Of a stretch of 64,000 bases of DNA, positions 1 through 64,000 are shown piece by piece. Under the pieces are notes generated by a model, which was not told the DNA's origin, did not search any database, and worked only from the letters and a program-made list of their open reading frames with translations. This DNA is from Loxodes magnus (lineage: Eukaryota; Ciliophora; Karyorelictea; Loxodida; Loxodidae). The position numbers and the translations under genes are program-made. The stretch's first letter is position 1. Every line of letters begins with the position of its first letter. The stretch covers positions 1,116,001 through 1,180,000 of the forward strand of contig CAMPDV010000012.1 in the NCBI GenBank assembly GCA_946699065.1, given 5' to 3'.

Positions 1-220
1 AAATAAGTCTTAAAAATTAAGATTTTTATAGATCTTTATATAGTATTTTATTATCTTTATTAATTTTTGTTAAGGATGAATCTAAAATAAGATAAATATT
101 TAAAAATCAAAAGTTTAAATTAGATTAAGTCAAATTTTATTCAAAAACTAAATTTTCTTCTTTTAAAAATATCGAAAAATGTGAAATATAATAATTCTAA
201 AACTTTTTATTTTAAGTTTA

Positions 221-727
221 TAAATAAATAAATTTGATTATAGAGCGCGTAGCACTCTCATTGGTGCGCAGCTCTTTAAAAAAAATGTTTCGTACTGACA
301 AGAATGTTTCTTACTGATAAAATTATCAGATACTGGTAGACCTTGTTCAATAATGGTATAATTATTCAGTACTCATAAAATGTTCAATACTGATATAATT
401 TAAGAATACTCGTAATCTTTTCTACTTGTTGGAGGTCCAAGGACATGGCAGGATTGTGTCTCATTGCATCACCAAAGCAGAGGACGACATGTGTCAATTA
501 TGGATACTTAAATTCCTCACTTCTGATGAAGCTCTCAATATTATTTCTTTTTCGTTCCAGAATTAAATCTAAACTAAGCCAGTGCCGAAGGTCTAAGAAT
601 CTTATTTCTTGAGGCCAAACAAAAGCAGAGGAAGACATAAATTCGATTATGGGTACTTAACTTCCCCAACCTCTGATAAAGATGACCTTGTTGTTCACCT
701 TCGAACAACTATGGCGGTTTTAAAAAA
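221..727 (-). repeat. Dispersed repeat R1, copy 1
   Basis: One of three ~480-505 bp copies of the same GC-richer repeat (the others start near 34411 and 39565). Read on the minus strand it begins with aaaccgccatagttgttc. It carries two related ~55 bp segments (around 475-535 and 625-680, each agcaga-gga-gacat...ttatgg-tacttaa), then about seven degenerate ~20 bp units built on TTCnnTACTGATAnAAT (280-415). It ends with a small stem-loop (GAGC...GCAC/GTGC...GCTC, ~244-275) and a TTTA-type tail. No coding sequence is evident. The tail and terminal hairpin suggest a non-autonomous, SINE-like retroposon; this is inference. Confidence 0.75.
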
Positions 728-3700
728 TATAATATAATAACCATTTTCAAATAGCAAAAACCTTAAATTTTCTAGATTTAAAATTATTTCTTAAAATTAA
801 TTTTTGCTCTAGTAATATACTCGTGCTTTTATCATAAAATTTTATATCTTGAGTTTGTTAAATAAATTAAAAACTTAAAATAAATTTGCATATATGTTTA
901 TGAATATTTAATAAGCCTCAAATTGCCTTTTGAGAATAATTTTGTAAAAAAACAAATTTCATGAATGTCATGAAAATATGTTAATGGAATAATCACTTTC
1001 AATAGATATTCATTTCTTCGACTAATATAAAATTTAACTTAACTGATATTAAGCAGGATTATATTTTTATTCATATTTCAATTTTATAGAAATATCATAG
1101 ATATAATCTTTTAAGCAATAGTTATCAGCTAAGAATAGAAATGTTCTTTTAATATTTCTTAGTTATTATTTTTCATATTTTAGGAATAAATTTATCTTTA
1201 TAATCAGTTTAAAGTTATCATCATTAATTCACTAATTATCCCTACTTTTTTTATGAATGGTATAATAAACCCTTTTATTAATTTTTTGGCGAATATGCTT
1301 CTTCTATTTGAGTTAACATATTATTAATTGATTTATGAGCATCATTAATATTTGATGTGTAATTAGAATATAATCCTTTGTTTATTATTCTTATAAAGTT
1401 AAAATAATTTATTTTCTTCTTTATTTTTTAGATTTTCACCTTATTTGATAAAAGTAATCTAGTGATAGTTTCTTATTATAATACATTAATTATATTAAAG
1501 CAATTTAGAAATTTATTGTAAAATAAAGTAAATTAAAATCTTCTAGAGAATACTATATGAGATTATCTCTTTTCTTAATACTTTATTTCTCAGGAGCAAC
1601 ATTATAATATATGAAGAGTGATATTTTCAAATAAAAGCCTTTGAATATCAATTAAATTGCTGATTTATCTCCCTTCTATAATTAAGAATAACTATAAACA
1701 TCTCAAATCTTAGTCACTACTTCACTCAAGTTTTTGATAATATAAGCTTAAATTCTATTTTTTAATGTCTTATATTTGCTTTAATAAAGATTTTAAATAT
1801 ATATAATTTCATTAATAAACCTTTAAATCAAGTTTTTAAAATTATATTAAATTTGAACAAAAATAAATTCCTAAATGTTTTAGTTTGCAGTATAAAAGAA
1901 GTCGTAAAATCAAAGATATAACATCAAAAATTAAAATAATTGCATACAACATCTTTTAAAAATAAATAAACTATGCATGTATTTATCTCTTTATAGTATT
2001 AGTTTATTATTATTTTCCTTCTAATTTAAAATATTTTTATCTAAATTAGTAGATATTATATATAAAAATCAATATTAAATTTGAACTTCAAATCCTATTT
2101 TTGTTGCTTTTTTAAATTAGCTAAAGTTTTTTAGATTTTTTAGTAATTTGTATTAAATGAAGAATTGATTATATACTATATGAAAGGTTTGAAAGAATAT
2201 ACATATATGGAAATATTTATGTGGAGATTTGCTTTAATGATTTGAAGTTTGCTTACTATAATATAACTCTATAACTATCTTTTAATTATAAAAATGAAAA
2301 AATTTAGAATTTAATGATAGGTTTACTTGGATTAATTATCTGCATATATTGATTATTTATTTTAGTTAAGATTATACATATCATTTTACCAATTTTTAAT
2401 TTATCTTGTGATCTAAATTTTTAATTATCATATTACTACCAAATAAATTAATTTATCATATGGAAATGTTATATTATATGCATATCTCACTTTAATACCT
2501 ATTTTAAATATATATTTTTAGAGCTAAAAAGGATATATCTCCTAATTTGGATTTTAAATTGTTTTATTTGCTTATCATGTGTAACTCATATAAAATTACT
2601 ATTTCTAAGTTTAATTTCTTAGATATAAAGCATCTTAAATTAAATGTATTATTAATCAGTATTATTTATTACAATAGCACCATCATATAGTATATTAATT
2701 CTGAGTTTTTTCCTTATTACTAAGCAATTTAAAAATAAACTTAAAAATATAATAAGTTTTTAAGTATTAACTTTATATTTCACATACTAAATCCAGCTTC
2801 CAATGCTGATTTATATACAAACTGGTATATTTTTGTTCTATAATCAGTTTGAATATTTGATCTCAATTTATCATCATGAATTATTCTATATCCAAGCATA
2901 ATGGAATTACAAAGAATTACTAAATTTATGGTTCTTTATTTTAACTTTGATTATAATAGTTTATCAAACTTTACCTATTTTATTAACTTTATCATTTACC
3001 AAATGCTTCTATTCAAATCAGCTTATTTTCATTATATTTAATATTATTAGAACAAATCTTTATTTAATTTCAAATATAGTCAGATAAATCCTTACTTAGC
3101 CATGATACAGTTCAAATCAAAAATTATCATAATTATTTATATATTTTCTTTTAATTATAGAAATTTGATTCACTTTCACAAGCTTGAAATAGAAGAATCA
3201 AAGTATGAGTAAAGATAAGCTAACTTAATTAGAATAATGCAGTTTAAAGTAAGTTTAATCTTACTCAATAGAGTGTTTCAGATAGTTTATTTTATTTTAA
3301 CTCTTATTGCTTTTATTATTATTTTTTATTTATTTATAGAATAAATTTTTCAAGATAAAGACATTTAATTAACAATTAACATGATTTATTATGTATTTCC
3401 CATATTCTATATCGATAATAATTATGCTTTTAGAAGCATCAAAGGTATTTTTACGGTCCTTTATTTCTAAAACTGATTTGCTTTAAGTTAATCTAAATTC
3501 CTTCCTCAAGGACATTTGTTTACTTGAAGTTCTTATATACAACAATTTTTTATCCTTTAGAACAAATATTATAGCATGTTTTTATTTCTAGCTTTATATT
3601 TTACAAATTTTAAGGAAATTAAGAAATAAATTTTCCTTAAATCTTCTAAATCTCTACAGCAATAGTACATAAAGTTTGATTCCATCAATTTACTATTTGA

Positions 3701-5151
3701 TTTATTTAGTTTATGTTAAATCAAACTTAAACAATCTTTAAAGATTATTAAATTATATTAGAATCTTTCTAATTGTTCATTTATATAATTTAAATGTTGA
3801 AATAAAATATTTTTAGTTCAGAAAGAGATCTATTATTTAATAATATTTATACATATATCTTATTATTCTAAGTTATGTTCTGCAACTTCGTTGTAGTTAT
3901 AATCAAAACAAAACGACATTTTTATTATATTTGTTGTACCAATACATATCTCTATTAATGTGAGAGATTATGCAAGTTTTATCAAGTAGCAAGTTTAAAT
4001 AATTTTATCTACAATCACGTAGGCTTTATGTAAGTTATTTATAACTAATAGATTTTCTTTATCAACAGAAAAAAGAATTAATTTGAAATAAATTTAACAT
4101 TTTTCTTCTAAAGATTCCTCTCATTATACTGATTTATATTTAAAGGAGAAAATTAAACATATATATCTAAATTTAATTTCTAAACATTAATATTTTCCTC
4201 TATCTTCCTAATTACTTTAAGGTATATAATAAAGCTTACTATACTGATTTTTAGATGATTCTCTTATTTAATTCTAAGGTACATAAAACTTTCTAATATA
4301 AGCTGAAACTATTATATATGAAACAACCTTTATTTTTTGTTTTATTTAATCCTTTATCTTATCAACTTTTTATCTATTCCATTAGAATTTTTCTTGGCAT
4401 CGAATTTTTATACTAAATAAAACTAAGAAAACTTAATGAGAAGAAATGTCGGAGTGTTGTGGGTTAGTTATATTACTACTTTGCTTAAATAAAAAACTAA
4501 ATTAAATTCAAATCTAAAATTCTGGATTCATATAGAATCAAACTGTAAGCTTTAGTAGTAAAGGCTAACAGAAAGTTTACAAAATAAATCTAAAAGATGA
4601 AATTTAAATAAAATGGTTCTAAATAACCAGCTTAGTGAGTCTAATATATAATACTCTAAATAAATTATCTGATTTATTCAATGTAGTTCTATAATAATTA
4701 TATTAGCTAAAATTAATAAATCTTATATTTTGAGTAAATGAGAAACTTTTTCTATTTTTTCTTTAATAGCTCATGGATGATATATATATATGTTAAAGAA
4801 GCATAGAGAGTGAATCTAAAAAGTAAAAAATAGGTAAATGATTAAATTGGATATAATATGAAATAATTTAAATAGATCTGTATTTATAAGAGGTTTTTAA
4901 AAGTTAAATCAAATTTAATTATGCTATTTAAAATGAAAATAAAAAGGTAAATTAATATATAAAAAGAAGATTAAGCACTAAATCCAAACCTTTAAACTAA
5001 ATATCAACCTCTTAATAATAAGGTATAAAGGAATGAAAAGATAAATGTATTTATCTTACTAATTAAAGGATTTGAAATTAAGAACAAGGTAATAATTAAA
5101 TTACAACTTAAGTTTATTTAATGGATGCTAAAACTAATAACTAAATAATAA
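728..5151. other. AT-rich spacer, no supported gene
   Basis: About 4.4 kb of AT-rich sequence with no recognisable domain, repeat or RNA gene. A short possible reading frame starts at an ATG near 4448 (MSECCG...) but has no convincing continuation. The last few hundred bases form the 5' flank of the Myb gene. Confidence 0.5.
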
Positions 5152-7353
5152 ATGGAATAAACAGCAAAAAATAGTATATGAGGAAAGATAGATAAGCCAT
5201 GCTCTTTGGAGATAGACACTAAAAATTTTAGTTGTCATGAGGATATTTGATAGCATAGTACGTAAGGGTTCTAAAACTTAGAGGTTAGATAGTAATTTCT
5301 AAATTTTTGGGACTTTTAAGATTAAGAAATAGAAGACTTTGCTTCTTATAAAGTTGATTTAGACTCTTTTGATGATAATTATGGCTTCGAGGCATAAAAA
5401 TAAGCTATCTAAAAAGATTTCTGGTGTCAAACTCAAATTTACTAAAGCAATCAGCAAAGGTTCATAAATCAGAACTAAAACTTATTTTTAGCTGAGTAAA
5501 AATAAGAGTAAGAAATCTCAATCAAAGCTTCGAGGAATCAGATAAATTACTCTAATGAAAATCGATTCATTTGCTAATCAAAATGGTCGAAAGAAGAAGA
5601 TGATTTTCTAATAAAGATAAAGCAAGAGTAAAAGGAATTACCCTGGTTTGAAATTTGTCTTTCGATTAATGAAATGTTTCATAATAAAAATAAAAATAAA
5701 ATTAGAAATAGTAAATAAGTAAAGGAAAGATGAAGCAATCATTTAAATCCTGACAACAAAAAAAGTCCATGAACCTTTGAAGAAGACATAATTCTGATGT
5801 AAAAGTATCTAAGTGTAGGCCCAAAATGAACTTATATATCTAAATTTCTAGAAGGAAGAACTGAGCATAAAACTAGAAATCGAGGAAGAAATTTACTGAA
5901 TTAAATCAAAGCTAATGGGATAGACATAAGTCAAATGGATTTAGCAGCATAATTATAAAGTGAAAATTACAGTTAAAAAAACAACTATCATCAGAACATC
6001 TAATAAAAAACCGGATAATAGTCTGAAAGGATGAATTAATTAGAATAAACAAAAAAATCAGGTAAAAACATAAATATATAAACTAAGTTAGGCTAAATTA
6101 AAAGTTCTAAGAAGATAATATGCTCTTAAATTTAAAATCAAGCTGAAAAACAATATAGTTATCAAAGTCAAAATTAAGAGAGCATTAATTTTGAAAATGT
6201 CCCTTCTTTATACAAAATAACTCAAGTAAATGAAAAAATAAAAAATATTAATTTTAGACCAAGCAATAGTTATGAAGAAAAATAAGATATTTACTAAAAG
6301 AGAAATATTCAAAAATAATCCTTTATAGAATAAAATGTTCCTATAAATAATAACTTAAATTTAGTCAACGGAGATTATTGCAAATTAAACCAAAATAATC
6401 AAAATAAATAAGACAGTGGATAATCACACTTAAATTAGAATGAAGAAGAGATTAATTTAAAGTAATAAAAAGAGAAAGATGAGACTTCGAACTATAAATA
6501 ATTAGATAATAATTGTGATTTGGCTTACAAATAAATATTTATAAATCACTTAGATTAGGAGAATAAATTGTTTCAAATCTATCAGGACGAACGCTTTTTA
6601 ACTTTTTTCGAAGGAAAAAAGAAAAAAACTAAAATCCAGCTTCATTAAAGTACTCAAATCTTAAATAAAAAAATTACTTAGTCTGCAAAGAAAGCTCACA
6701 ATAACTTTAGTGAGAAAGCATAAATATATTGATTTTACTTTATTACTATTAACTATTATTAAATTACTCACATTATATAAAATAATATTAACTTTATTCT
6801 TTAAAAAAGAGATTTAACTAAACTTTATTTAATATTTATACTTATGATTAATATGATAAAAATAAAATGGAAAACTTCTTGCAAAAATTTCTTAGAAAAA
6901 TAATAAATCTTTCTTAAATAGCGATCAGCAAATTATCATTCAGGAACTTCGAAGGATGTAAAATGAGAATAAAAACTTTAAGGCCAGGAGCTTGAAGAAA
7001 AGATCTAATAAATTATTTCAAAAGTCTTAAAACTAAAGATTGAAAATCCACTAACAAAAAAATTTAGAATTAATTAAACTTTAATTTACAATAGGCCGAG
7101 TTAAAAGAAAACTTATTTCTTAATAATAAATCAACAAACGACCCCATGGAAGTGGAATCGAATATTTAGGCAGTAAAAATTCCTATACTTAAGAGAAGAA
7201 AATAAAATTATATGAAAACTAAGCTTTCCACTTGATCTATTTTCTCAGCATAAAAATCCTGATAGTATTTCTTTATCTCTTATCTTTAACTTTCTTGAAA
7301 TCATGATTGAGATAAAAGACTCCTAAATTACTAATAAATAAACTACTAAGTGA
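5152..7353 (+). CDS. Two-repeat Myb-like DNA-binding protein
   Basis: Read with TAA/TAG = Gln and TGA = Trp, the frame from the ATG at 5152 contains two Myb (SANT) helix-turn-helix repeats at about residues 145-250. Repeat 1 runs from WSKEEDDF through KERWSNHLNP; repeat 2 from SPWTFEED through PKWTYISKFLEGRTEH. Tryptophans 194, 207 and 226 of these repeats are TGA codons (5731, 5770, 5827), and Trp145 is TGG. Such proteins bind DNA in the nucleus as transcription factors; the target is unknown. The rest is Gln/Asn-rich and low complexity. A GT-AG interval at 6710-6895 looks like an in-phase intron; the frame then continues to a TGA at 7351. Without that intron the protein could end at the TGA at 6730. 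An in-frame ATG at 5125 is an alternative start. Confidence 0.85.
6710..6895 (+). other. Putative intron in the Myb gene
   Basis: Starts GTGAGA, ends TTCTTAG, 186 nt (a multiple of three), and is much more AT-rich than the flanking coding sequence. It contains an in-frame TGA at 6730 that would otherwise be Trp or stop. It preserves phase, so splicing cannot be proved by frame alone. Confidence 0.5.
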
Positions 7354-10300
7354 ATAATTTAATAATGTTAGTCTCTTCTGAATTTTTCTTAATAAAAAAA
7401 ATAATCTAATTGAATGACTTCATTCAAGTTTATGCTAAATTCAAATAACTTGAAGAAATAGAAAATAGAAGAAGATTAAAATATATAACTAAACAATTAA
7501 TTCTAATCAAATTTGGAAGGCTTTATTTATATATCCTTTTTATTTATAATTAACAAATTCTAAAAATATGCCTATCTTAATATGATCAAATCTAACTTAA
7601 CAATGAAGTTACTAGTATCTTAATTTTTTAAATATTTTATCTTTTTTAATTGTATGCAAAGAATCTAGATATATATTTTAATCTATTCTAAAAATATTAA
7701 TTAAGAAATGCTATTGTAAGTTTAACTATCATAAGTGTCCTATCTGTTTTAATGGAAGTTTTAAATACGAGTTAATTTAACATTATAAAGGGTTAAGATC
7801 TAGGAAGAATTTATTTTGGCTGCTATGAAAGGAATATACTGAGATTTTGGAGCATAGGATTAAAATTTAATCTATGATAAGGAAGTAAACTTAAATAGCC
7901 TATGCTGCTTATGATTGATAGCCTCTTAAAGAATTTATTATTGTCTATTTATTTTTTGAAATATTTTATTAATTAAATGTTTTCGCTTAAGTAAATATTT
8001 GAAAATTATAAAAATTAAGTAAAACTTTTATTTGATGAAAGAAGAATTCATTTTTTTTCAAATAATAAGAGCTAAAATTGAATGCTATACCTTTATCAAA
8101 AATTAACACTTTTTAATTATTCTAAAATAACTAAAATATTGATATTTTCAGTCTTGGATCCAAAAATTTCAAAATGATTATTTTTCTTACTTGTATGTGA
8201 ATTATAAAAGACTGCTTTAATAAATGTATTCTATAGAAGATTCTATTTTATTAGATTAGATATTCTAACCTTAATATTCGAAAAATCAGAGAATGCTAAA
8301 AGAATAAAGCAACCAGCAAATTAAATTTTTTATTTTATAAGGAGGCTTTTTCAGAATACCTTCTTGATATCAAATAATTTTAATTTAAGTAGCAATATTA
8401 CAAGATTAATAAAAAGGCTCAAGCAAAAAAAGGATATAATGATGTATTTTACATATTTAAAAGTAGAAGCTAGATAATTTCCATTTATAAAATATGTTAT
8501 ATGAACAATTCTACTTCCACTGTGATAATATATGCTTTAATTTTATTTATATTGCAGATAGATTAAATTGAAAGATCAAAGTAAAATTTATACGAAATTG
8601 ATTAAAATTTATTTCTTTGTATTAAGAGCTGTGAATAGTCCTTAAAAGTATTTTAATTTGAATCAAACTTTAATTTAGTCAGCAACTTAACTCTTAATTA
8701 TTATAGATAGAATTCCACTTTTTATAATAGCTAAAAAATTAATTCTCTCTAAGCTAACTTTTTGTCTTGTTATATTGAAATTAAGTTACTTAGATTAAGA
8801 GTTTTCAACAAAGATTCATGTTCCAATACTTTTTCCTTTCTTTTATTTATCTATTTTATATAAGAAATTTATATTTTATTCCGCAAAATCATTCATACTA
8901 TGCCAATTTTAAATAAGCACATTAACCAAACCCATATTTTTGCAAAAAGAATTAAATTTTTAAATTTTTATGAATAATCAAACTTTAGTATGTTAATAAT
9001 CTATAGTCAAAGGTTAATTATATATTAATAATTGGGGTATAAAGAGTAGATAATATTATATATTATAGAAATGATTTAAGCTATAAAAACATATTAAGGA
9101 GATATAAGCATCTGCTTAGTAAGCTATTATTGTATCTGTAGTTACTTAGAAATTGAGCAATATGAGATTCGAATATAAAACTGGAAGATTTATTAATGTC
9201 TTCATCTTATTTTTTCCAAATGTGAAGGTTTGATTTTCTTAAGTAGTTTTATTATTAAAAATTGTTCATGATAAAAAGGAGTCTTATCAAGTTTAATCAA
9301 AAAAAGTTAAGAGAAAAAGAAATAATGATAGAAGCAATTTGTATATATCAAGCATTTTTTTTATTGTAAACCTTTTAAATAATACTTTAAGTACAGTGTT
9401 ATGAAAGTATAGTTAATTTTTGAAATCACTGTAATATATGCATTAAATAGCTAAATCATTTTGAATATCTTTACTTTGAAGCATCGACATCATTCATATT
9501 GAAAATAGTTAAAAAATATAAAATTATATTAAGCTTAATCTAATTTATTTACTAACATACGTATAATAGAAGAAAAAATTGGTATTAAATGAATAGATCA
9601 AAAACTATTATCTATTTTCAAAATAAACTTTCTTCTAAGTTTAGAAGTTAGTTCCTAGCTTAAACTATAAAGGATTATAAAGCAAATAATTTTAAATTTT
9701 GTTAAAAATTAGATAAATATATATTTAAAAATTTACATAAAGCTACTATAAAGCACCTGTCTAAAGCTAATATTTATAAGAGAATGAAAAATAATTAAAA
9801 TTAAAATTTAAACTTTTATACCTTTAAGAAAATAAAGGAATTTAATTTTAGATACTTAAAATCAAGAATTAAGTTTTAGATACTTAAGACATATTTAATT
9901 ATGATTAATATACTATTTATGCATGTGAATGTTTGAATTTTTGCTTTAGTTTCATTTTTTTTAATTCTTCTATAAAAGAAAAATAAGGGAAAAATAGAGG
10001 GTTAGATATAGTCTAAATAAAGATATTTAAATTTAAAAATTTGGAAGTATTCAAATATTTGGATTTCATTTGATGGAAGAAGAATAAAAACAAGTTAGTT
10101 ATAATAATTTAAATTTATAGTTAAAATAAGAAATTAACTTAACTGTAAAGACTCGAAATAAAAATATAATTACTCCTTTAAGAACTTTAGAAATATAAGG
10201 GATTAAAATTTAAAGGATTATTATAAAGTTTTTATATAGATCAGCTGCAAATCAAGCATATTTAAAAATAGAATCCCATTTATATAAGCGAAAATTTTAA

Positions 10301-10776
10301 TTTTATAAACGAAAATAAAAAATAATAGTCCATATGATTTTCTCAATAAAAATGACAATAATTTTGGGGTATTAAACTAAAACAAAATGTTCAGTATAAA
10401 TAGTTTTATTCTATTTTATTATTTTGTTAAATATATTTTGCTTGATTCTAATTGAAGATTAACTATGTCTTTAGTGCTAAAAGAACTTTATTATATTATT
10501 TTGAAAAATGTATGAATAATTAAAATATGTGTAAATTATAGAGAATTAAATAAAATTTTGAATAAAATTAAAAAAATGTAATTTTATGCTAAATCAATAA
10601 GTTTTTGCTTTAATATGAGAATAAATCAGCTAGCTTAGCAAGTATTATTTTCTCTTATATTTCGATAAATAAATATTGTTTTTTTCATAGCTTTTTTCAA
10701 AGCTTTGAGATATGGTAAAAAAGATTGAAATTAATAAAATAAATAACAAGAATATAAATATAAGTATTAATTAATT
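7354..10776. other. AT-rich spacer with one possible gene fragment
   Basis: Mostly AT-rich sequence without recognisable genes. At about 7705-7780 one plus-strand frame reads CYCKFNYHKCPICFNGSFKY, a cysteine spacing reminiscent of a zinc ribbon or a partial zinc finger, but the continuation is low complexity and no start or stop can be assigned. It may be a gene remnant or chance. Nothing else is supported. Confidence 0.4.
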
Positions 10777-11421
10777 AATTTAAATAATTAAAAAGATGGT
10801 GGGAGCTGAGATTGACCTTCTGAATCATACTTTCTAGTTTTATGGCTAGGAACAAGTTCCTTTCCTGTCGCTGAGAAAGTCCCTGGCCAAAGTCAAACTT
10901 TGCAAGGGAACGCCTTCCTTTTGGTTATCCACTCCTGGTAGGGGCTTGAAGCCTGGTTGCCCATAGCGATGGAGCTCCCTGGCAGCTGCTTTTCGAAAGC
11001 AACAGGATATCCCCGTTATCCCATGAAGGGAGTGTTGGAGAAGTTAAACTGCAAGAAGTTGCAGTCCAAAACTCTTTAAGTTTAAAATAAAATAAAATAA
11101 ATTAATTAATTTCAACTAAAAAAGTTTTTGGACCGGAAACTCCTTTCCGATTGCACGACCCGACGCTCTCTTTTTATGGAATAACGGGGATATCCTGTTG
11201 TGCTCCAGGCACAGCTGCTAGGGAGCTCCATCGCTATGAGCAGCCAGGCTTCAAGACCCTACCAAGAGCGGATAATCTCAAAAACAGTGTTCCCTTCAGA
11301 AAATAACTCTGACAAGGGACTTTCTCAGCGACAGGAAAGGAACTTGTTCCTAGCCATAAAACCAGAAAGTGTTGTCACGAAGGTCATTCTCAGCTCCCAC
11401 CATCTTTTCAATTATTTATAA
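10777..11421. repeat. Long imperfect inverted repeat (foldback element)
   Basis: Two ~300 bp arms (about 10777-11078 and 11121-11421) are near-complementary, separated by a ~40 bp AT-only loop. For example, the left-arm start gatggtgggagctgag pairs with the right-arm end ctcagctcccaccatc, and acaggatatccccgttat pairs with ataacggggatatcctgt. The arms are about half G+C in an otherwise ~25% G+C region, with scattered mismatches. Such structures are known as foldback transposons or MITEs, and could also be transcribed as a long hairpin RNA. No transposase or clear target duplication is seen. Open frames across it are by-products of the arms. Confidence 0.85.
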
Positions 11422-11929
11422 ATATAAGTAAGCATCTAAAATTTATAACTTTAAAATAAAATATTTAGAAAGATGCTAATACTTAATTTTATCATTATTC
11501 TATTTTATATCATAAACCAGTCTAAGAAAAATCAAATTTAATACAAATCTCTGCTTTAACTATTTGAAAATATAACAATAACAGTAGTTAACTCAAATAA
11601 TAGAAGCAAATATAGTTTAAGTATTAATAAATCAATGGGTATTTATAAAATCTTAAAGATATAATAGATATAAAGAAGATTGCTATTATTATACTTATAA
11701 AATATTTATATTAGATCAAATAATACTTCTATTTATAAAACTTTGAAATTAATCATATAGATAAGTGATTTCATTTTAGAGTTAAGAGTTAGAATAATAA
11801 TTATTAAATTTAAAATTTGATAAAATATATGCATAATAAATTATTTTAACTATATTTAATAAGATTATTAATAACAAAATTTAAAATCATTATATCAAGA
11901 ATAAATAAAAAATGTATAAATTAATTAAT

Positions 11930-12475
11930 TAATTAGTTAAATTAGCATGGTGCCATCATTGCTTGTTTCACCACGAAAAAATAAAGAAATCAAATTTAAT
12001 TATTAATAATAGGCTAGAAATGTTTCTAGCTTCATCTGGTCTCTTTGATTCTTTTCTTCTTTTCTCCGTTTTAATAATCAATATTGATTGCCTTCATTCT
12101 TTAAATTCTTGTAATTCTTCCTAAGGCTGGAGTTAGAGAACATTCCACTATTTGTGTCAAATGACTCAATTAGGTTAAATTCTTCTAAATAATAGTTAAT
12201 TATGATCAGTCATGTCTTTGTTGTTTTCTAACTTCCTAATTAGAATAGCGACATGTAAAATCAGGATAACTCTGAAATCTGGATTTCGGTTCCCTCTAGT
12301 CTACCTCTCTTACCGATAGAGAGAACCCTCAAACAAATAAGGCTTATCATACAATGGGCCAATCCTTACTTTTTTGTGGTGTCATCTATTGCAAGAGTAA
12401 TTGCAATGCAGACATGACTACACCGGATTACTTACTCAGTCAACTAGAAACCAGAATCCATTTTAAAAATGAATA
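11930..12475 (-). mobile_element. Possible SINE-like or non-autonomous retroposon
   Basis: A GC-richer ~540 bp island between AT-rich flanks. Read on the minus strand it runs from about 12470 to an (AATT)n tail at 11920-11940, the layout of a short retroposon. It includes a hairpin-like stretch (ggttctctctatcggtaagagag, near 12300-12325). No protein domain, tRNA-like promoter or clear target duplication was found, so the class is uncertain. Confidence 0.35.
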
Positions 12476-13244
12476 AATAATAAATTTATAACAAGTTTAA
12501 TTAAAAGATTATGAAATAATAAAATAATAAAATTTATAAAAAATAGTTAAAATCTTCTAGTTTGCTTAACCTTTAGAATCAAATATTTGAAAAAAGCAAA
12601 TAATAGAGATTGCACACTGTTAGTCTTTAATTAGTAGAAAATTATATTGCTAGAATTAGCACTTCATTCAAACTTAATTTAATTTAGTTTAGTTCATAGT
12701 TTAAATACTTTTTCTTCAGAGTTAATTTTAAGTATGTTAATTAAGATAAAATTTAATTAGTAAGAAGAAAATAGACTTTTATATAGAAATTAAACGTTAT
12801 AAAAATTTAGAAGATCTAAAATAATTTCAAGTGATATTCCTTTAACCAAATATTTTAAGAATTAGAAAGAAATAGGTTCATCAATTAAATTTTTTAAATA
12901 ATCAAAAATGAAATCAAATATGTAGATTTATTAATTAAATGAACTTCAATCGAAGTATGTTCTAAACTAAATCAGAATCTTATAACAAAAATATGATGTT
13001 TTAAGTTTTAAAATTTTAGACAAGCAAATGCTTAAATTTTAACTGCTACTTTTGGTGAAATTTTCGAAATCAAATAAAGAAAAAAGATTAAATCTTTTAA
13101 GCATAGATTTATCTTTTAGCACTGTTTAGATTAAAATACTCTATAAATTTAAGATGTTTAATAACAGTTGTATCACTTTCATTTAAAATTATTTTTATAG
13201 TCTGAAATTTTTTGATCATTAAAATCTTAGTATTCTCTTCTTCC

Positions 13245-14895
13245 TGGTCTAATTGTTTTCATGCCTACTTAGTTTTCTTTCCTTCAATAGATTTTTCCAT
13301 TTCTGATGCAATAAAGCTATTATTTCTTCTTCCTCTATTGGATTCATATCGTTTTTTTTTATTCTAAAATTTCTGACATTTCTTATATAGATACCATGAG
13401 CTATTACAAAAATAGCATTGTTTTCTGAATCTTTTTTCACGCTGTTTAGTTTCCTACATTTTTTGTATTTCTATATCCATATTATGCTTTAGTAGATTCT
13501 GTTGAATTTTGAACTTCTTCTAATTCTTTTTTCAATTCAATTCAATTTAAATGTTCTGCAGTAGCTTCAAGCCGCCGCATAAAATAAAAGTTTTTTAATC
13601 TTGGTGGTTTTTCTTCTTGATTCTCTATTGTCATAGCTCTCATCTTCTCTATTCTTGAAGTTCTTGATTGTTTTTATTTTTTCTTGTATATTTGTCCGTC
13701 TTTATTGCAATACAATTTCTTCCTTTCCTTTCCTTTTCTTCTTTAATTCAGTATTCTTTCTTGAATTTCTAGAATTTCTTACATTTTCTGTACAGATGAT
13801 TCTGGCTTTTACAAAAGTAACATTTCTTCTTTATCTTTCTAGCCGGCTCCATCTTGATTACCTGCTCTTCTTCTATTTCCATTTTGTCGATCTTAGGAAT
13901 TTCTTGTCTCTAACTTAATATTATTTCCTTATTCTAATCTTGTATCGTCTTTATTGAGGCGCTCATCTGTTTCAACTCTTCCTACTGATACTTCCAGAGA
14001 GTTCCAAGCTCCCTTTCCCAATTTGCCATTAGAAGCTCTCTTGAGTCCTGTTGCTCAATTAAATCCATTAGCTTCGTATTTTCCCTCTTGAGCTTCTTAA
14101 CCTCTTCCTATAGATTTATGACTACCTTGATTAGTTGTTCTATGCTCAACTACCCGGATGGATAGACTTCCGACATCTCCTAATGTAGAGCCGACTTAGG
14201 TTGCTTCCTTGGCTTTTCCTACGTTGACGGAGTGAGTTCATGGCTTGTCCTAGCAATTGGGTATTCTTCCCTGGGTAAGGAAGATTAAAATTACTTCACC
14301 GGAGTTTAGTCTTATTAAGAAAAAGATTAGGGTTAAGTGTAAGACGACTGATTATGAGTAGCTTCTGGTTTCTTCTCCTATTTCCTGGAGGTGGTGTAGA
14401 AACCTTTCTTTAAGCCTTCCATTTTTTAATTAACTTCTTCTAATTCTTTATGTCATTTTCAATCTGTTGAATTTATTCTTAAATCTTTTATATCTAGGAA
14501 TTTGCTTAACTGAATTGGTCTCGCTAACAGTTCCAAAGTGTATCAATTTTTTTTATGAGTTAGCCATTCTTAATTTCGTTTAGTCTTCAAGTCTAATGGT
14601 TACTAGTTTCGTAAGTTTCTCGTTTCCTTTCCGAAGCTTCTTAGCCTCTTCCTGGAGGTTTAGCATCAACTTGATGAGCATCTCCATGCTCACCTGACCA
14701 GAGTGATTAAACTCCGAACTTCCTGATGTAGGGCAGACTTAGCCTAGTTCCTCGATTTCTCTTCCGAGGCTGGAGTTAATGTATTGCACGTGGCCTCCAG
14801 AAATCTACTTGTTTTCTGATTATGCAGTTGTGTACTAGACTTCTAATTCCCTGAAGCAGAAAAGAATTTCTTTCTATGATTCGACTTATTTTTTA
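13245..14895 (-). mobile_element. Gag/ORF1-like short retroelement, outer copy, split by a younger insertion
   Basis: Minus-strand copy of the same family as the element inside it. Its 5' part lies at about 14432-14895 and its 3' part, with a degraded zinc-knuckle segment, at about 13245-13511. The two parts are separated by a 902 bp insertion of a sister element. The 5' part shares with the inner copy a segment ending KSALHQE and a following leucine-rich coiled-coil stretch. It is broken (a few breaks besides the insertion) and is clearly the older of the two. No reverse transcriptase is present. Confidence 0.7.
13530..14431 (-). mobile_element. Gag/ORF1-like short retroelement, inner copy with 18-bp target duplication
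   Basis: A 902 bp element inserted into an older relative. It is bounded by an 18-bp direct repeat, aacttcttctaattcttt (13512-13529 and 14432-14449). Reading 5' to 3' on the minus strand, it has an ATG near 14422 followed by EGLKKGFYTTS, a Gln/Pro-rich stretch, a heptad-like coiled coil (INLQEEVKKLKRENTKL) and a basic segment. Next comes a CCHC zinc knuckle, CYFCKSQNHLYRKC (about 13796-13838), then a short 3' region ending in an (AATTG)n tail. It looks whole in one frame. Coiled coil plus zinc knuckle resembles the ORF1/Gag protein of non-LTR retroelements. No polymerase is encoded, so it is probably mobilised in trans. Confidence 0.8.
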
Positions 14896-15762
14896 GTATT
14901 GATCACATCTAGATAATAAATAAAAAGTATATACATTAGAGATATAATAAAAGCATATTTAAAGTTATCTTATTAGGCTAATAAAAATTCTAATTATATT
15001 TGCTATCATTTTTTAAGCTTAGTGAATTATATTATCTAACTAAAATAATGTCTAAGCATTGCTATGAAGCAAGCAAAAGCCTTAATTTATTTAATTTTTT
15101 AAGGTAAAAATTTCTTAAAATTAAGTTACAATCTTTTTGCATTTTTTCCTTTAAAAGTTAGATATTCTAAATAACTAAATTATATAAATTCGAAAAGCAT
15201 GCAAATAAAATAAATTTAACATAAGAGGTTTGACCTAGAAAAAATATAAGCCAATTATATTTTATTATATATAGAGGAAAAAAATCAGTTAGAATTGAAA
15301 TAAAAAATAAAGATCTAAAAATTTAGTTAAACACAAAAAATGAGCAAATCATTAAAAAATACAAAGCAATTCCAGACCTTAATTTAAAAATGAATAAAAA
15401 AAGCCAAGTTTTAATAGTTTTTATAAGAATAAAAGAAAAATTATTAGAAATCCTTACTGTAAAATATTTTAATACTTTTTTAATTACTAGGAAATACTAA
15501 ATTAGAGAACTAATTTCTTGCTAACTAAGCAGCTAGAATAAATATTAATAAAAATTTATAAGTAAAATAAAAGGATCATTAGATATAGCTTTAATTAAAA
15601 TTAAATTAAATTAAATTAAAAATCTGGTAAATTACTATTAAGAAGGTTAATTGAGTTAAAATAAAATGCTTAAATTATGTAGTAACTTTTTAAAATAAAA
15701 TTATAATGAAATAAAATTTTACTATGAGAAGGATAGTTTTTAATAGTTAAATAAATTTAGAA
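14896..15762. other. AT-rich spacer
   Basis: About 870 bp upstream of the zinc-finger gene. It holds a short (AAATT)n run near 15600-15625 and nothing else that I can support. Confidence 0.5.
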
Positions 15763-17226
15763 ATGTAGGATAATCAGGATGAATAGGCTAATTAGGATTA
15801 AAATGAGAAGAAAATTATAGTTTCATCTGAGAAAATAGAACAAGAATAATATTAAGAGGAGAGTGAATCTTTGAAATTTTTAACTACTGATTCTAAGAAA
15901 TCCAGTTCAAATGAATTATGTTCGTAAGAGAATTAGACAACTAATAATTAGAGTAGTGATTAAGAACAACCTTAAAATAAATATTAAAAAAAAGAAAAGA
16001 GTTTGTTGAGTAACTCAAGTAAAGAAATATAAAATAAAAAACCTTATAATTTAAGAAAGAGGAAAAAAAGTAAAATAACGTAATTAGAAAAAACCACTAA
16101 GAACAAAAAATGTTAATAATAATTTTAGAATCTACTTAAACAGGAAAAGCCTAAAAATTCTGAAAAAAGAATTAAGAAAAATAGAACTTCAAATCGTGGA
16201 AAAAAAGTTTTAAAGGAAAAGAAAGTTTCTTAAGATCAAAAGTTTTGAGAAAGTTATATCAATGAATATTTTGCCGATTCTTTGGATAAAGAAAAGTCAA
16301 AACAAGCAGACAGTAGCAATAATCTATCGTAAAAATAAACAAGTGAGGAATATGTTGATATTTAAAAAGATTTTAATGAATTTAAATAAGAAAAACTTAG
16401 TTAAAAAGAAAATTTCACCAAAAATAAAGAAAAAGAAAATAGTAGTTAATGAAATAATTTTCAAAATTTTAAATGTTATAGATGTTCGTTAGAATTAACA
16501 AATATAGAGCATCTTTATTAAGAAAAGTAAAATTTATAAATGATGCTGAGCAAAATACAGGAGTAAATAGATTATTTAGAAGATTTTAATTAAAAATAAA
16601 AAATTAAAATAAAAGAAGAAGACTGAATTGAAACAAGTTTAATGAATTAAGGTTAATAAATAGTTTAAAAAGAGTAAACAAAGCAAGTAAAAATTACTAA
16701 AGAAGAAGAAATTTGCGTTAACTTAGAAGAAATCTTAAGATAATGCACAACTTCTTCTTTAGAATAAAGTGAAAATGGAAGTGAAAACAAAAGTGAAAAT
16801 GAAAATGAAAATGAAAGTGAAAAAGACTTAAGTTAATTAGAGTTAAATGATGCTCCTATTAAAAAATTGAAATTGTTAAGTCCAAAAAATATTAATAAAT
16901 AACCAGTTGAATAAAATTAAAATAAAGAGAAAAAAGTACAAGATTTTATTTTATAAAATAAAGTTGAAACTAAAGAATAATCTAAATAAAAAACATAGAA
17001 AAATTTATAGAGCATATGTCATCTTTGTAGTAAAATATTCTCGGCTGAAATTGACTTTAAAAAACATCTTTTTGATCATTATTTTCCTCAAATAAATGAA
17101 ATTCCCTAGTCTAATATTAATTAAATAGTATATAAATGTGATTAAGAAAATTCTAGTGAAAGTGTTAATCTAAAGGAAGAAGAATAAGCAAAAAAATCAG
17201 TGGATAGAAAAAGATTTAAAAGTTGA
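15763..17226 (+). CDS. C2H2 zinc-finger protein, acidic and Gln/Lys-rich
   Basis: Starting at the ATG at 15763, one frame gives a highly charged Gln/Lys/Glu/Ser-rich protein of about 487 residues. Near the C-terminus (residues 419-439) is a canonical C2H2 finger, CHLCSKIFSAEIDFKKHLFDH (spacing C-x2-C-x12-H-x3-H). A second Cys pair (C238, C241) sits in CYRCSLELTNIEHL and may be a partial finger. Around residue 340 the DNA is a run of agtgaaaat units encoding Ser-Glu-Asn repeats. Internal TGA codons (for example FWES and DWIE contexts) are read as Trp. C2H2 fingers bind DNA, RNA or protein; a nuclear role is inferred. The TGA at 17224 is taken as stop because coding character fades beyond it, but a few more codons are possible. 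Confidence 0.7.
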
Positions 17227-20200
17227 TATATACCAGAAAAGAAATCTTCACAAATTAATAATTTAATTTTAACATAAATTGTTAAATAATAAAAAAGCTA
17301 TAAAGCTTTATTTTTAATCAACTCTTAAAAAAATATTTTAAAGCATAACCATAAAATAAAAAATATGAAATTATTATAAACAACAACGAAAGCTTTACCT
17401 GTTAATCTAAACTTTAATAAAGTAACAATTATTATTTTAGTTTTTATTTAATAAATGATAAAAACTATTTAATAAAATCTAAGATAAATCAGAAAAAAAG
17501 AATTACTCCTACAAGTTATATTTTTGATTTTAAATTTTAATTAAAGATTGATAAATCATAATGATTCAATTCTGATTAAGCTTTTTAGGAATCAATGTTC
17601 TAATTTATTTTAATTTTATATATAGAAAAAAACAAAAAAATATTTAACATCTATAAATTATAATATTATTTTTTAGATTTTTTCATGCAAGTATTTTTAT
17701 CAAAATATCAAGTTTTAAATTTATGTCTTTTTAAATTTTTAAATCTACTCTACTTAAAAAAAATAAATTTGACTTTTTTTCTCTTTTCAATAATTTTCAA
17801 CTTACAAGAGTATTTAAAATTAAATAATAGCTTTTGTATTCAAGGAAAAATAAAGATTTTAAAAAATTTAATTATTACCATTTGTAACAATGAGCTTTCA
17901 TCCCTTTAAAGAATTGATTCCGTTAAATAAACTCTACAACAGAATAAAACACGAGTAAATTTATTTTTAGCATATAAAGAATTGATTAAAAATTAAAGAC
18001 TTTTTATTATATCGTAATTAAAAAAAATGAAATTGAGATATCTGATTAAAAATGTTCTCATTTAAAATTTAGAATATTATTTATATCTTAGTATATTTTT
18101 AAAACTTTTCTAAAAACGAATGTTCCCCCTACTTAAAAATTATTCCACAGCTTGTAAAATAAATAAAAATATTAAACTAAACCAATTAAATTTAAATTCA
18201 TATTCTTAATTAATTTTTTATGATTTAATTTTCTAGCTTTTAATTTAGGATTAAAATAATAATTGTTTTAAATAAGATTCTTAATTTATAAAATCTATTT
18301 TTGAGATAATTTTTAAATTAAATCTAATTATTATTTAATATTCATAATAAAATTTAATTTATCTTTTTTATTTTTCTTAATTTATATCTCATTTTTATCA
18401 TTTTAATAGTTTCTTTATATTATGATTCTATTTTAATTCAACTTATTTTTAATAAATATTCCAAAAAGCATTCTATGCTAGAATCAAACATTAAATCTAA
18501 TTATTAAACTAAGAAATTAAAATAGATTTATCCTTTGGATTTGAATGATAATAACTGCTTTTATTTGCTTATTTTATTTATTCTAAAATATTATTTTATT
18601 TATGGTTTATAATACTTCTTAAAGTTTAAATTAATTAGATATTTTTAATTCTTATGAATTGAATTAGTCACTTCTTTTATCAAACTTTATAATTTAAATT
18701 CATTAATAATAAATTTATTAAGTTTTTCTGCCTTTAAACTCGAGTAGAAGAATGTAGATCTGCTAGTACTGTAAAATTGTATAATTTAAGAAGGAATTTA
18801 AAATGAAAAAATCTTATTGTAAATTGACGTTGCTTTATAAGATAAGTTAAAGAAAGAAGATTAAAAGCTCGAAAAAATGTTAACTAGAATAACTTTATAT
18901 TTGCATAATTCAAAATTCAAAACCTTCTAGACTTAGTCTTGAAATTTTTCTTTCTATTATACTTTATCTTGGCTCAAATTTTTAAAAATTTAAATGTATT
19001 AAATTTATTTTATTTAGCCTTGCTTTTAAAAAATATTTTAAATTAAAAAAGTTTAAAACTTTAGATTATTTCAACTATCTACCTTGAAGATTTTGAATAC
19101 ATTTCTTTTAATTATATTAATAATCCAAAACTTGTATCTAAATAAATTTTCAAGCCCCTATAACTCTTATAATTTGATAATAAATTCTTTTGATAATACA
19201 TATCATGAAGCTATTTAAATAGGAAATTTAAATAAAGATTTATCATAAATTAAAGATTATTAATATAAATTTATATCTCTAAGATATAAATTTTAATTTA
19301 TTTGAAAATTTCAAAAATCTCAATTATTCATTTTAAATCTTTAAGCTTTTATATTTTTATAATTTTAGATTGAGCATTTTTAAATAAAATAATCTATTCA
19401 TTTGAGTTTTAAAATAGGTTTTAGATTTAAGTTTTTATTTATTTAATATTTTCTTTTGTTTATAAATTCTATTTTAAACTGAGTATCTTTTTATTTTTTT
19501 TTAGAATAATTTATAATTTCATATTTTTAATTAATAATTTACTATTTTTATTATTTTTTTTATTTTTTATTTACAATTTTTTTATTCTTTTTAGATAATA
19601 ACTTTTAATTTTGTCCTGGCTAAAATCTTATTTTTGCCAGCCTTAACTATTTTCTAGATTAATATATGTTCTCCGTTTCGATTATTTATAAAGTTTAATA
19701 AGACTTAAAGCATTTTCTATAAATATTATATTTTAGATATAATTCATATTTCTCACAACATATTATAAATTCTTCTAGCTTGTAGTTATCATGAGATATT
19801 TATGTTTTGTTCATGTTCTAAAAAATAAATTAATAATTTCTTTAAAGTTATATCTTTAGCATAACATCAAAATAAATTTTGAAAAGTAAACTTTAGAAAA
19901 GCTTTTAGTGATAAAATCCTCTTTCACGGTACTTTTTAATAAATTTAAAGTTTGAAAAATATTTGTTTAATTAATTTTGCAACTTTAGATCTTACAAAGC
20001 TATTTACATAATTAAATTAAATTAAATTAAATTAAATTAATTTTGACATTATAAAAAGTAAAAACAAAGGCGAGAAACCTAGAGGATGAGGTACCTTTTT
20101 CACATACCAATAAATTTGTATTTTTTTAACTATATAAATAAGAATAAATTATATAGATTTAAATTAAAAAAATGATTTAATTTACAAGTTAATAAGTAAA

Positions 20201-21485
20201 CATTTTCAAATTGAAGATAACTTTATTATTAATTGAAAAAGAAGCTAAAAATGCTATCAAGCCAAATTTAACGAAGAAAGCTATTATTTAAGATGAAAAT
20301 TGAAAATAAATAGTTTTAAATTATCTTATTTATTTAATTTAGATATTTGCTTAATTTTATCAATTATCACTCATATAAAATAATTGTAAAGATAAGCTGA
20401 AAATGAAATTATTATTTCGTAGCTCAACTAATAAAAATTTTAAGTTGATATGGTTTTCATGGATTTAAGATTTTATTGATAAATAGATATTTAAAAAAAG
20501 ATAAATAGTAAATGAGAAAGAATTGAATATTCGGCTGAGGAATATATTTAATTTATTATATCCAAAAAACCCGAAGTTTGAAATTATCTAATAAAAGTAT
20601 TAAAATCTAAAAAATTAAATAATTATAACATTTTTTTTAATTTATTTATAAGAATTTTCATCGATTCTAGAAAGAACGAATAAAAATGAGGATAAGATTA
20701 TTTATAGTTAATTATAGCCAATTTTTATATTTACTTTATAATTTATAAATCTAAAATCATATAATTAGTAAATTATAAAAAACAAAGAACATTTTTATAA
20801 ATATAATAAAATATAAAAAATATAGAGGAAAATTAAAATTTGATCTATTGTATGAAATTAAAATTAATTAAATTTTTTTATTTTATGTAAAAAACTAAAA
20901 GTTTAAAGGCAAAAAGTTTAAAAATAATCTAGTTAATTTTGCATGTAGAAAATATATAATTAGTTGCTTTTTAAATTTAAAATCATTTTATAAATGCTAA
21001 GTAGATGATTTAGTGAGAAACAAAGCAAAAAATTGAATTGTATAAAATTATAAAAATTGGAAAATCATAATACTTTAAACCTGTCGTATAAGATCTATAT
21101 TTAAATTTTTTAATTAAAAATATATGAGTGCTAGTATTAAGGAAAAGCTTCTATTATATCTTAAAACTAATATATTCCTATTTTCTGCTTATAAAGGAAA
21201 TTATTTCTTTTAATGGACTCATAATTAGTTTCCCTTTTTAAGACTTTATTCTAGTTACTAAATTTAATTTTTATATTTATGTCTTAGTAATTAACAGACA
21301 GATTTTAAAAACAAAACTACGTAAAAAATTATTTTCAAAGATTTATCTAAAATCACGATATTTTATAAAGCTTAATCAAAAGCAAATTTTCTTTAATTCA
21401 TAAGTGTAGAGAATCTTTCTAAAGAGTATTAAATTAATAATTTTGACTTTAAAAGAAAGGAGAAATAGGAATAATTTTAAGATAA
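17227..21485. other. AT-rich spacer, no supported gene
   Basis: About 4.3 kb at very low G+C, with long T- and A-rich runs and an (AAATT)n tandem run at about 20005-20042. Short coding-like pieces can be read on the plus strand around 18740-18940 and 19075-19180, but they lie in different frames, match nothing I recognise and lack a start. I do not call a gene. Confidence 0.45.
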
Positions 21486-22559
21486 ATGAAGAGATTATAA
21501 AATATTGAATCTCATCTTCTTCCTATTTAAACTACTATCTTCAATAAAGTTCAGTTCAATAAATTAAACCTTCCAAATTCTCTGAACGCTTTAACATCAT
21601 AACTGTGCATTTGCCTTGAAGGAAAATTAGATACATTTTTATAAAATTCAGAACTAGAAACTTTTATATTAGGATCAACTTTAAACATTTTTTGCTGTGG
21701 AGGAGATATAAAGCTTTGTTCTTAATAACCGTCAGCTATCTAAGAACACTTCTAAACATAATTTTAGCTTGTAAATAAAATAGATTAAATAAAGGGAAAT
21801 AAAAAAAGTGCTGCTCTTTGAACTGGATTAGTTATGGGAGCTGGAGTTGGTCTTAGTATAGTATCCAAATAAAGAATCTGTACTGATGATACTTCTTGAG
21901 CAATGCCTGAAAGTTAGATCGGTTTATTTTGTGATGTTGCAGTAACTCTACATCTTGGAAAAATGTTGAGAGGAGAAAGTAGATGTATAGCTAATTACTT
22001 AGCTTTATTGGGACATAGAATAAATGCATAAGATCTAGTTCAGTTAGGAATTGCCACTCATTACGTATCTTAAGAAAATTGGCAATCTTTCATACAGGCA
22101 ATTGAATAAAAGAATATTAGTTTTAACGAAATCCTTTAATAATTTTGTTCTAAACCTAAAATGAAGGGAACTTTAGATTATGAACTCATAAAGGCTTGCT
22201 TCTAAGCGAGCTCGCTTATATAAATAAGAAAGAATCTTTAAAATTATGCAAATATTTAGAATTAAAACGCTATAAGTTGATTATAGTAGTTCAACTCTTT
22301 TTGTCCTATTTCAATGCAACTAACTTTTGAGTGTCTTTAATAAGATTATCTTACTTTAGAATAAGCGTTGAAGCGAGATTTCAATCTTTGCGTTCAACTA
22401 ACTTAGTACAGAAATTACAATTTTTTAAAAGGAGTAGAATACAAACTTTACAAAAAGCAGACATTTACTGAATGGAAGCCCAGAACAATAGACGAGCTTT
22501 CAAGAGAAGAGCTTGATAAATATTACTAGAACTCAGAAGGATCTAAACTAATTCTGTGA
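21486..22559 (+). CDS. HIBCH: 3-hydroxyisobutyryl-CoA hydrolase (crotonase superfamily)
   Basis: A single frame of 357 residues, the usual family length, runs from the ATG at 21486 to the TGA at 22557. The enzyme hydrolyses 3-hydroxyisobutyryl-CoA in valine breakdown, normally in mitochondria. Visible family features in order are LNLPNSLNAL near the N-terminus, the oxyanion-hole segment FCCGGDIKAL (residues 69-78), GLVMGAGVGLS, and AMPESQIGLFCDVA with catalytic Glu142 and Asp150 in the expected spacing. Then come YLALLGHRI and GIATHYV, and the C-terminal KGVEY...WKPRTIDEL found in hydrolases but not hydratases. Three internal TGA codons (21819, 21897, 22278) read as Trp; the second gives WAMPE where relatives have an aromatic residue. 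The Pro usually before the catalytic Asp is Cys. No clear presequence is visible. Confidence 0.93.
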
Positions 22560-22597
22560 AAATAATAAAAATAAAAGTTATTTAATTATTTTAAATC

Positions 22598-23978
22598 ATG
22601 TTGTGTAAAAGGCTTCAGTCTGTTATATCTTTAACTCTTTGTCTTATTTACTATTTATAGAGTTTTAATCATTAGAGGTAAAAATTTCATGAAGAGTTGT
22701 TGAAATTTTAGAATACATTTAATAAATTTTTTGCTGATAGATAAAAGGCTAATAATTAAATCTTAATAAAAGTTAAGAAGCATTATATTACTATTTCTAC
22801 AGTATCCTTAATGATTAAGATTGATTCCATTTAATAAATGTAGATGAGAGAGTATTAACTTCACTTAAAAGCAACTTTCAATTTATATATTTCAGTTGAA
22901 TAAGAATATAGATGAGAATCTTTCAAATAAAGCAGCAATCAATCAATTAAATATTAAAGTAATACTAGTAAAAAGAGATTCACTAAATTAGAAAGAAATA
23001 AACATTTCTAGATAATGCAATGAGGAAACTAAATGCTTAAGATATATTATTAATATTCTAAATCATAAGAAGATGCATAATATTAACTAAGAAATTAAAA
23101 TAAATTCTAAAAATAGTAAATTGTTAGTTCCATTGATCTATCTAGTTAAATTCTTAGATTTAAGATAAATAAACTTAAATTCCTTTAAAATATTTTAAAT
23201 TATAAATACTTTAATTGGCAGAATGCTAATAAACGTGATAAAGCTTTAATGTCTAATTTAAAAGTAAAAATACCTATTAACTGATAAATCGCTATGTCAA
23301 ATATTTATTAAGCATTGAGTTCAAATTACTTAAAGAGGTGAAGAATATTAAAAATTACAAAGCTGAAAGTGCTTTAGGAAATAAACATCATATTATTACA
23401 ACTTTATCTAAATAAATATTTGAAGATTTTCTAATTGTAAATTTAGCAAAAGATAGGTGTCTTTCATCTAATATAGATAATAATGAGAATCATTAATAAA
23501 AGAAAAGGTTCTAATAAATTGAAAATAGAGTCGCTAGTTAAGAATATGGTAGTTTATCTATTAAAAAGTAAAAATATATTAAGATATAAATCCTTATAAT
23601 TTAGAAGAATTTAAACTAGAGAAAATAATATATTTAAATTTAGGCAATCCAAAATAATAAATTTACGAAGATTAATTATTAAAAGGATTTTCTCTAAAAT
23701 AAAATAATAAAGGTACTAAAAAATAACTATTAATTATATTTAGTTCTAATTAAAATTTAATGTAAACTAGGAAATATTAGTTTGTATAAGTCATTTATGA
23801 GCTTTCTATAAAAAATTATTTGCTAAACTTAGTTAATAAATTTTAAGCTTAGCTAATAAATTTTAAAATGAAGAATAATTTATAAAGTACGTTTAAAAGA
23901 TAAAATAAGTTTTAATAATTAAGGAATATTTTAAAGTTTAAAGATAAAAGATTTATAAATCTAATAATATAAAATTGA
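22598..23978 (+). CDS. Candidate spliced gene, unknown product
   Basis: Thirty-eight bases after HIBCH, an ATG at 22598 opens a frame with a hydrophobic N-terminus (CKRLQSVISLTLCLIYYL) that could be a signal peptide or membrane anchor. A polar Gln/Lys-rich stretch follows. Removing GT-AG intervals 23264-23319 (56 nt) and 23549-23583 (35 nt) keeps a continuous coding-like frame to a TGA at 23976 (about 429 residues). Segments such as NYKAESALGNKHHIITTLS read like protein. I recognise no domain. In this AT-rich DNA with no unconditional stops, alternative frames also look plausible, so the model is tentative. Confidence 0.3.
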
Positions 23979-24149
23979 AGTTTACAATCTCATTAAAATT
24001 TGGAATTACCTAATTTTAAAAAATTAAAGTTTTTTAGGTCATAATTTTTAATCTTTTTAATGAAATGATTTATTAGTTAGTTTAATAAGAACTAAAGATA
24101 TATTGCTTTATATAGTGTAAAATTATAAAAATTTTATCATTTTTTATTT

Positions 24150-25386
24150 TACCTTCTTAAAATCTAACTTTATTTATCCAAATTTCTCAACCATTTTGCT
24201 GGTTGCTTGCATTAGTTTAGAATCAATATAACTTCTTTAACTCAATTATTATAGCAAATTTTTAACATCTGCTTGGATCTTTTATTCCAAATTTTCAAAT
24301 TCTTTATTTTTTATAGTAATCACTTCTAAATACTGGGAATGTATTGAATCGTCAAATTTAAGGGTCCAAAATTAAATAATTATTAAAACTATTTGTATAT
24401 CTCATGGAGTGAATTGGTCATTTATGATTCTTTATATTAATTAAGTTTGCTTATCAAGTTAATTTCAACTATTATACCTTTGAGACTTTCAATATTTTCA
24501 AGTCCTAGTTGTTTTCTTATGATATTTTTTAACTTAAAATAACTCAAGATCTTTTAAATATTTTCCAGTTTCTAAAAGGATAATTGGACTTTAAGCAGCT
24601 ATAATTGTCCTAAGAATAATTCCTCTTTTTGCATAACCATCTATCTAATTTAGTTACAATCAACTTCTACATTAAAGAATTTTTTACATGCCATAAGAAC
24701 TTTAAAGCATCTGAGCTATTAACAGTAAATAAAATCTTGACAGATTAAATAGATTAAATGAATTATTGCATTTCGGTAAATAATTATGATGCATGCTTAT
24801 ATCTTTTTGAAGTTTCAGCAATAATCATATCATAATACTCGAAAATTTGCATATCCTATTTCTCTAAAATAAAAGGATGCATTTTTTTATAGCTTACATA
24901 ATCAGACTTCTAACCCTTGTAACTACTTTTTCAATCAATCAAAAGTTTCTACTCTGTTGTATAAGCACAAACAAATGTTTATTCAATTTTTTTTAATTAT
25001 ATTAATGATGCCAATTACAACGAGCATCTTTTTGGCAGCTCTTTATAAATCTACAAGCATTATACTAATATTTTTTCTTTTTGAGATTTGAAAGGCTTTT
25101 TATCAAAAGCAGTCATTCTCTAAAGCTCTGTTACAATAAATTGCTAAATTAATTTTTAAAGTTCCAGTTTCATCACCTTTATTCATTGTTTCATTTTCTT
25201 AGCCATATCTCTCGATCTTGCTACTTTATAAATATTAAAATTAGAGATTAAACAAGTAAATGCAATTTCCTTCAAACACAGAATAATAGTCTAGTTTTCA
25301 AATGTCTAGGTATTTTACAACTTTCTTAAAGCTACTTATATTTAGGTTTTTAACTCAATTAAAACCTAAAAACTAGTTTTAAACAT
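24150..25386 (-). pseudogene. Degenerate SRP54-like GTPase
   Basis: The minus strand from an ATG at 25386 follows the signal recognition particle 54-kDa protein from end to end, in decayed form. The N domain matches (LCLKEIAFTCLISNFNIYKV). The G domain has a recognisable G3-like segment (DMIIAETSKRYKHASQLFTEM), the G4 motif TKLD, then after a frame change DGYAKRGIILRTIIAAQSPI and KDLELF. An M-domain remnant follows (DQFTPWDI; KLMQATSKMVEKFG). The P-loop GxxGxGKT is absent: the equivalent position reads LQIYKELPKRC. DTxGR has become ETSKR. The frame shifts at least twice, first at TKLD by an extra ~4 bases. Functional SRP54 binds signal sequences and 7S RNA; this copy cannot bind GTP normally and is probably a dead paralogue. 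It converges with the upstream plus-strand candidate. Confidence 0.75.
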
Positions 25387-28300
25387 TTACACTATTATCA
25401 TTTTCTTTGTTCTAATTGGCAAACTATCAGAAGATAAATTTAAATACCTTAACTAAAACAATGACTTCATTCTTTATTTTCAGCATATTTTTTTTATTAA
25501 TCCGAAGCTTTTGAAAAGCTATTTAGAGAGTCTTTTTCACTCTAATTTTTGGAAATTAGTTTTTTTGTGATTGTAAATTTGATATATCTTGTAGTCTCTA
25601 TTAGATAATTATCGAAATCACTTTGTTTTTTTAAACTTCAAACTTATAATAAAAAATTATATAAATAAGACCATTAGAAAATATAAAAGGATCTTAATTT
25701 CTTAGAAGATAAAGAAAGTGCTTTAGTAATCAATCTTAATCAAGATTCTCAGATATTAAGTCACTAAATTAGAAATAAGCATCTATGATATTCTACTAAT
25801 TTATAATTAACCTAGATATAGCAAAAATGATATAGCGAATAATTCTATTTACCAAATAGAGAGATTAAGACATAAATATTAGGATGTAGCTAATTTAAAT
25901 AAAGCTAGCTTAAATTTAATTTATCATATCTATTCCTATTAATATCCTAAGAATGCGATTCTCCAGATACTATCTATAAATTTATTAGTATCGTTTACAA
26001 GTAAAAATCACTAAAAGAAAGTAAAACAAATAAATAAATTGAAAATCAAAGCGATAATTAAAAGCTAACTTAAATAGCGCCTAATAAATTTTTCAGTCAT
26101 CTATATTTTTAAAATTATGAAAATTATTAAATTCTTATAATCTCATTTAAAATTATAAAATTAAGAAAAAGATTGTAGCATCTATTTAAATATCAGTGTT
26201 TAATTATCTAATTTTAACTAGAGCTTCTAATAAATTTCATATCAAAAGAAATATTTTAAATAATTATAATTTTCTTTAAAAAATGAATAGAAGTTAAGAG
26301 AAATAGCTAAAAAATTTATAATTAAAATAACCCTTATGGATTAGATACAAATAATACAGTTATATTTAAGTGTTGGACTATATATACAATTACCTTGTTT
26401 CTATTTGCATTTATAATATTTTATAAGTTGTTTTATTAAATATAATGCTTAATATACAGGATAATCATTTTGGATGCAAAAGAAAAAATATACTCTTTTA
26501 ATAGTACTCTTATAAACCAGATGATAAATAGATATTTAGGGAATTTTAAAATAATGACTAAAGAAGTATGTATTTATAGTAGCTACTCTATTTTAAATCT
26601 TTTCGTGAAATAATTTTAATAAAGTTGCTTATAAAATATTAAATATGCAATATTTCCTTCCTGAATTTACCAGTCTTTATATACATAGATATAAGAAAAT
26701 ACAAATATGTGTATTAGATTAAATATAACTTTTTATTACCTAATAAACTCTATTAGCAGGCTATATTTTACAAATTAATGAAGAAAATAGTTGATTAAAA
26801 GGTAATTATTAGATTAAGAATCAAAGCTTATAGATATTTTAAATCAGCGATAAATGTTGCAAATTAAAAAAATAGAAGAAGCGCTAATAAAAGCATTAGA
26901 GTTTGGTATCTTACATCTCGATTGTATATTATTATACTTATTTTTTAACTTTACTTTTAGATTTACTTTTAAGATATAGCAAAATAGTGTTATTTTTAGT
27001 TTAAAATTTATTTCATCTATGATGGATCTACTTATTAATTCTTGATTAAGATTATATTTCTAGTTAAGAAATTAATTAGAAATAAATTTGAAATATAGAG
27101 AAATCCCTATATTTTTCTTCTTGAATAGAAGCTAAAAAATAAAATAGCATAAAATAAAGCATATCAATCTTAGGGGCTATAATTATAACTTTCTTATATT
27201 TGTGATAAGCTTAAATATTAATTAAAATGCTTATAATCATATGATTTATCTAACTAGGTATCTTTTCCTATCTTATGTGTTATTTTTCTTTTTTAAGTCT
27301 ATTCATATGCTAGAAAATTTATAATATACTGATTTTTTGCAGGACTTATTTAAACTCTCTTAAGAAAACTCCATTCATAAATTACTTCGATCTTAATTAA
27401 AGAATTTTAGGATAATCAGTTTTGTTATAATTTAAGCAATACTAATTGAAGAAAAAGAAAAAGTATCTTTACTTAGAAATCTTGCTTAGTTATTCATTAG
27501 GATTTATAAGAGGCTTTATTCATCACTACTAGCAGTTGTTTTCTTCTTTAAAATCAATAGAAATGGAAGGATTCAGAAGTAAAAGCAAAGATTAGTATTA
27601 TAGTATCTTTGAATTGGCCTTTATTTTTCACTTTTATCAACTCAAGGGTTTCATGGCCTTAGCGCATTAAAATTTCTGGAAATAAATTTCTAATTTAGCT
27701 CAATTTTCAAGTTTTTAAATATAATAATTAATTAAATTTTACAACTATTATGCATATCATAGAGACAAACACTTCAATGATATAACTACAATATGAAAGT
27801 AATATTGAAGGCTTTGTACTCCTCTCAGATATTAAAAGAATACCTAAATTCAAACTCTTTAGCAATAATTTAATGAGGATAGTGAATTTTATTAAAATAG
27901 CACATTCGGTTTCCTTAAATTTAAGTTAATAATTAAGAAAATAAATGGGTAAATAGATCTTCTATAACTGTACAATTCTTTTTTAAATTAGATTATATAC
28001 TTCTATCGAAACTGCTTATATTGAGATTTATTAAAAAATGCCAAGTATTCTTAAAATGCGTGATTAAAGTTATAAAATGGATTGCATTTTGGCGGGAACT
28101 AAGCATTTATGATAGCTGTTCCATCTTAAGAACTTATCTAAGTGTTTATGAATTAAACCTCTAATTCATAATTATAAAATTAATAGACTTAAATTAACCT
28201 TTCAAGTGATAATGCTGCATTTAATTAACAACTTTAACTTATTACAATTATCTTAAGCTATTTTATAAAGTTGCTACAGTTATGAATTATACCTAATATT

Positions 28301-28695
28301 TGGTTATTAACCAAATTTTCTACCTTTTAATATGATTTTTACTTAAAATATTGTATGCATTATCTAAACTCAACCTTCACTTTATTCCCCTAAGAATTGA
28401 AAGAAGCGCTAATTGAAGAAGTTATGGGACAAATATAAGGGTTACTTAAACTAGTTTTTATAATATCTATTAACGATAAATCAATATCTTAATACTTCTG
28501 CCTAGTTATATACTTTGAAGCTTAATTAAAATAATTGAAGGTCTAGTAGCCAACAAATAGATATGATATAGGTAAATATGAAGGATGAAAGTGCTTAAGT
28601 TAGATATAATTGAATTAAAGTATAAAGGTATTTAAATGTTTAATATAGCCGTAAATTATTTATTTTAAAGCTTTCATTTAATTTATATATTTTTA
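25387..28695. other. AT-rich region, no assignable gene
   Basis: About 3.3 kb. Several plus-strand frames stay coding-like over long distances; one of them ends at a TGA at 28586 and includes LHFGGNQAFMIAVPSQEL near 28085. However, competing frames look similar, no start codon can be placed and no domain is recognised. A large unrecognised gene is possible but not supported from sequence alone. Confidence 0.35.
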
Positions 28696-29124
28696 ATGGG
28701 TAGCTGCTGTGGGAACCGTAAGATCTAGTTAACCGAAGATGAGCAATTCATAATTAAGAAGATGAACTAGCAAATCGCAATTAAGAAAACGAATCCCGAG
28801 TTAAGGATTTCTTAGAATAATCTGATGAAGAGGAGAAAAGATTAATAAGGCCAGTAGTAGGGTAAAGAATAAAAGGAAATAAAAATGTAGAAGACTCCTT
28901 TGTGCTTGAAAATCGCAGAACCGAATACTACTGAAAGGTAAAATAAAGACGAAACTTTAAATACATCAATATAGGAAGCAATGACCGGGGTAGGAGGTAA
29001 TACACCAGTAATAATAATAACTTAATAAAGTACTAACAACAAAAGTAGATAGAAAAAACCAAAAAATCTTTTGGATTATGTTAAAGAGAATAAACCTCGA
29101 ACCAAGAAAGAGTTAATAAAATGA
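28696..29124 (+). CDS. Small basic protein with MGSCC lipidation-type N-terminus
   Basis: The ATG at 28696 opens a 142-residue frame ending at a TGA at 29122. It contains no internal TGA and has clearly higher G+C than its flanks. It begins MGSCCGNRKIQLTEDEQF. Gly2 followed by two cysteines is the classic pattern for N-myristoylation plus palmitoylation, so the protein is probably tethered to the cytoplasmic face of a membrane. The remainder is rich in Lys, Gln, Asn and Thr, ending LLDYVKENKPRTKKELIK. No catalytic domain is recognised; an adaptor or membrane-anchored regulatory role is only a guess. Confidence 0.75.
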
Positions 29125-32100
29125 GAGAAATGCATATAACATTTTAGTTTATTTCTAACGGATTTAAATTGCTTTACTTAGTTTCTCCCTTAAAAATCAA
29201 TAAAAGCCAAATTGTTCTGGTTTAGAGTTAATAGTCTCTTATTTTATAAGTGTTATCATACTTAAAGTCAATTGATACTCTAAGACTCCTTAAATTTAAT
29301 TTTATGAAGATTCATTTTTTTTGCTTAAGCTAAAAATAAGAAATTAAATAATATAAATTCATAAAAACCTCCATAAACTTTATCTAATTCTTAATTTATA
29401 GACCAACTGAACAACTTAACTATAATTAAGCTTTATCAGTTTTGATAAATCATAATATTCTCCTTATTTTAGCTCTCTAAAGAAAGTATGACTCAGTTCT
29501 TATAATTTCTAGTCTTTAATCATATTTATTTTATTATTATACTACAAAAATTAAGCAACTCTCATGAGGCGCCTTAGGATAATCCTTTAAGCTTTAATTT
29601 TACTCTGCTAAATAAAAACAACTTTTTAATGCAAAAATCTAAGTATTAAAGGGCCGAAAACATGATTAAAGCTTTCAATTTATTAATAAAAATGACGCTT
29701 AGAAGCTTTTAAAATAGGATTATATTAACCATCACTTTATATCTTTTAATTGAAGTTAAAAATTAAGTGATGGTATTTAAATATTTACCACTAGAATTAA
29801 CTATCTTCTAAGTCTCTAGGCTAAATTTTTAAAAATTTAGAATATTCCTATGAAAATTTGGATTTATTCAAGGATTATACATATCTAAATAAATTTTCCT
29901 ATCTTCATTATATGATAAAAAGTTCTAAGCGAGTATCTTAAAATTATATATGAACTATTGATTTTGGTATTTAAGACCAATAAAGCTGTAATTTAAAAAG
30001 ACTTGGTAATTTAAGAAAGCAATGGATATATTTCTTTTATATAAGCTACTTCTTAAATCTAAACTTTAAATCCTGAAATTGAAGGTTTAATTGAATTAAA
30101 ATTATATTCAACTATAGCAAAAATAAGAGATAATAACTTCTTTAGCTTATGTTCATTTTAACTTTTTAATAATTAACTTATGAAATAGAAAATACTCAAA
30201 GAAGTGAGAAAGAAAGAGAGTAATTAATTTTTTAAAAGAAGATGCAATTACTTGAATCTTTTAAAATGTACAGGCTTTACAAGTTATTTTTACCTTTATG
30301 ATTTAAAGCTAACTATAAAAACCATGAAGAAACATTTAAAGATCTTATGTATAAAACCTTGCTATCCTTTTTAGCTTACCACTTATAATCTCTTAACTTA
30401 AATAGAATAAATAGCACAAAAATATAAACAAAGATGGTAGCTTATTTATAATAACTTTATTCATATCCTAATAGAAAATCTATTATTCACTAGAAAATTC
30501 AAAATAGCCATATAAATAAATTTAAACTAGCTAAAAAATACTTTAAAGGGCTTAATTAATAGGAAGTTATATATAGTTCTAGATTTAGAATCTAATTTGT
30601 ATAATATTTTGATGTGGATAAAAGATATCTAATACTTATTTTATTCCTTTAATTTGGTATCAAAGTCTGACACTAAACATATAACAATCTTAGCAGTCAT
30701 CTTAGTTAAAAATATTTATCGCTAAATTCAAAATAAAGCAAGCTAATTAAGAAAAATTGTAGTGATTTTAAATGAAGAGCATATTTTATAAATAGATAAA
30801 CTAAGGCTATTTTAATTTATTTTGCATATCTAAACCATAAGAAACTATAATGACTATTAGTTTTATTATATTAAGACAGCAAAACTTTAAGTTGGATTGA
30901 TCGTCTTAACTATGAAATTATTTAAGCAAAATATTCGAATTTAGTGTTTTCTTAATTAATGCTAATTATATTCTAAAATCTAAAATAAAGTCTATTTGAT
31001 AAGTATGTATAAGGCAATGTTTTGAGATGATATCTTTGAAAGAATAGTAAGACATCCAAGTTATTAATAAGCTAAAAATTTAAAGGATTTATAACTATAA
31101 AATAGTACAAATAAGCTGATAAATACATTAACTAATTGTAATAATTGAGAGAGTAAATGACTATAATTAGTTTATAAGATGTGAAATACTTCACTGTTTA
31201 AGAAATTAAATTTAAGCTAAAAATCAAATCAAATAAAGATGATTGTAAGCCTTGTCTCTAAGTATTTCTATATAGTTAATTATTAACTAACTTTATAAAC
31301 TTAATCATACATTGAAATAAATATGACTATTGCTTTAAGAATTAACTTAAACACAAGTTTAATAATGGACAACAATATAAGCCAAAGCACTAATTTTTGC
31401 CTAAATATAAATCTTTAGATTTTAGAGATTTGATAGTCGAAGACTTCATATACTTTATGAGATTACATTAAAAGCAAGAATTCTCTGTTTACCCTGTATT
31501 CTTTTTGTATAATATGAGTTAAATAGTAAAGTTTGCTTGTAATTATTTTTTAATTAAGTGGAACAAATTAAAAACTAAAATATAAAAAAGCTTCTTTGAG
31601 AAATCAACACTGAAGCTAGCCCAGTCTTTATTATAAATTTCCAATTAAATGGATAAAAAATAAAATTAAAACCCTACAAGTCAGCTTAAATTATTCTTAG
31701 GATTAAGACCATTTAATTATAAATGAGAATAGCCTTTAATAATATAATCATTAATACCAGAATTAATTAAGTAGAATTTTTAAATCCAAGAAGTGTGTAA
31801 ATTGATCTGAAATAGATAAAGGCACCTAAAAATAAAAAATAGAAGATTTCCATTTAATAATTCAGATAAATCAGTCTTAAAAATTGCAAATAAGTCTACA
31901 TGTCTTAATTTAGAACTGAAGCCTTTTCTTTTAAAAGAACTTGTTTAATTTTAATAGATACTTTGAAAAATAATTTGTTTATATATAATAAATAAGTGCT
32001 AAATCTAAATTCCTAAGTTAAAAGGCTTTAAAGAATTAGCTATGAATTTACTAATAATTATTTCTTTTCCTAACATGATTTATTAGGAAAATCATATCTC

Positions 32101-32415
32101 AGTTAAAAGCCAAGAAAAAGAATGGAGTCACTATACAAGTTCTTATATGCAGATAGTTATTAGGCTAAACTTAAATGATAGCTATTTAATTTTATTACTT
32201 CATTAGCCTTTCTTTTCTAAGTTTATAAAAGGCATAAAAGGAGAGCTACTTTTACTTTAGAGAAGTTTTGGATATTTTCTCTAAGTAACAATAAGATATA
32301 AAAGAACTTTAAGCTATTACAGAAATTGCTTAAATATACGAAATGTTTGATATAATAGTAAGAAAACCTTCACTCTGGAAGTTAATTCTAAATAAAATTT
32401 TATTAAGTAAGTTTC
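29125..32415. other. AT-rich region, no assignable gene
   Basis: About 3.3 kb between two genes. Between roughly 30050 and 32300 all three plus-strand frames look superficially coding once no triplet is an absolute stop. None contains a domain I recognise, and start, stop and splicing cannot be set. I leave it uncalled. Confidence 0.35.
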
Positions 32416-32778
32416 TCACAATTTGTCTGGGACTGAAAAACTATGTCCACATCCACATGTTCCGGTTGCATTTGGATTTTGAAATTTGAATTCTGAGTTT
32501 AGTCCATCTTCCACGTAATCAACTTCTGTTCCAATTACGTAGAGCAAGGCTTTTGAATCAATTCAGACATCCAAGGGAGTTCCTTCGGAATCTTTCAATT
32601 TGATATGTTCAAATCCTTTTGGCTTATCAAGAGCTATATCAAGTTTGTATGAAAGTCCTGAGCATCCCATTTCTTATAAGTGAACTTTGACACCAAGGGC
32701 ATTTTCCTGAGTGCCCTTAATTGTCTAAAGACGCTTGATTGCTTTGTCAGTGAAAGTCATCAACTGTCTAGCAGCCAT
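32416..32778 (-). CDS. ISCA1: IscA/HesB-type iron-sulfur assembly protein
   Basis: A 120-residue minus-strand frame starts at the ATG at 32778 ([17 protein letters not shown]) and stops at the TGA at 32416, the usual length of A-type Fe-S carrier proteins. The three family cysteines are present: Cys39 in EMGCSGLSY, and Cys108 and Cys110 in GTCGCGHSF. The conserved core ([27 protein letters not shown]) is intact. The family receives or carries iron-sulfur clusters, in eukaryotes usually in mitochondria for [4Fe-4S] maturation. Codon 72 (32563-32565) is an in-frame TGA read as Trp in DVWIDSK, where relatives have a hydrophobic residue. The N-terminus is short for a mitochondrial presequence, so an upstream exon is possible. 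Confidence in the family is very high. Confidence 0.95.
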
Positions 32779-34410
32779 CCTTGGATTATATTAAACAAAA
32801 GTTTAAAAAACAAAAACGTTTTCTTTATTCTCTTAAACCTAATAATTCAACACTTCCTTACTAATATTATTTCAAACCCTATGTTTTAAACTACATCGTT
32901 TAACTAAATTCCTAATTCTAGCATCTGCATTTATTAAGAAATAATTCTTCTTTATTATGAACTTTCTAGAAAAAAACAAACATATAGCGTCAAGAGTTAC
33001 TCCTACTCACTTGTCTTCTACTTATTTAGCTTAGTAAATTATATCAAATTTTCTCATTTCCATATCTTTGTTCTTCTTGTATCTTCAATTTGAAGCAAAA
33101 ACAGATAAAATTTGTTCTTAAATTTATTTAGTGGAAGCAAATTAAAAATGATAGAACTTTCTACTAGAATCCAGTTAAAGTCAAAATTTCGTTTGAATTG
33201 CTATAAATCTTTAAGTGGGAAGAAGATAAAAATTAAAAAAAGAAAAAGTTGACTTAACTAAGCAAAAGAGATGAAGCATTTTAAATATCTAATGGATACA
33301 TATCTGAATATTTTATTTTACAATCTTTATTTTATGTCTAATTAATGAGATTAGCTAAATAATTCAAATGAGTAGGTATTAATAATATGTTTACTATATC
33401 AAAAAGAAGATAAATCAATAAATTTTGTCTGTGCTTATTTAAATCAAATGAAAAATAATCTATTTCATTGACGCTTTGTGGGCAAATTATTAGAAATCAA
33501 CTATTTAGCGATTTCATTCTTTTGTTTTATAAAGTGATTATAAATTTTTTGCTATATATCTCATAACTACTATAAATATGTTTAATTTTAAGTTAATTTT
33601 GTATAATTTCTTTAATTTAAAAATAAGGAAAATACCTTTTCTTTAAAGAATATTTGAAGTATCTATTAAAGTTTATTTCATAAAATTTTAAACGTCTAAC
33701 CCATAAAAAATTTAATTTAACTTGAATGCATTTATTTGAATATATTTTAGACTTATTAACCAAATAGATAGGATTTTCTAATCTCTTTATTCCAACTAGT
33801 TTTAGTGATTCCTAATTAATAAAGTAAGCAGCTTTATGACTTAATAAACCTTTTATTAAAGCAATTTTAATTATAATTATAATTATATACAGCTTTTATA
33901 TTTAATAGCTAAAGGTAATGTTACATTAAAAACATTTTCTTTTATCTCGCTTTGAAAGGTCCATTCTATTTCAATAATTGATTCATATCTCTTTATTTTT
34001 ATTGCTAGCTTTAAATTTTAATTTCCTTAATTATATTTTTATAATCTAATTATTAAGCTAGCTTTCTAGAGAGTTTCTAAATAAATTATTTAATTAGATT
34101 TAAGAGAATATGATATTTAATCAAGAGTAAATAGAATTCTTTGAACCATTCTATTTAATATCTCTTTTAGAATCTTATACCTATAAAGACTCTCGTTTGA
34201 TAAATACTAACTTTATACTTTAGAATTAATTATTAATCTAAAATCTTCTTATAATGGTAGCTATTTGAGTTATTTAATCCTATAATTGTATAATATTAGA
34301 TATATATCTAATATTTCTAGTCATTATTTCTTTAATTTATATCATATAAACATTTTATTTTCATTATTAATAGAATGAACTTTAATTAAATTTTATTATA
34401 TATATTTTTT
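32779..34410. other. AT-rich spacer
   Basis: About 1.6 kb with no recognisable gene or repeat. It holds the 5' flank of the IscA-type gene on one side and ends at R1 copy 2. Confidence 0.5.
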
Positions 34411-34917
34411 TAAAACCGCCATAGTTGTTCGAAGGTGAACAACAAGGTCATCTTCATCAGAGGTTGGGGAAGTTAAGTACCCATAATCAACTTTATGTCT
34501 TCCTCTGCTTTGGTTTGGTCTCGAGACATAAGATTCTTAGACCTTCGGCACTGGCTTAGTTTAGATTTAATTCTGGAACGAAAAAGAAATAATATTGCGA
34601 GCTTCATCAGAGGCGGAGAATTTAAGTATCCATAATTGACACATGTCGTCCTCTGTTTTGGTGATGCAATGAGACACAATCCTGCCATGTCTTTGGACCT
34701 CCAACAAGTAGAAAAGATTGCGAGTATTCTTAAATTATATCAGTATTGAACATTTTTATCAGTACTGAATAATTATACCAGTATTGAACAAGGTCTATCA
34801 ATATCTGATAATTTTATCAGTAAGAAACATTCTTGTCAGTATGAAACATTTTTTTTTAAAGAGCTGCGCACCAATGAGAGTGCTAAGCGCTCTATAATCA
34901 AATTTATTTATTTATAA
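34411..34917 (+). repeat. Dispersed repeat R1, copy 2
   Basis: Plus-strand copy of R1. It starts at aaaaccgccatagttgttcg, has the same internal duplicated segment, the degenerate ~20 bp array (34725-34855), the terminal hairpin (34861-34893) and the TTTATTTA tail. It is nearly identical to copy 3 over most of its length. An AT-rich 8-bp flanking match (ttttaaaa) is too simple to call a target duplication. Open frames within it arise from the repeat and are not genes. Confidence 0.85.
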
Positions 34918-35189
34918 AGCTTTTAAAATTACTTTATATATAATTTATAACTTTCTATCAAGTATTTATATCTATTAAAAGAATTAGAATCAAATTAATA
35001 TAATTCCTAAATAGTTAGCTCGTCTTAAAAAATGTTATTAAAGGATTTATCCCTGGATATATAATGTTAGTTATATATTTTGTATAATATACCTTGATTA
35101 CCTTTGATATTAGATATATTAGCTATCAAAATTAAAGCCTTATAATATACTTTCTATTGCAAGTTATTCTAAAAAACCTATTATTAAGG

Positions 35190-35775
35190 TTCTCTTCTAA
35201 AACTGTTCATATCTCCGGGGATTTTAAACCCCTTCAATACATACCTCAAGGAATCGTTCTTTGAGGTTTAAAATAAAAGTTCGGGACTCCCAGTTTTTTT
35301 GGAGTTCTTGCACTCCCTTAAAAGAGCCTCCTTCTAAATACTCTTCCATCCTTTTCTACATAAATTCTTGACAGTTCTCTCCAAATCTCTTCACTGTTTC
35401 TTCTCTGTTTATCCAAATATATCTTGCATCTCTTGTATGTGTGGAATCTTTATTTGCACAGGTAGCACAGCTTGACGATCCTTCTGGGAGGAGTTATCTC
35501 TATTGGTTTTATGTATTCTAGTTCCATTTTATTTTCAGCTAAGGTTTAATGTTAAATTATTTTTCTCCCAAAAGTTTCACTTCGATTTCCTGTTGATTTA
35601 ATTTCTTATTCAATTTAAGATTAACTTTATTTTTCAAAATTTGGGGGTTTAAGAGCCTAAGAAAATTATTATGTTATTAAAGAAGAAGTGGTAGAAGAAG
35701 AATTAGAAGTTTCTGGTTTTCTTTCCTTTTTCTTTGGAGCTGGAAAAAACCCTTCTTGAGATCTTCTGCCATTTT
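35190..35775 (-). mobile_element. Gag/ORF1-like short retroelement copy, broken
   Basis: A GC-richer minus-strand island. Its 5' end near 35773 reads MAEDLKKGF, the signature N-terminus of the zinc-knuckle retroelement family seen at 13.5-14.9, 38.3 and 43.4 kb. A segment around 35345-35475 resembles the middle of a gag-like protein. It is truncated or strongly rearranged: no zinc knuckle is recognisable and several breaks are likely. No target duplication was found. It lies 380 bp upstream of the first GST gene. Confidence 0.5.
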
Positions 35776-36156
35776 TTATAGATATATCCGTATTAAATCT
35801 TTAAGTCTTTCAATTGAAATTATATCTAGTACCTATATAATTTTATAGATCTATATTTAAAAGCTAAATCTAACTTGAAATTCCTTCAAAGCTACTACTT
35901 TCAGAAACTATGAAATATTGAATGTAAATCATTAGATTATATACACTTTAATGTTCTTTAAATGCATAAGCAAATATTTACATGACATGTTCAAGATACT
36001 TAGAATAAAATTAAAAGGGTATATATTCTAAATAATATTAAGTAAAATACCAGAAATTAAAAGTTTATTTGTTACTCTCATCTGCTTGATATAGCTCCAT
36101 TTATATTTATAATTCGTTAACTAATTTATTAACTTCTTTTATTCGTTTTTATATAA

Positions 36157-36852
36157 ATGGCACAGTCAAATCAACTTACTCTCTATTCTCATCCAGGGTC
36201 TCCTTATGTAAGAGCTATTCTCTCGCTGCTCTATGATGCTGATATTCAATTTACTGAATAATTCGTGGACATCATGAAGGGTGAGTAGAATACTGAGGAG
36301 TATAAAGCTATCAATCCTTTCTGTAAAGTTCCTGCTATCAAGGATGGAAACTTTGCACTATATGAAAGTACTGCTATTCTACGTTATATTTGTAGAAGCA
36401 GAGGACTAACCAAATACTATCCTGAAAATGATTTCGCTAAAGCAGCTGCCGTAGATAGGTTGTTCGGACTTTCACCATAAAGTTTCGAATAAACTGTTGG
36501 AAAAGTAGTTTATCTAAGACTTTTCGCACCATTAAGAGGAATAACAGTAAATGAAGAAGAGGTCTAGAAGTTAATGTAAGAAGGATCTTCTAATATCTAA
36601 AAGTTCGAAACTTTACTAACAAGTTCTTTTATAGCTGGTGAAGAACTTACTATTGCTGATATGTACTTATTCGCTGTTTTGTCTCAGCCTGTATTGCTTA
36701 TTTCTTTAGATTTAGCACCTTTCCCAAAATTAAAGGCCTGGTATGAACGAGTAGCAGTTTGCAAAGGACCAGCAAAAGGACTAGAGAGATTCAAGGAAGC
36801 AATTGCTGCTTTCTAGGCTTCTTAGTAGGCATAGCAGGCTTCAAAATAATGA
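36157..36852 (+). CDS. Glutathione S-transferase, theta/phi-like (GST copy 1)
   Basis: A 231-residue cytosolic-type GST. It has the thioredoxin-fold N-terminal domain (LTLYSHPGSPYVRAI), a glutathione-site cis-proline segment (KVPAIKDG) and the ESTAILRYI motif binding the glutamyl moiety (around residues 70-78). An all-helical C-terminal domain follows, with the N-capping/hydrophobic staple region SFIAGEELTIADMYLF. It conjugates glutathione to electrophiles or reduces peroxides. The position-15 Ser in PGSPYVR is the likely thiolate-activating residue, as in theta and phi classes. TAA/TAG codons read as Gln, there is no internal TGA, and the stop is the TGA at 36850. The Gln/Ala-rich C-terminal tail is unusual. 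This is the first of three paralogues and is about 94% identical to copy 3 by eye. Confidence 0.95.
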
Positions 36853-38311
36853 TAAATGTTAAAATTTAAAACTATTTTAATTAAATTTATATTTTAAATT
36901 AAGATATTAAGGTAAATATTTATAAAGCTTATAGCATTATATTCTTTTAAATTTGCTTTAAATACTTTATAAATTTAAATTTTATTCTTTTTAATTTGCT
37001 CTCAAATATTTTGAGTAATTATCATTTTAAAATGGCAAAACAAGGTTTATAAATTTCAAATGGAATTTTATTCTATTTAAATAAAGAATAATTTCATATA
37101 CTTAACTAGCATTAATTTCTTTTTATACGGAAAAATTGAAACTAGTGCAAAGTGTTATATACTACTTAATAATTTAGATAATAAATGAGGATAATATTTG
37201 TATATAACTATTTCGCTTAACTTAGCTACATACCCTTTATTAAACTCTTGGATCTTGCTTTTTATGATCTAATTATGAAATATATAATATATTCCTTTCA
37301 TAACATGATAAAATTCATATGATTCATTAATTTAAAGGCTTTTAGATTAAGAGAAAGGAAAAAGCTTCATTCAAATTAAAAGATTTCTAGTCTTTAAAGT
37401 ATTATACAATTGGCTAGTTTCTTATCTTCGTCTTCTTTCAAGCATCATGGTACGAATTTATATCTATTTGAAATGTAAATTATGCCTTTCTCTTAGTTTA
37501 TTGTATTAAGTTTACTTTTTGTAGTACAACATCTTTTTAGTTCTAATTTAGTAGTTTAATATAGCTTTCTTATACTTTCCTTTGCTTTTGCTTATTAGAA
37601 AGTAAGACAGAACTGAAAATTACAGAAGTTTAAACTACCAAAGAAGTAGAAAAGTAATTAATGAACTTTTTGAATAATTTTATGCTATTATCAAAGAAGA
37701 AAACCAAAGAGATCTTGGTGGATAACAAATATCAGCATCAACTTCGGTATTTTTATTTCATCAGATTGGAAATAAAAATATAATTATAATTTTAGTCAAG
37801 TTTAAGAATTTAAAAACAAAGAAAGAACATAACAATTTTAGAATTAATGTCCTAATTACTTATTTATCTCTTACTTCCTTGTTATTTTTATTCTATAGCT
37901 CCATAATTACTTTACTCTTATTTTTTGTTAATTATAATCCTTTGCTTTGTCCTATTATGTATTGCTTTAATTAATGATAAGCATAATTTCTAGTAAAAGG
38001 AATTACTAAATAACTATTTCTGGTTTCAATAATGAAAAATATTTGAAAGCAACTCTCTTACTTAAATAGATAATAGTTTCCTACCCTTACTCTTTGTAAG
38101 ATCTTATAGCTTTCGATAATTAATTCCAACAAGAAAATGATAAAATTTGCATAATTTATATAAGAAAAGTAATCCATTTTAACTAGCAGGGATGTTTATT
38201 AAGTTCAATTTATTGATTTAATTCTAAATATGCTTTGTAATCATTATATTAAGTATAGATACTTCACTTAGCGAACTTAAGTAATCTAGGTGTATATTTA
38301 AATTTAGTTCT
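36853..38311. other. AT-rich spacer between GST copy 1 and a retroelement
   Basis: About 1.46 kb, no recognisable gene or repeat. Confidence 0.5.
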
Positions 38312-38325
38312 TTAAATCTTGCTAG

Positions 38326-39270
38326 AGATAAAAAATGGTAGAGGGGTTCAAGAAAGGCTTTTATACCACCCCTAAAAAGGGGAGAGAAAGTAAGAATCCT
38401 CATCTTTAACTCACATATCTTCTTCCTAGAAATAATCTTCTTCTCAAAACCTTCAAGAATAATAGACTCAACTAGGAACTTCCAGACCAACCTAAAAGAT
38501 CGGACAAAAGCGCCAAAAGGCTACCCCGATGACATCAACTAAAGAGGAAGGGCCTAGAAAGGTGCTGGAGACGCAAGAAGCAGCAGCCGTACGAGAGTTT
38601 GCGATCCCACAGTTCCAGGAAGAACAGGCATAAATTTTAGTCGCATTCTCTGACCTGAAGGAGGAAGTAAAGAGGCTACGATTAGAGAATAGAGCTTTAA
38701 AAATCAAGTTACTGAGCTCAAGGAATGGAAAGAAAGCTTCTGGGAAGTCTATGATCGAGAGCAAAATACTTTCTTCAGGAAAATGGGATTGCTGCAGTAG
38801 AGAACAACTGTGCTTGAAGAGAACAGCAAGTAGCAACAGTAGTAGGAATTCAAAGTTAGGACAATTCAAGATACAATGGACATAGAAGGAGCTACTAATT
38901 TACCGAGGAGTCCAGACAAGAAATGAATTAGGAATAAACCAAGATGTTTTGTATGCAAACAAACTGGACATAAATATAGACAATGTTAGAAATTGAAATT
39001 AATTAAATAATAGTACTGGAATAGAAAATAATAAGGAAAATAATAGTACTAATATTAGAATAAGATTAGACGAGAATTCTGTAATTAATTTTATCCGTCA
39101 GGAGGTCAAATCTACAAACCGAAGTGGTACACAATCCAAGGCGACTGAAGAAAGAGTTCTGAAGGGAGTTGGTTCCAGCCAGGTTATCAAACTGGTCCTG
39201 TGAACACGAGGTTAAAAGTCCTCCAAGTTCACTAAACTCCAATTTAAACTTTTTAATTTAGTAATATATA
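38326..39270 (+). mobile_element. Gag/ORF1-like short retroelement with 14-bp target duplication
   Basis: A 945 bp element flanked by the direct repeat taaatcttgctaga (38312-38325 and 39271-39284). The N-terminal signature VEGFKKGFYTTPKK begins at about 38336. A CCHC zinc knuckle, CFVCKQTGHKYRQC, lies at about 38943-38984, followed by a GC-rich 3' region (39120-39235) and an AT tail. It belongs to the same family as the copies at 13.5 and 43.4 kb. The coding part is broken, with roughly two or three breaks. The short variable-length target duplication and simple 3' tail fit target-primed reverse transcription. No polymerase gene is present. Confidence 0.8.
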
Positions 39271-39564
39271 TAAATCTTGCTAGAAATTTCCTTTTATTTA
39301 CAATATTTAGCATTTAATATCTTTCATACTACCACATACTACTCAGTTGCTAAAAAGTATAAGAGATCTAATCCTATGAAACAAATTTCCCTAAGATTAT
39401 TATTATAAAAAATGCCTATTGATTTAAGTGAAAAGTATTTTTAAAAGAGATAAGATTAGGGAAATTAATATGTGATTTATATAGTTAACAAATAGTATAT
39501 TCGATTTTACATTTAAGCATTATAAGTACCTTTAGTGTAGGTTTTAGTTTTTAGGTTATGATAT

Positions 39565-40059
39565 ATAGTTGTTCGAAGGTGAACAACAAGGTCATCTTCA
39601 TCAGAGGTTGGGGAAGTTAAGTACCCATAATCGACTTTATGTCTTCCTCTGCTTTGGTTTGGTCTCGAGACATAAGATTCTTAGACCTTTGGCACTGGCT
39701 TAGTTTAGATTTAATTCTGGAACGAAAAAGAAATAATATTGCGAGCTTCATCAGAGGCGGAGAATTTAAGTATCCATAATTGACACATGTCGTCCTCTGT
39801 TTTGGTGATGCAATGAGACACAATCCTGCCATGTCCTTGGACCTCAAACAAGTAGAAAAGATTGCGAGTATTCTTAAATTATATCAGTATTGAACATTTT
39901 TATCAGTACTGAATAATTATACCAGTATTGAACAAGGTCTATCAATATCTGATAATTTTATCAGTAAGAAACATTTTTATCAGTATGAAACATTTTTTTT
40001 TAAAGAGCTGCGCGCCAACGAGAGTGCTATGTGCTCTATAATCAAATTTATTTATTTTA
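39565..40059 (+). repeat. Dispersed repeat R1, copy 3
   Basis: Plus-strand R1 copy, almost identical to copy 2 but lacking the first ~10 bases (aaaaccgcca). The internal duplication, ~20 bp degenerate array, terminal hairpin and TTTATTTATTT tail are all present. It ends only about 24 bp before the start codon of GST copy 2, so that gene's 5' leader and probably its promoter now lie inside or beyond this repeat. Confidence 0.85.
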
Positions 40060-40082
40060 TGTAAAATATTCTATTTTTATAA

Positions 40083-40793
40083 ATGGCATAGTCTAACTAA
40101 ACTTCTTAGCTTATTCTTTATTGCCATCCAGGTTCGCCTTATGTACGTCCTATTCTCTCGTTGCTTTACGAAGCAGATGTTCCATTTATTGATCAATTTG
40201 TAGATTTAATGAAAGGAGAGTAAAGTTCGGAATAATATAAAGCTATCAATCCTTTAGGTACAGTTCCTTGTATAAAGGATGGTGATTTTGTACTGTCTGA
40301 AAGTACTGCTATTCTGCGTTATATTTGCAGAAGTAGAGGACTAACTAAATACTATCCTGAAAATGATTTCATTAAAGTAGCTTCGATAGATAGATTATTT
40401 GGTCTCTGTCCTTCATTCTTTGAATAAACAATAGGAAAGGCAGTTTCTTTAAAACTTTCTGTAGCAAGATATGGAAAAGCTTTAAATGAGGAAGAATTCT
40501 AGAAGCTTCTTTAAGAAGGTACTTCCAATATAAAAAAGTTTGAAACTCTGCTAACTAATTCTTTCATTGCTGGAGAAGAAATAACTATTGCTGATATGTA
40601 CCTATTTTCTATAATTTCTCACGCTGTTTTTTTTATTTCTTTTGATCTAACACCTTTTCAAAAATTTAATGTCTGGTATGAGCGTGTAGCTGCTTGTAAA
40701 GGACCTACTAGAACTATTTAGAGATTCAAAGAAGCGATTGCTGCTATATAGGCTGCTTAGGAATCAAAATAGGCTTCATAGTAAGCTTAATGA
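40083..40793 (+). CDS. Glutathione S-transferase, theta/phi-like (GST copy 2, divergent)
   Basis: A 236-residue paralogue of the neighbouring GSTs with the same architecture: LILYCHPGSPYVRPI, TVPCIKDGDF, SESTAILRYICRSRGL, SFIAGEEITIADMYLF. It is clearly more diverged from copies 1 and 3 than they are from each other, especially in the C-terminal helical (substrate-binding) domain, where SHAVFFISFDLTPFQKF replaces SQPVLLISLDLAPFPKL. It therefore probably has a different substrate range. No internal TGA; stop at 40791. Its ATG is about 24 bp downstream of an R1 repeat. The extended Gln/Ala/Ser tail is longer than in the other copies. Confidence 0.94.
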
Positions 40794-42279
40794 AGACTTA
40801 ACTTTATTAAAAAGCTTCCATAATAAACTAAATCAAAAAATTAATCTATAAAGCATCATAGATGTAATATAATATATTACACTTTCAATCTTTCTTAGTA
40901 TACCTAATATTGATAGCATCATATAAATGAAAATTCAATTTAATAAGAACTATATACTTCTAATAACTTATTTATATATAAATCATCTTTATATGAAGAT
41001 AAATAAGTTAAATTTTCTATATGAATAGCTCATAAATTTGATTCATGGTAACTCCTAGCTTCATACTTTTAAACATAAGAGATTAATATCTAAGCTTATA
41101 AGAAAAATTATTAAGCTCTTCAGCAGATCAAGATAGATTAATAAATATTTTACTAATTGCTTAAAGAATATTTAAATTTCTTTTAATAATATTCTTTAAT
41201 AGAGACTATGATCTACATTAGGTGATATCTCTTTAAGTTTAATCATACTAATTCTTTATATTTCTTTTACTTATCTCGCAGTTTCTTACATCATCTTTAT
41301 ATATCAAACAGGAAGCTTATAAAGCTAGTTTTTTATTATCTATCTTTTTAGTTTTAAAGCTAACTTTAAAAACAAATCTAAGTTATTTAAAATTACTATC
41401 TAAGCAAAAATAATTTTAGAAATCATAAATTACAATGAAGTCGAAATTAATTATATCAGATTTTTTCCTTTTTATACCATTGTTATATTTCTCTTAAAAG
41501 AATTAGAAAAATAGACTTGAATTAAGCTAGATTCATATATCTTAATAGTCTAACTAATGCAAATAACTTAAAACAATACTTATTACATTATGAATTTCTT
41601 TATATTTCTCTTAATCATTTTTTTAACTAATGGTTATTAAGTTTATAAAGGGGTGAATTACTTCAATAAATATAAAAATAGCTAGAATTTTGTAGGTTCT
41701 AATAAAGAGAATCATAAAAATTATTTACAAGGAAACAACGATAAAGGAATAGATAAATACTCCTGCATTTTAAAATTTATTACCTTAAAGATTTTTAATC
41801 TATTAACTCATTATATGTAGTAAAAATACATTCGTAGGAAACTTTTGATGGAATTTTTTAAATTATATTAAAAATTATATTAATTTATATAGTTTTATGA
41901 GTTAGTCTAGCAAGGAAATTTAATTTTAAGCTAAGTTTTCAAAGTTAAGCTATTTGGAATTATTTTAGTATAAAATGTTTCATATATATTTTTCAAATTT
42001 TTTGTTCTATTTTTCCTAAAAAATAACTAAATTTGATCAATATTTAAGTATTATTACTTTATAAGATCTTTTATTTAAATATCAGAAGATGAGTATTAAG
42101 TATAATTAACTTTTCATATTTCTTAAAAATTAGTTATAAGAATGTTGAAAATTGAATTTAAGCTTCTTCGCTAATTAGATGCTTATATGGTTATTTTATG
42201 TAATTTTTTTATATTTTGCATTGAAGCAAAATATTTTTATGCTAATTCTTTTTAGAATTTTCAATTATTCTTTTTAGAT
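40794..42279. other. AT-rich spacer
   Basis: About 1.5 kb between GST copy 2 and the next repeat element, with no gene or repeat that I can support. Confidence 0.5.
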
Positions 42280-43010
42280 TCACTACAAATCTTTAAGATC
42301 GATAACTTTGAATGTCTGAGGGTTACTTAGTTCGCATACGGTGATTGCTATGAACAACTTCTTAACAATATAACAGGAGAAATTTGGTGATCAGACTTTA
42401 TAAACATGATTAATGAATGTATAATCATCATCATAGACTATAATCCACTATGAAAGGTGGATCAATTATAAAAAAAAAATTTCTTCAAGATCTTGAATCA
42501 AACCAGGAGTCTCTCTGAAGGTTAAGAGGCATAATCAGACAATATTCTTCCGCTATTCTTTCGACTAAATACACTAAAATCTTATTTTGTAAGACTTTTC
42601 ATTTTTGAATTTATTATAACTATTTAAATTACTTGCAATGACTTAATAAAATATTTTATTATTTATATAGATAAATAGGGAGGACCAATCCTCCAACTGA
42701 GATTGACTTAAGATCAGTTACCAGGAAGTATCCATAGGCGAAGAACCGAACAAGAATCTTGGTAGGAGCCAAGAGAAGAAAAGACTGAAGAGATATCAAA
42801 TAACATTAATAATGAAAGATGCCAGATACTAAAGTCTCTTAGGAAGCATTGCGATAACGGCCTATAGAAGACAGGACTCACAAAGGAATGCTAGCACTAT
42901 AGAAGAATTCAGAAAATAATTTTTTTTAACTTTAAAAATTTTGATTAAAGAGCTGAGCGCCATTAAGGAGCTACGAGCTCTTCTTTCTTTTTATTTATTT
43001 CTTAAAAAAA
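42280..43010 (+). mobile_element. Possible non-autonomous retroposon sharing the R1-type 3' end
   Basis: Two GC-richer blocks (about 42285-42560 and 42680-42920) end in aaagagctgagcgcc...gagctcttc plus a TTTATTTATTT tail (about 42945-43000). This closely parallels the terminal hairpin and tail of R1 (aaagagctgcgcaccaat...gcgctct, TTTATTTATTT), although the bodies differ. No protein domain is recognised. A shared 3' end on unrelated bodies is typical of SINEs or deletion derivatives using one reverse transcriptase. Confidence 0.45.
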
Positions 43011-43369
43011 TATTTATTTTATCACCTTAATTATCAAAGGAATGAAATAGTCTTTTCTACATTAAATATTTATTTTATTTATCTCAAATACTATATTAAG
43101 TATATACTTTATGAAATTACCTTTCATTTAATATCATGATATTATTTGATTTATATTAACTTTAAAGGAATTATATATTCCATATTTATCACATATATGA
43201 GAAAAATATTAAATATGGGCTATATACTTGAATATGAAACTTCAAATATAGAAATGACAATGCTTAAAAAGTTGTATTATAGATATTATTTAAGCCTATG
43301 TATTTTCAAATTACTTAAAGTTTTGGAATTTATTAAGTTATATAAGATGTTTTAATTAAAGTTGCATTA

Positions 43370-44337
43370 GTCAATTAAAAAATGCAAGGATTCAATAGAG
43401 GCTTCTACATCACCTCCAAAAATTGGAGAGGAAACCTGAATCCAATCTTGGATGTTCTTCTTTCCCTTAACCTTTTTCTTAATCCTAATAACCTGGAGAG
43501 GAACAGAAGCAAGCTCAGAAGGAAGCACATGCAGCAACTCCAATCTCATAAAACCAAGGAAGCAGACGAAGACTGCTCTTCACTAGGAGGTCTCGGAGTT
43601 CAATCTTTCTAGCCAGATGAGTATGGAATAGCTCATCAAAGTGGTATTGGACCTCCAGGAAGAGGTCAGGAAGCTGGAAAAGGACAATGACAAGCTAATG
43701 GAGAATCTGGAAAAGCAGGAGGAAATCTAATCAAGATTCATGTCCCAGGAAAGAGATTTAAATGCTTTCTGAAGCATTTCATAAGATCAAAACAACCAAT
43801 CTTAAAGCTAGCAATAGAAGCAGACAGAAATTGGAAATAGAATAAAGAAAATAGAAGAAAGTTAGCAAAAATTAAAACTTCAAATGGAGATAAGAGAGCA
43901 TAAAAGTGACCCAATGTTGATTGAAGAAGAAATTATCAGAAAAACTTAAAGAAAATAAAGGTAAATAAAGATTAGAAAAAAATGCTTTTGTTGTGGAAGC
44001 TTAAGATATTTATATATGAAATGTAAGAAATTCTAGCAGAAAAAAATGAACTATTTGATTCAAGAAAAAACAAGAAAGAATCAAGAAGAAGCAAGATTAA
44101 ACCGAATGTACTGCAGTCCAAACGGAGAAATTTATAAAATCAAGAAAGATGCGATAAGACAAGACAAGAACAGGAAAGGAGAGGAAGATAAACCTGGAAA
44201 ATCCCGAGTTCCCAATCTCGCTAAAATTGGCGAGACCAAACGTTTTTATTTAAAAGCAGGGAGCATGAACTGCTGTCTTCCGGACGGGGTTGAAATATCT
44301 CAAAATGGAAAACTTAAATTTATATATTATTATTATT
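43370..44337 (+). mobile_element. Gag/ORF1-like short retroelement with 15-bp target duplication and ATT-repeat tail
   Basis: A 968 bp element flanked by attaaagttgcatta (43355-43369 and 44338-44352), ending in a (TTA)n tail. Parts in order: an N-terminal GFNRGFYITS signature near 43385, a coiled-coil region (43640-43900), a degraded zinc-knuckle-like segment (CFCCGSLRYLYMKC, about 43984), and a 3' region with a hairpin (atctcgctaaaattggcgagac). It is broken, with several breaks. It sits about 145 bp upstream of GST copy 3. Confidence 0.8.
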
Positions 44338-44497
44338 ATTAAAGTTGCATTATTATTTTGCTACTTACTAAAGTACGTTTTGGAATTGTTTACATAAAGA
44401 TTTTACCAAGTAGAAGCTTTAGGTGTTTAAAAGTTTATCCATTTTATTCTAGAATAATTAATTAGTTTATAAACCAATTTCATTCCATTTTTTATAA

Positions 44498-45184
44498 ATG
44501 GCACAGTCAAATCAACTTACTCTCTATTCTCATCCATTTTCACCTTATGTAAGAGCTATTCTCTCGCTGCTCTATGATGCTGATATTCAATTCACTGAAT
44601 AATTTGTAGATCTCATGAAAGGTGAGTAGAATACTGAGGAGTATAAAGCTATCAATCCTTTCTGTAAAGTTCCTGCTATCAAGGACGGAAACTTTGCACT
44701 AGCTGAAAGTACTGCCATTCTACGTTATATTTGTAGAAGCAGAGGACTAACCAAATACTATCCTGAAAATGATATCGCTAAAGCAGCTGCCGTAGATAGG
44801 TTGTTCGGACTTTCACCATCAAGTTTCGAATAAACTATTGGAAAAGCAGTTTATCTAAGACTTTTCGCACCATTAAGAGGAATAACAATAAATGAAGAAG
44901 AGATCTAGAAGTTAATGTAAGAAGGAACTTCTAATATCTAAAAGTTCGAAACTTTACTAACAAGTTCTTTTATAGCTGGTGAAGAACTTACTATTGCTGA
45001 TATGTACTTATTCGCTGTTTTGTCTCAGCCTGTATTACTTATTTCTTTAGATTTAGCACCTTTCCCAAAATTAAAGGCCTGGTATGAACGAGTAGCAGTT
45101 TGCAAAGGACCAGCAAAAGGACTAGAGAGATTAAAAGAAGCGGTTGCTGCTTTCTAGGCTTCTTAGAAAGCATAGCAGGGCTGA
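44498..45184 (+). CDS. Glutathione S-transferase, theta/phi-like (GST copy 3)
   Basis: A 228-residue near-duplicate of GST copy 1 (about a dozen substitutions, such as Gly14 to Phe in HPFSPYVR next to the active-site Ser). It has an identical domain layout: KVPAIKDG, ESTAILRYI, SFIAGEELTIADMYLF. It ends GGC TGA AAG TGA. The first TGA (45182) is taken as stop; reading it as Trp would add two residues before the TGA at 45188. The promoter-proximal sequence differs from copy 1 because a retroelement ends about 145 bp upstream. The Phe14 change could alter glutathione binding; that is inference. Confidence 0.94.
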
Positions 45185-47682
45185 AAGTGACAATATACTT
45201 TTAAAATTAAAAATTATTTATATAAATAAAGCATTGCTAAAAGTCTTTACTCTTTATATCTAACTTGCTCTTAGTTTGATAATATTTATATTATTCTAAT
45301 GCTTTAATTAAGTAAAACCTTTTGAAATAATAATAAATAAGTGTAGAGTTAGTTACATTTATATAAAAACTAAGAATCTATTCATTTTTATTGTTCTTCA
45401 GATATCTAAATTTCATGTTTGTTTAATCCTTTTATTTAAGCTTATCTTTTAATTACCTTTACATTCATTTATACATGATTGAATAATCTTCCTATCACAT
45501 TAAAATAGATCAATTAAATAATTTTCAAGGTTTTTAAATTTATAAAGATAACTTAGGGAATAGTAAGTTAGGAATAATATGCCAAATAAAGCAGTTTATA
45601 TAAATGACTGTACTTCAATTAAATAGAAAGCTTAGATTTTTCAATGTAACTCTAGCTAAATAAGAATAGTTTTTTACAAATGAATATTAACTTAGCTAGT
45701 AAAGAGAATGTTTGATTAATAGGTATATAAGGTAAAGTAATTAAGACTTATACATCTTACAAAGCTTATTATACTTCTAAGTGTTTTAATGAATGTTTCC
45801 TTTAATCTAATTTAAGAAATTTCATATAATTTATTACTAAATAAGTGTCTTTTAAATGGATTAATAATTCTATTAAGACATTACTAAGGTAAGGATAGGA
45901 TACTTAGTTGAAAGCTTATTACATCTAATATCTAATAACCCTTTTTTATATCTTCATTCAAATTATATGAGACTTTTAGTAGTTTAAAGCATATATAATG
46001 GTATTCTTTGCCATTTCAGTATTAACTTAGCTCCAAAATTCATTTAACTTAGATATAGAGTTTAAATATACTATATATATTTGCGAATTCAAGAAGAATA
46101 TAAGATCAAGATGGGCATTAAAGTTAAAATATCTAAGTATAGAAACTTATTTAGCAGATTTTTCATATCTAAAGCTAAAGAAATTGTCAAATAAAAGTTG
46201 GAGTGATTTTTTAAAATTACTGTAAGAAATTTTAAACCTTTTGCTGAGAAATAACAACGTTAATTTTTTGTAGTTTCTAGCTCTCATATAAGCATTTATA
46301 TGTATTTTAATTTATTTTCTTAATAAAATTTCTATATTTGCTTAGTTAATAGATATTATCTTTAGAATTTATAATGTAAATATACCATATTTGCTTTAAG
46401 ATATTTTACTTTCTCAGTATTTTACAGGTTTTATCGAAGAGATAACAGAATTAAATGACAGAAAATTTTGCTTTATATATTCCAAAATAAATAAAAGCTA
46501 TTTTAGGTTTGTTATTCTTAATTATCTTTAAGACTATTTCATTTTAATTTATAATTGCCGCTATCAAATCAATGTAGACTTTTTTCATTAATATTTATCT
46601 TCTATTTCTAAGTGCTTTCGTTTTTATATGAGTTTATGCTTTATTTATTGAGCATCATGTGGATTTTATAACAGCGATAAGCGAATCAAATATATGAAAA
46701 ATAAATTTTGATAAATTATCTAATATCAGGTTGAAGAATGCTGCCCTTTCTGAAAGAATTGCTATCTGTGCTATTTTTTATTAAATCACTCTTTAAAGCC
46801 TCATAATGGTATTATAAATAAAGAAAAAAGAAATATAAAGAAACTTATTCTTGCTAAACTTTTATTTCTAATTAAATAAATACAACCATCTTCTATTAGC
46901 TTTTATAATTAAATATTTACATAAATTTATATAAAGAAAGTTGAACTTAGTATTAAGAATTTAGTTATGAAGTGATTTTAACATTAGGTAGAGTAAGTAA
47001 TTACACTTTTGAATAATATGTAAAGCTGGGATCTCTTACTAAATTAATTGATATACCTTCCATCAACTTCCTTTCTGGCTATTAATTCTAAATATTATTT
47101 AGAATATCATCTAGCTGCTCGAAAATTTGCTTTTAGTAGATTTTGTAATAATGCTATCATCTAATTTATTTAATAACTTTTATTGTTTCCTTATATAAGT
47201 CTACAACCAAAATTTCCTTAATTGAACTAAGCTAAAATTTGAAATAAATTGGTTTAGATAAGTTACAGTGATTTAGCTTATAAATTAGTCCATACTACAA
47301 ATCTCTCCAAGTTGGCAAATTAGTAATCAAATGACACTTTAAAGAAAGAAAATCTCTAAAAAGCAAATTATAGCATTAAAAATCGTAAATTTGCTAAAAA
47401 ATCATATCCATATTTTCTAACTTATCTACATCTAGCCTTAACCTTTCAAAATAAGTACTAAGTTTAATTAAATTTTACATTATGTTAATTACTTCTAAAT
47501 CATTTAGCTTAGTACTAAAGAGGCTATTGCTACACATTACAATCTGCTATATCTTTATTTCCTTTCTTAATAGTGCCAAATTATTTGGCATGTATCATCT
47601 CTTTAGTCTGTTATATTAAGGGAAAGTAGTTAAAGATTAGCTTTTGTACTTATAGAATGATTTTCAAATAATTTGTTTAAAA
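45185..47682. other. AT-rich spacer
   Basis: About 2.5 kb with no recognisable gene. The last ~950 bp (from an ATG near 46738) are open in the same frame as the following membrane-protein gene, but with no domain support. I keep the start of that gene at 47683. Confidence 0.4.
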
Positions 47683-49584
47683 ATGAGTACTAAAGTAGAG
47701 GTCCTTGAAACAGACTTATCTTCAGGAGTTTAAAAGTTGATAAAGGTAGCTTCTATTTAGAAAAATGAAATCTAAACAATTAAAAAAAACTAACATGCTA
47801 ACTACAAGTTTAAATAGCTAGTCCAAAACTATGAAGATGATAGTTCAAGACTGAGTATGTAAAATGACTAGCACTCTATTTATAATAAAACTTAAGACGA
47901 ATAAATTATTCAAAGCTTAGAAGATTTAAGTTAGACTAAATAAAGCATTGATTGCGAGAAGGTCCGATGCGCTGATGTGGAAGAATGTTAAGGGAAGAAA
48001 AATTTTCTAAAGCATTTAGAAAAGCAAATTATGAAGCAAATAAAATAGAAGTAGCCAGAATGATTTGCTAATTTCTTTGGATAAACTATGATTAAAATAG
48101 AGACAAAGAATTAAGATAATTTTAAAGATTACGATGATAATGAAATTTAATTTAAGTGAAATTAATACCTTATTAGCCTATTAGTACACTTTTCCTTCTC
48201 CTTATTTGGTCCTTTTGCTTCTATGTTTTTCATTTACTTATATAGTTACAGCTTAGTATGAAACATGGGATTTATAGGAAATTGGTTTGGTTTCTATATT
48301 GAATCATTCTATTGAACTTATAACATGCTATCAATAGTCTTTATAGTTTTAAATAAAGACTTTGAAAAGCATTGAGATATTATAGTTTTGTACTTTGGAA
48401 TAATGATGTTAAGATAGATTTATCTCTCAGCTAAATATGGAATGCTAACTCCTGAAAGATTCAAAATGATTCAAAAGTAGAAAATTAGTTTTAAGGATGA
48501 AAGATTAATAAGCTTGTGACTAAAATACGATAAGGATTATTGCTAAAAAGAACTATAAAACACTATGCTAAGAAACTAGGTATATAAAAATCACTTCTCA
48601 ATTAAATTTCTTGGGCAAATTCAAGAACCATGGCTTTCTATCTTTTAAAAGAGCAAAGGAGAAATGGATATTTTAGAGGTTGATTAAGAATTTCACAGAA
48701 TTTCAGGCGAGCTACTTGCAAATGAATTATTGTAGCTTGTATTCACAAAAATTAATCGCTCAAAGATTAAGAAATATCTAATATTTATCTTATCTCTATT
48801 TTACGCTTTTTGACCTCTGTTGTAATAAGTTGTAACTGGGAATATTAAGAACCTTAATCCATTCGAATGGGTTTACTATTTTATAGGAATTTTTACCATC
48901 TTATTTATTACTTAGCATTTAGTCTCTCTAATAGAAATTGGAGTATATGATTTTTTAAGAAAAAAGTACCTACTTAACATTCTTTCAGCTTTCTTATCTG
49001 ATAAATCTAATAAGCTATTAGAATAAAAATTGCCTAAAGTAAATATGTTTGATTAATAGACCATTTTATCTTGATACTGACTTAGAATTATTTTCCTTGA
49101 CTTTGGTAGAAGGCTAACGAAGCGAGTTTTCGTTTACGCAACGATAGTTTTATCAATATCAGCTGTAGCAATTGTGATATTTTTCTTGGTAGTATACGGA
49201 ATGATAACAGGAATGTGAACATAGTCAATAATGAAATTTAGTTTTATAGTCATTATTGTCATGCTGATTCTCCTACGATTGGTCTTCATCTCTGCCTATC
49301 TTAATGATATGTTCTCTATTCATTAGCATTTGCTATACAAAATTTAGATAGATATGAGAAACTAAATAATAGAAATCTAGGAAATAGAAAGCTGTAGAGA
49401 AGTAGTACATAAACTTAAGCAGGTTTAATAATCTCTCACTCTTATTATCCAAAAAATATAAAACGATGAGAAAACTTAGCCCATTAGAATAATGGGAGCT
49501 GTAATAAATAATTAATTTTTGACTAAGATAGTCGCAATGATTGGAAGCTTACTTTTCACTACTGTCAATTACATTTTTAAATGA
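47683..49584 (+). CDS. Multi-pass membrane protein, eight predicted helices
   Basis: The frame from the ATG at 47683 to tandem TGA TGA (49582-49587) gives 633 residues. The N-terminal ~155 residues are polar and cytosolic-looking. Hydrophobic helices lie at about 162-188, 199-223, 231-249, 364-384, 396-419, 481-506, 518-540 and 613-632. A charged loop sits at 250-360 and a coiled-coil-like segment at 555-600. Thirteen tryptophans are encoded, ten by TGA (for example VWNMGFIGNWFGF) and three by TGG. The last internal TGA is about 365 nt before the stop. I recognise no family. The layout, with a final helix after a coiled-coil loop, recalls 7-TM gustatory-type or other channel/receptor proteins, but no diagnostic motif is seen. 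Confidence 0.88.
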
Positions 49585-50971
49585 TGATTATACTTAACTT
49601 TTTATATAATTTCCTACTTATAAAAATGTATTAAACTAGATTATTTATCATAATTCATTCTTATTTTTGCTGCTAGGCACTATAGAGCTTGTAAGTGTTA
49701 AGCATATTCTATAAAACTCTTTTTTTATTTTTATACACTAATATATTTTATTTCTTCTTATGTATAATTTTCGTTGCTTATATATTTTTTACGATTTAAA
49801 GTCTACCTTTTGTATTTATTTAGAAAAAATTCTTTAACTTTTGTAAGAAATGAAAACAATAATTTTTATATGGCTTATTTAATCTATAAATGATTCCTCT
49901 TTTTTATTATCTCAAGTTATTTCTACTAAAAGTTCTTTATTATTGATTTGATAATGTCCATCCCTATTAAATTATGCTTACATTTTGTTCTTTTGATAAA
50001 TTAATTTATTTCTAGTTAACTTATTTTATCTAGAGAAGTTGACTAAACTAAATTATAAGAGCTTTCATTGAAACTATCTTAACTTAATATGAATTTATTA
50101 TAGAAATATTATTTATTTAATAACTAATTAAGATAGAAAAGCTACTAAATGTTAGGCTAAAGTATCATATTAATAGACATGCTTTACCTGTAGCTGTTTT
50201 AATATTTCTTTTATTAGAGTGTCTTTCTAAATATTTCTGACACTGACTTAATAATAACTAAATGACTATATGGTTTCATTTTAGATTTAAAGAAAATTAG
50301 ATAATAAACTAATTTTATAACTATTAATGTCTAATCTTTATTTATTTAATTTAGCTAGCAAATAAAATGGAGACAATCCATATTATCAATGTTTTATGAT
50401 CACTCTAGATCATTTATTAATAAATCTTAGGAATTTAGTTTGAATGACTTTGCCAATTTAATAGAGCTTGCAATAATAGTATATTAAAATTGTATCTAAT
50501 TAGAGCTAGCTATGCAAGTATTAATTACTATTATTTTATTTATTAGTTAATTATATGTTTTTAGCTATCTAGACTTAGATCTCATCACTATATCTTAATT
50601 TAATATACCTTCCAATGCTTACTAATTTAATAGATCTCAAAAGAAATAAATCTGGTATTCATCCTGATTTCAAAAGCTTACATTATAAACTAAAGCAATA
50701 AAATCAAAACTGTATAACCTTTACATAGCAAATTTGAATAAAATAAAACTTCATTAGTAATTTCTTAGAAACAGTGCTATAATAGTAAGTTAATTTAAAC
50801 TAGAAAAAAGGGGATTTAAAATTAGATAAATTAGAGTAAATAGCGTTGAGATTTAAAATTTTAAAGAAGGATTAATTTCTAGTTTAAAAATGAAAAAGGT
50901 TGAGATGAAGCAAACTTTTAATTCTTCACCTAAACATTTAGTTTAAATAGCGTTGCGTATGACATACATAA
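49585..50971. other. AT-rich spacer
   Basis: About 1.4 kb between the membrane-protein gene and the cyclin-like gene. Nothing recognisable. Confidence 0.5.
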
Positions 50972-53900
50972 ATGAAAAACTATTCAAGCGCAGATGAAAT
51001 GGTTAGAAACCTTTTCAACTAGTAAAGGGAAGCTAATATCCATATTATGGATAAAGACTCACGAATTGCAATTAAAAATTATCTTTACTCTCTTCTTAGC
51101 TCTTTGAGAGACAAGGCTTATGAATTCTACTTGTAGTAGTAGAATTAGTAGATGGAAGTCATGTAATAAATATTCCCTTTTAAGGAAAAACTCATGTATG
51201 AGTTTAAGGAAGAAGATCTTGAAACTAAGAAAGCTTGCTTTGAAGAAATCTCCAAATTCTTCGGGATTAGGGAAATTTAGATTTTTGTTTAGAAAGCCAT
51301 TCACATTATGGACTCTCTTTACAATACAACCACTTTTAGACAGGATTGGGAAGACTAAAAGTGAATCCTCGGTGTTTAGTGTCTAGCTATCGTTTTGAAA
51401 TATGAAGGCAAACGAGATGCCTTAATGAGAAATATGTCGAGGGGAGTTCTTAATTAGATAAATGGGCTTTGGGATGGAGATGCTCTTTAAAAGGAAACTC
51501 TTATCATTCAAACCCTAATTAAAAATAGGTTGCCTATTGTATAGCAAACAGCTACAGAGAGTATTGGCATAGTTCTAAACTGACTATCTAATAACTATAA
51601 ATTATCAGATTGGGTAATTAATAAGGTATACATCTTGAGTCTTATTTATGGAGATATCTGCTATAATAGTAAGCTTTTAACATTTAGGCAATTGGATTTT
51701 AAAAGGAGATCTAGTAACTGCTGTTTCAAGTCTTAAATGTGCTTTTTTGCATTATGGATATGATATAACCGAATGGATAGATACAATGGCAAGATAATGT
51801 GGATGCGATTAAAATAGAGAGCTAGTCTATGTAAGGTTTAATTATTCAGCTTTAAATTGTAAACTGCTCTATGTATATAATGGATGAAATAAAGAAAATT
51901 CAGAAATCCTAAAAGCAAATTTAAAAATGTTTCTCCATCGTTTAAAAACTAAAACTCGAAAAGCAAGCTCTAAACTAATGTTAATAGCTTAGAGAGTTCC
52001 AAAATAAAATAAACAAGTAAGTTATTAATTTTTCAGAATAAACATAGACAAAAACAGATTTATGGGTCAAATAGAAAGTAAAAAGAAAATAAAGATCTAG
52101 TGAGTATAATTATTTATCCCTGTTTTAAATCATTTATTTGGTAAATTTCCCTTATATCATAATTTTTTTTATTTTGTACAATTAATTAGAAACATTTCAA
52201 CTATAATCATTTCTTACCTTTTATTAAATCTTTATCTTTTTAAGTTTTAAGAGGAGTACAAGAAGTTAATGGTCAACTTAGATTTTTCGGATAAACTTCA
52301 TATAGTTAATTTCCCAGGAAAAGTAGCAAATATTTAAGTTCTAAAGTTTCTAAAAGAAAGTCACATTAATGTTCATCGAACTGAATTCACCTTAATCTAA
52401 TGATAATTAAAATGCAGCTTTAATTAAATAAAATAAAGCAATATTAATTAAATCTTAGTCTTTATTGTAATTAGTACCTAACATACAAACAAATGATAAA
52501 AGTCTAATAAAAGAAACTTAAAGGTTTAAAGCTATAAAAGGGAAGTTTATATAATTTATTTTAAAATTTAATAAATAAATTCATTAGAGTAGTTTAATTT
52601 CCACCTTAGAAAATTAATCCGTTCTCAGAGTCACTTTGCATCAAGATATACTTGCTCTAAATAATTTAAACTCCTTAAGATTTTTCCTTTTACATGATAT
52701 TTATAAGTATCTAATTAATTTTCAGGATGATAAGCTAGTAATGATTCTAAATTATAAGTATTAATAATATATAAGAGAGAATAAATAGAGTGAGGAAGAT
52801 AGTTTAGAGTAAGGATAAATTACAGTAGCAAATTAAATAGTTACTTTATAATTTCAATTTAAATAAAATTTAGACTATTAGAATAATCTGATAAAGCTAA
52901 TTTAATGCAAGAAAAAATAAAATAAATTGAATTTATTTTAAGCAGCTTGAATGGGTTTTCGCCTTCATAAGAAAGTAAGAAAGAAGATGAATCTATAACC
53001 TCTAAAGTCATAGTAAGCAAAATGGAATCAGTTAAAATTAACAGTGTCGGAGATTTTTCGTAGAATTTGTTAGATTTAAAATAGCCCTAACAGAAATTCT
53101 CATAGAGCTTGTAAATTTTGCCCGAGAATCAAGACGAAACGTGTAGTGATAAAAAGCCTATAAGTTTTATGGGATTTTTAAAGTCCTTGAATATGAGTTT
53201 TGAGGAAGAGCTAACTTTGTTCAAGTTACTGGATAGTTTCTCTTAAGATAAAAAGTAAAACAGTGATCAAATATTCTCCTAACAAAGAATCAAATAAATT
53301 ATCTAAATAATAAGAAAATGATGAACTTACGATTAGAGCATTCCGTATATTTTCAATTAATAGACTTAAAAATTTTACGAGGATGTAGTCAAGAAATTAA
53401 ATGAAATACAAAATGAAGTAGTACACTACCTACATATAACCATTCAAAGCCGTTAAATCAATTGAAACAAAATTGCATCTAATTTTCAGTAGGAGAAGCA
53501 ATCAGAGGTAGAGAAAAATAATTTTTTTTACGATTCCGATATAAACGTTGATGATTATCTCCAAGAGTTGAATGTTTTCATAGTAAACCAGCAAACATAA
53601 GAACTTCAATAGAAGAAAATCCAGAAAAACTGTAAAAAAGAGACTTAAGAAGACCTGGAATAGCGTTATAAGTTTTCTAATGATGAAAGCATAGAAGAAT
53701 GCCTAAATATAGATTTAGAAAGCGAACTTTGCAACTCCTAATTAGAAAAATAATAATATGAATTTACTGAAAATTATGACAATAAGCTAAAGAAAAAGGA
53801 GTAAGAAAAAATGAAATTGTAGAAGCTGATGATGCAGTAACAAATAAAATTAAAGCTTATAAATGAGCAAATTAGTTTCTTTAAATAGTAGAAAGAGGTA

Positions 53901-54272
53901 AAATTGACTGTTCCTTAGGTTTCAATCGAGAAAGAATCTTTTTATCGTTCTTAAATCCAAAATATTATGAAAGACTAACAAAATTATAAATCTGAAAATG
54001 TTAATTATAAAAAGGAAGAGAAAGGAGATTTCAAATAGGACTAAAATGGCTCTATAGATTGAAATAAAAAAGTACAAAAGATCGCTTTTTAGATGAGACA
54101 TGTAAAAAATTTCAGTGATTTTGAAAATGAATCTCTATTTTTGAAAGAACTTGCGCTAAAAACTAAAAGAGTTAGACAAGAATGCGATTAGAATGGTTAC
54201 AAGCAAAGTGAGTTTGAAAACAGTAACTAGAAGAATCGAAAATTATAGGAAAAAGGAGAGGCAACAATTTGA
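50972..54272 (+). CDS. Cyclin-like protein with long C-terminal extension, four exons
   Basis: Exons 50972-51668, 51688-52099, 52245-52808 and 52874-54272 join in phase to 1023 residues ending at the TGA at 54270. The first ~330 residues fit a two-lobe cyclin fold. The N-lobe has MDSLYN...DQKWILGVQCLAIVLKYEG, like the cyclin helix ending KYEE. The C-lobe has KETLIIQTL, then IYGDICYN joined across the first intron to SNWILKGDLVTAVSSLKCAF. Cyclins activate and target CDK-type kinases. The remaining ~690 residues are Gln/Lys/Glu-rich with coiled-coil-like stretches and match nothing I recognise. TGA codons occur internally (for example DQKWILG). Intron positions are inferred from frame and GT-AG ends. 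The cyclin call is moderate; a general cyclin-box or scaffold protein is the alternative. Confidence 0.65.
51669..51687 (+). other. Very short putative intron (19 nt) in the cyclin-like gene
   Basis: GTAAGCTTTTAACATTTAG. Removing it restores the frame and joins the C-lobe helix sequence. An alternative 49-nt GT-AG interval (51639-51687) also restores the frame but deletes cyclin-like residues. Confidence 0.5.
52100..52244 (+). other. Putative intron (145 nt) in the cyclin-like gene
   Basis: Begins GTGAGT and ends CTTTTTAAG. It is T-rich and much more AT-rich than its flanks, and its removal is needed to continue the frame. Confidence 0.65.
52809..52873 (+). other. Putative intron (65 nt) in the cyclin-like gene
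   Basis: Begins GTAAGG and ends AAATTTAG; splicing restores the frame into the long C-terminal exon. Confidence 0.6.
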
Positions 54273-56516
54273 TGCTTATTAAAACTTTAGTATTATTCAA
54301 TTTCTTAATTTAAGCAATAAAAATCTTAATCGTTAAATAAAAATCTTAATCGTTAGAATCCTTCATTGATTTTAGAAAAATAAAATGAGACGTTTCGTTA
54401 CTTCATTTAAGAGAAATAATAGTTATTATGATAATAATTGATTATTTAGAAAAGAAATTTTGATTTTAAAGTTAAATATTTTGTTTTCTTTAATATACCA
54501 TTTTGATAAAACTTAATTATGATTAAAAAGTAAAATAAACCTGCTTAGTCAAATTTAGTTAAAGTAAATTAAACATAGATTTCTTAATAGTAAGCACTAG
54601 TTTTTATAATACCTTTATTACTCATTTATAGATACGAAATTTTTTTTATTATATTAATATTTCTACTCTTGATTCAATAAAACGGAATTACTAAGATAAA
54701 TTGACTGGAGAAGTATTATTAGTCCATTGATTGTAAATTATTACTTTTTATCCTTATTTATATATTATCAATCTTAAACTTTTGACTTATAATTCATTTA
54801 TTATTTATGAGTTTTAGCTTTTAGACTAGAAATTTACTATTTATAAAGATTGGCATAGAATCATTTTTCTGAAGATAAATCCCTAATTATATCTATTTTA
54901 TTATAAAGCTGTATCAATTATATTTAAATCTACTTTTGATATTTATCCTAGTGCGTTATAGCTTTAACTAAACAATAAGAATTTAAATTATTAATTTGAG
55001 ACACAAGTATCACTTAATTTTAGTTAGTTTGATAATCTGTTAGGCAGACTAAAGCTAAATTTAATCGGTTTATTTATTTATATCCGTATTAAAATACTTT
55101 TCCACTGTTTTTCAAAAGATAATCTCAAGCTCTGAAAAAAATGCTCTATCAAATATCAGATATGAATTTATTATCAATATCAAGAGTAGAAAAAAGATTA
55201 ACTATCTCTGTTTTACCTCTCTTATATCTACTTATATAATGGGTAGCACTAAATACTTAGAATAGAATACCTTTTTATTTCTTTAATAGCTTATATTAAT
55301 CATATACAATGCTATTATAATCAAAATTTATGTATTTTTGGGTTATATTTTAAATTAAAAAATAATGAAGAAATATTAATTTAAGCTAATAGCAGCATTA
55401 ATAAACTCAACTCTATTATAATTAAACTATCTCTGTTAATTCTTCCATTGATATGTATCTTATTATTCTTAACTTTAAGTTGTTAGTTAAATTAAATTTA
55501 TTCAAAAGTAAATTGCTTTGAAAATATCAAATGGAGCTCTTTATTTATATAGAATTGAAGTTAATTCTGAATATTGTTTCATTATCTAATAAGTGTTTTA
55601 TATAAGCTTTTTTATTTATTATTTTCAATTTACTAGACTAGAATTCTTCTATTTACCTCTTTTACCAAAATATTACTTTCTAATTTAATAATTCTTCAAT
55701 TTATTTCTTAGTAATCTGGTTCCTCTTTTATAGCAGTATAATGATACTTAAAAGGAAAGAAAGCTAGGAGTTAATTTACTTACATTCATTTAGTATACCA
55801 AAATTATTATGCTAGATAAATTACAATGCTATTAGCTTTTTATTAGCCTTTATTAATTTTCCTATTAAGCCCTATGCAGTTGTTTCAATGAAAGCATTAA
55901 AATAGCTAAAGAATAAGTTTTTTTCAATTACTCTATAAACATAATTTATACTCAAGTTTGAACTACAATTTTTATGAAAATTGCTTTCCTTTTAAATAAA
56001 AGAGATTAAAGGTATATTCTGATTATAGTTATTTTAATTTGTAGTTAGCTTATAATTAAAAGGATTAAGCATATTTAAATACTAAAATGATATATTTGTT
56101 TTATCTTATATATAAGAGACATTAATTAAAAGCAATACTTACTTAGAATAAAACCATTATATGCTTAATAATAGAAGGAATAGTTCTATTTATTAATTGT
56201 TTAATTAAGGATTTTTATTGTGCTTAAAAGCATTAAATAATTGGTTTTTATAATTTTGCTTCTAACTTTATTAACTAAAGATAGGTAAGCCTTGCAAATG
56301 GGAAGTTGCAAGACACTTTTAAATAATAAGTAAATGGTTTATTAGAGATTTCTTAGTTATATCGAACAAATGAGCAAGCATATGAAATGGAACTATTAAT
56401 TCTTAAATTTAAGAACATTAAAATGACTAATTATGTTTTCTAAAGATATTGTTTATATATAACCTATATAGCCTCTTTGAAGTTAGAGTTAATCTTGCTT
56501 ATTATTGTATTGTAAC
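54273..56516. other. AT-rich spacer
   Basis: About 2.2 kb without a supported gene. It contains a small tandem duplication of aataaaaatcttaatcgtta at about 54316-54355. Confidence 0.5.
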
Positions 56517-57434
56517 TCATTTTTAGCCTTTATTAGTAAAAAAATTCTTAAATCTTAAATAAAGTTATTACTCTATATTAGTTCTTGTAAGCTTGCTATA
56601 TAAGTAATAGCAAAAGCCTATTGAAAATAGGTTATTAAATTAGGTATTAAAAATAATAAAAATCTTCTAGTGTGATTCTTTAAATTTAATAACTTCATTT
56701 GATGAAAAAATATTTTAAGCTCTTAATGGGTTGTTGACGAATAATATAATCTGTCTTAGATAAATAACAAAAAAATTAAATTAAGAAATTTTAACTTTAA
56801 AGACTTTGTGCTGTATTCTTTTCGGATACTTCTATTTTACCATTAACGACTGTCTAAACTCTTATGCGAAGTCCTTAAATTGAATTTCATTGAGATCTTG
56901 TATAGTTTCAAATCCTTTCAAATATCCTAAACTTTCTTAATTTATTATCACTTTTTTGAACTACTTGAATCTTATCTTCCCAACTATTTAGTCAGATGTC
57001 AGAAAGCAATCTTGTTGCTAGCTATTTTTCTACTAAGCAACACCAGAACCAAGAACTCCAAAATTACTCTTTTGTTAGATGCTAGCTCTTCTTAAAATTT
57101 TGATTTTATTACTCATGTAGCTTTGTCACTTTTTTTGTAAGATTGTAGAAACAGAAGCTTTAATATAAGGAATTGGGCTTTCTATAACTTCTTCATTGCC
57201 TTCAAAATAGTTATTAACTCTTAGTTTCTACCTGCTAGAAACAGCTTATTTAATATATCTAATATAAGAGTCATTAATCTGGTAATTGATCAGTGCCTCT
57301 TCTTTTTTCGGCTTTATTTTAGCAGTGAATGGTTTTCTAACCTATTTATTAAGTGCTCCTTAAGGACTTTCAATTAATGAAGATTTCTTTCTTTTAATAT
57401 TAGTCAAGTCAAGTCGAATATTTGGTCCAGACAT
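56517..57434 (-). CDS. Uncharacterised basic protein
   Basis: A minus-strand frame from the ATG at 57434 (MSGPNIRLDLTNIKRKKSSL) runs 305 residues to a TGA at 56517. The first ~230 residues are clearly coding in composition: Lys-, Gln- and Ser-rich, for example KPFTAKIKPKKEEALINYQ and QKKWQSYMSNKIKILRRAS, with Trp from an internal TGA. The last ~70 residues are lower complexity and the true end may be earlier or spliced. No domain, signal peptide or membrane segment is recognised. The basic N-terminus would suit a nuclear or cytoskeletal protein; this is only a guess. Confidence 0.65.
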
Positions 57435-59157
57435 TTTATATATTTAATATAGCTTTATATTCATAAAGAGCATATTTCATAATCTATAAAAAACCTTTTA
57501 CTTATTTAATTTATGGACCTTTAATTTAAAAAACTGGAGCTTAAATACATTAATACTTATTATCTAACTAAGCTACTACATACTATATCACTCTTTTAAT
57601 ACTAATAATGTTAAACCCTACCCAGCTATTTTGATTTGTCTATTTTAAACTACTCTTTATATTCTTAATTTCTTTCCTCAACTGCTATATGTATAAAACT
57701 AAGTGCTTTGCTTAATTATAGATCTAATTTATCAATTCTGATACTTTAAAAAGGATAACAAGTACTATTACTTTTTCTTAAATCTTCCAATTATTTTTTT
57801 ATTTGAGTGGTCATATCTTAAAAACTGGGATTAAAACAGTGTATAAATGATTTAAAGTAGTAAAGGACTAAATATAATATACATAGTGAATAGAAGATAA
57901 TTGAATATATAGATTCCTTATGAATTATTACATCTATTATTTCTAATTACTTAGGTTAAATCATTCAACAGTTCCTCCTATAAGGCTAATAGTAATTAAT
58001 AGCAAGCTTAATATTTTTCTACCTCTCTCTTTGAGCTATTTTTATTTATAATTATAAGCATTTTTTAGCTTTTGTTTAAGTGATTTCTAGAATCCTTAAG
58101 AACAAAGCTAGAATGAATTTAAATTTACTTATATTTAAATTAAACTAAAAGTCTAAAGCACTTATCTCTCTTTAAATTGATAAGCAAGTATATAAATATA
58201 TTTAAGACATCGAGAATATAAAAATGATTGATAAGTAAATGGGATAATGATTAAGTAAAGAGAATAAAGAGATTAAGATTAAATAAGTTTAAGCTATGAA
58301 ATATAGCTATCTAATTAATTATTGATAAGATAATAGTCTAATAATTTATTCTCTCTTCTATATCTAAATTTAGTTTAAAATTAATTTATAACTTTAACTA
58401 AATCCCTTATGCCACCTTTAAGAAACTATAGTAATATAGGGAAGAGAAAAAGCCTTTTAATTAAGTATAAACAAAAGTTTTAGCCTTATATATAAGAATT
58501 GTACTTATTTAACAAATATAGCAAAGGTATTTTAATAGTTAATCAATTATCCTACTATCAAAATCCTTTTTGCATATGAATATTTTAAAAGATAATTGTA
58601 TTTACTAAACATCGAAATTGATATCAATCCATGAAAGAATATCTTAAAGCAGTGAAAATTATCAATTTATATTTCTGAAATTTTTAAGAATTTATCATAA
58701 AAGAACAATTACTTAGAGAATTAGCTAGCTTCTACCTAAAAATAAAATCATTTATGAATTTTAAAAAATTGGCCCATTTTATTCAAACATAAAAGTTAAT
58801 ATTCAACTGGAAATAAACAAAATTAGATCCTTAAAATATAAAATAATTAAGTTTCTCTTAGAAAAAAATTGAAAGCTGACATACCTCTCACCTATAAGCA
58901 TGATATTTAATAATAATTTTAAAATAGATAGAAGAAAAATATCTTAAATAATTCCATCAATAATTTATTTAAAAGCAAGCTGGTAAAATAGCTTAAATAA
59001 ATCATTTATAGAAATTTGAAAGATATTCAAAAAATTAGAAAAAGGGTCTAACGGAATTTTCTTTATTCGGTTTTGAAATAATTTTAATTAGTTTCCAAGT
59101 AATTTAAAAATAAAGTTTAACTGAAAGTTAAATTGTTATAATTGACATCGAATTAAT
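57435..59157. other. AT-rich spacer between divergent genes
   Basis: About 1.7 kb between two divergently transcribed genes (starts at 57434 minus and 59158 plus), so it should contain both promoters. No further gene, repeat or motif was recognised. Confidence 0.5.
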
Positions 59158-60063
59158 ATGTCTTCGTAAACTAACGATAAAAAGAGATCAAGGTAAAAGG
59201 AAGTTTAGGATAAAGTTACATAAGAGAACTCGAAGGCAAATAAGAGATAAAAAGCAAACCCTAAATAAGAGAATAATGAGAACAATAAAAGCTAAAGTCA
59301 AACTTAGTCCTAGCCTAAATAAAACGAAAGAAAGATATTATCATAGTAATCTAATAACAATAAATAGAAATTACCTTAAAAGGAAAATGCCAAATAACCA
59401 GGTTAGAGATAAAATGAGTTATAAGCTAAGTAAAATTAGTTAAAATAGGACTCTGAATTGTCTGACGCAAATGCAAAAAAGAAATCTTACAAAAAAGTAA
59501 AACTATCAGATGAAGAGTATAGAGTTGGCGATAACGTTATAGTTTTGGTAGAGGGAGAACTAGATGAAGATGGTAATAAGCCCTTTTCTGTAGGGAAAAT
59601 TGAGTAGATCTTTATTCTGAATGATAACAAAACAAAACCTTATGTTAAAGTGACATGGTATATGAATGCTAAAGAAATAAATAAAGAATATGACTTTTTC
59701 GGCGACTCTGAACTTTTCTTAAGTAATGCTTAAGAGTAAGTGGAAGCAACTTCCTTAGATGGCCACTGTTAAATCTTGACTCTTGAAGAATATGAAAAAA
59801 GTGAAGAAAAGGAAGGAGAAGACCCTGTTTTCTATGCTAGAGCTAGCTGGGATATTTAAAAATAGAAATTTAACCCACCAATTAGCTAGTGGCCTAAAAA
59901 CTGTTACTGCAAAAAGCCAAGCAATCCTGATAAGGCTTATGTATAATGTGATTAATGCGAGAAATGATTTCATCTAGAATGCGTCTAACTTACGAAGGAA
60001 GAATGTGGCAAGGACTGGAAATGTAAGAAATGCGAAAAGAAAAATCAAAAAGAAAGCGAGTGA
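59158..60063 (+). CDS. BAH-PHD chromatin reader protein
   Basis: A 301-residue frame from the ATG at 59158 to a TGA at 60061. Residues 1-115 are a Gln/Asn/Lys-rich disordered tail. Residues ~118-245 form a BAH domain (YRVGDNVIVLVEGE, PFSVGKIEQIF, VKVTWYM, the FFGDSELFLS region and DPVFYARASWD). Residues 249-292 are a C4HC3 PHD finger with ligands C249, C251, C264, C267, H272, C275, C289 and C292. The invariant PHD tryptophan (Trp270 in CEKWFHLEC) is a TGA codon at 59965, only 96 nt before the TGA stop. This arrangement matches plant EBS/SHL-type readers, in which BAH and PHD bind methylated histone H3 tails. A nuclear role in transcriptional control is inferred. Confidence 0.93.
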
Positions 60064-61559
60064 CCCTAATATGCTAATTAATTTTCTTAAACGATCTTTT
60101 TCATATTCCATGGATCTTCCTTAATATCAATCTACATTATATCTCTCAGCTTTGTGTACATACAGCAATAACTGCTCAAATTATCTAAACTTTATATTAT
60201 AACTAATAACTCCAGCAAATGAAAAGTTTTAAACTCTGAATCAATTTCTTATTAACTATAAAATAGTAGTTAGAATATTTCTCTTTCTCTATTTATTATT
60301 AACTATAAAATAAATTATCGTATGCATGCTAAATTAACTAGATAAACATTATTTCATAAAGTCGATGCTTTAATAAGATAAAATTTTTTTGGTTATCTAA
60401 TTTATTCACTAAAGCCTATGTTCTTTTATGAAAAAGTAGTTAAAACAAATGATTGATATTAAAAATTAAAATCTTAGAATGTTTATTTGTTTAGATAATT
60501 TTGCTATCTCTTTTAACTTTACAACTATATATAATCTAAAAATAGATTCAATTTTAGAATCTTATGATATGAATAATTATAATTAATTACCAATAAGCTG
60601 GCTTTTAAAATATCTAGTCTATTGGTTATATTTTTAAAAGTTTTAACTTTAAAGCTATTTTTCTGGTAAGCTTTTATTGCTTTAAAATTTAGATGAACGA
60701 AACAATTAAAATAAAGAGATAATTTTTTAATCTAACTTAATGAAGAATTGCTAAATAAATATTATTAAGAAATTTCATAATTGAAAGATATATTACCAAC
60801 ATTATTCTTTCAAAGATCCAAACTATTCAATCAATTTTTTATTAGTATTTATAAAATTCAAGTTCATGGTGGGTAGACTCTTTCTATAAAATGTATAAAA
60901 TTTATTAGTTTTTACCTTCGATTTATTCTTCTCAAAGTTAACTATATAATTAAATGCTTTATTAGACAATTAATTATTTCTTCTTAGTAAATTAAATTAT
61001 TAAGATACTCCTTTTAGATTGCTATTTATTATTTTAATGTTAAACAGGAGTTTTATAATTGTAAATTATTGATAAATCATAGCTTTATAGTTTAAAAGCT
61101 ACTCTTATTTACATTTATAATTTAAAAACTTTATCTAAACAATAAAAGGATTAAATCTCCAGATTTAAAGAAAGAATTAGCCTTCTAAACTTTATTGATC
61201 TTAATTATAATTTCCTTCCGAAGTAAATCAGCTGCACTAAATATTTCTAAGATAATACTTCTAAATTTAACTAATTTAAAAGCTTGATACATGGATTTTA
61301 TAATTACTCTATTTATCCTGAATAGCAACTTCTAAATTCTTTAGTTTATTAATTTTAAACTCCAATTGATTATTATTTATTAGATAAAGCTTTATTATAA
61401 AACTAGGATAAATTTAAAGTGCTTATTATCTGATATTAGTCCATTCTATTTATAAACTTTATTTATACTTAAAATCTTCTGAAAGAGTGAGCTTATAATT
61501 ATATCTTTGAATTAATTAACTTCATTCAGATAATTAAGAGTTTCTTTCATTATAGATCA
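60064..61559. other. AT-rich spacer
   Basis: About 1.5 kb after the BAH-PHD gene with nothing recognisable. Confidence 0.5.
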
Positions 61560-61874
61560 ATGGTAGTAGAAGAAATCAGTTCTGCTATTATAGCAATCAT
61601 ATTATTTTATCTATTAGCTCCGGAACTAAAATTAAGTTTAGAAGAAAGAGTAAAAATGATTAATTATTCTTAATATGATTTATTAATATTAAGGCTTTCA
61701 TAATTAAGGTATTTATTTGATTTTAGATGCTAAAATAGATTTATAGATTAAGTATTCATTTTAGCTTTAGTATCAAGTTCAATTAGTGCAGAATATAAAT
61801 TTATCTTCAAAGCTTAACTATTAATTGAATTTATATCTCAAAACTTAGAAACTATAGAGTAAAACCTGAAGTGA
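61560..61874 (+). CDS. Candidate small protein, unknown
   Basis: The ATG at 61560 opens a 104-residue frame to a TGA at 61872. It starts MVVEEISSAIIAIILFYLL, a possible membrane segment, followed by a charged stretch (PELKLSLEERVKMI) and a second hydrophobic region. Codons beginning with G are frequent, as in the real genes here. There is no domain match, and in this code an open frame is weak evidence, so it may be chance. Confidence 0.3.
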
Positions 61875-62161
61875 CTGTAGTTTTAATAACTTCAATTGAG
61901 ATTCACTTGATTACTGTAATCTTCTTTCATATGCTTTAAATCCTATTTGCAGGCTTAGATGAATTCTATTAATGGATCTTTCTATAATAATCAAATTTAA
62001 TGTACTAGATAGTTTCTATTAAGGATATTTTCTTTAGACTTTTAAATATAGATTGAAAGATCTTACTATAGAAGATAAGTAGAAAGACTTAGAAATATAA
62101 AAGACTAAAAATAATCAAACAAAAGGACCTAAAATAATTAAATGACTAATTTAATAAAGTT

Positions 62162-63133
62162 TCAGTTGTAGAGATAATTTATTATGCTCTTCTCATTTTG
62201 TTTAATCCATTCTTCGATTTTTTCTTTCGATTTTCTTATGGCGACTGAATAATCTTGCTTATCTCTATTATAAGTTATAAATGCTCCACTTGGACTATAA
62301 GCCTCAATATTTCTCCATTTATGAAAAGGACCTCTTTCAGTCATATATTTCCATATGTATATAGGCATACACAATATTTCTTGAACCTCATATTTTTCAT
62401 AGCAAGTTCAATGAAAAATACATTCATCAGAATGTTTTATCTTTTCTGGAATATAATCAACTGGTTTTTTTCCGTTCCATTTAGAAGAATTAAAATATTT
62501 AGTATGAATGGTATTGAATTTAGCATCTTCAGAAAGAGTTTAATATGAAAATAAGATGGATTTTGTATAATTACAAAATGTATCACATGTTTTATATTAA
62601 AAGCAACCTTTTTTAGCATATTAGAACTCATCTTAGTTCTATTTATCCTATTTATCTATTTAAATATCTTCTTGTTTATTAATTGAGTTTTGATTTTCGT
62701 TCATTTATTTAAGGTTATACCAAGTTTGCTTTTTCTCTTCCTCATCGTAATCCTAAATATCATCTGCTAGTTCATTGCTATTTTAGTAATTTTAAGGCTT
62801 TCGGTTATCATTAATTTAATATTTATCTGGATATTTTTTATTACTTTCTTTATGAAAGAACTAACTCCAAGCCACTATTACAAAAAAAATTGTAATTGCC
62901 AAAGTTAAGATAGCTAAAAGTACCTTTCTATTGGTAAAATAGTCTTCATATTAGCTTTAAATTTGATAATCTTTATTTTAAATCTCAGAATCATTTTCTT
63001 TCTGAATAGAAATCTTTTAGATAGAGCAATTCTCATTATCTTATTTTTATTGGGTTTCACCTTATTCTTCTATTTTTACTGTAAGTTCTTAATTAAATTC
63101 CTTACTGAATAACTAATTTGAATAATGCTTCAT
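62162..63133 (-). CDS. Single-pass (type II) membrane protein with Cys-rich outer domain
   Basis: Minus-strand frame of 323 residues, ATG at 63133, TGA at 62162. A polar N-terminus of ~68 residues precedes one strong hydrophobic helix (residues ~70-92, VLLAILTLAITIFFVIVAW), then an acidic Gln/Asn-rich stalk to ~165. A better-conserved-looking C-terminal domain follows with paired cysteines (GCFQYKTCDTFCNY; DECIFHWTCYEKY; EILCMP), ending EEWIKQNEKSIINYLYN. Trp in FHWTC is a TGA codon. This layout suits a type II surface or Golgi protein with a disulfide-bonded lumenal domain; no enzyme family is recognised. Its start overlaps by nine bases the possible start of the divergent plus-strand candidate. 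Confidence 0.72.
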
Positions 63134-63965
63134 TTATTTTATAATTATCCGAAAAATGAAAATATATCATAAACTTATCATCTCTTAATAGATTTTAGTT
63201 AGGATTTAATAGAAATTAAGATCTTTGTCTTTAATTATTTATATCAAATTTAAATAATAGGAAAAACTATTTACTCTAGCAAAGCTAAGATTATTCCTTT
63301 ATTTAAAAAATCACTAAAAAAGATTGGTGGTAAAGATGATGTGATTGTAAGCTTATGGTCAAACATTTGATAAGCTTAATCTAATTAAAATTTTTATTAT
63401 TTTTGTTGATTTAAGTTACTTTGTTGACTAGGCAGTAGAAAATCTCTATGGAATTAAATGGTCAAATAGTTTTTGTTAAAAATAAAATTTTAAGATAAGC
63501 ATTTGATTTAAGTTTTAGAAATAATTGCGAAAATAATAATTTTGAAAGGTTAAAGTTACAGATAAAAGATTAGACTCAAAATAAGATATTAATTCAGGTT
63601 AATATGAAATGAAAAAATAGAAAATATTTAGTTAGAAAGTTAGAAGTTTTTTCTCGATCGATGGATAATAATTATCTAAGATAAACTCGTATTATTGTAT
63701 AAAATTATAACAAATAAAACTCTATCATATTTTATATCTATTAGGTTTAGCATCTTAATTAGAAGCTTCTTAGTATTTTAATTTCTTATTTCATAAAAAA
63801 GTTAAATTTCGAAGCTGATAAGTGCAAACAATAGTTAACTACTATTTATTAAGCAAAACAAATTATTGGAAAAAGTTTAAAGCTCTTAAAGATTAGATGT
63901 TTGCATTTGGAGCTGCTTCTTTTTAATGCAGTCTTTAAGTTGCAATTTCCTCTTATTAATAATGA
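63125..63965 (+). CDS. Candidate two-exon gene, unknown product
   Basis: An ATG at 63125 opens a frame (MLHLFYNYPKNENISQTYHL) to 63346. A GT-AG interval 63347-63431 (85 nt, GTAAGC...TTGACTAG) can be removed to continue in phase (AVENLYGIKW...QFWKVKVTDKRLDSKQ...FKALKDQMFAFGAASFQ) to a TGA at 63963. The total is about 251 residues, with one internal TGA read as Trp. No domain is recognised. Overlap of its 5' end with the divergent gene suggests that the true start lies elsewhere. It may be a genuine gene near the window edge, but the evidence is frame quality only. Confidence 0.4.
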
Positions 63966-64000
63966 TTCTTATTAATCTTTCGAATATTTAGAGAAAAGTT

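Follow-up and report, generated by a model that had tools for sequence, protein, structure and literature searches.

The 64,000-nucleotide stretch of Loxodes magnus DNA analyzed here, referred to below as the window, raises the question of how a single codon, UGA, can stand both within genes and at their ends, and of whether these two uses are the only ones. A first-pass annotation of the window had read TGA as tryptophan within genes and as stop at their ends, and TAA and TAG as glutamine. This reading of the code is supported by the present analysis, with homologue alignments, paralogues, eRF1, and tRNAs all bearing out a karyorelict code in which UGA is either Trp or stop; an apparent third reading of UGA, selenocysteine, was absent from that annotation. 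The karyorelict nuclear code, NCBI table 27, is said to have been described by Seah and colleagues in 2022. For L. magnus itself, the use of table 27 has been reported (PMC11441545), with UGA read either as Trp or as stop, and the window shows the same assignments—UAA and UAG as Gln, UGA as Trp or stop, and UGA as the only stop—with no departure from them seen. Table 27 in Loxodes, as well as the short-stem tRNA discussed below, is already known in print.

The window genes on which the reading of the code was examined are as follows.

5551..5928, forward strand: two Myb repeats; TGA at 5731, 5770, and 5827, each opposite Trp in Myb homologues.
21486..22559, forward strand: HIBCH-type gene (3-hydroxyisobutyryl-CoA hydrolase), the start codon being a guess; internal TGA at 21819, 21897, and 22278; presumed stop TGA at 22557–22559.
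32416..32799 (putative 5′ limit), reverse strand: IscA-type iron-sulphur gene; internal TGA at 32563–32565; stop TGA at 32416–32418.
36157..36852, forward strand: glutathione S-transferase gene 1 (GST1), with Gln encoded by TAA/TAG; presumed stop TGA at 36850–36852.
40080..40793, forward strand: glutathione S-transferase gene 2 (GST2); presumed stop TGA at 40791–40793, read by eye.
44516..45184 (putative 5′ limit), forward strand: glutathione S-transferase gene 3 (GST3); presumed stop TGA at 45182–45184, with a further TGA two codons on.
59158..60063, forward strand: BAH-PHD reader gene; TGA at 59965–59967, at the PHD Trp; stop TGA at 60061–60063.

All eight TGAs named in the first-pass annotation were confirmed in frame, seven on the forward strand and one (32563–32565) on the reverse strand. 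With TGA translated as Trp and TAA/TAG as Gln, as in table 27, the four frames that carry them match Pfam families, namely Myb_DNA-bind_6 for the Myb frame (E = 8.2e-13), ECH_2 for the HIBCH-type frame (E = 7.6e-65), Fe-S_biosyn for the IscA-type frame (E = 3.1e-14), and both BAH (E = 4.4e-18) and PHD (E = 2.9e-7) for the BAH-PHD frame. More telling is the residue found opposite each TGA in homologues of solved structure: four of the eight lie in Trp columns and one in a Trp/Phe column, the remaining three being uninformative. All three TGAs of the Myb region, which had been placed at Trp positions, indeed stand opposite Trp in c-Myb and v-Myb (p ~1e-4 for three of three on 4 Trp columns of 63, the Trp columns having been counted by eye), and the one TGA of the BAH-PHD gene, previously assigned to the PHD-finger Trp, stands opposite Trp in both SHORT LIFE and EBS. 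The sites in the other two genes say less. In the HIBCH-type gene, TGA 21897 is opposite Phe in the human and Trp in the yeast relative, and TGA 21819 and TGA 22278 are opposite Ile or Met and opposite Gln, respectively; the TGA of the IscA-type gene is opposite Val of bacterial IscA and Phe of SufA, with no Trp column in the homologues. No single other residue is consistently opposite TGA, the outcome that had been named as contrary to the Trp reading. A membrane protein also listed, with TGA at ten of its thirteen Trp, was not found in the window, either by a scan for hydrophobicity and TGA or by Pfam searches of 32 candidate frames.

The correspondences were followed across paralogues in 18 genes of five families, comprising 6246 codons (thioredoxin reductase (TrxR)/GR, 7; GPx, 4; SelD, 2; eRF1, 2; GST, 3); this count excludes L063, which nearly duplicates L061, as well as the Myb loci L001–L008, and L066 is partial. 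TGA occurs 22 times, two of these at the SelD selenocysteine (Sec) site, versus 36 times for TGG. Where TGA is replaced, the partner is most often TGG (23 of 66 changed ordered pairs), with codons for Phe, Ile, Tyr, and His accounting for most of the other 43, and TGA and TGG share seven columns: 42, 60, 120, and 400 in TrxR/GR, and 24, 130, and 149 in GPx. Likewise, TAA, TAG, CAA, and CAG (187, 84, 87, and 18 occurrences) interchange, with TAA or TAG making up 271 of the 376 codons read as Gln. TAA, however, changes most often to GAA (82 of 556), so the separation of Gln from Glu by paralogues alone is not sharp, and invariant sites are more telling. In the four GPx paralogues, the Gln of PCNQF is encoded by TAA, TAA, TAA, and TAG, and the Trp of WNFGKFL by TGG, TGA, TGA, and TGG, both residues being ones that we take to be catalytic; furthermore, the Gln of GGQ is TAA in both eRF1 copies. 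In TrxR L065, all four TGAs upstream of the Sec site are opposite Trp of thioredoxin reductase 1 (p ~7e-9), and three of the four are opposite Trp of thioredoxin reductase 2, the fourth being opposite Phe, both comparisons having been read by eye.

tRNA genes were sought in the parent assembly, which comprises 705,730,643 bases in 7843 contigs. A tRNA-Gln(UUA) is represented by 100 listed pattern matches that are exact, and ARAGORN confirmed all 12 of the loci checked; the same pattern gave 453 matches with up to 3 mismatches allowed, which may include ordinary tRNA-Gln, and the UUA anticodon is therefore claimed for the 100 listed exact matches. An initial tRNA-Gln pattern had given two matches, in neither of which ARAGORN finds a tRNA. 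With respect to UGA, the first-pass annotation had pointed to a tRNA-Trp able to read this codon as something to look for, and a candidate is present. A tRNA-Trp pattern accepting both anticodons gave 129 matches, of which 3 are tRNA-Sec genes; 117 of the remaining 126 were read, and all 117 have the CCA anticodon. The 27–43 pair is absent from 115 of these copies, leaving a 4-bp anticodon stem and a 7-base loop. They form two tandem arrays with distinct broken pairs, A27·C43 in the 48 copies on contig C67 and U27·C43 in the 67 copies read on contig C148, and two singletons on contig C110 have a normal U27-A43 pair and a 5-bp stem. Short-stem tRNA-Trp(CCA) has been described in Blastocrithidia, Condylostoma, and Loxodes (PMC13092985 and PMC12005148, citing Swart et al.), and the Blastocrithidia and Condylostoma tRNAs resemble those of the present assembly in having a CCA anticodon and in having lost the top pair of the anticodon stem; unlike in Loxodes, Blastocrithidia genes are reported to end with UAA, with UAR read as Glu. 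The available passages of PMC13092985 and PMC12005148 contain no account of the broken pair taking two different forms.

UGA might instead be read not by the 4-bp-stem tRNA-Trp(CCA) but by a dedicated tRNA-Trp(UCA), either nuclear or imported from the mitochondrion. Every ciliate mitochondrial genome sequenced up to 2016 is reported to contain a mitochondrial tRNA-Trp(UCA) (PMC4967479), and one match, on contig C454, was obtained in the assembly with a less strict pattern limited to UCA. This match was rejected as a tRNA-Trp(UCA), being degraded in appearance and, as printed, without the 3′ strand of the anticodon stem, and therefore looking like a pseudogene. Moreover, no nuclear cognate tRNA-Trp(UCA) was found among the 117 copies read of the 126 pattern matches, and the 100 listed of the 129 matches to the two-anticodon pattern consist of 97 with CCA versus 3 with UCA, the latter being the tRNA-Sec genes. 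A dedicated tRNA-Trp(UCA) is improbable, and decoding by the short-stem tRNA-Trp(CCA) is preferred.

Changes in eRF1, which the first-pass annotation had likewise proposed to look for, were found. L050 is an eRF1 according to NCBIfam (E = 2.9e-121), and L051 is, by reading, its near copy; L049, the best match to the eRF1_1 profile, was set aside as Dom34/Pelota (NCBIfam pelota, E = 1.5e-60). Relative to the human protein, whose numbering we assume for the positions, Glu55 is replaced by Ala, Thr58 by Arg, Ser60 by Gln, Ser70 by Ala, and Tyr125 by Phe. Both copies carry RAQNIKS, FLCENTF, and Ala at the Ser70 position, precisely the features printed for Loxodes striatus (PMC4695839), and these motifs point to the genus Loxodes as the probable source.

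The use of TGA as a stop was examined at 20 gene ends, 19 located by motif and one (GST2) by eye, with the stop assigned as the first TGA beyond the homologous C-terminus. In 16 of the 20, as read from the gene sequences, neither TAA nor TAG precedes TGA beyond the homologous part; these are the ends of the BAH-PHD and IscA-type genes, both eRF1 copies, four GPx, four TrxR, two glutathione reductase, and two SelD genes. The other four, HIBCH, GST1, GST2, and GST3, carry TAA/TAG in frame past the homologous part but ahead of the TGA, and are uninformative on the stop codon, because a TGA end in these genes presupposes the code. Thus, the earlier claim that the same genes end at TGA stands for the BAH-PHD and IscA-type genes, and extends to HIBCH only on the assumption that TAA/TAG are sense codons; among the six window genes with ends that were read, two give independent evidence of termination at TGA. 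The last 20 codons contain no TGA in 15 of 19 ends, the four exceptions being the TrxR Sec codon, although this count is partly circular, with the stop having been defined as the first TGA. In L. magnus, sense UGA has been reported to be depleted over about 20 codons before the stop (PMC11441545).

These ends also bear on whether the code might be that of Condylostoma (table 28), in which UAA, UAG, and UGA are all both sense and stop. Condylostoma is a heterotrich, and heterotrichs are given as the sister group of karyorelicts (PMC11441545); TAA, TAG, and TGA are all present within genes; and HIBCH and the three GST genes could end at the TAA/TAG that they carry beyond the homologous part. However, the priority of TGA in 16 of 20 ends argues against UAA and UAG as stops, as do the TAA or TAG codons that lie within the C-terminal alignments of eRF1, SelD, and GPx L059 and are read through, making table 28 very unlikely.

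In the window, an SRP54-like gene on the reverse strand, at about 24.4–25.0 kb, shifts frame. A reading of the window genes as decayed or spliced copies, with TGA an ordinary stop or within the very short introns reported for Loxodes (PMC11441545), is scarcely credible even with this frameshift counted in its favor, since the alignments pass the named TGAs without insertion—none of those examined needs an intron there, the second finding that had been named as contrary to the Trp reading—and since paralogues carry TGG at TGA sites and most of the codons read as Gln are TAA or TAG.

Overall, the window is almost certainly nuclear DNA of a karyorelict Loxodes, most likely L. magnus, that is translated with table 27. 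Code and lineage are thereby settled for the whole window, the frames of which are to be read with this table. The earlier caution that stop-free frames carry little information was well founded: with TGA as the sole stop, 141 frames of at least 150 amino acids occur in the 64 kb, and long open frames are, under table 27, therefore no evidence of genes. With respect to mechanism, UAA and UAG specify Gln and would be read at least partly by tRNA-Gln(UUA). UGA inside genes would specify Trp, as the alignments suggest, and, following the literature, would probably be decoded by the tRNA-Trp with the 4-bp stem; at gene ends, UGA is a stop, with an altered eRF1 that, again following the literature, probably recognizes UGA only. 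The choice between sense and stop would be made by nearness of the UGA to the poly(A) tail, as in the published rule, and in a few genes that are followed by a SECIS-like hairpin, a single UGA would be read as selenocysteine. Directly observed in the present analysis are the correspondences between codons, the ends of genes, the tRNA genes, the sequence of eRF1, and the anatomy of the selenoprotein genes.

The machinery for selenocysteine is present in the assembly. Three tRNA-Sec(UCA) genes score 73.9, 70.5, and 63.5 bits (Rfam, cut-off 47), with the anticodon identified as TCA by ARAGORN; 49 further matches fall under the cut-off, and all three of those inspected are tRNA-Ser. The same search gave matches in 14 of 14 control genomes, above the cut-off in 5. 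SepSecS was found above the cut-off (E = 1.9e-104), with profile positions 2–388 of 389 in one frame, compared with matches in 3 of 14 control genomes. Both matches to SelD are above the cut-off, in a search that matched 13 of 14 control genomes, 2 of them above the cut-off, and both carry KG-TGA-GCKVPQ, with the TGA at what we take to be the Sec site of homologues. The TrxR family gave 10 matches, of which 5 are above the cut-off (L061–L065, four of them distinct, with L063 the near copy of L061). In each of these five, TGA is read as Trp two to four times before the gene ends with TGC-TGA-GGT-TGA, that is, with a C-terminal GCUG that is presumably the known Sec-bearing end of thioredoxin reductase; of the five matches under the cut-off, the three that were read are without a GC-TGA-G-TGA end. 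Thus, judging from the sequences, TGA in the five TrxR genes is apparently Trp at least twice, then Sec, and then stop, the Sec UGA and the stop UGA being one Gly codon apart. A thioredoxin reductase with a C-terminal Sec features in the work on Condylostoma and Parduczia (PMC4967479). GPx was tried as a selenoprotein and rejected, the active site having Cys in all four copies, and the two SelW/SelT-type (Rdx) matches are partial, both starting past the CxxU site.

Downstream of the four distinct TrxR genes, hairpins with GTGA and NGA-type core strands begin 41–43 nt past the start of the Sec codon, with folding z-scores of −1.74 (L061), −2.11 (L062), −5.58 (L064), and −2.78 (L065). Hairpins also follow the two SelD genes (z = −4.44 and −5.86), beginning about 23 nt past the stop. 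Rfam recognizes no SECIS at the TrxR or SelD hairpins, and the MAFFT alignment of the hairpins is poor; they are putative, although likely, SECIS elements. In addition, a backup TGA lies two codons past the TrxR stop at all five loci. Among the four distinct paralogues, only zero to two of the six bases between the stop and the backup TGA are identical, and TGA makes up 1.6% of window trinucleotides. Tandem stops are reported to be favored in ciliates with reassigned stop codons (PMC6879139).

The position of these hairpins bears on how the stop is recognized. The 3′ UTRs of L. magnus have been reported to have a mean length of 53 bp and a median of 41 bp (PMC11441545). If a hairpin follows the stop, the outer fold pairs place the TrxR stop at least about 76–96 nt, and the SelD stop at least about 74–75 nt, from the poly(A) tail, and a stop with a SECIS hairpin after it therefore lies beyond the published median distance. 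We tentatively suggest, while regarding it as rather doubtful, that with the stop UGA of selenoprotein mRNAs at least about 74–96 nt from poly(A), nearness may not be the whole rule, and that the SECIS complex or the backup UGA may help termination, so that three meanings of UGA would occur in one gene, two of them within three codons. The selenoprotein stops strain the poly(A)-nearness rule but do not break it, because sense UGAs start about 60 nt before ordinary stops, or about 100 nt from poly(A), as the sum of two published figures.

UGA in Loxodes thus apparently has selenocysteine as a third reading, beside Trp and stop. Such a triality is in print for Condylostoma magnum and for the karyorelict Parduczia (PMC4967479), in which, as apparently in Loxodes, UGA is Trp, stop, and Sec, and thioredoxin reductase has a C-terminal Sec, with a tRNA-Sec(UCA) reported for Condylostoma. 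No statement of UGA triality for Loxodes was found in the available passages of the literature, which is weak evidence of its absence from print. What Loxodes offers is five TrxR loci and two SelD genes, with the backup TGA at every one of the TrxR loci. The selenoprotein genes of Loxodes are a natural test case for the means by which a cell distinguishes three meanings of one codon.

Within single thioredoxin reductase (TrxR) genes of the parent Loxodes magnus assembly (loci L061–L065), UGA apparently serves as tryptophan, selenocysteine and stop (L061:2947–2967 being an example of this apparent triple use), and a backup TGA lies two codons 3′ of the stop in all five loci. The two eRF1 paralogues (L050 and L051), both located on contig C196 and separated by 35 kb, likewise end at TGA, followed by a second TGA three codons downstream, and the Gln codon of their own GGQ motif is TAA.

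The tRNA-Trp genes are found in two long tandem arrays, with the broken 27–43 pair differing between the arrays (A·C versus U·C), and as two further singletons, in which this pair is normal. The loci are:

L083, contig C67, tRNA-Trp
L084 and L085, contig C148, tRNA-Trp
L086 and L087, contig C110, tRNA-Trp singletons

For tRNA-Gln(UUA), at least 100 exact matches to the pattern were found in the assembly (for example, at C214:232607–237603), 19 of which are held in a tandem array with a unit of ~275 bp.

Genes in the window itself include:

36157–36852, +, glutathione S-transferase
40080–40793, +, glutathione S-transferase
44516–45184, +, glutathione S-transferase
about 24400–25000, −, SRP54-type GTPase

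The Pfam match to the SRP54-type gene is split across two frames, and a short intron is therefore probable; both matches score below the Pfam cut-off. The three adjacent glutathione S-transferase genes probably represent a local duplication.
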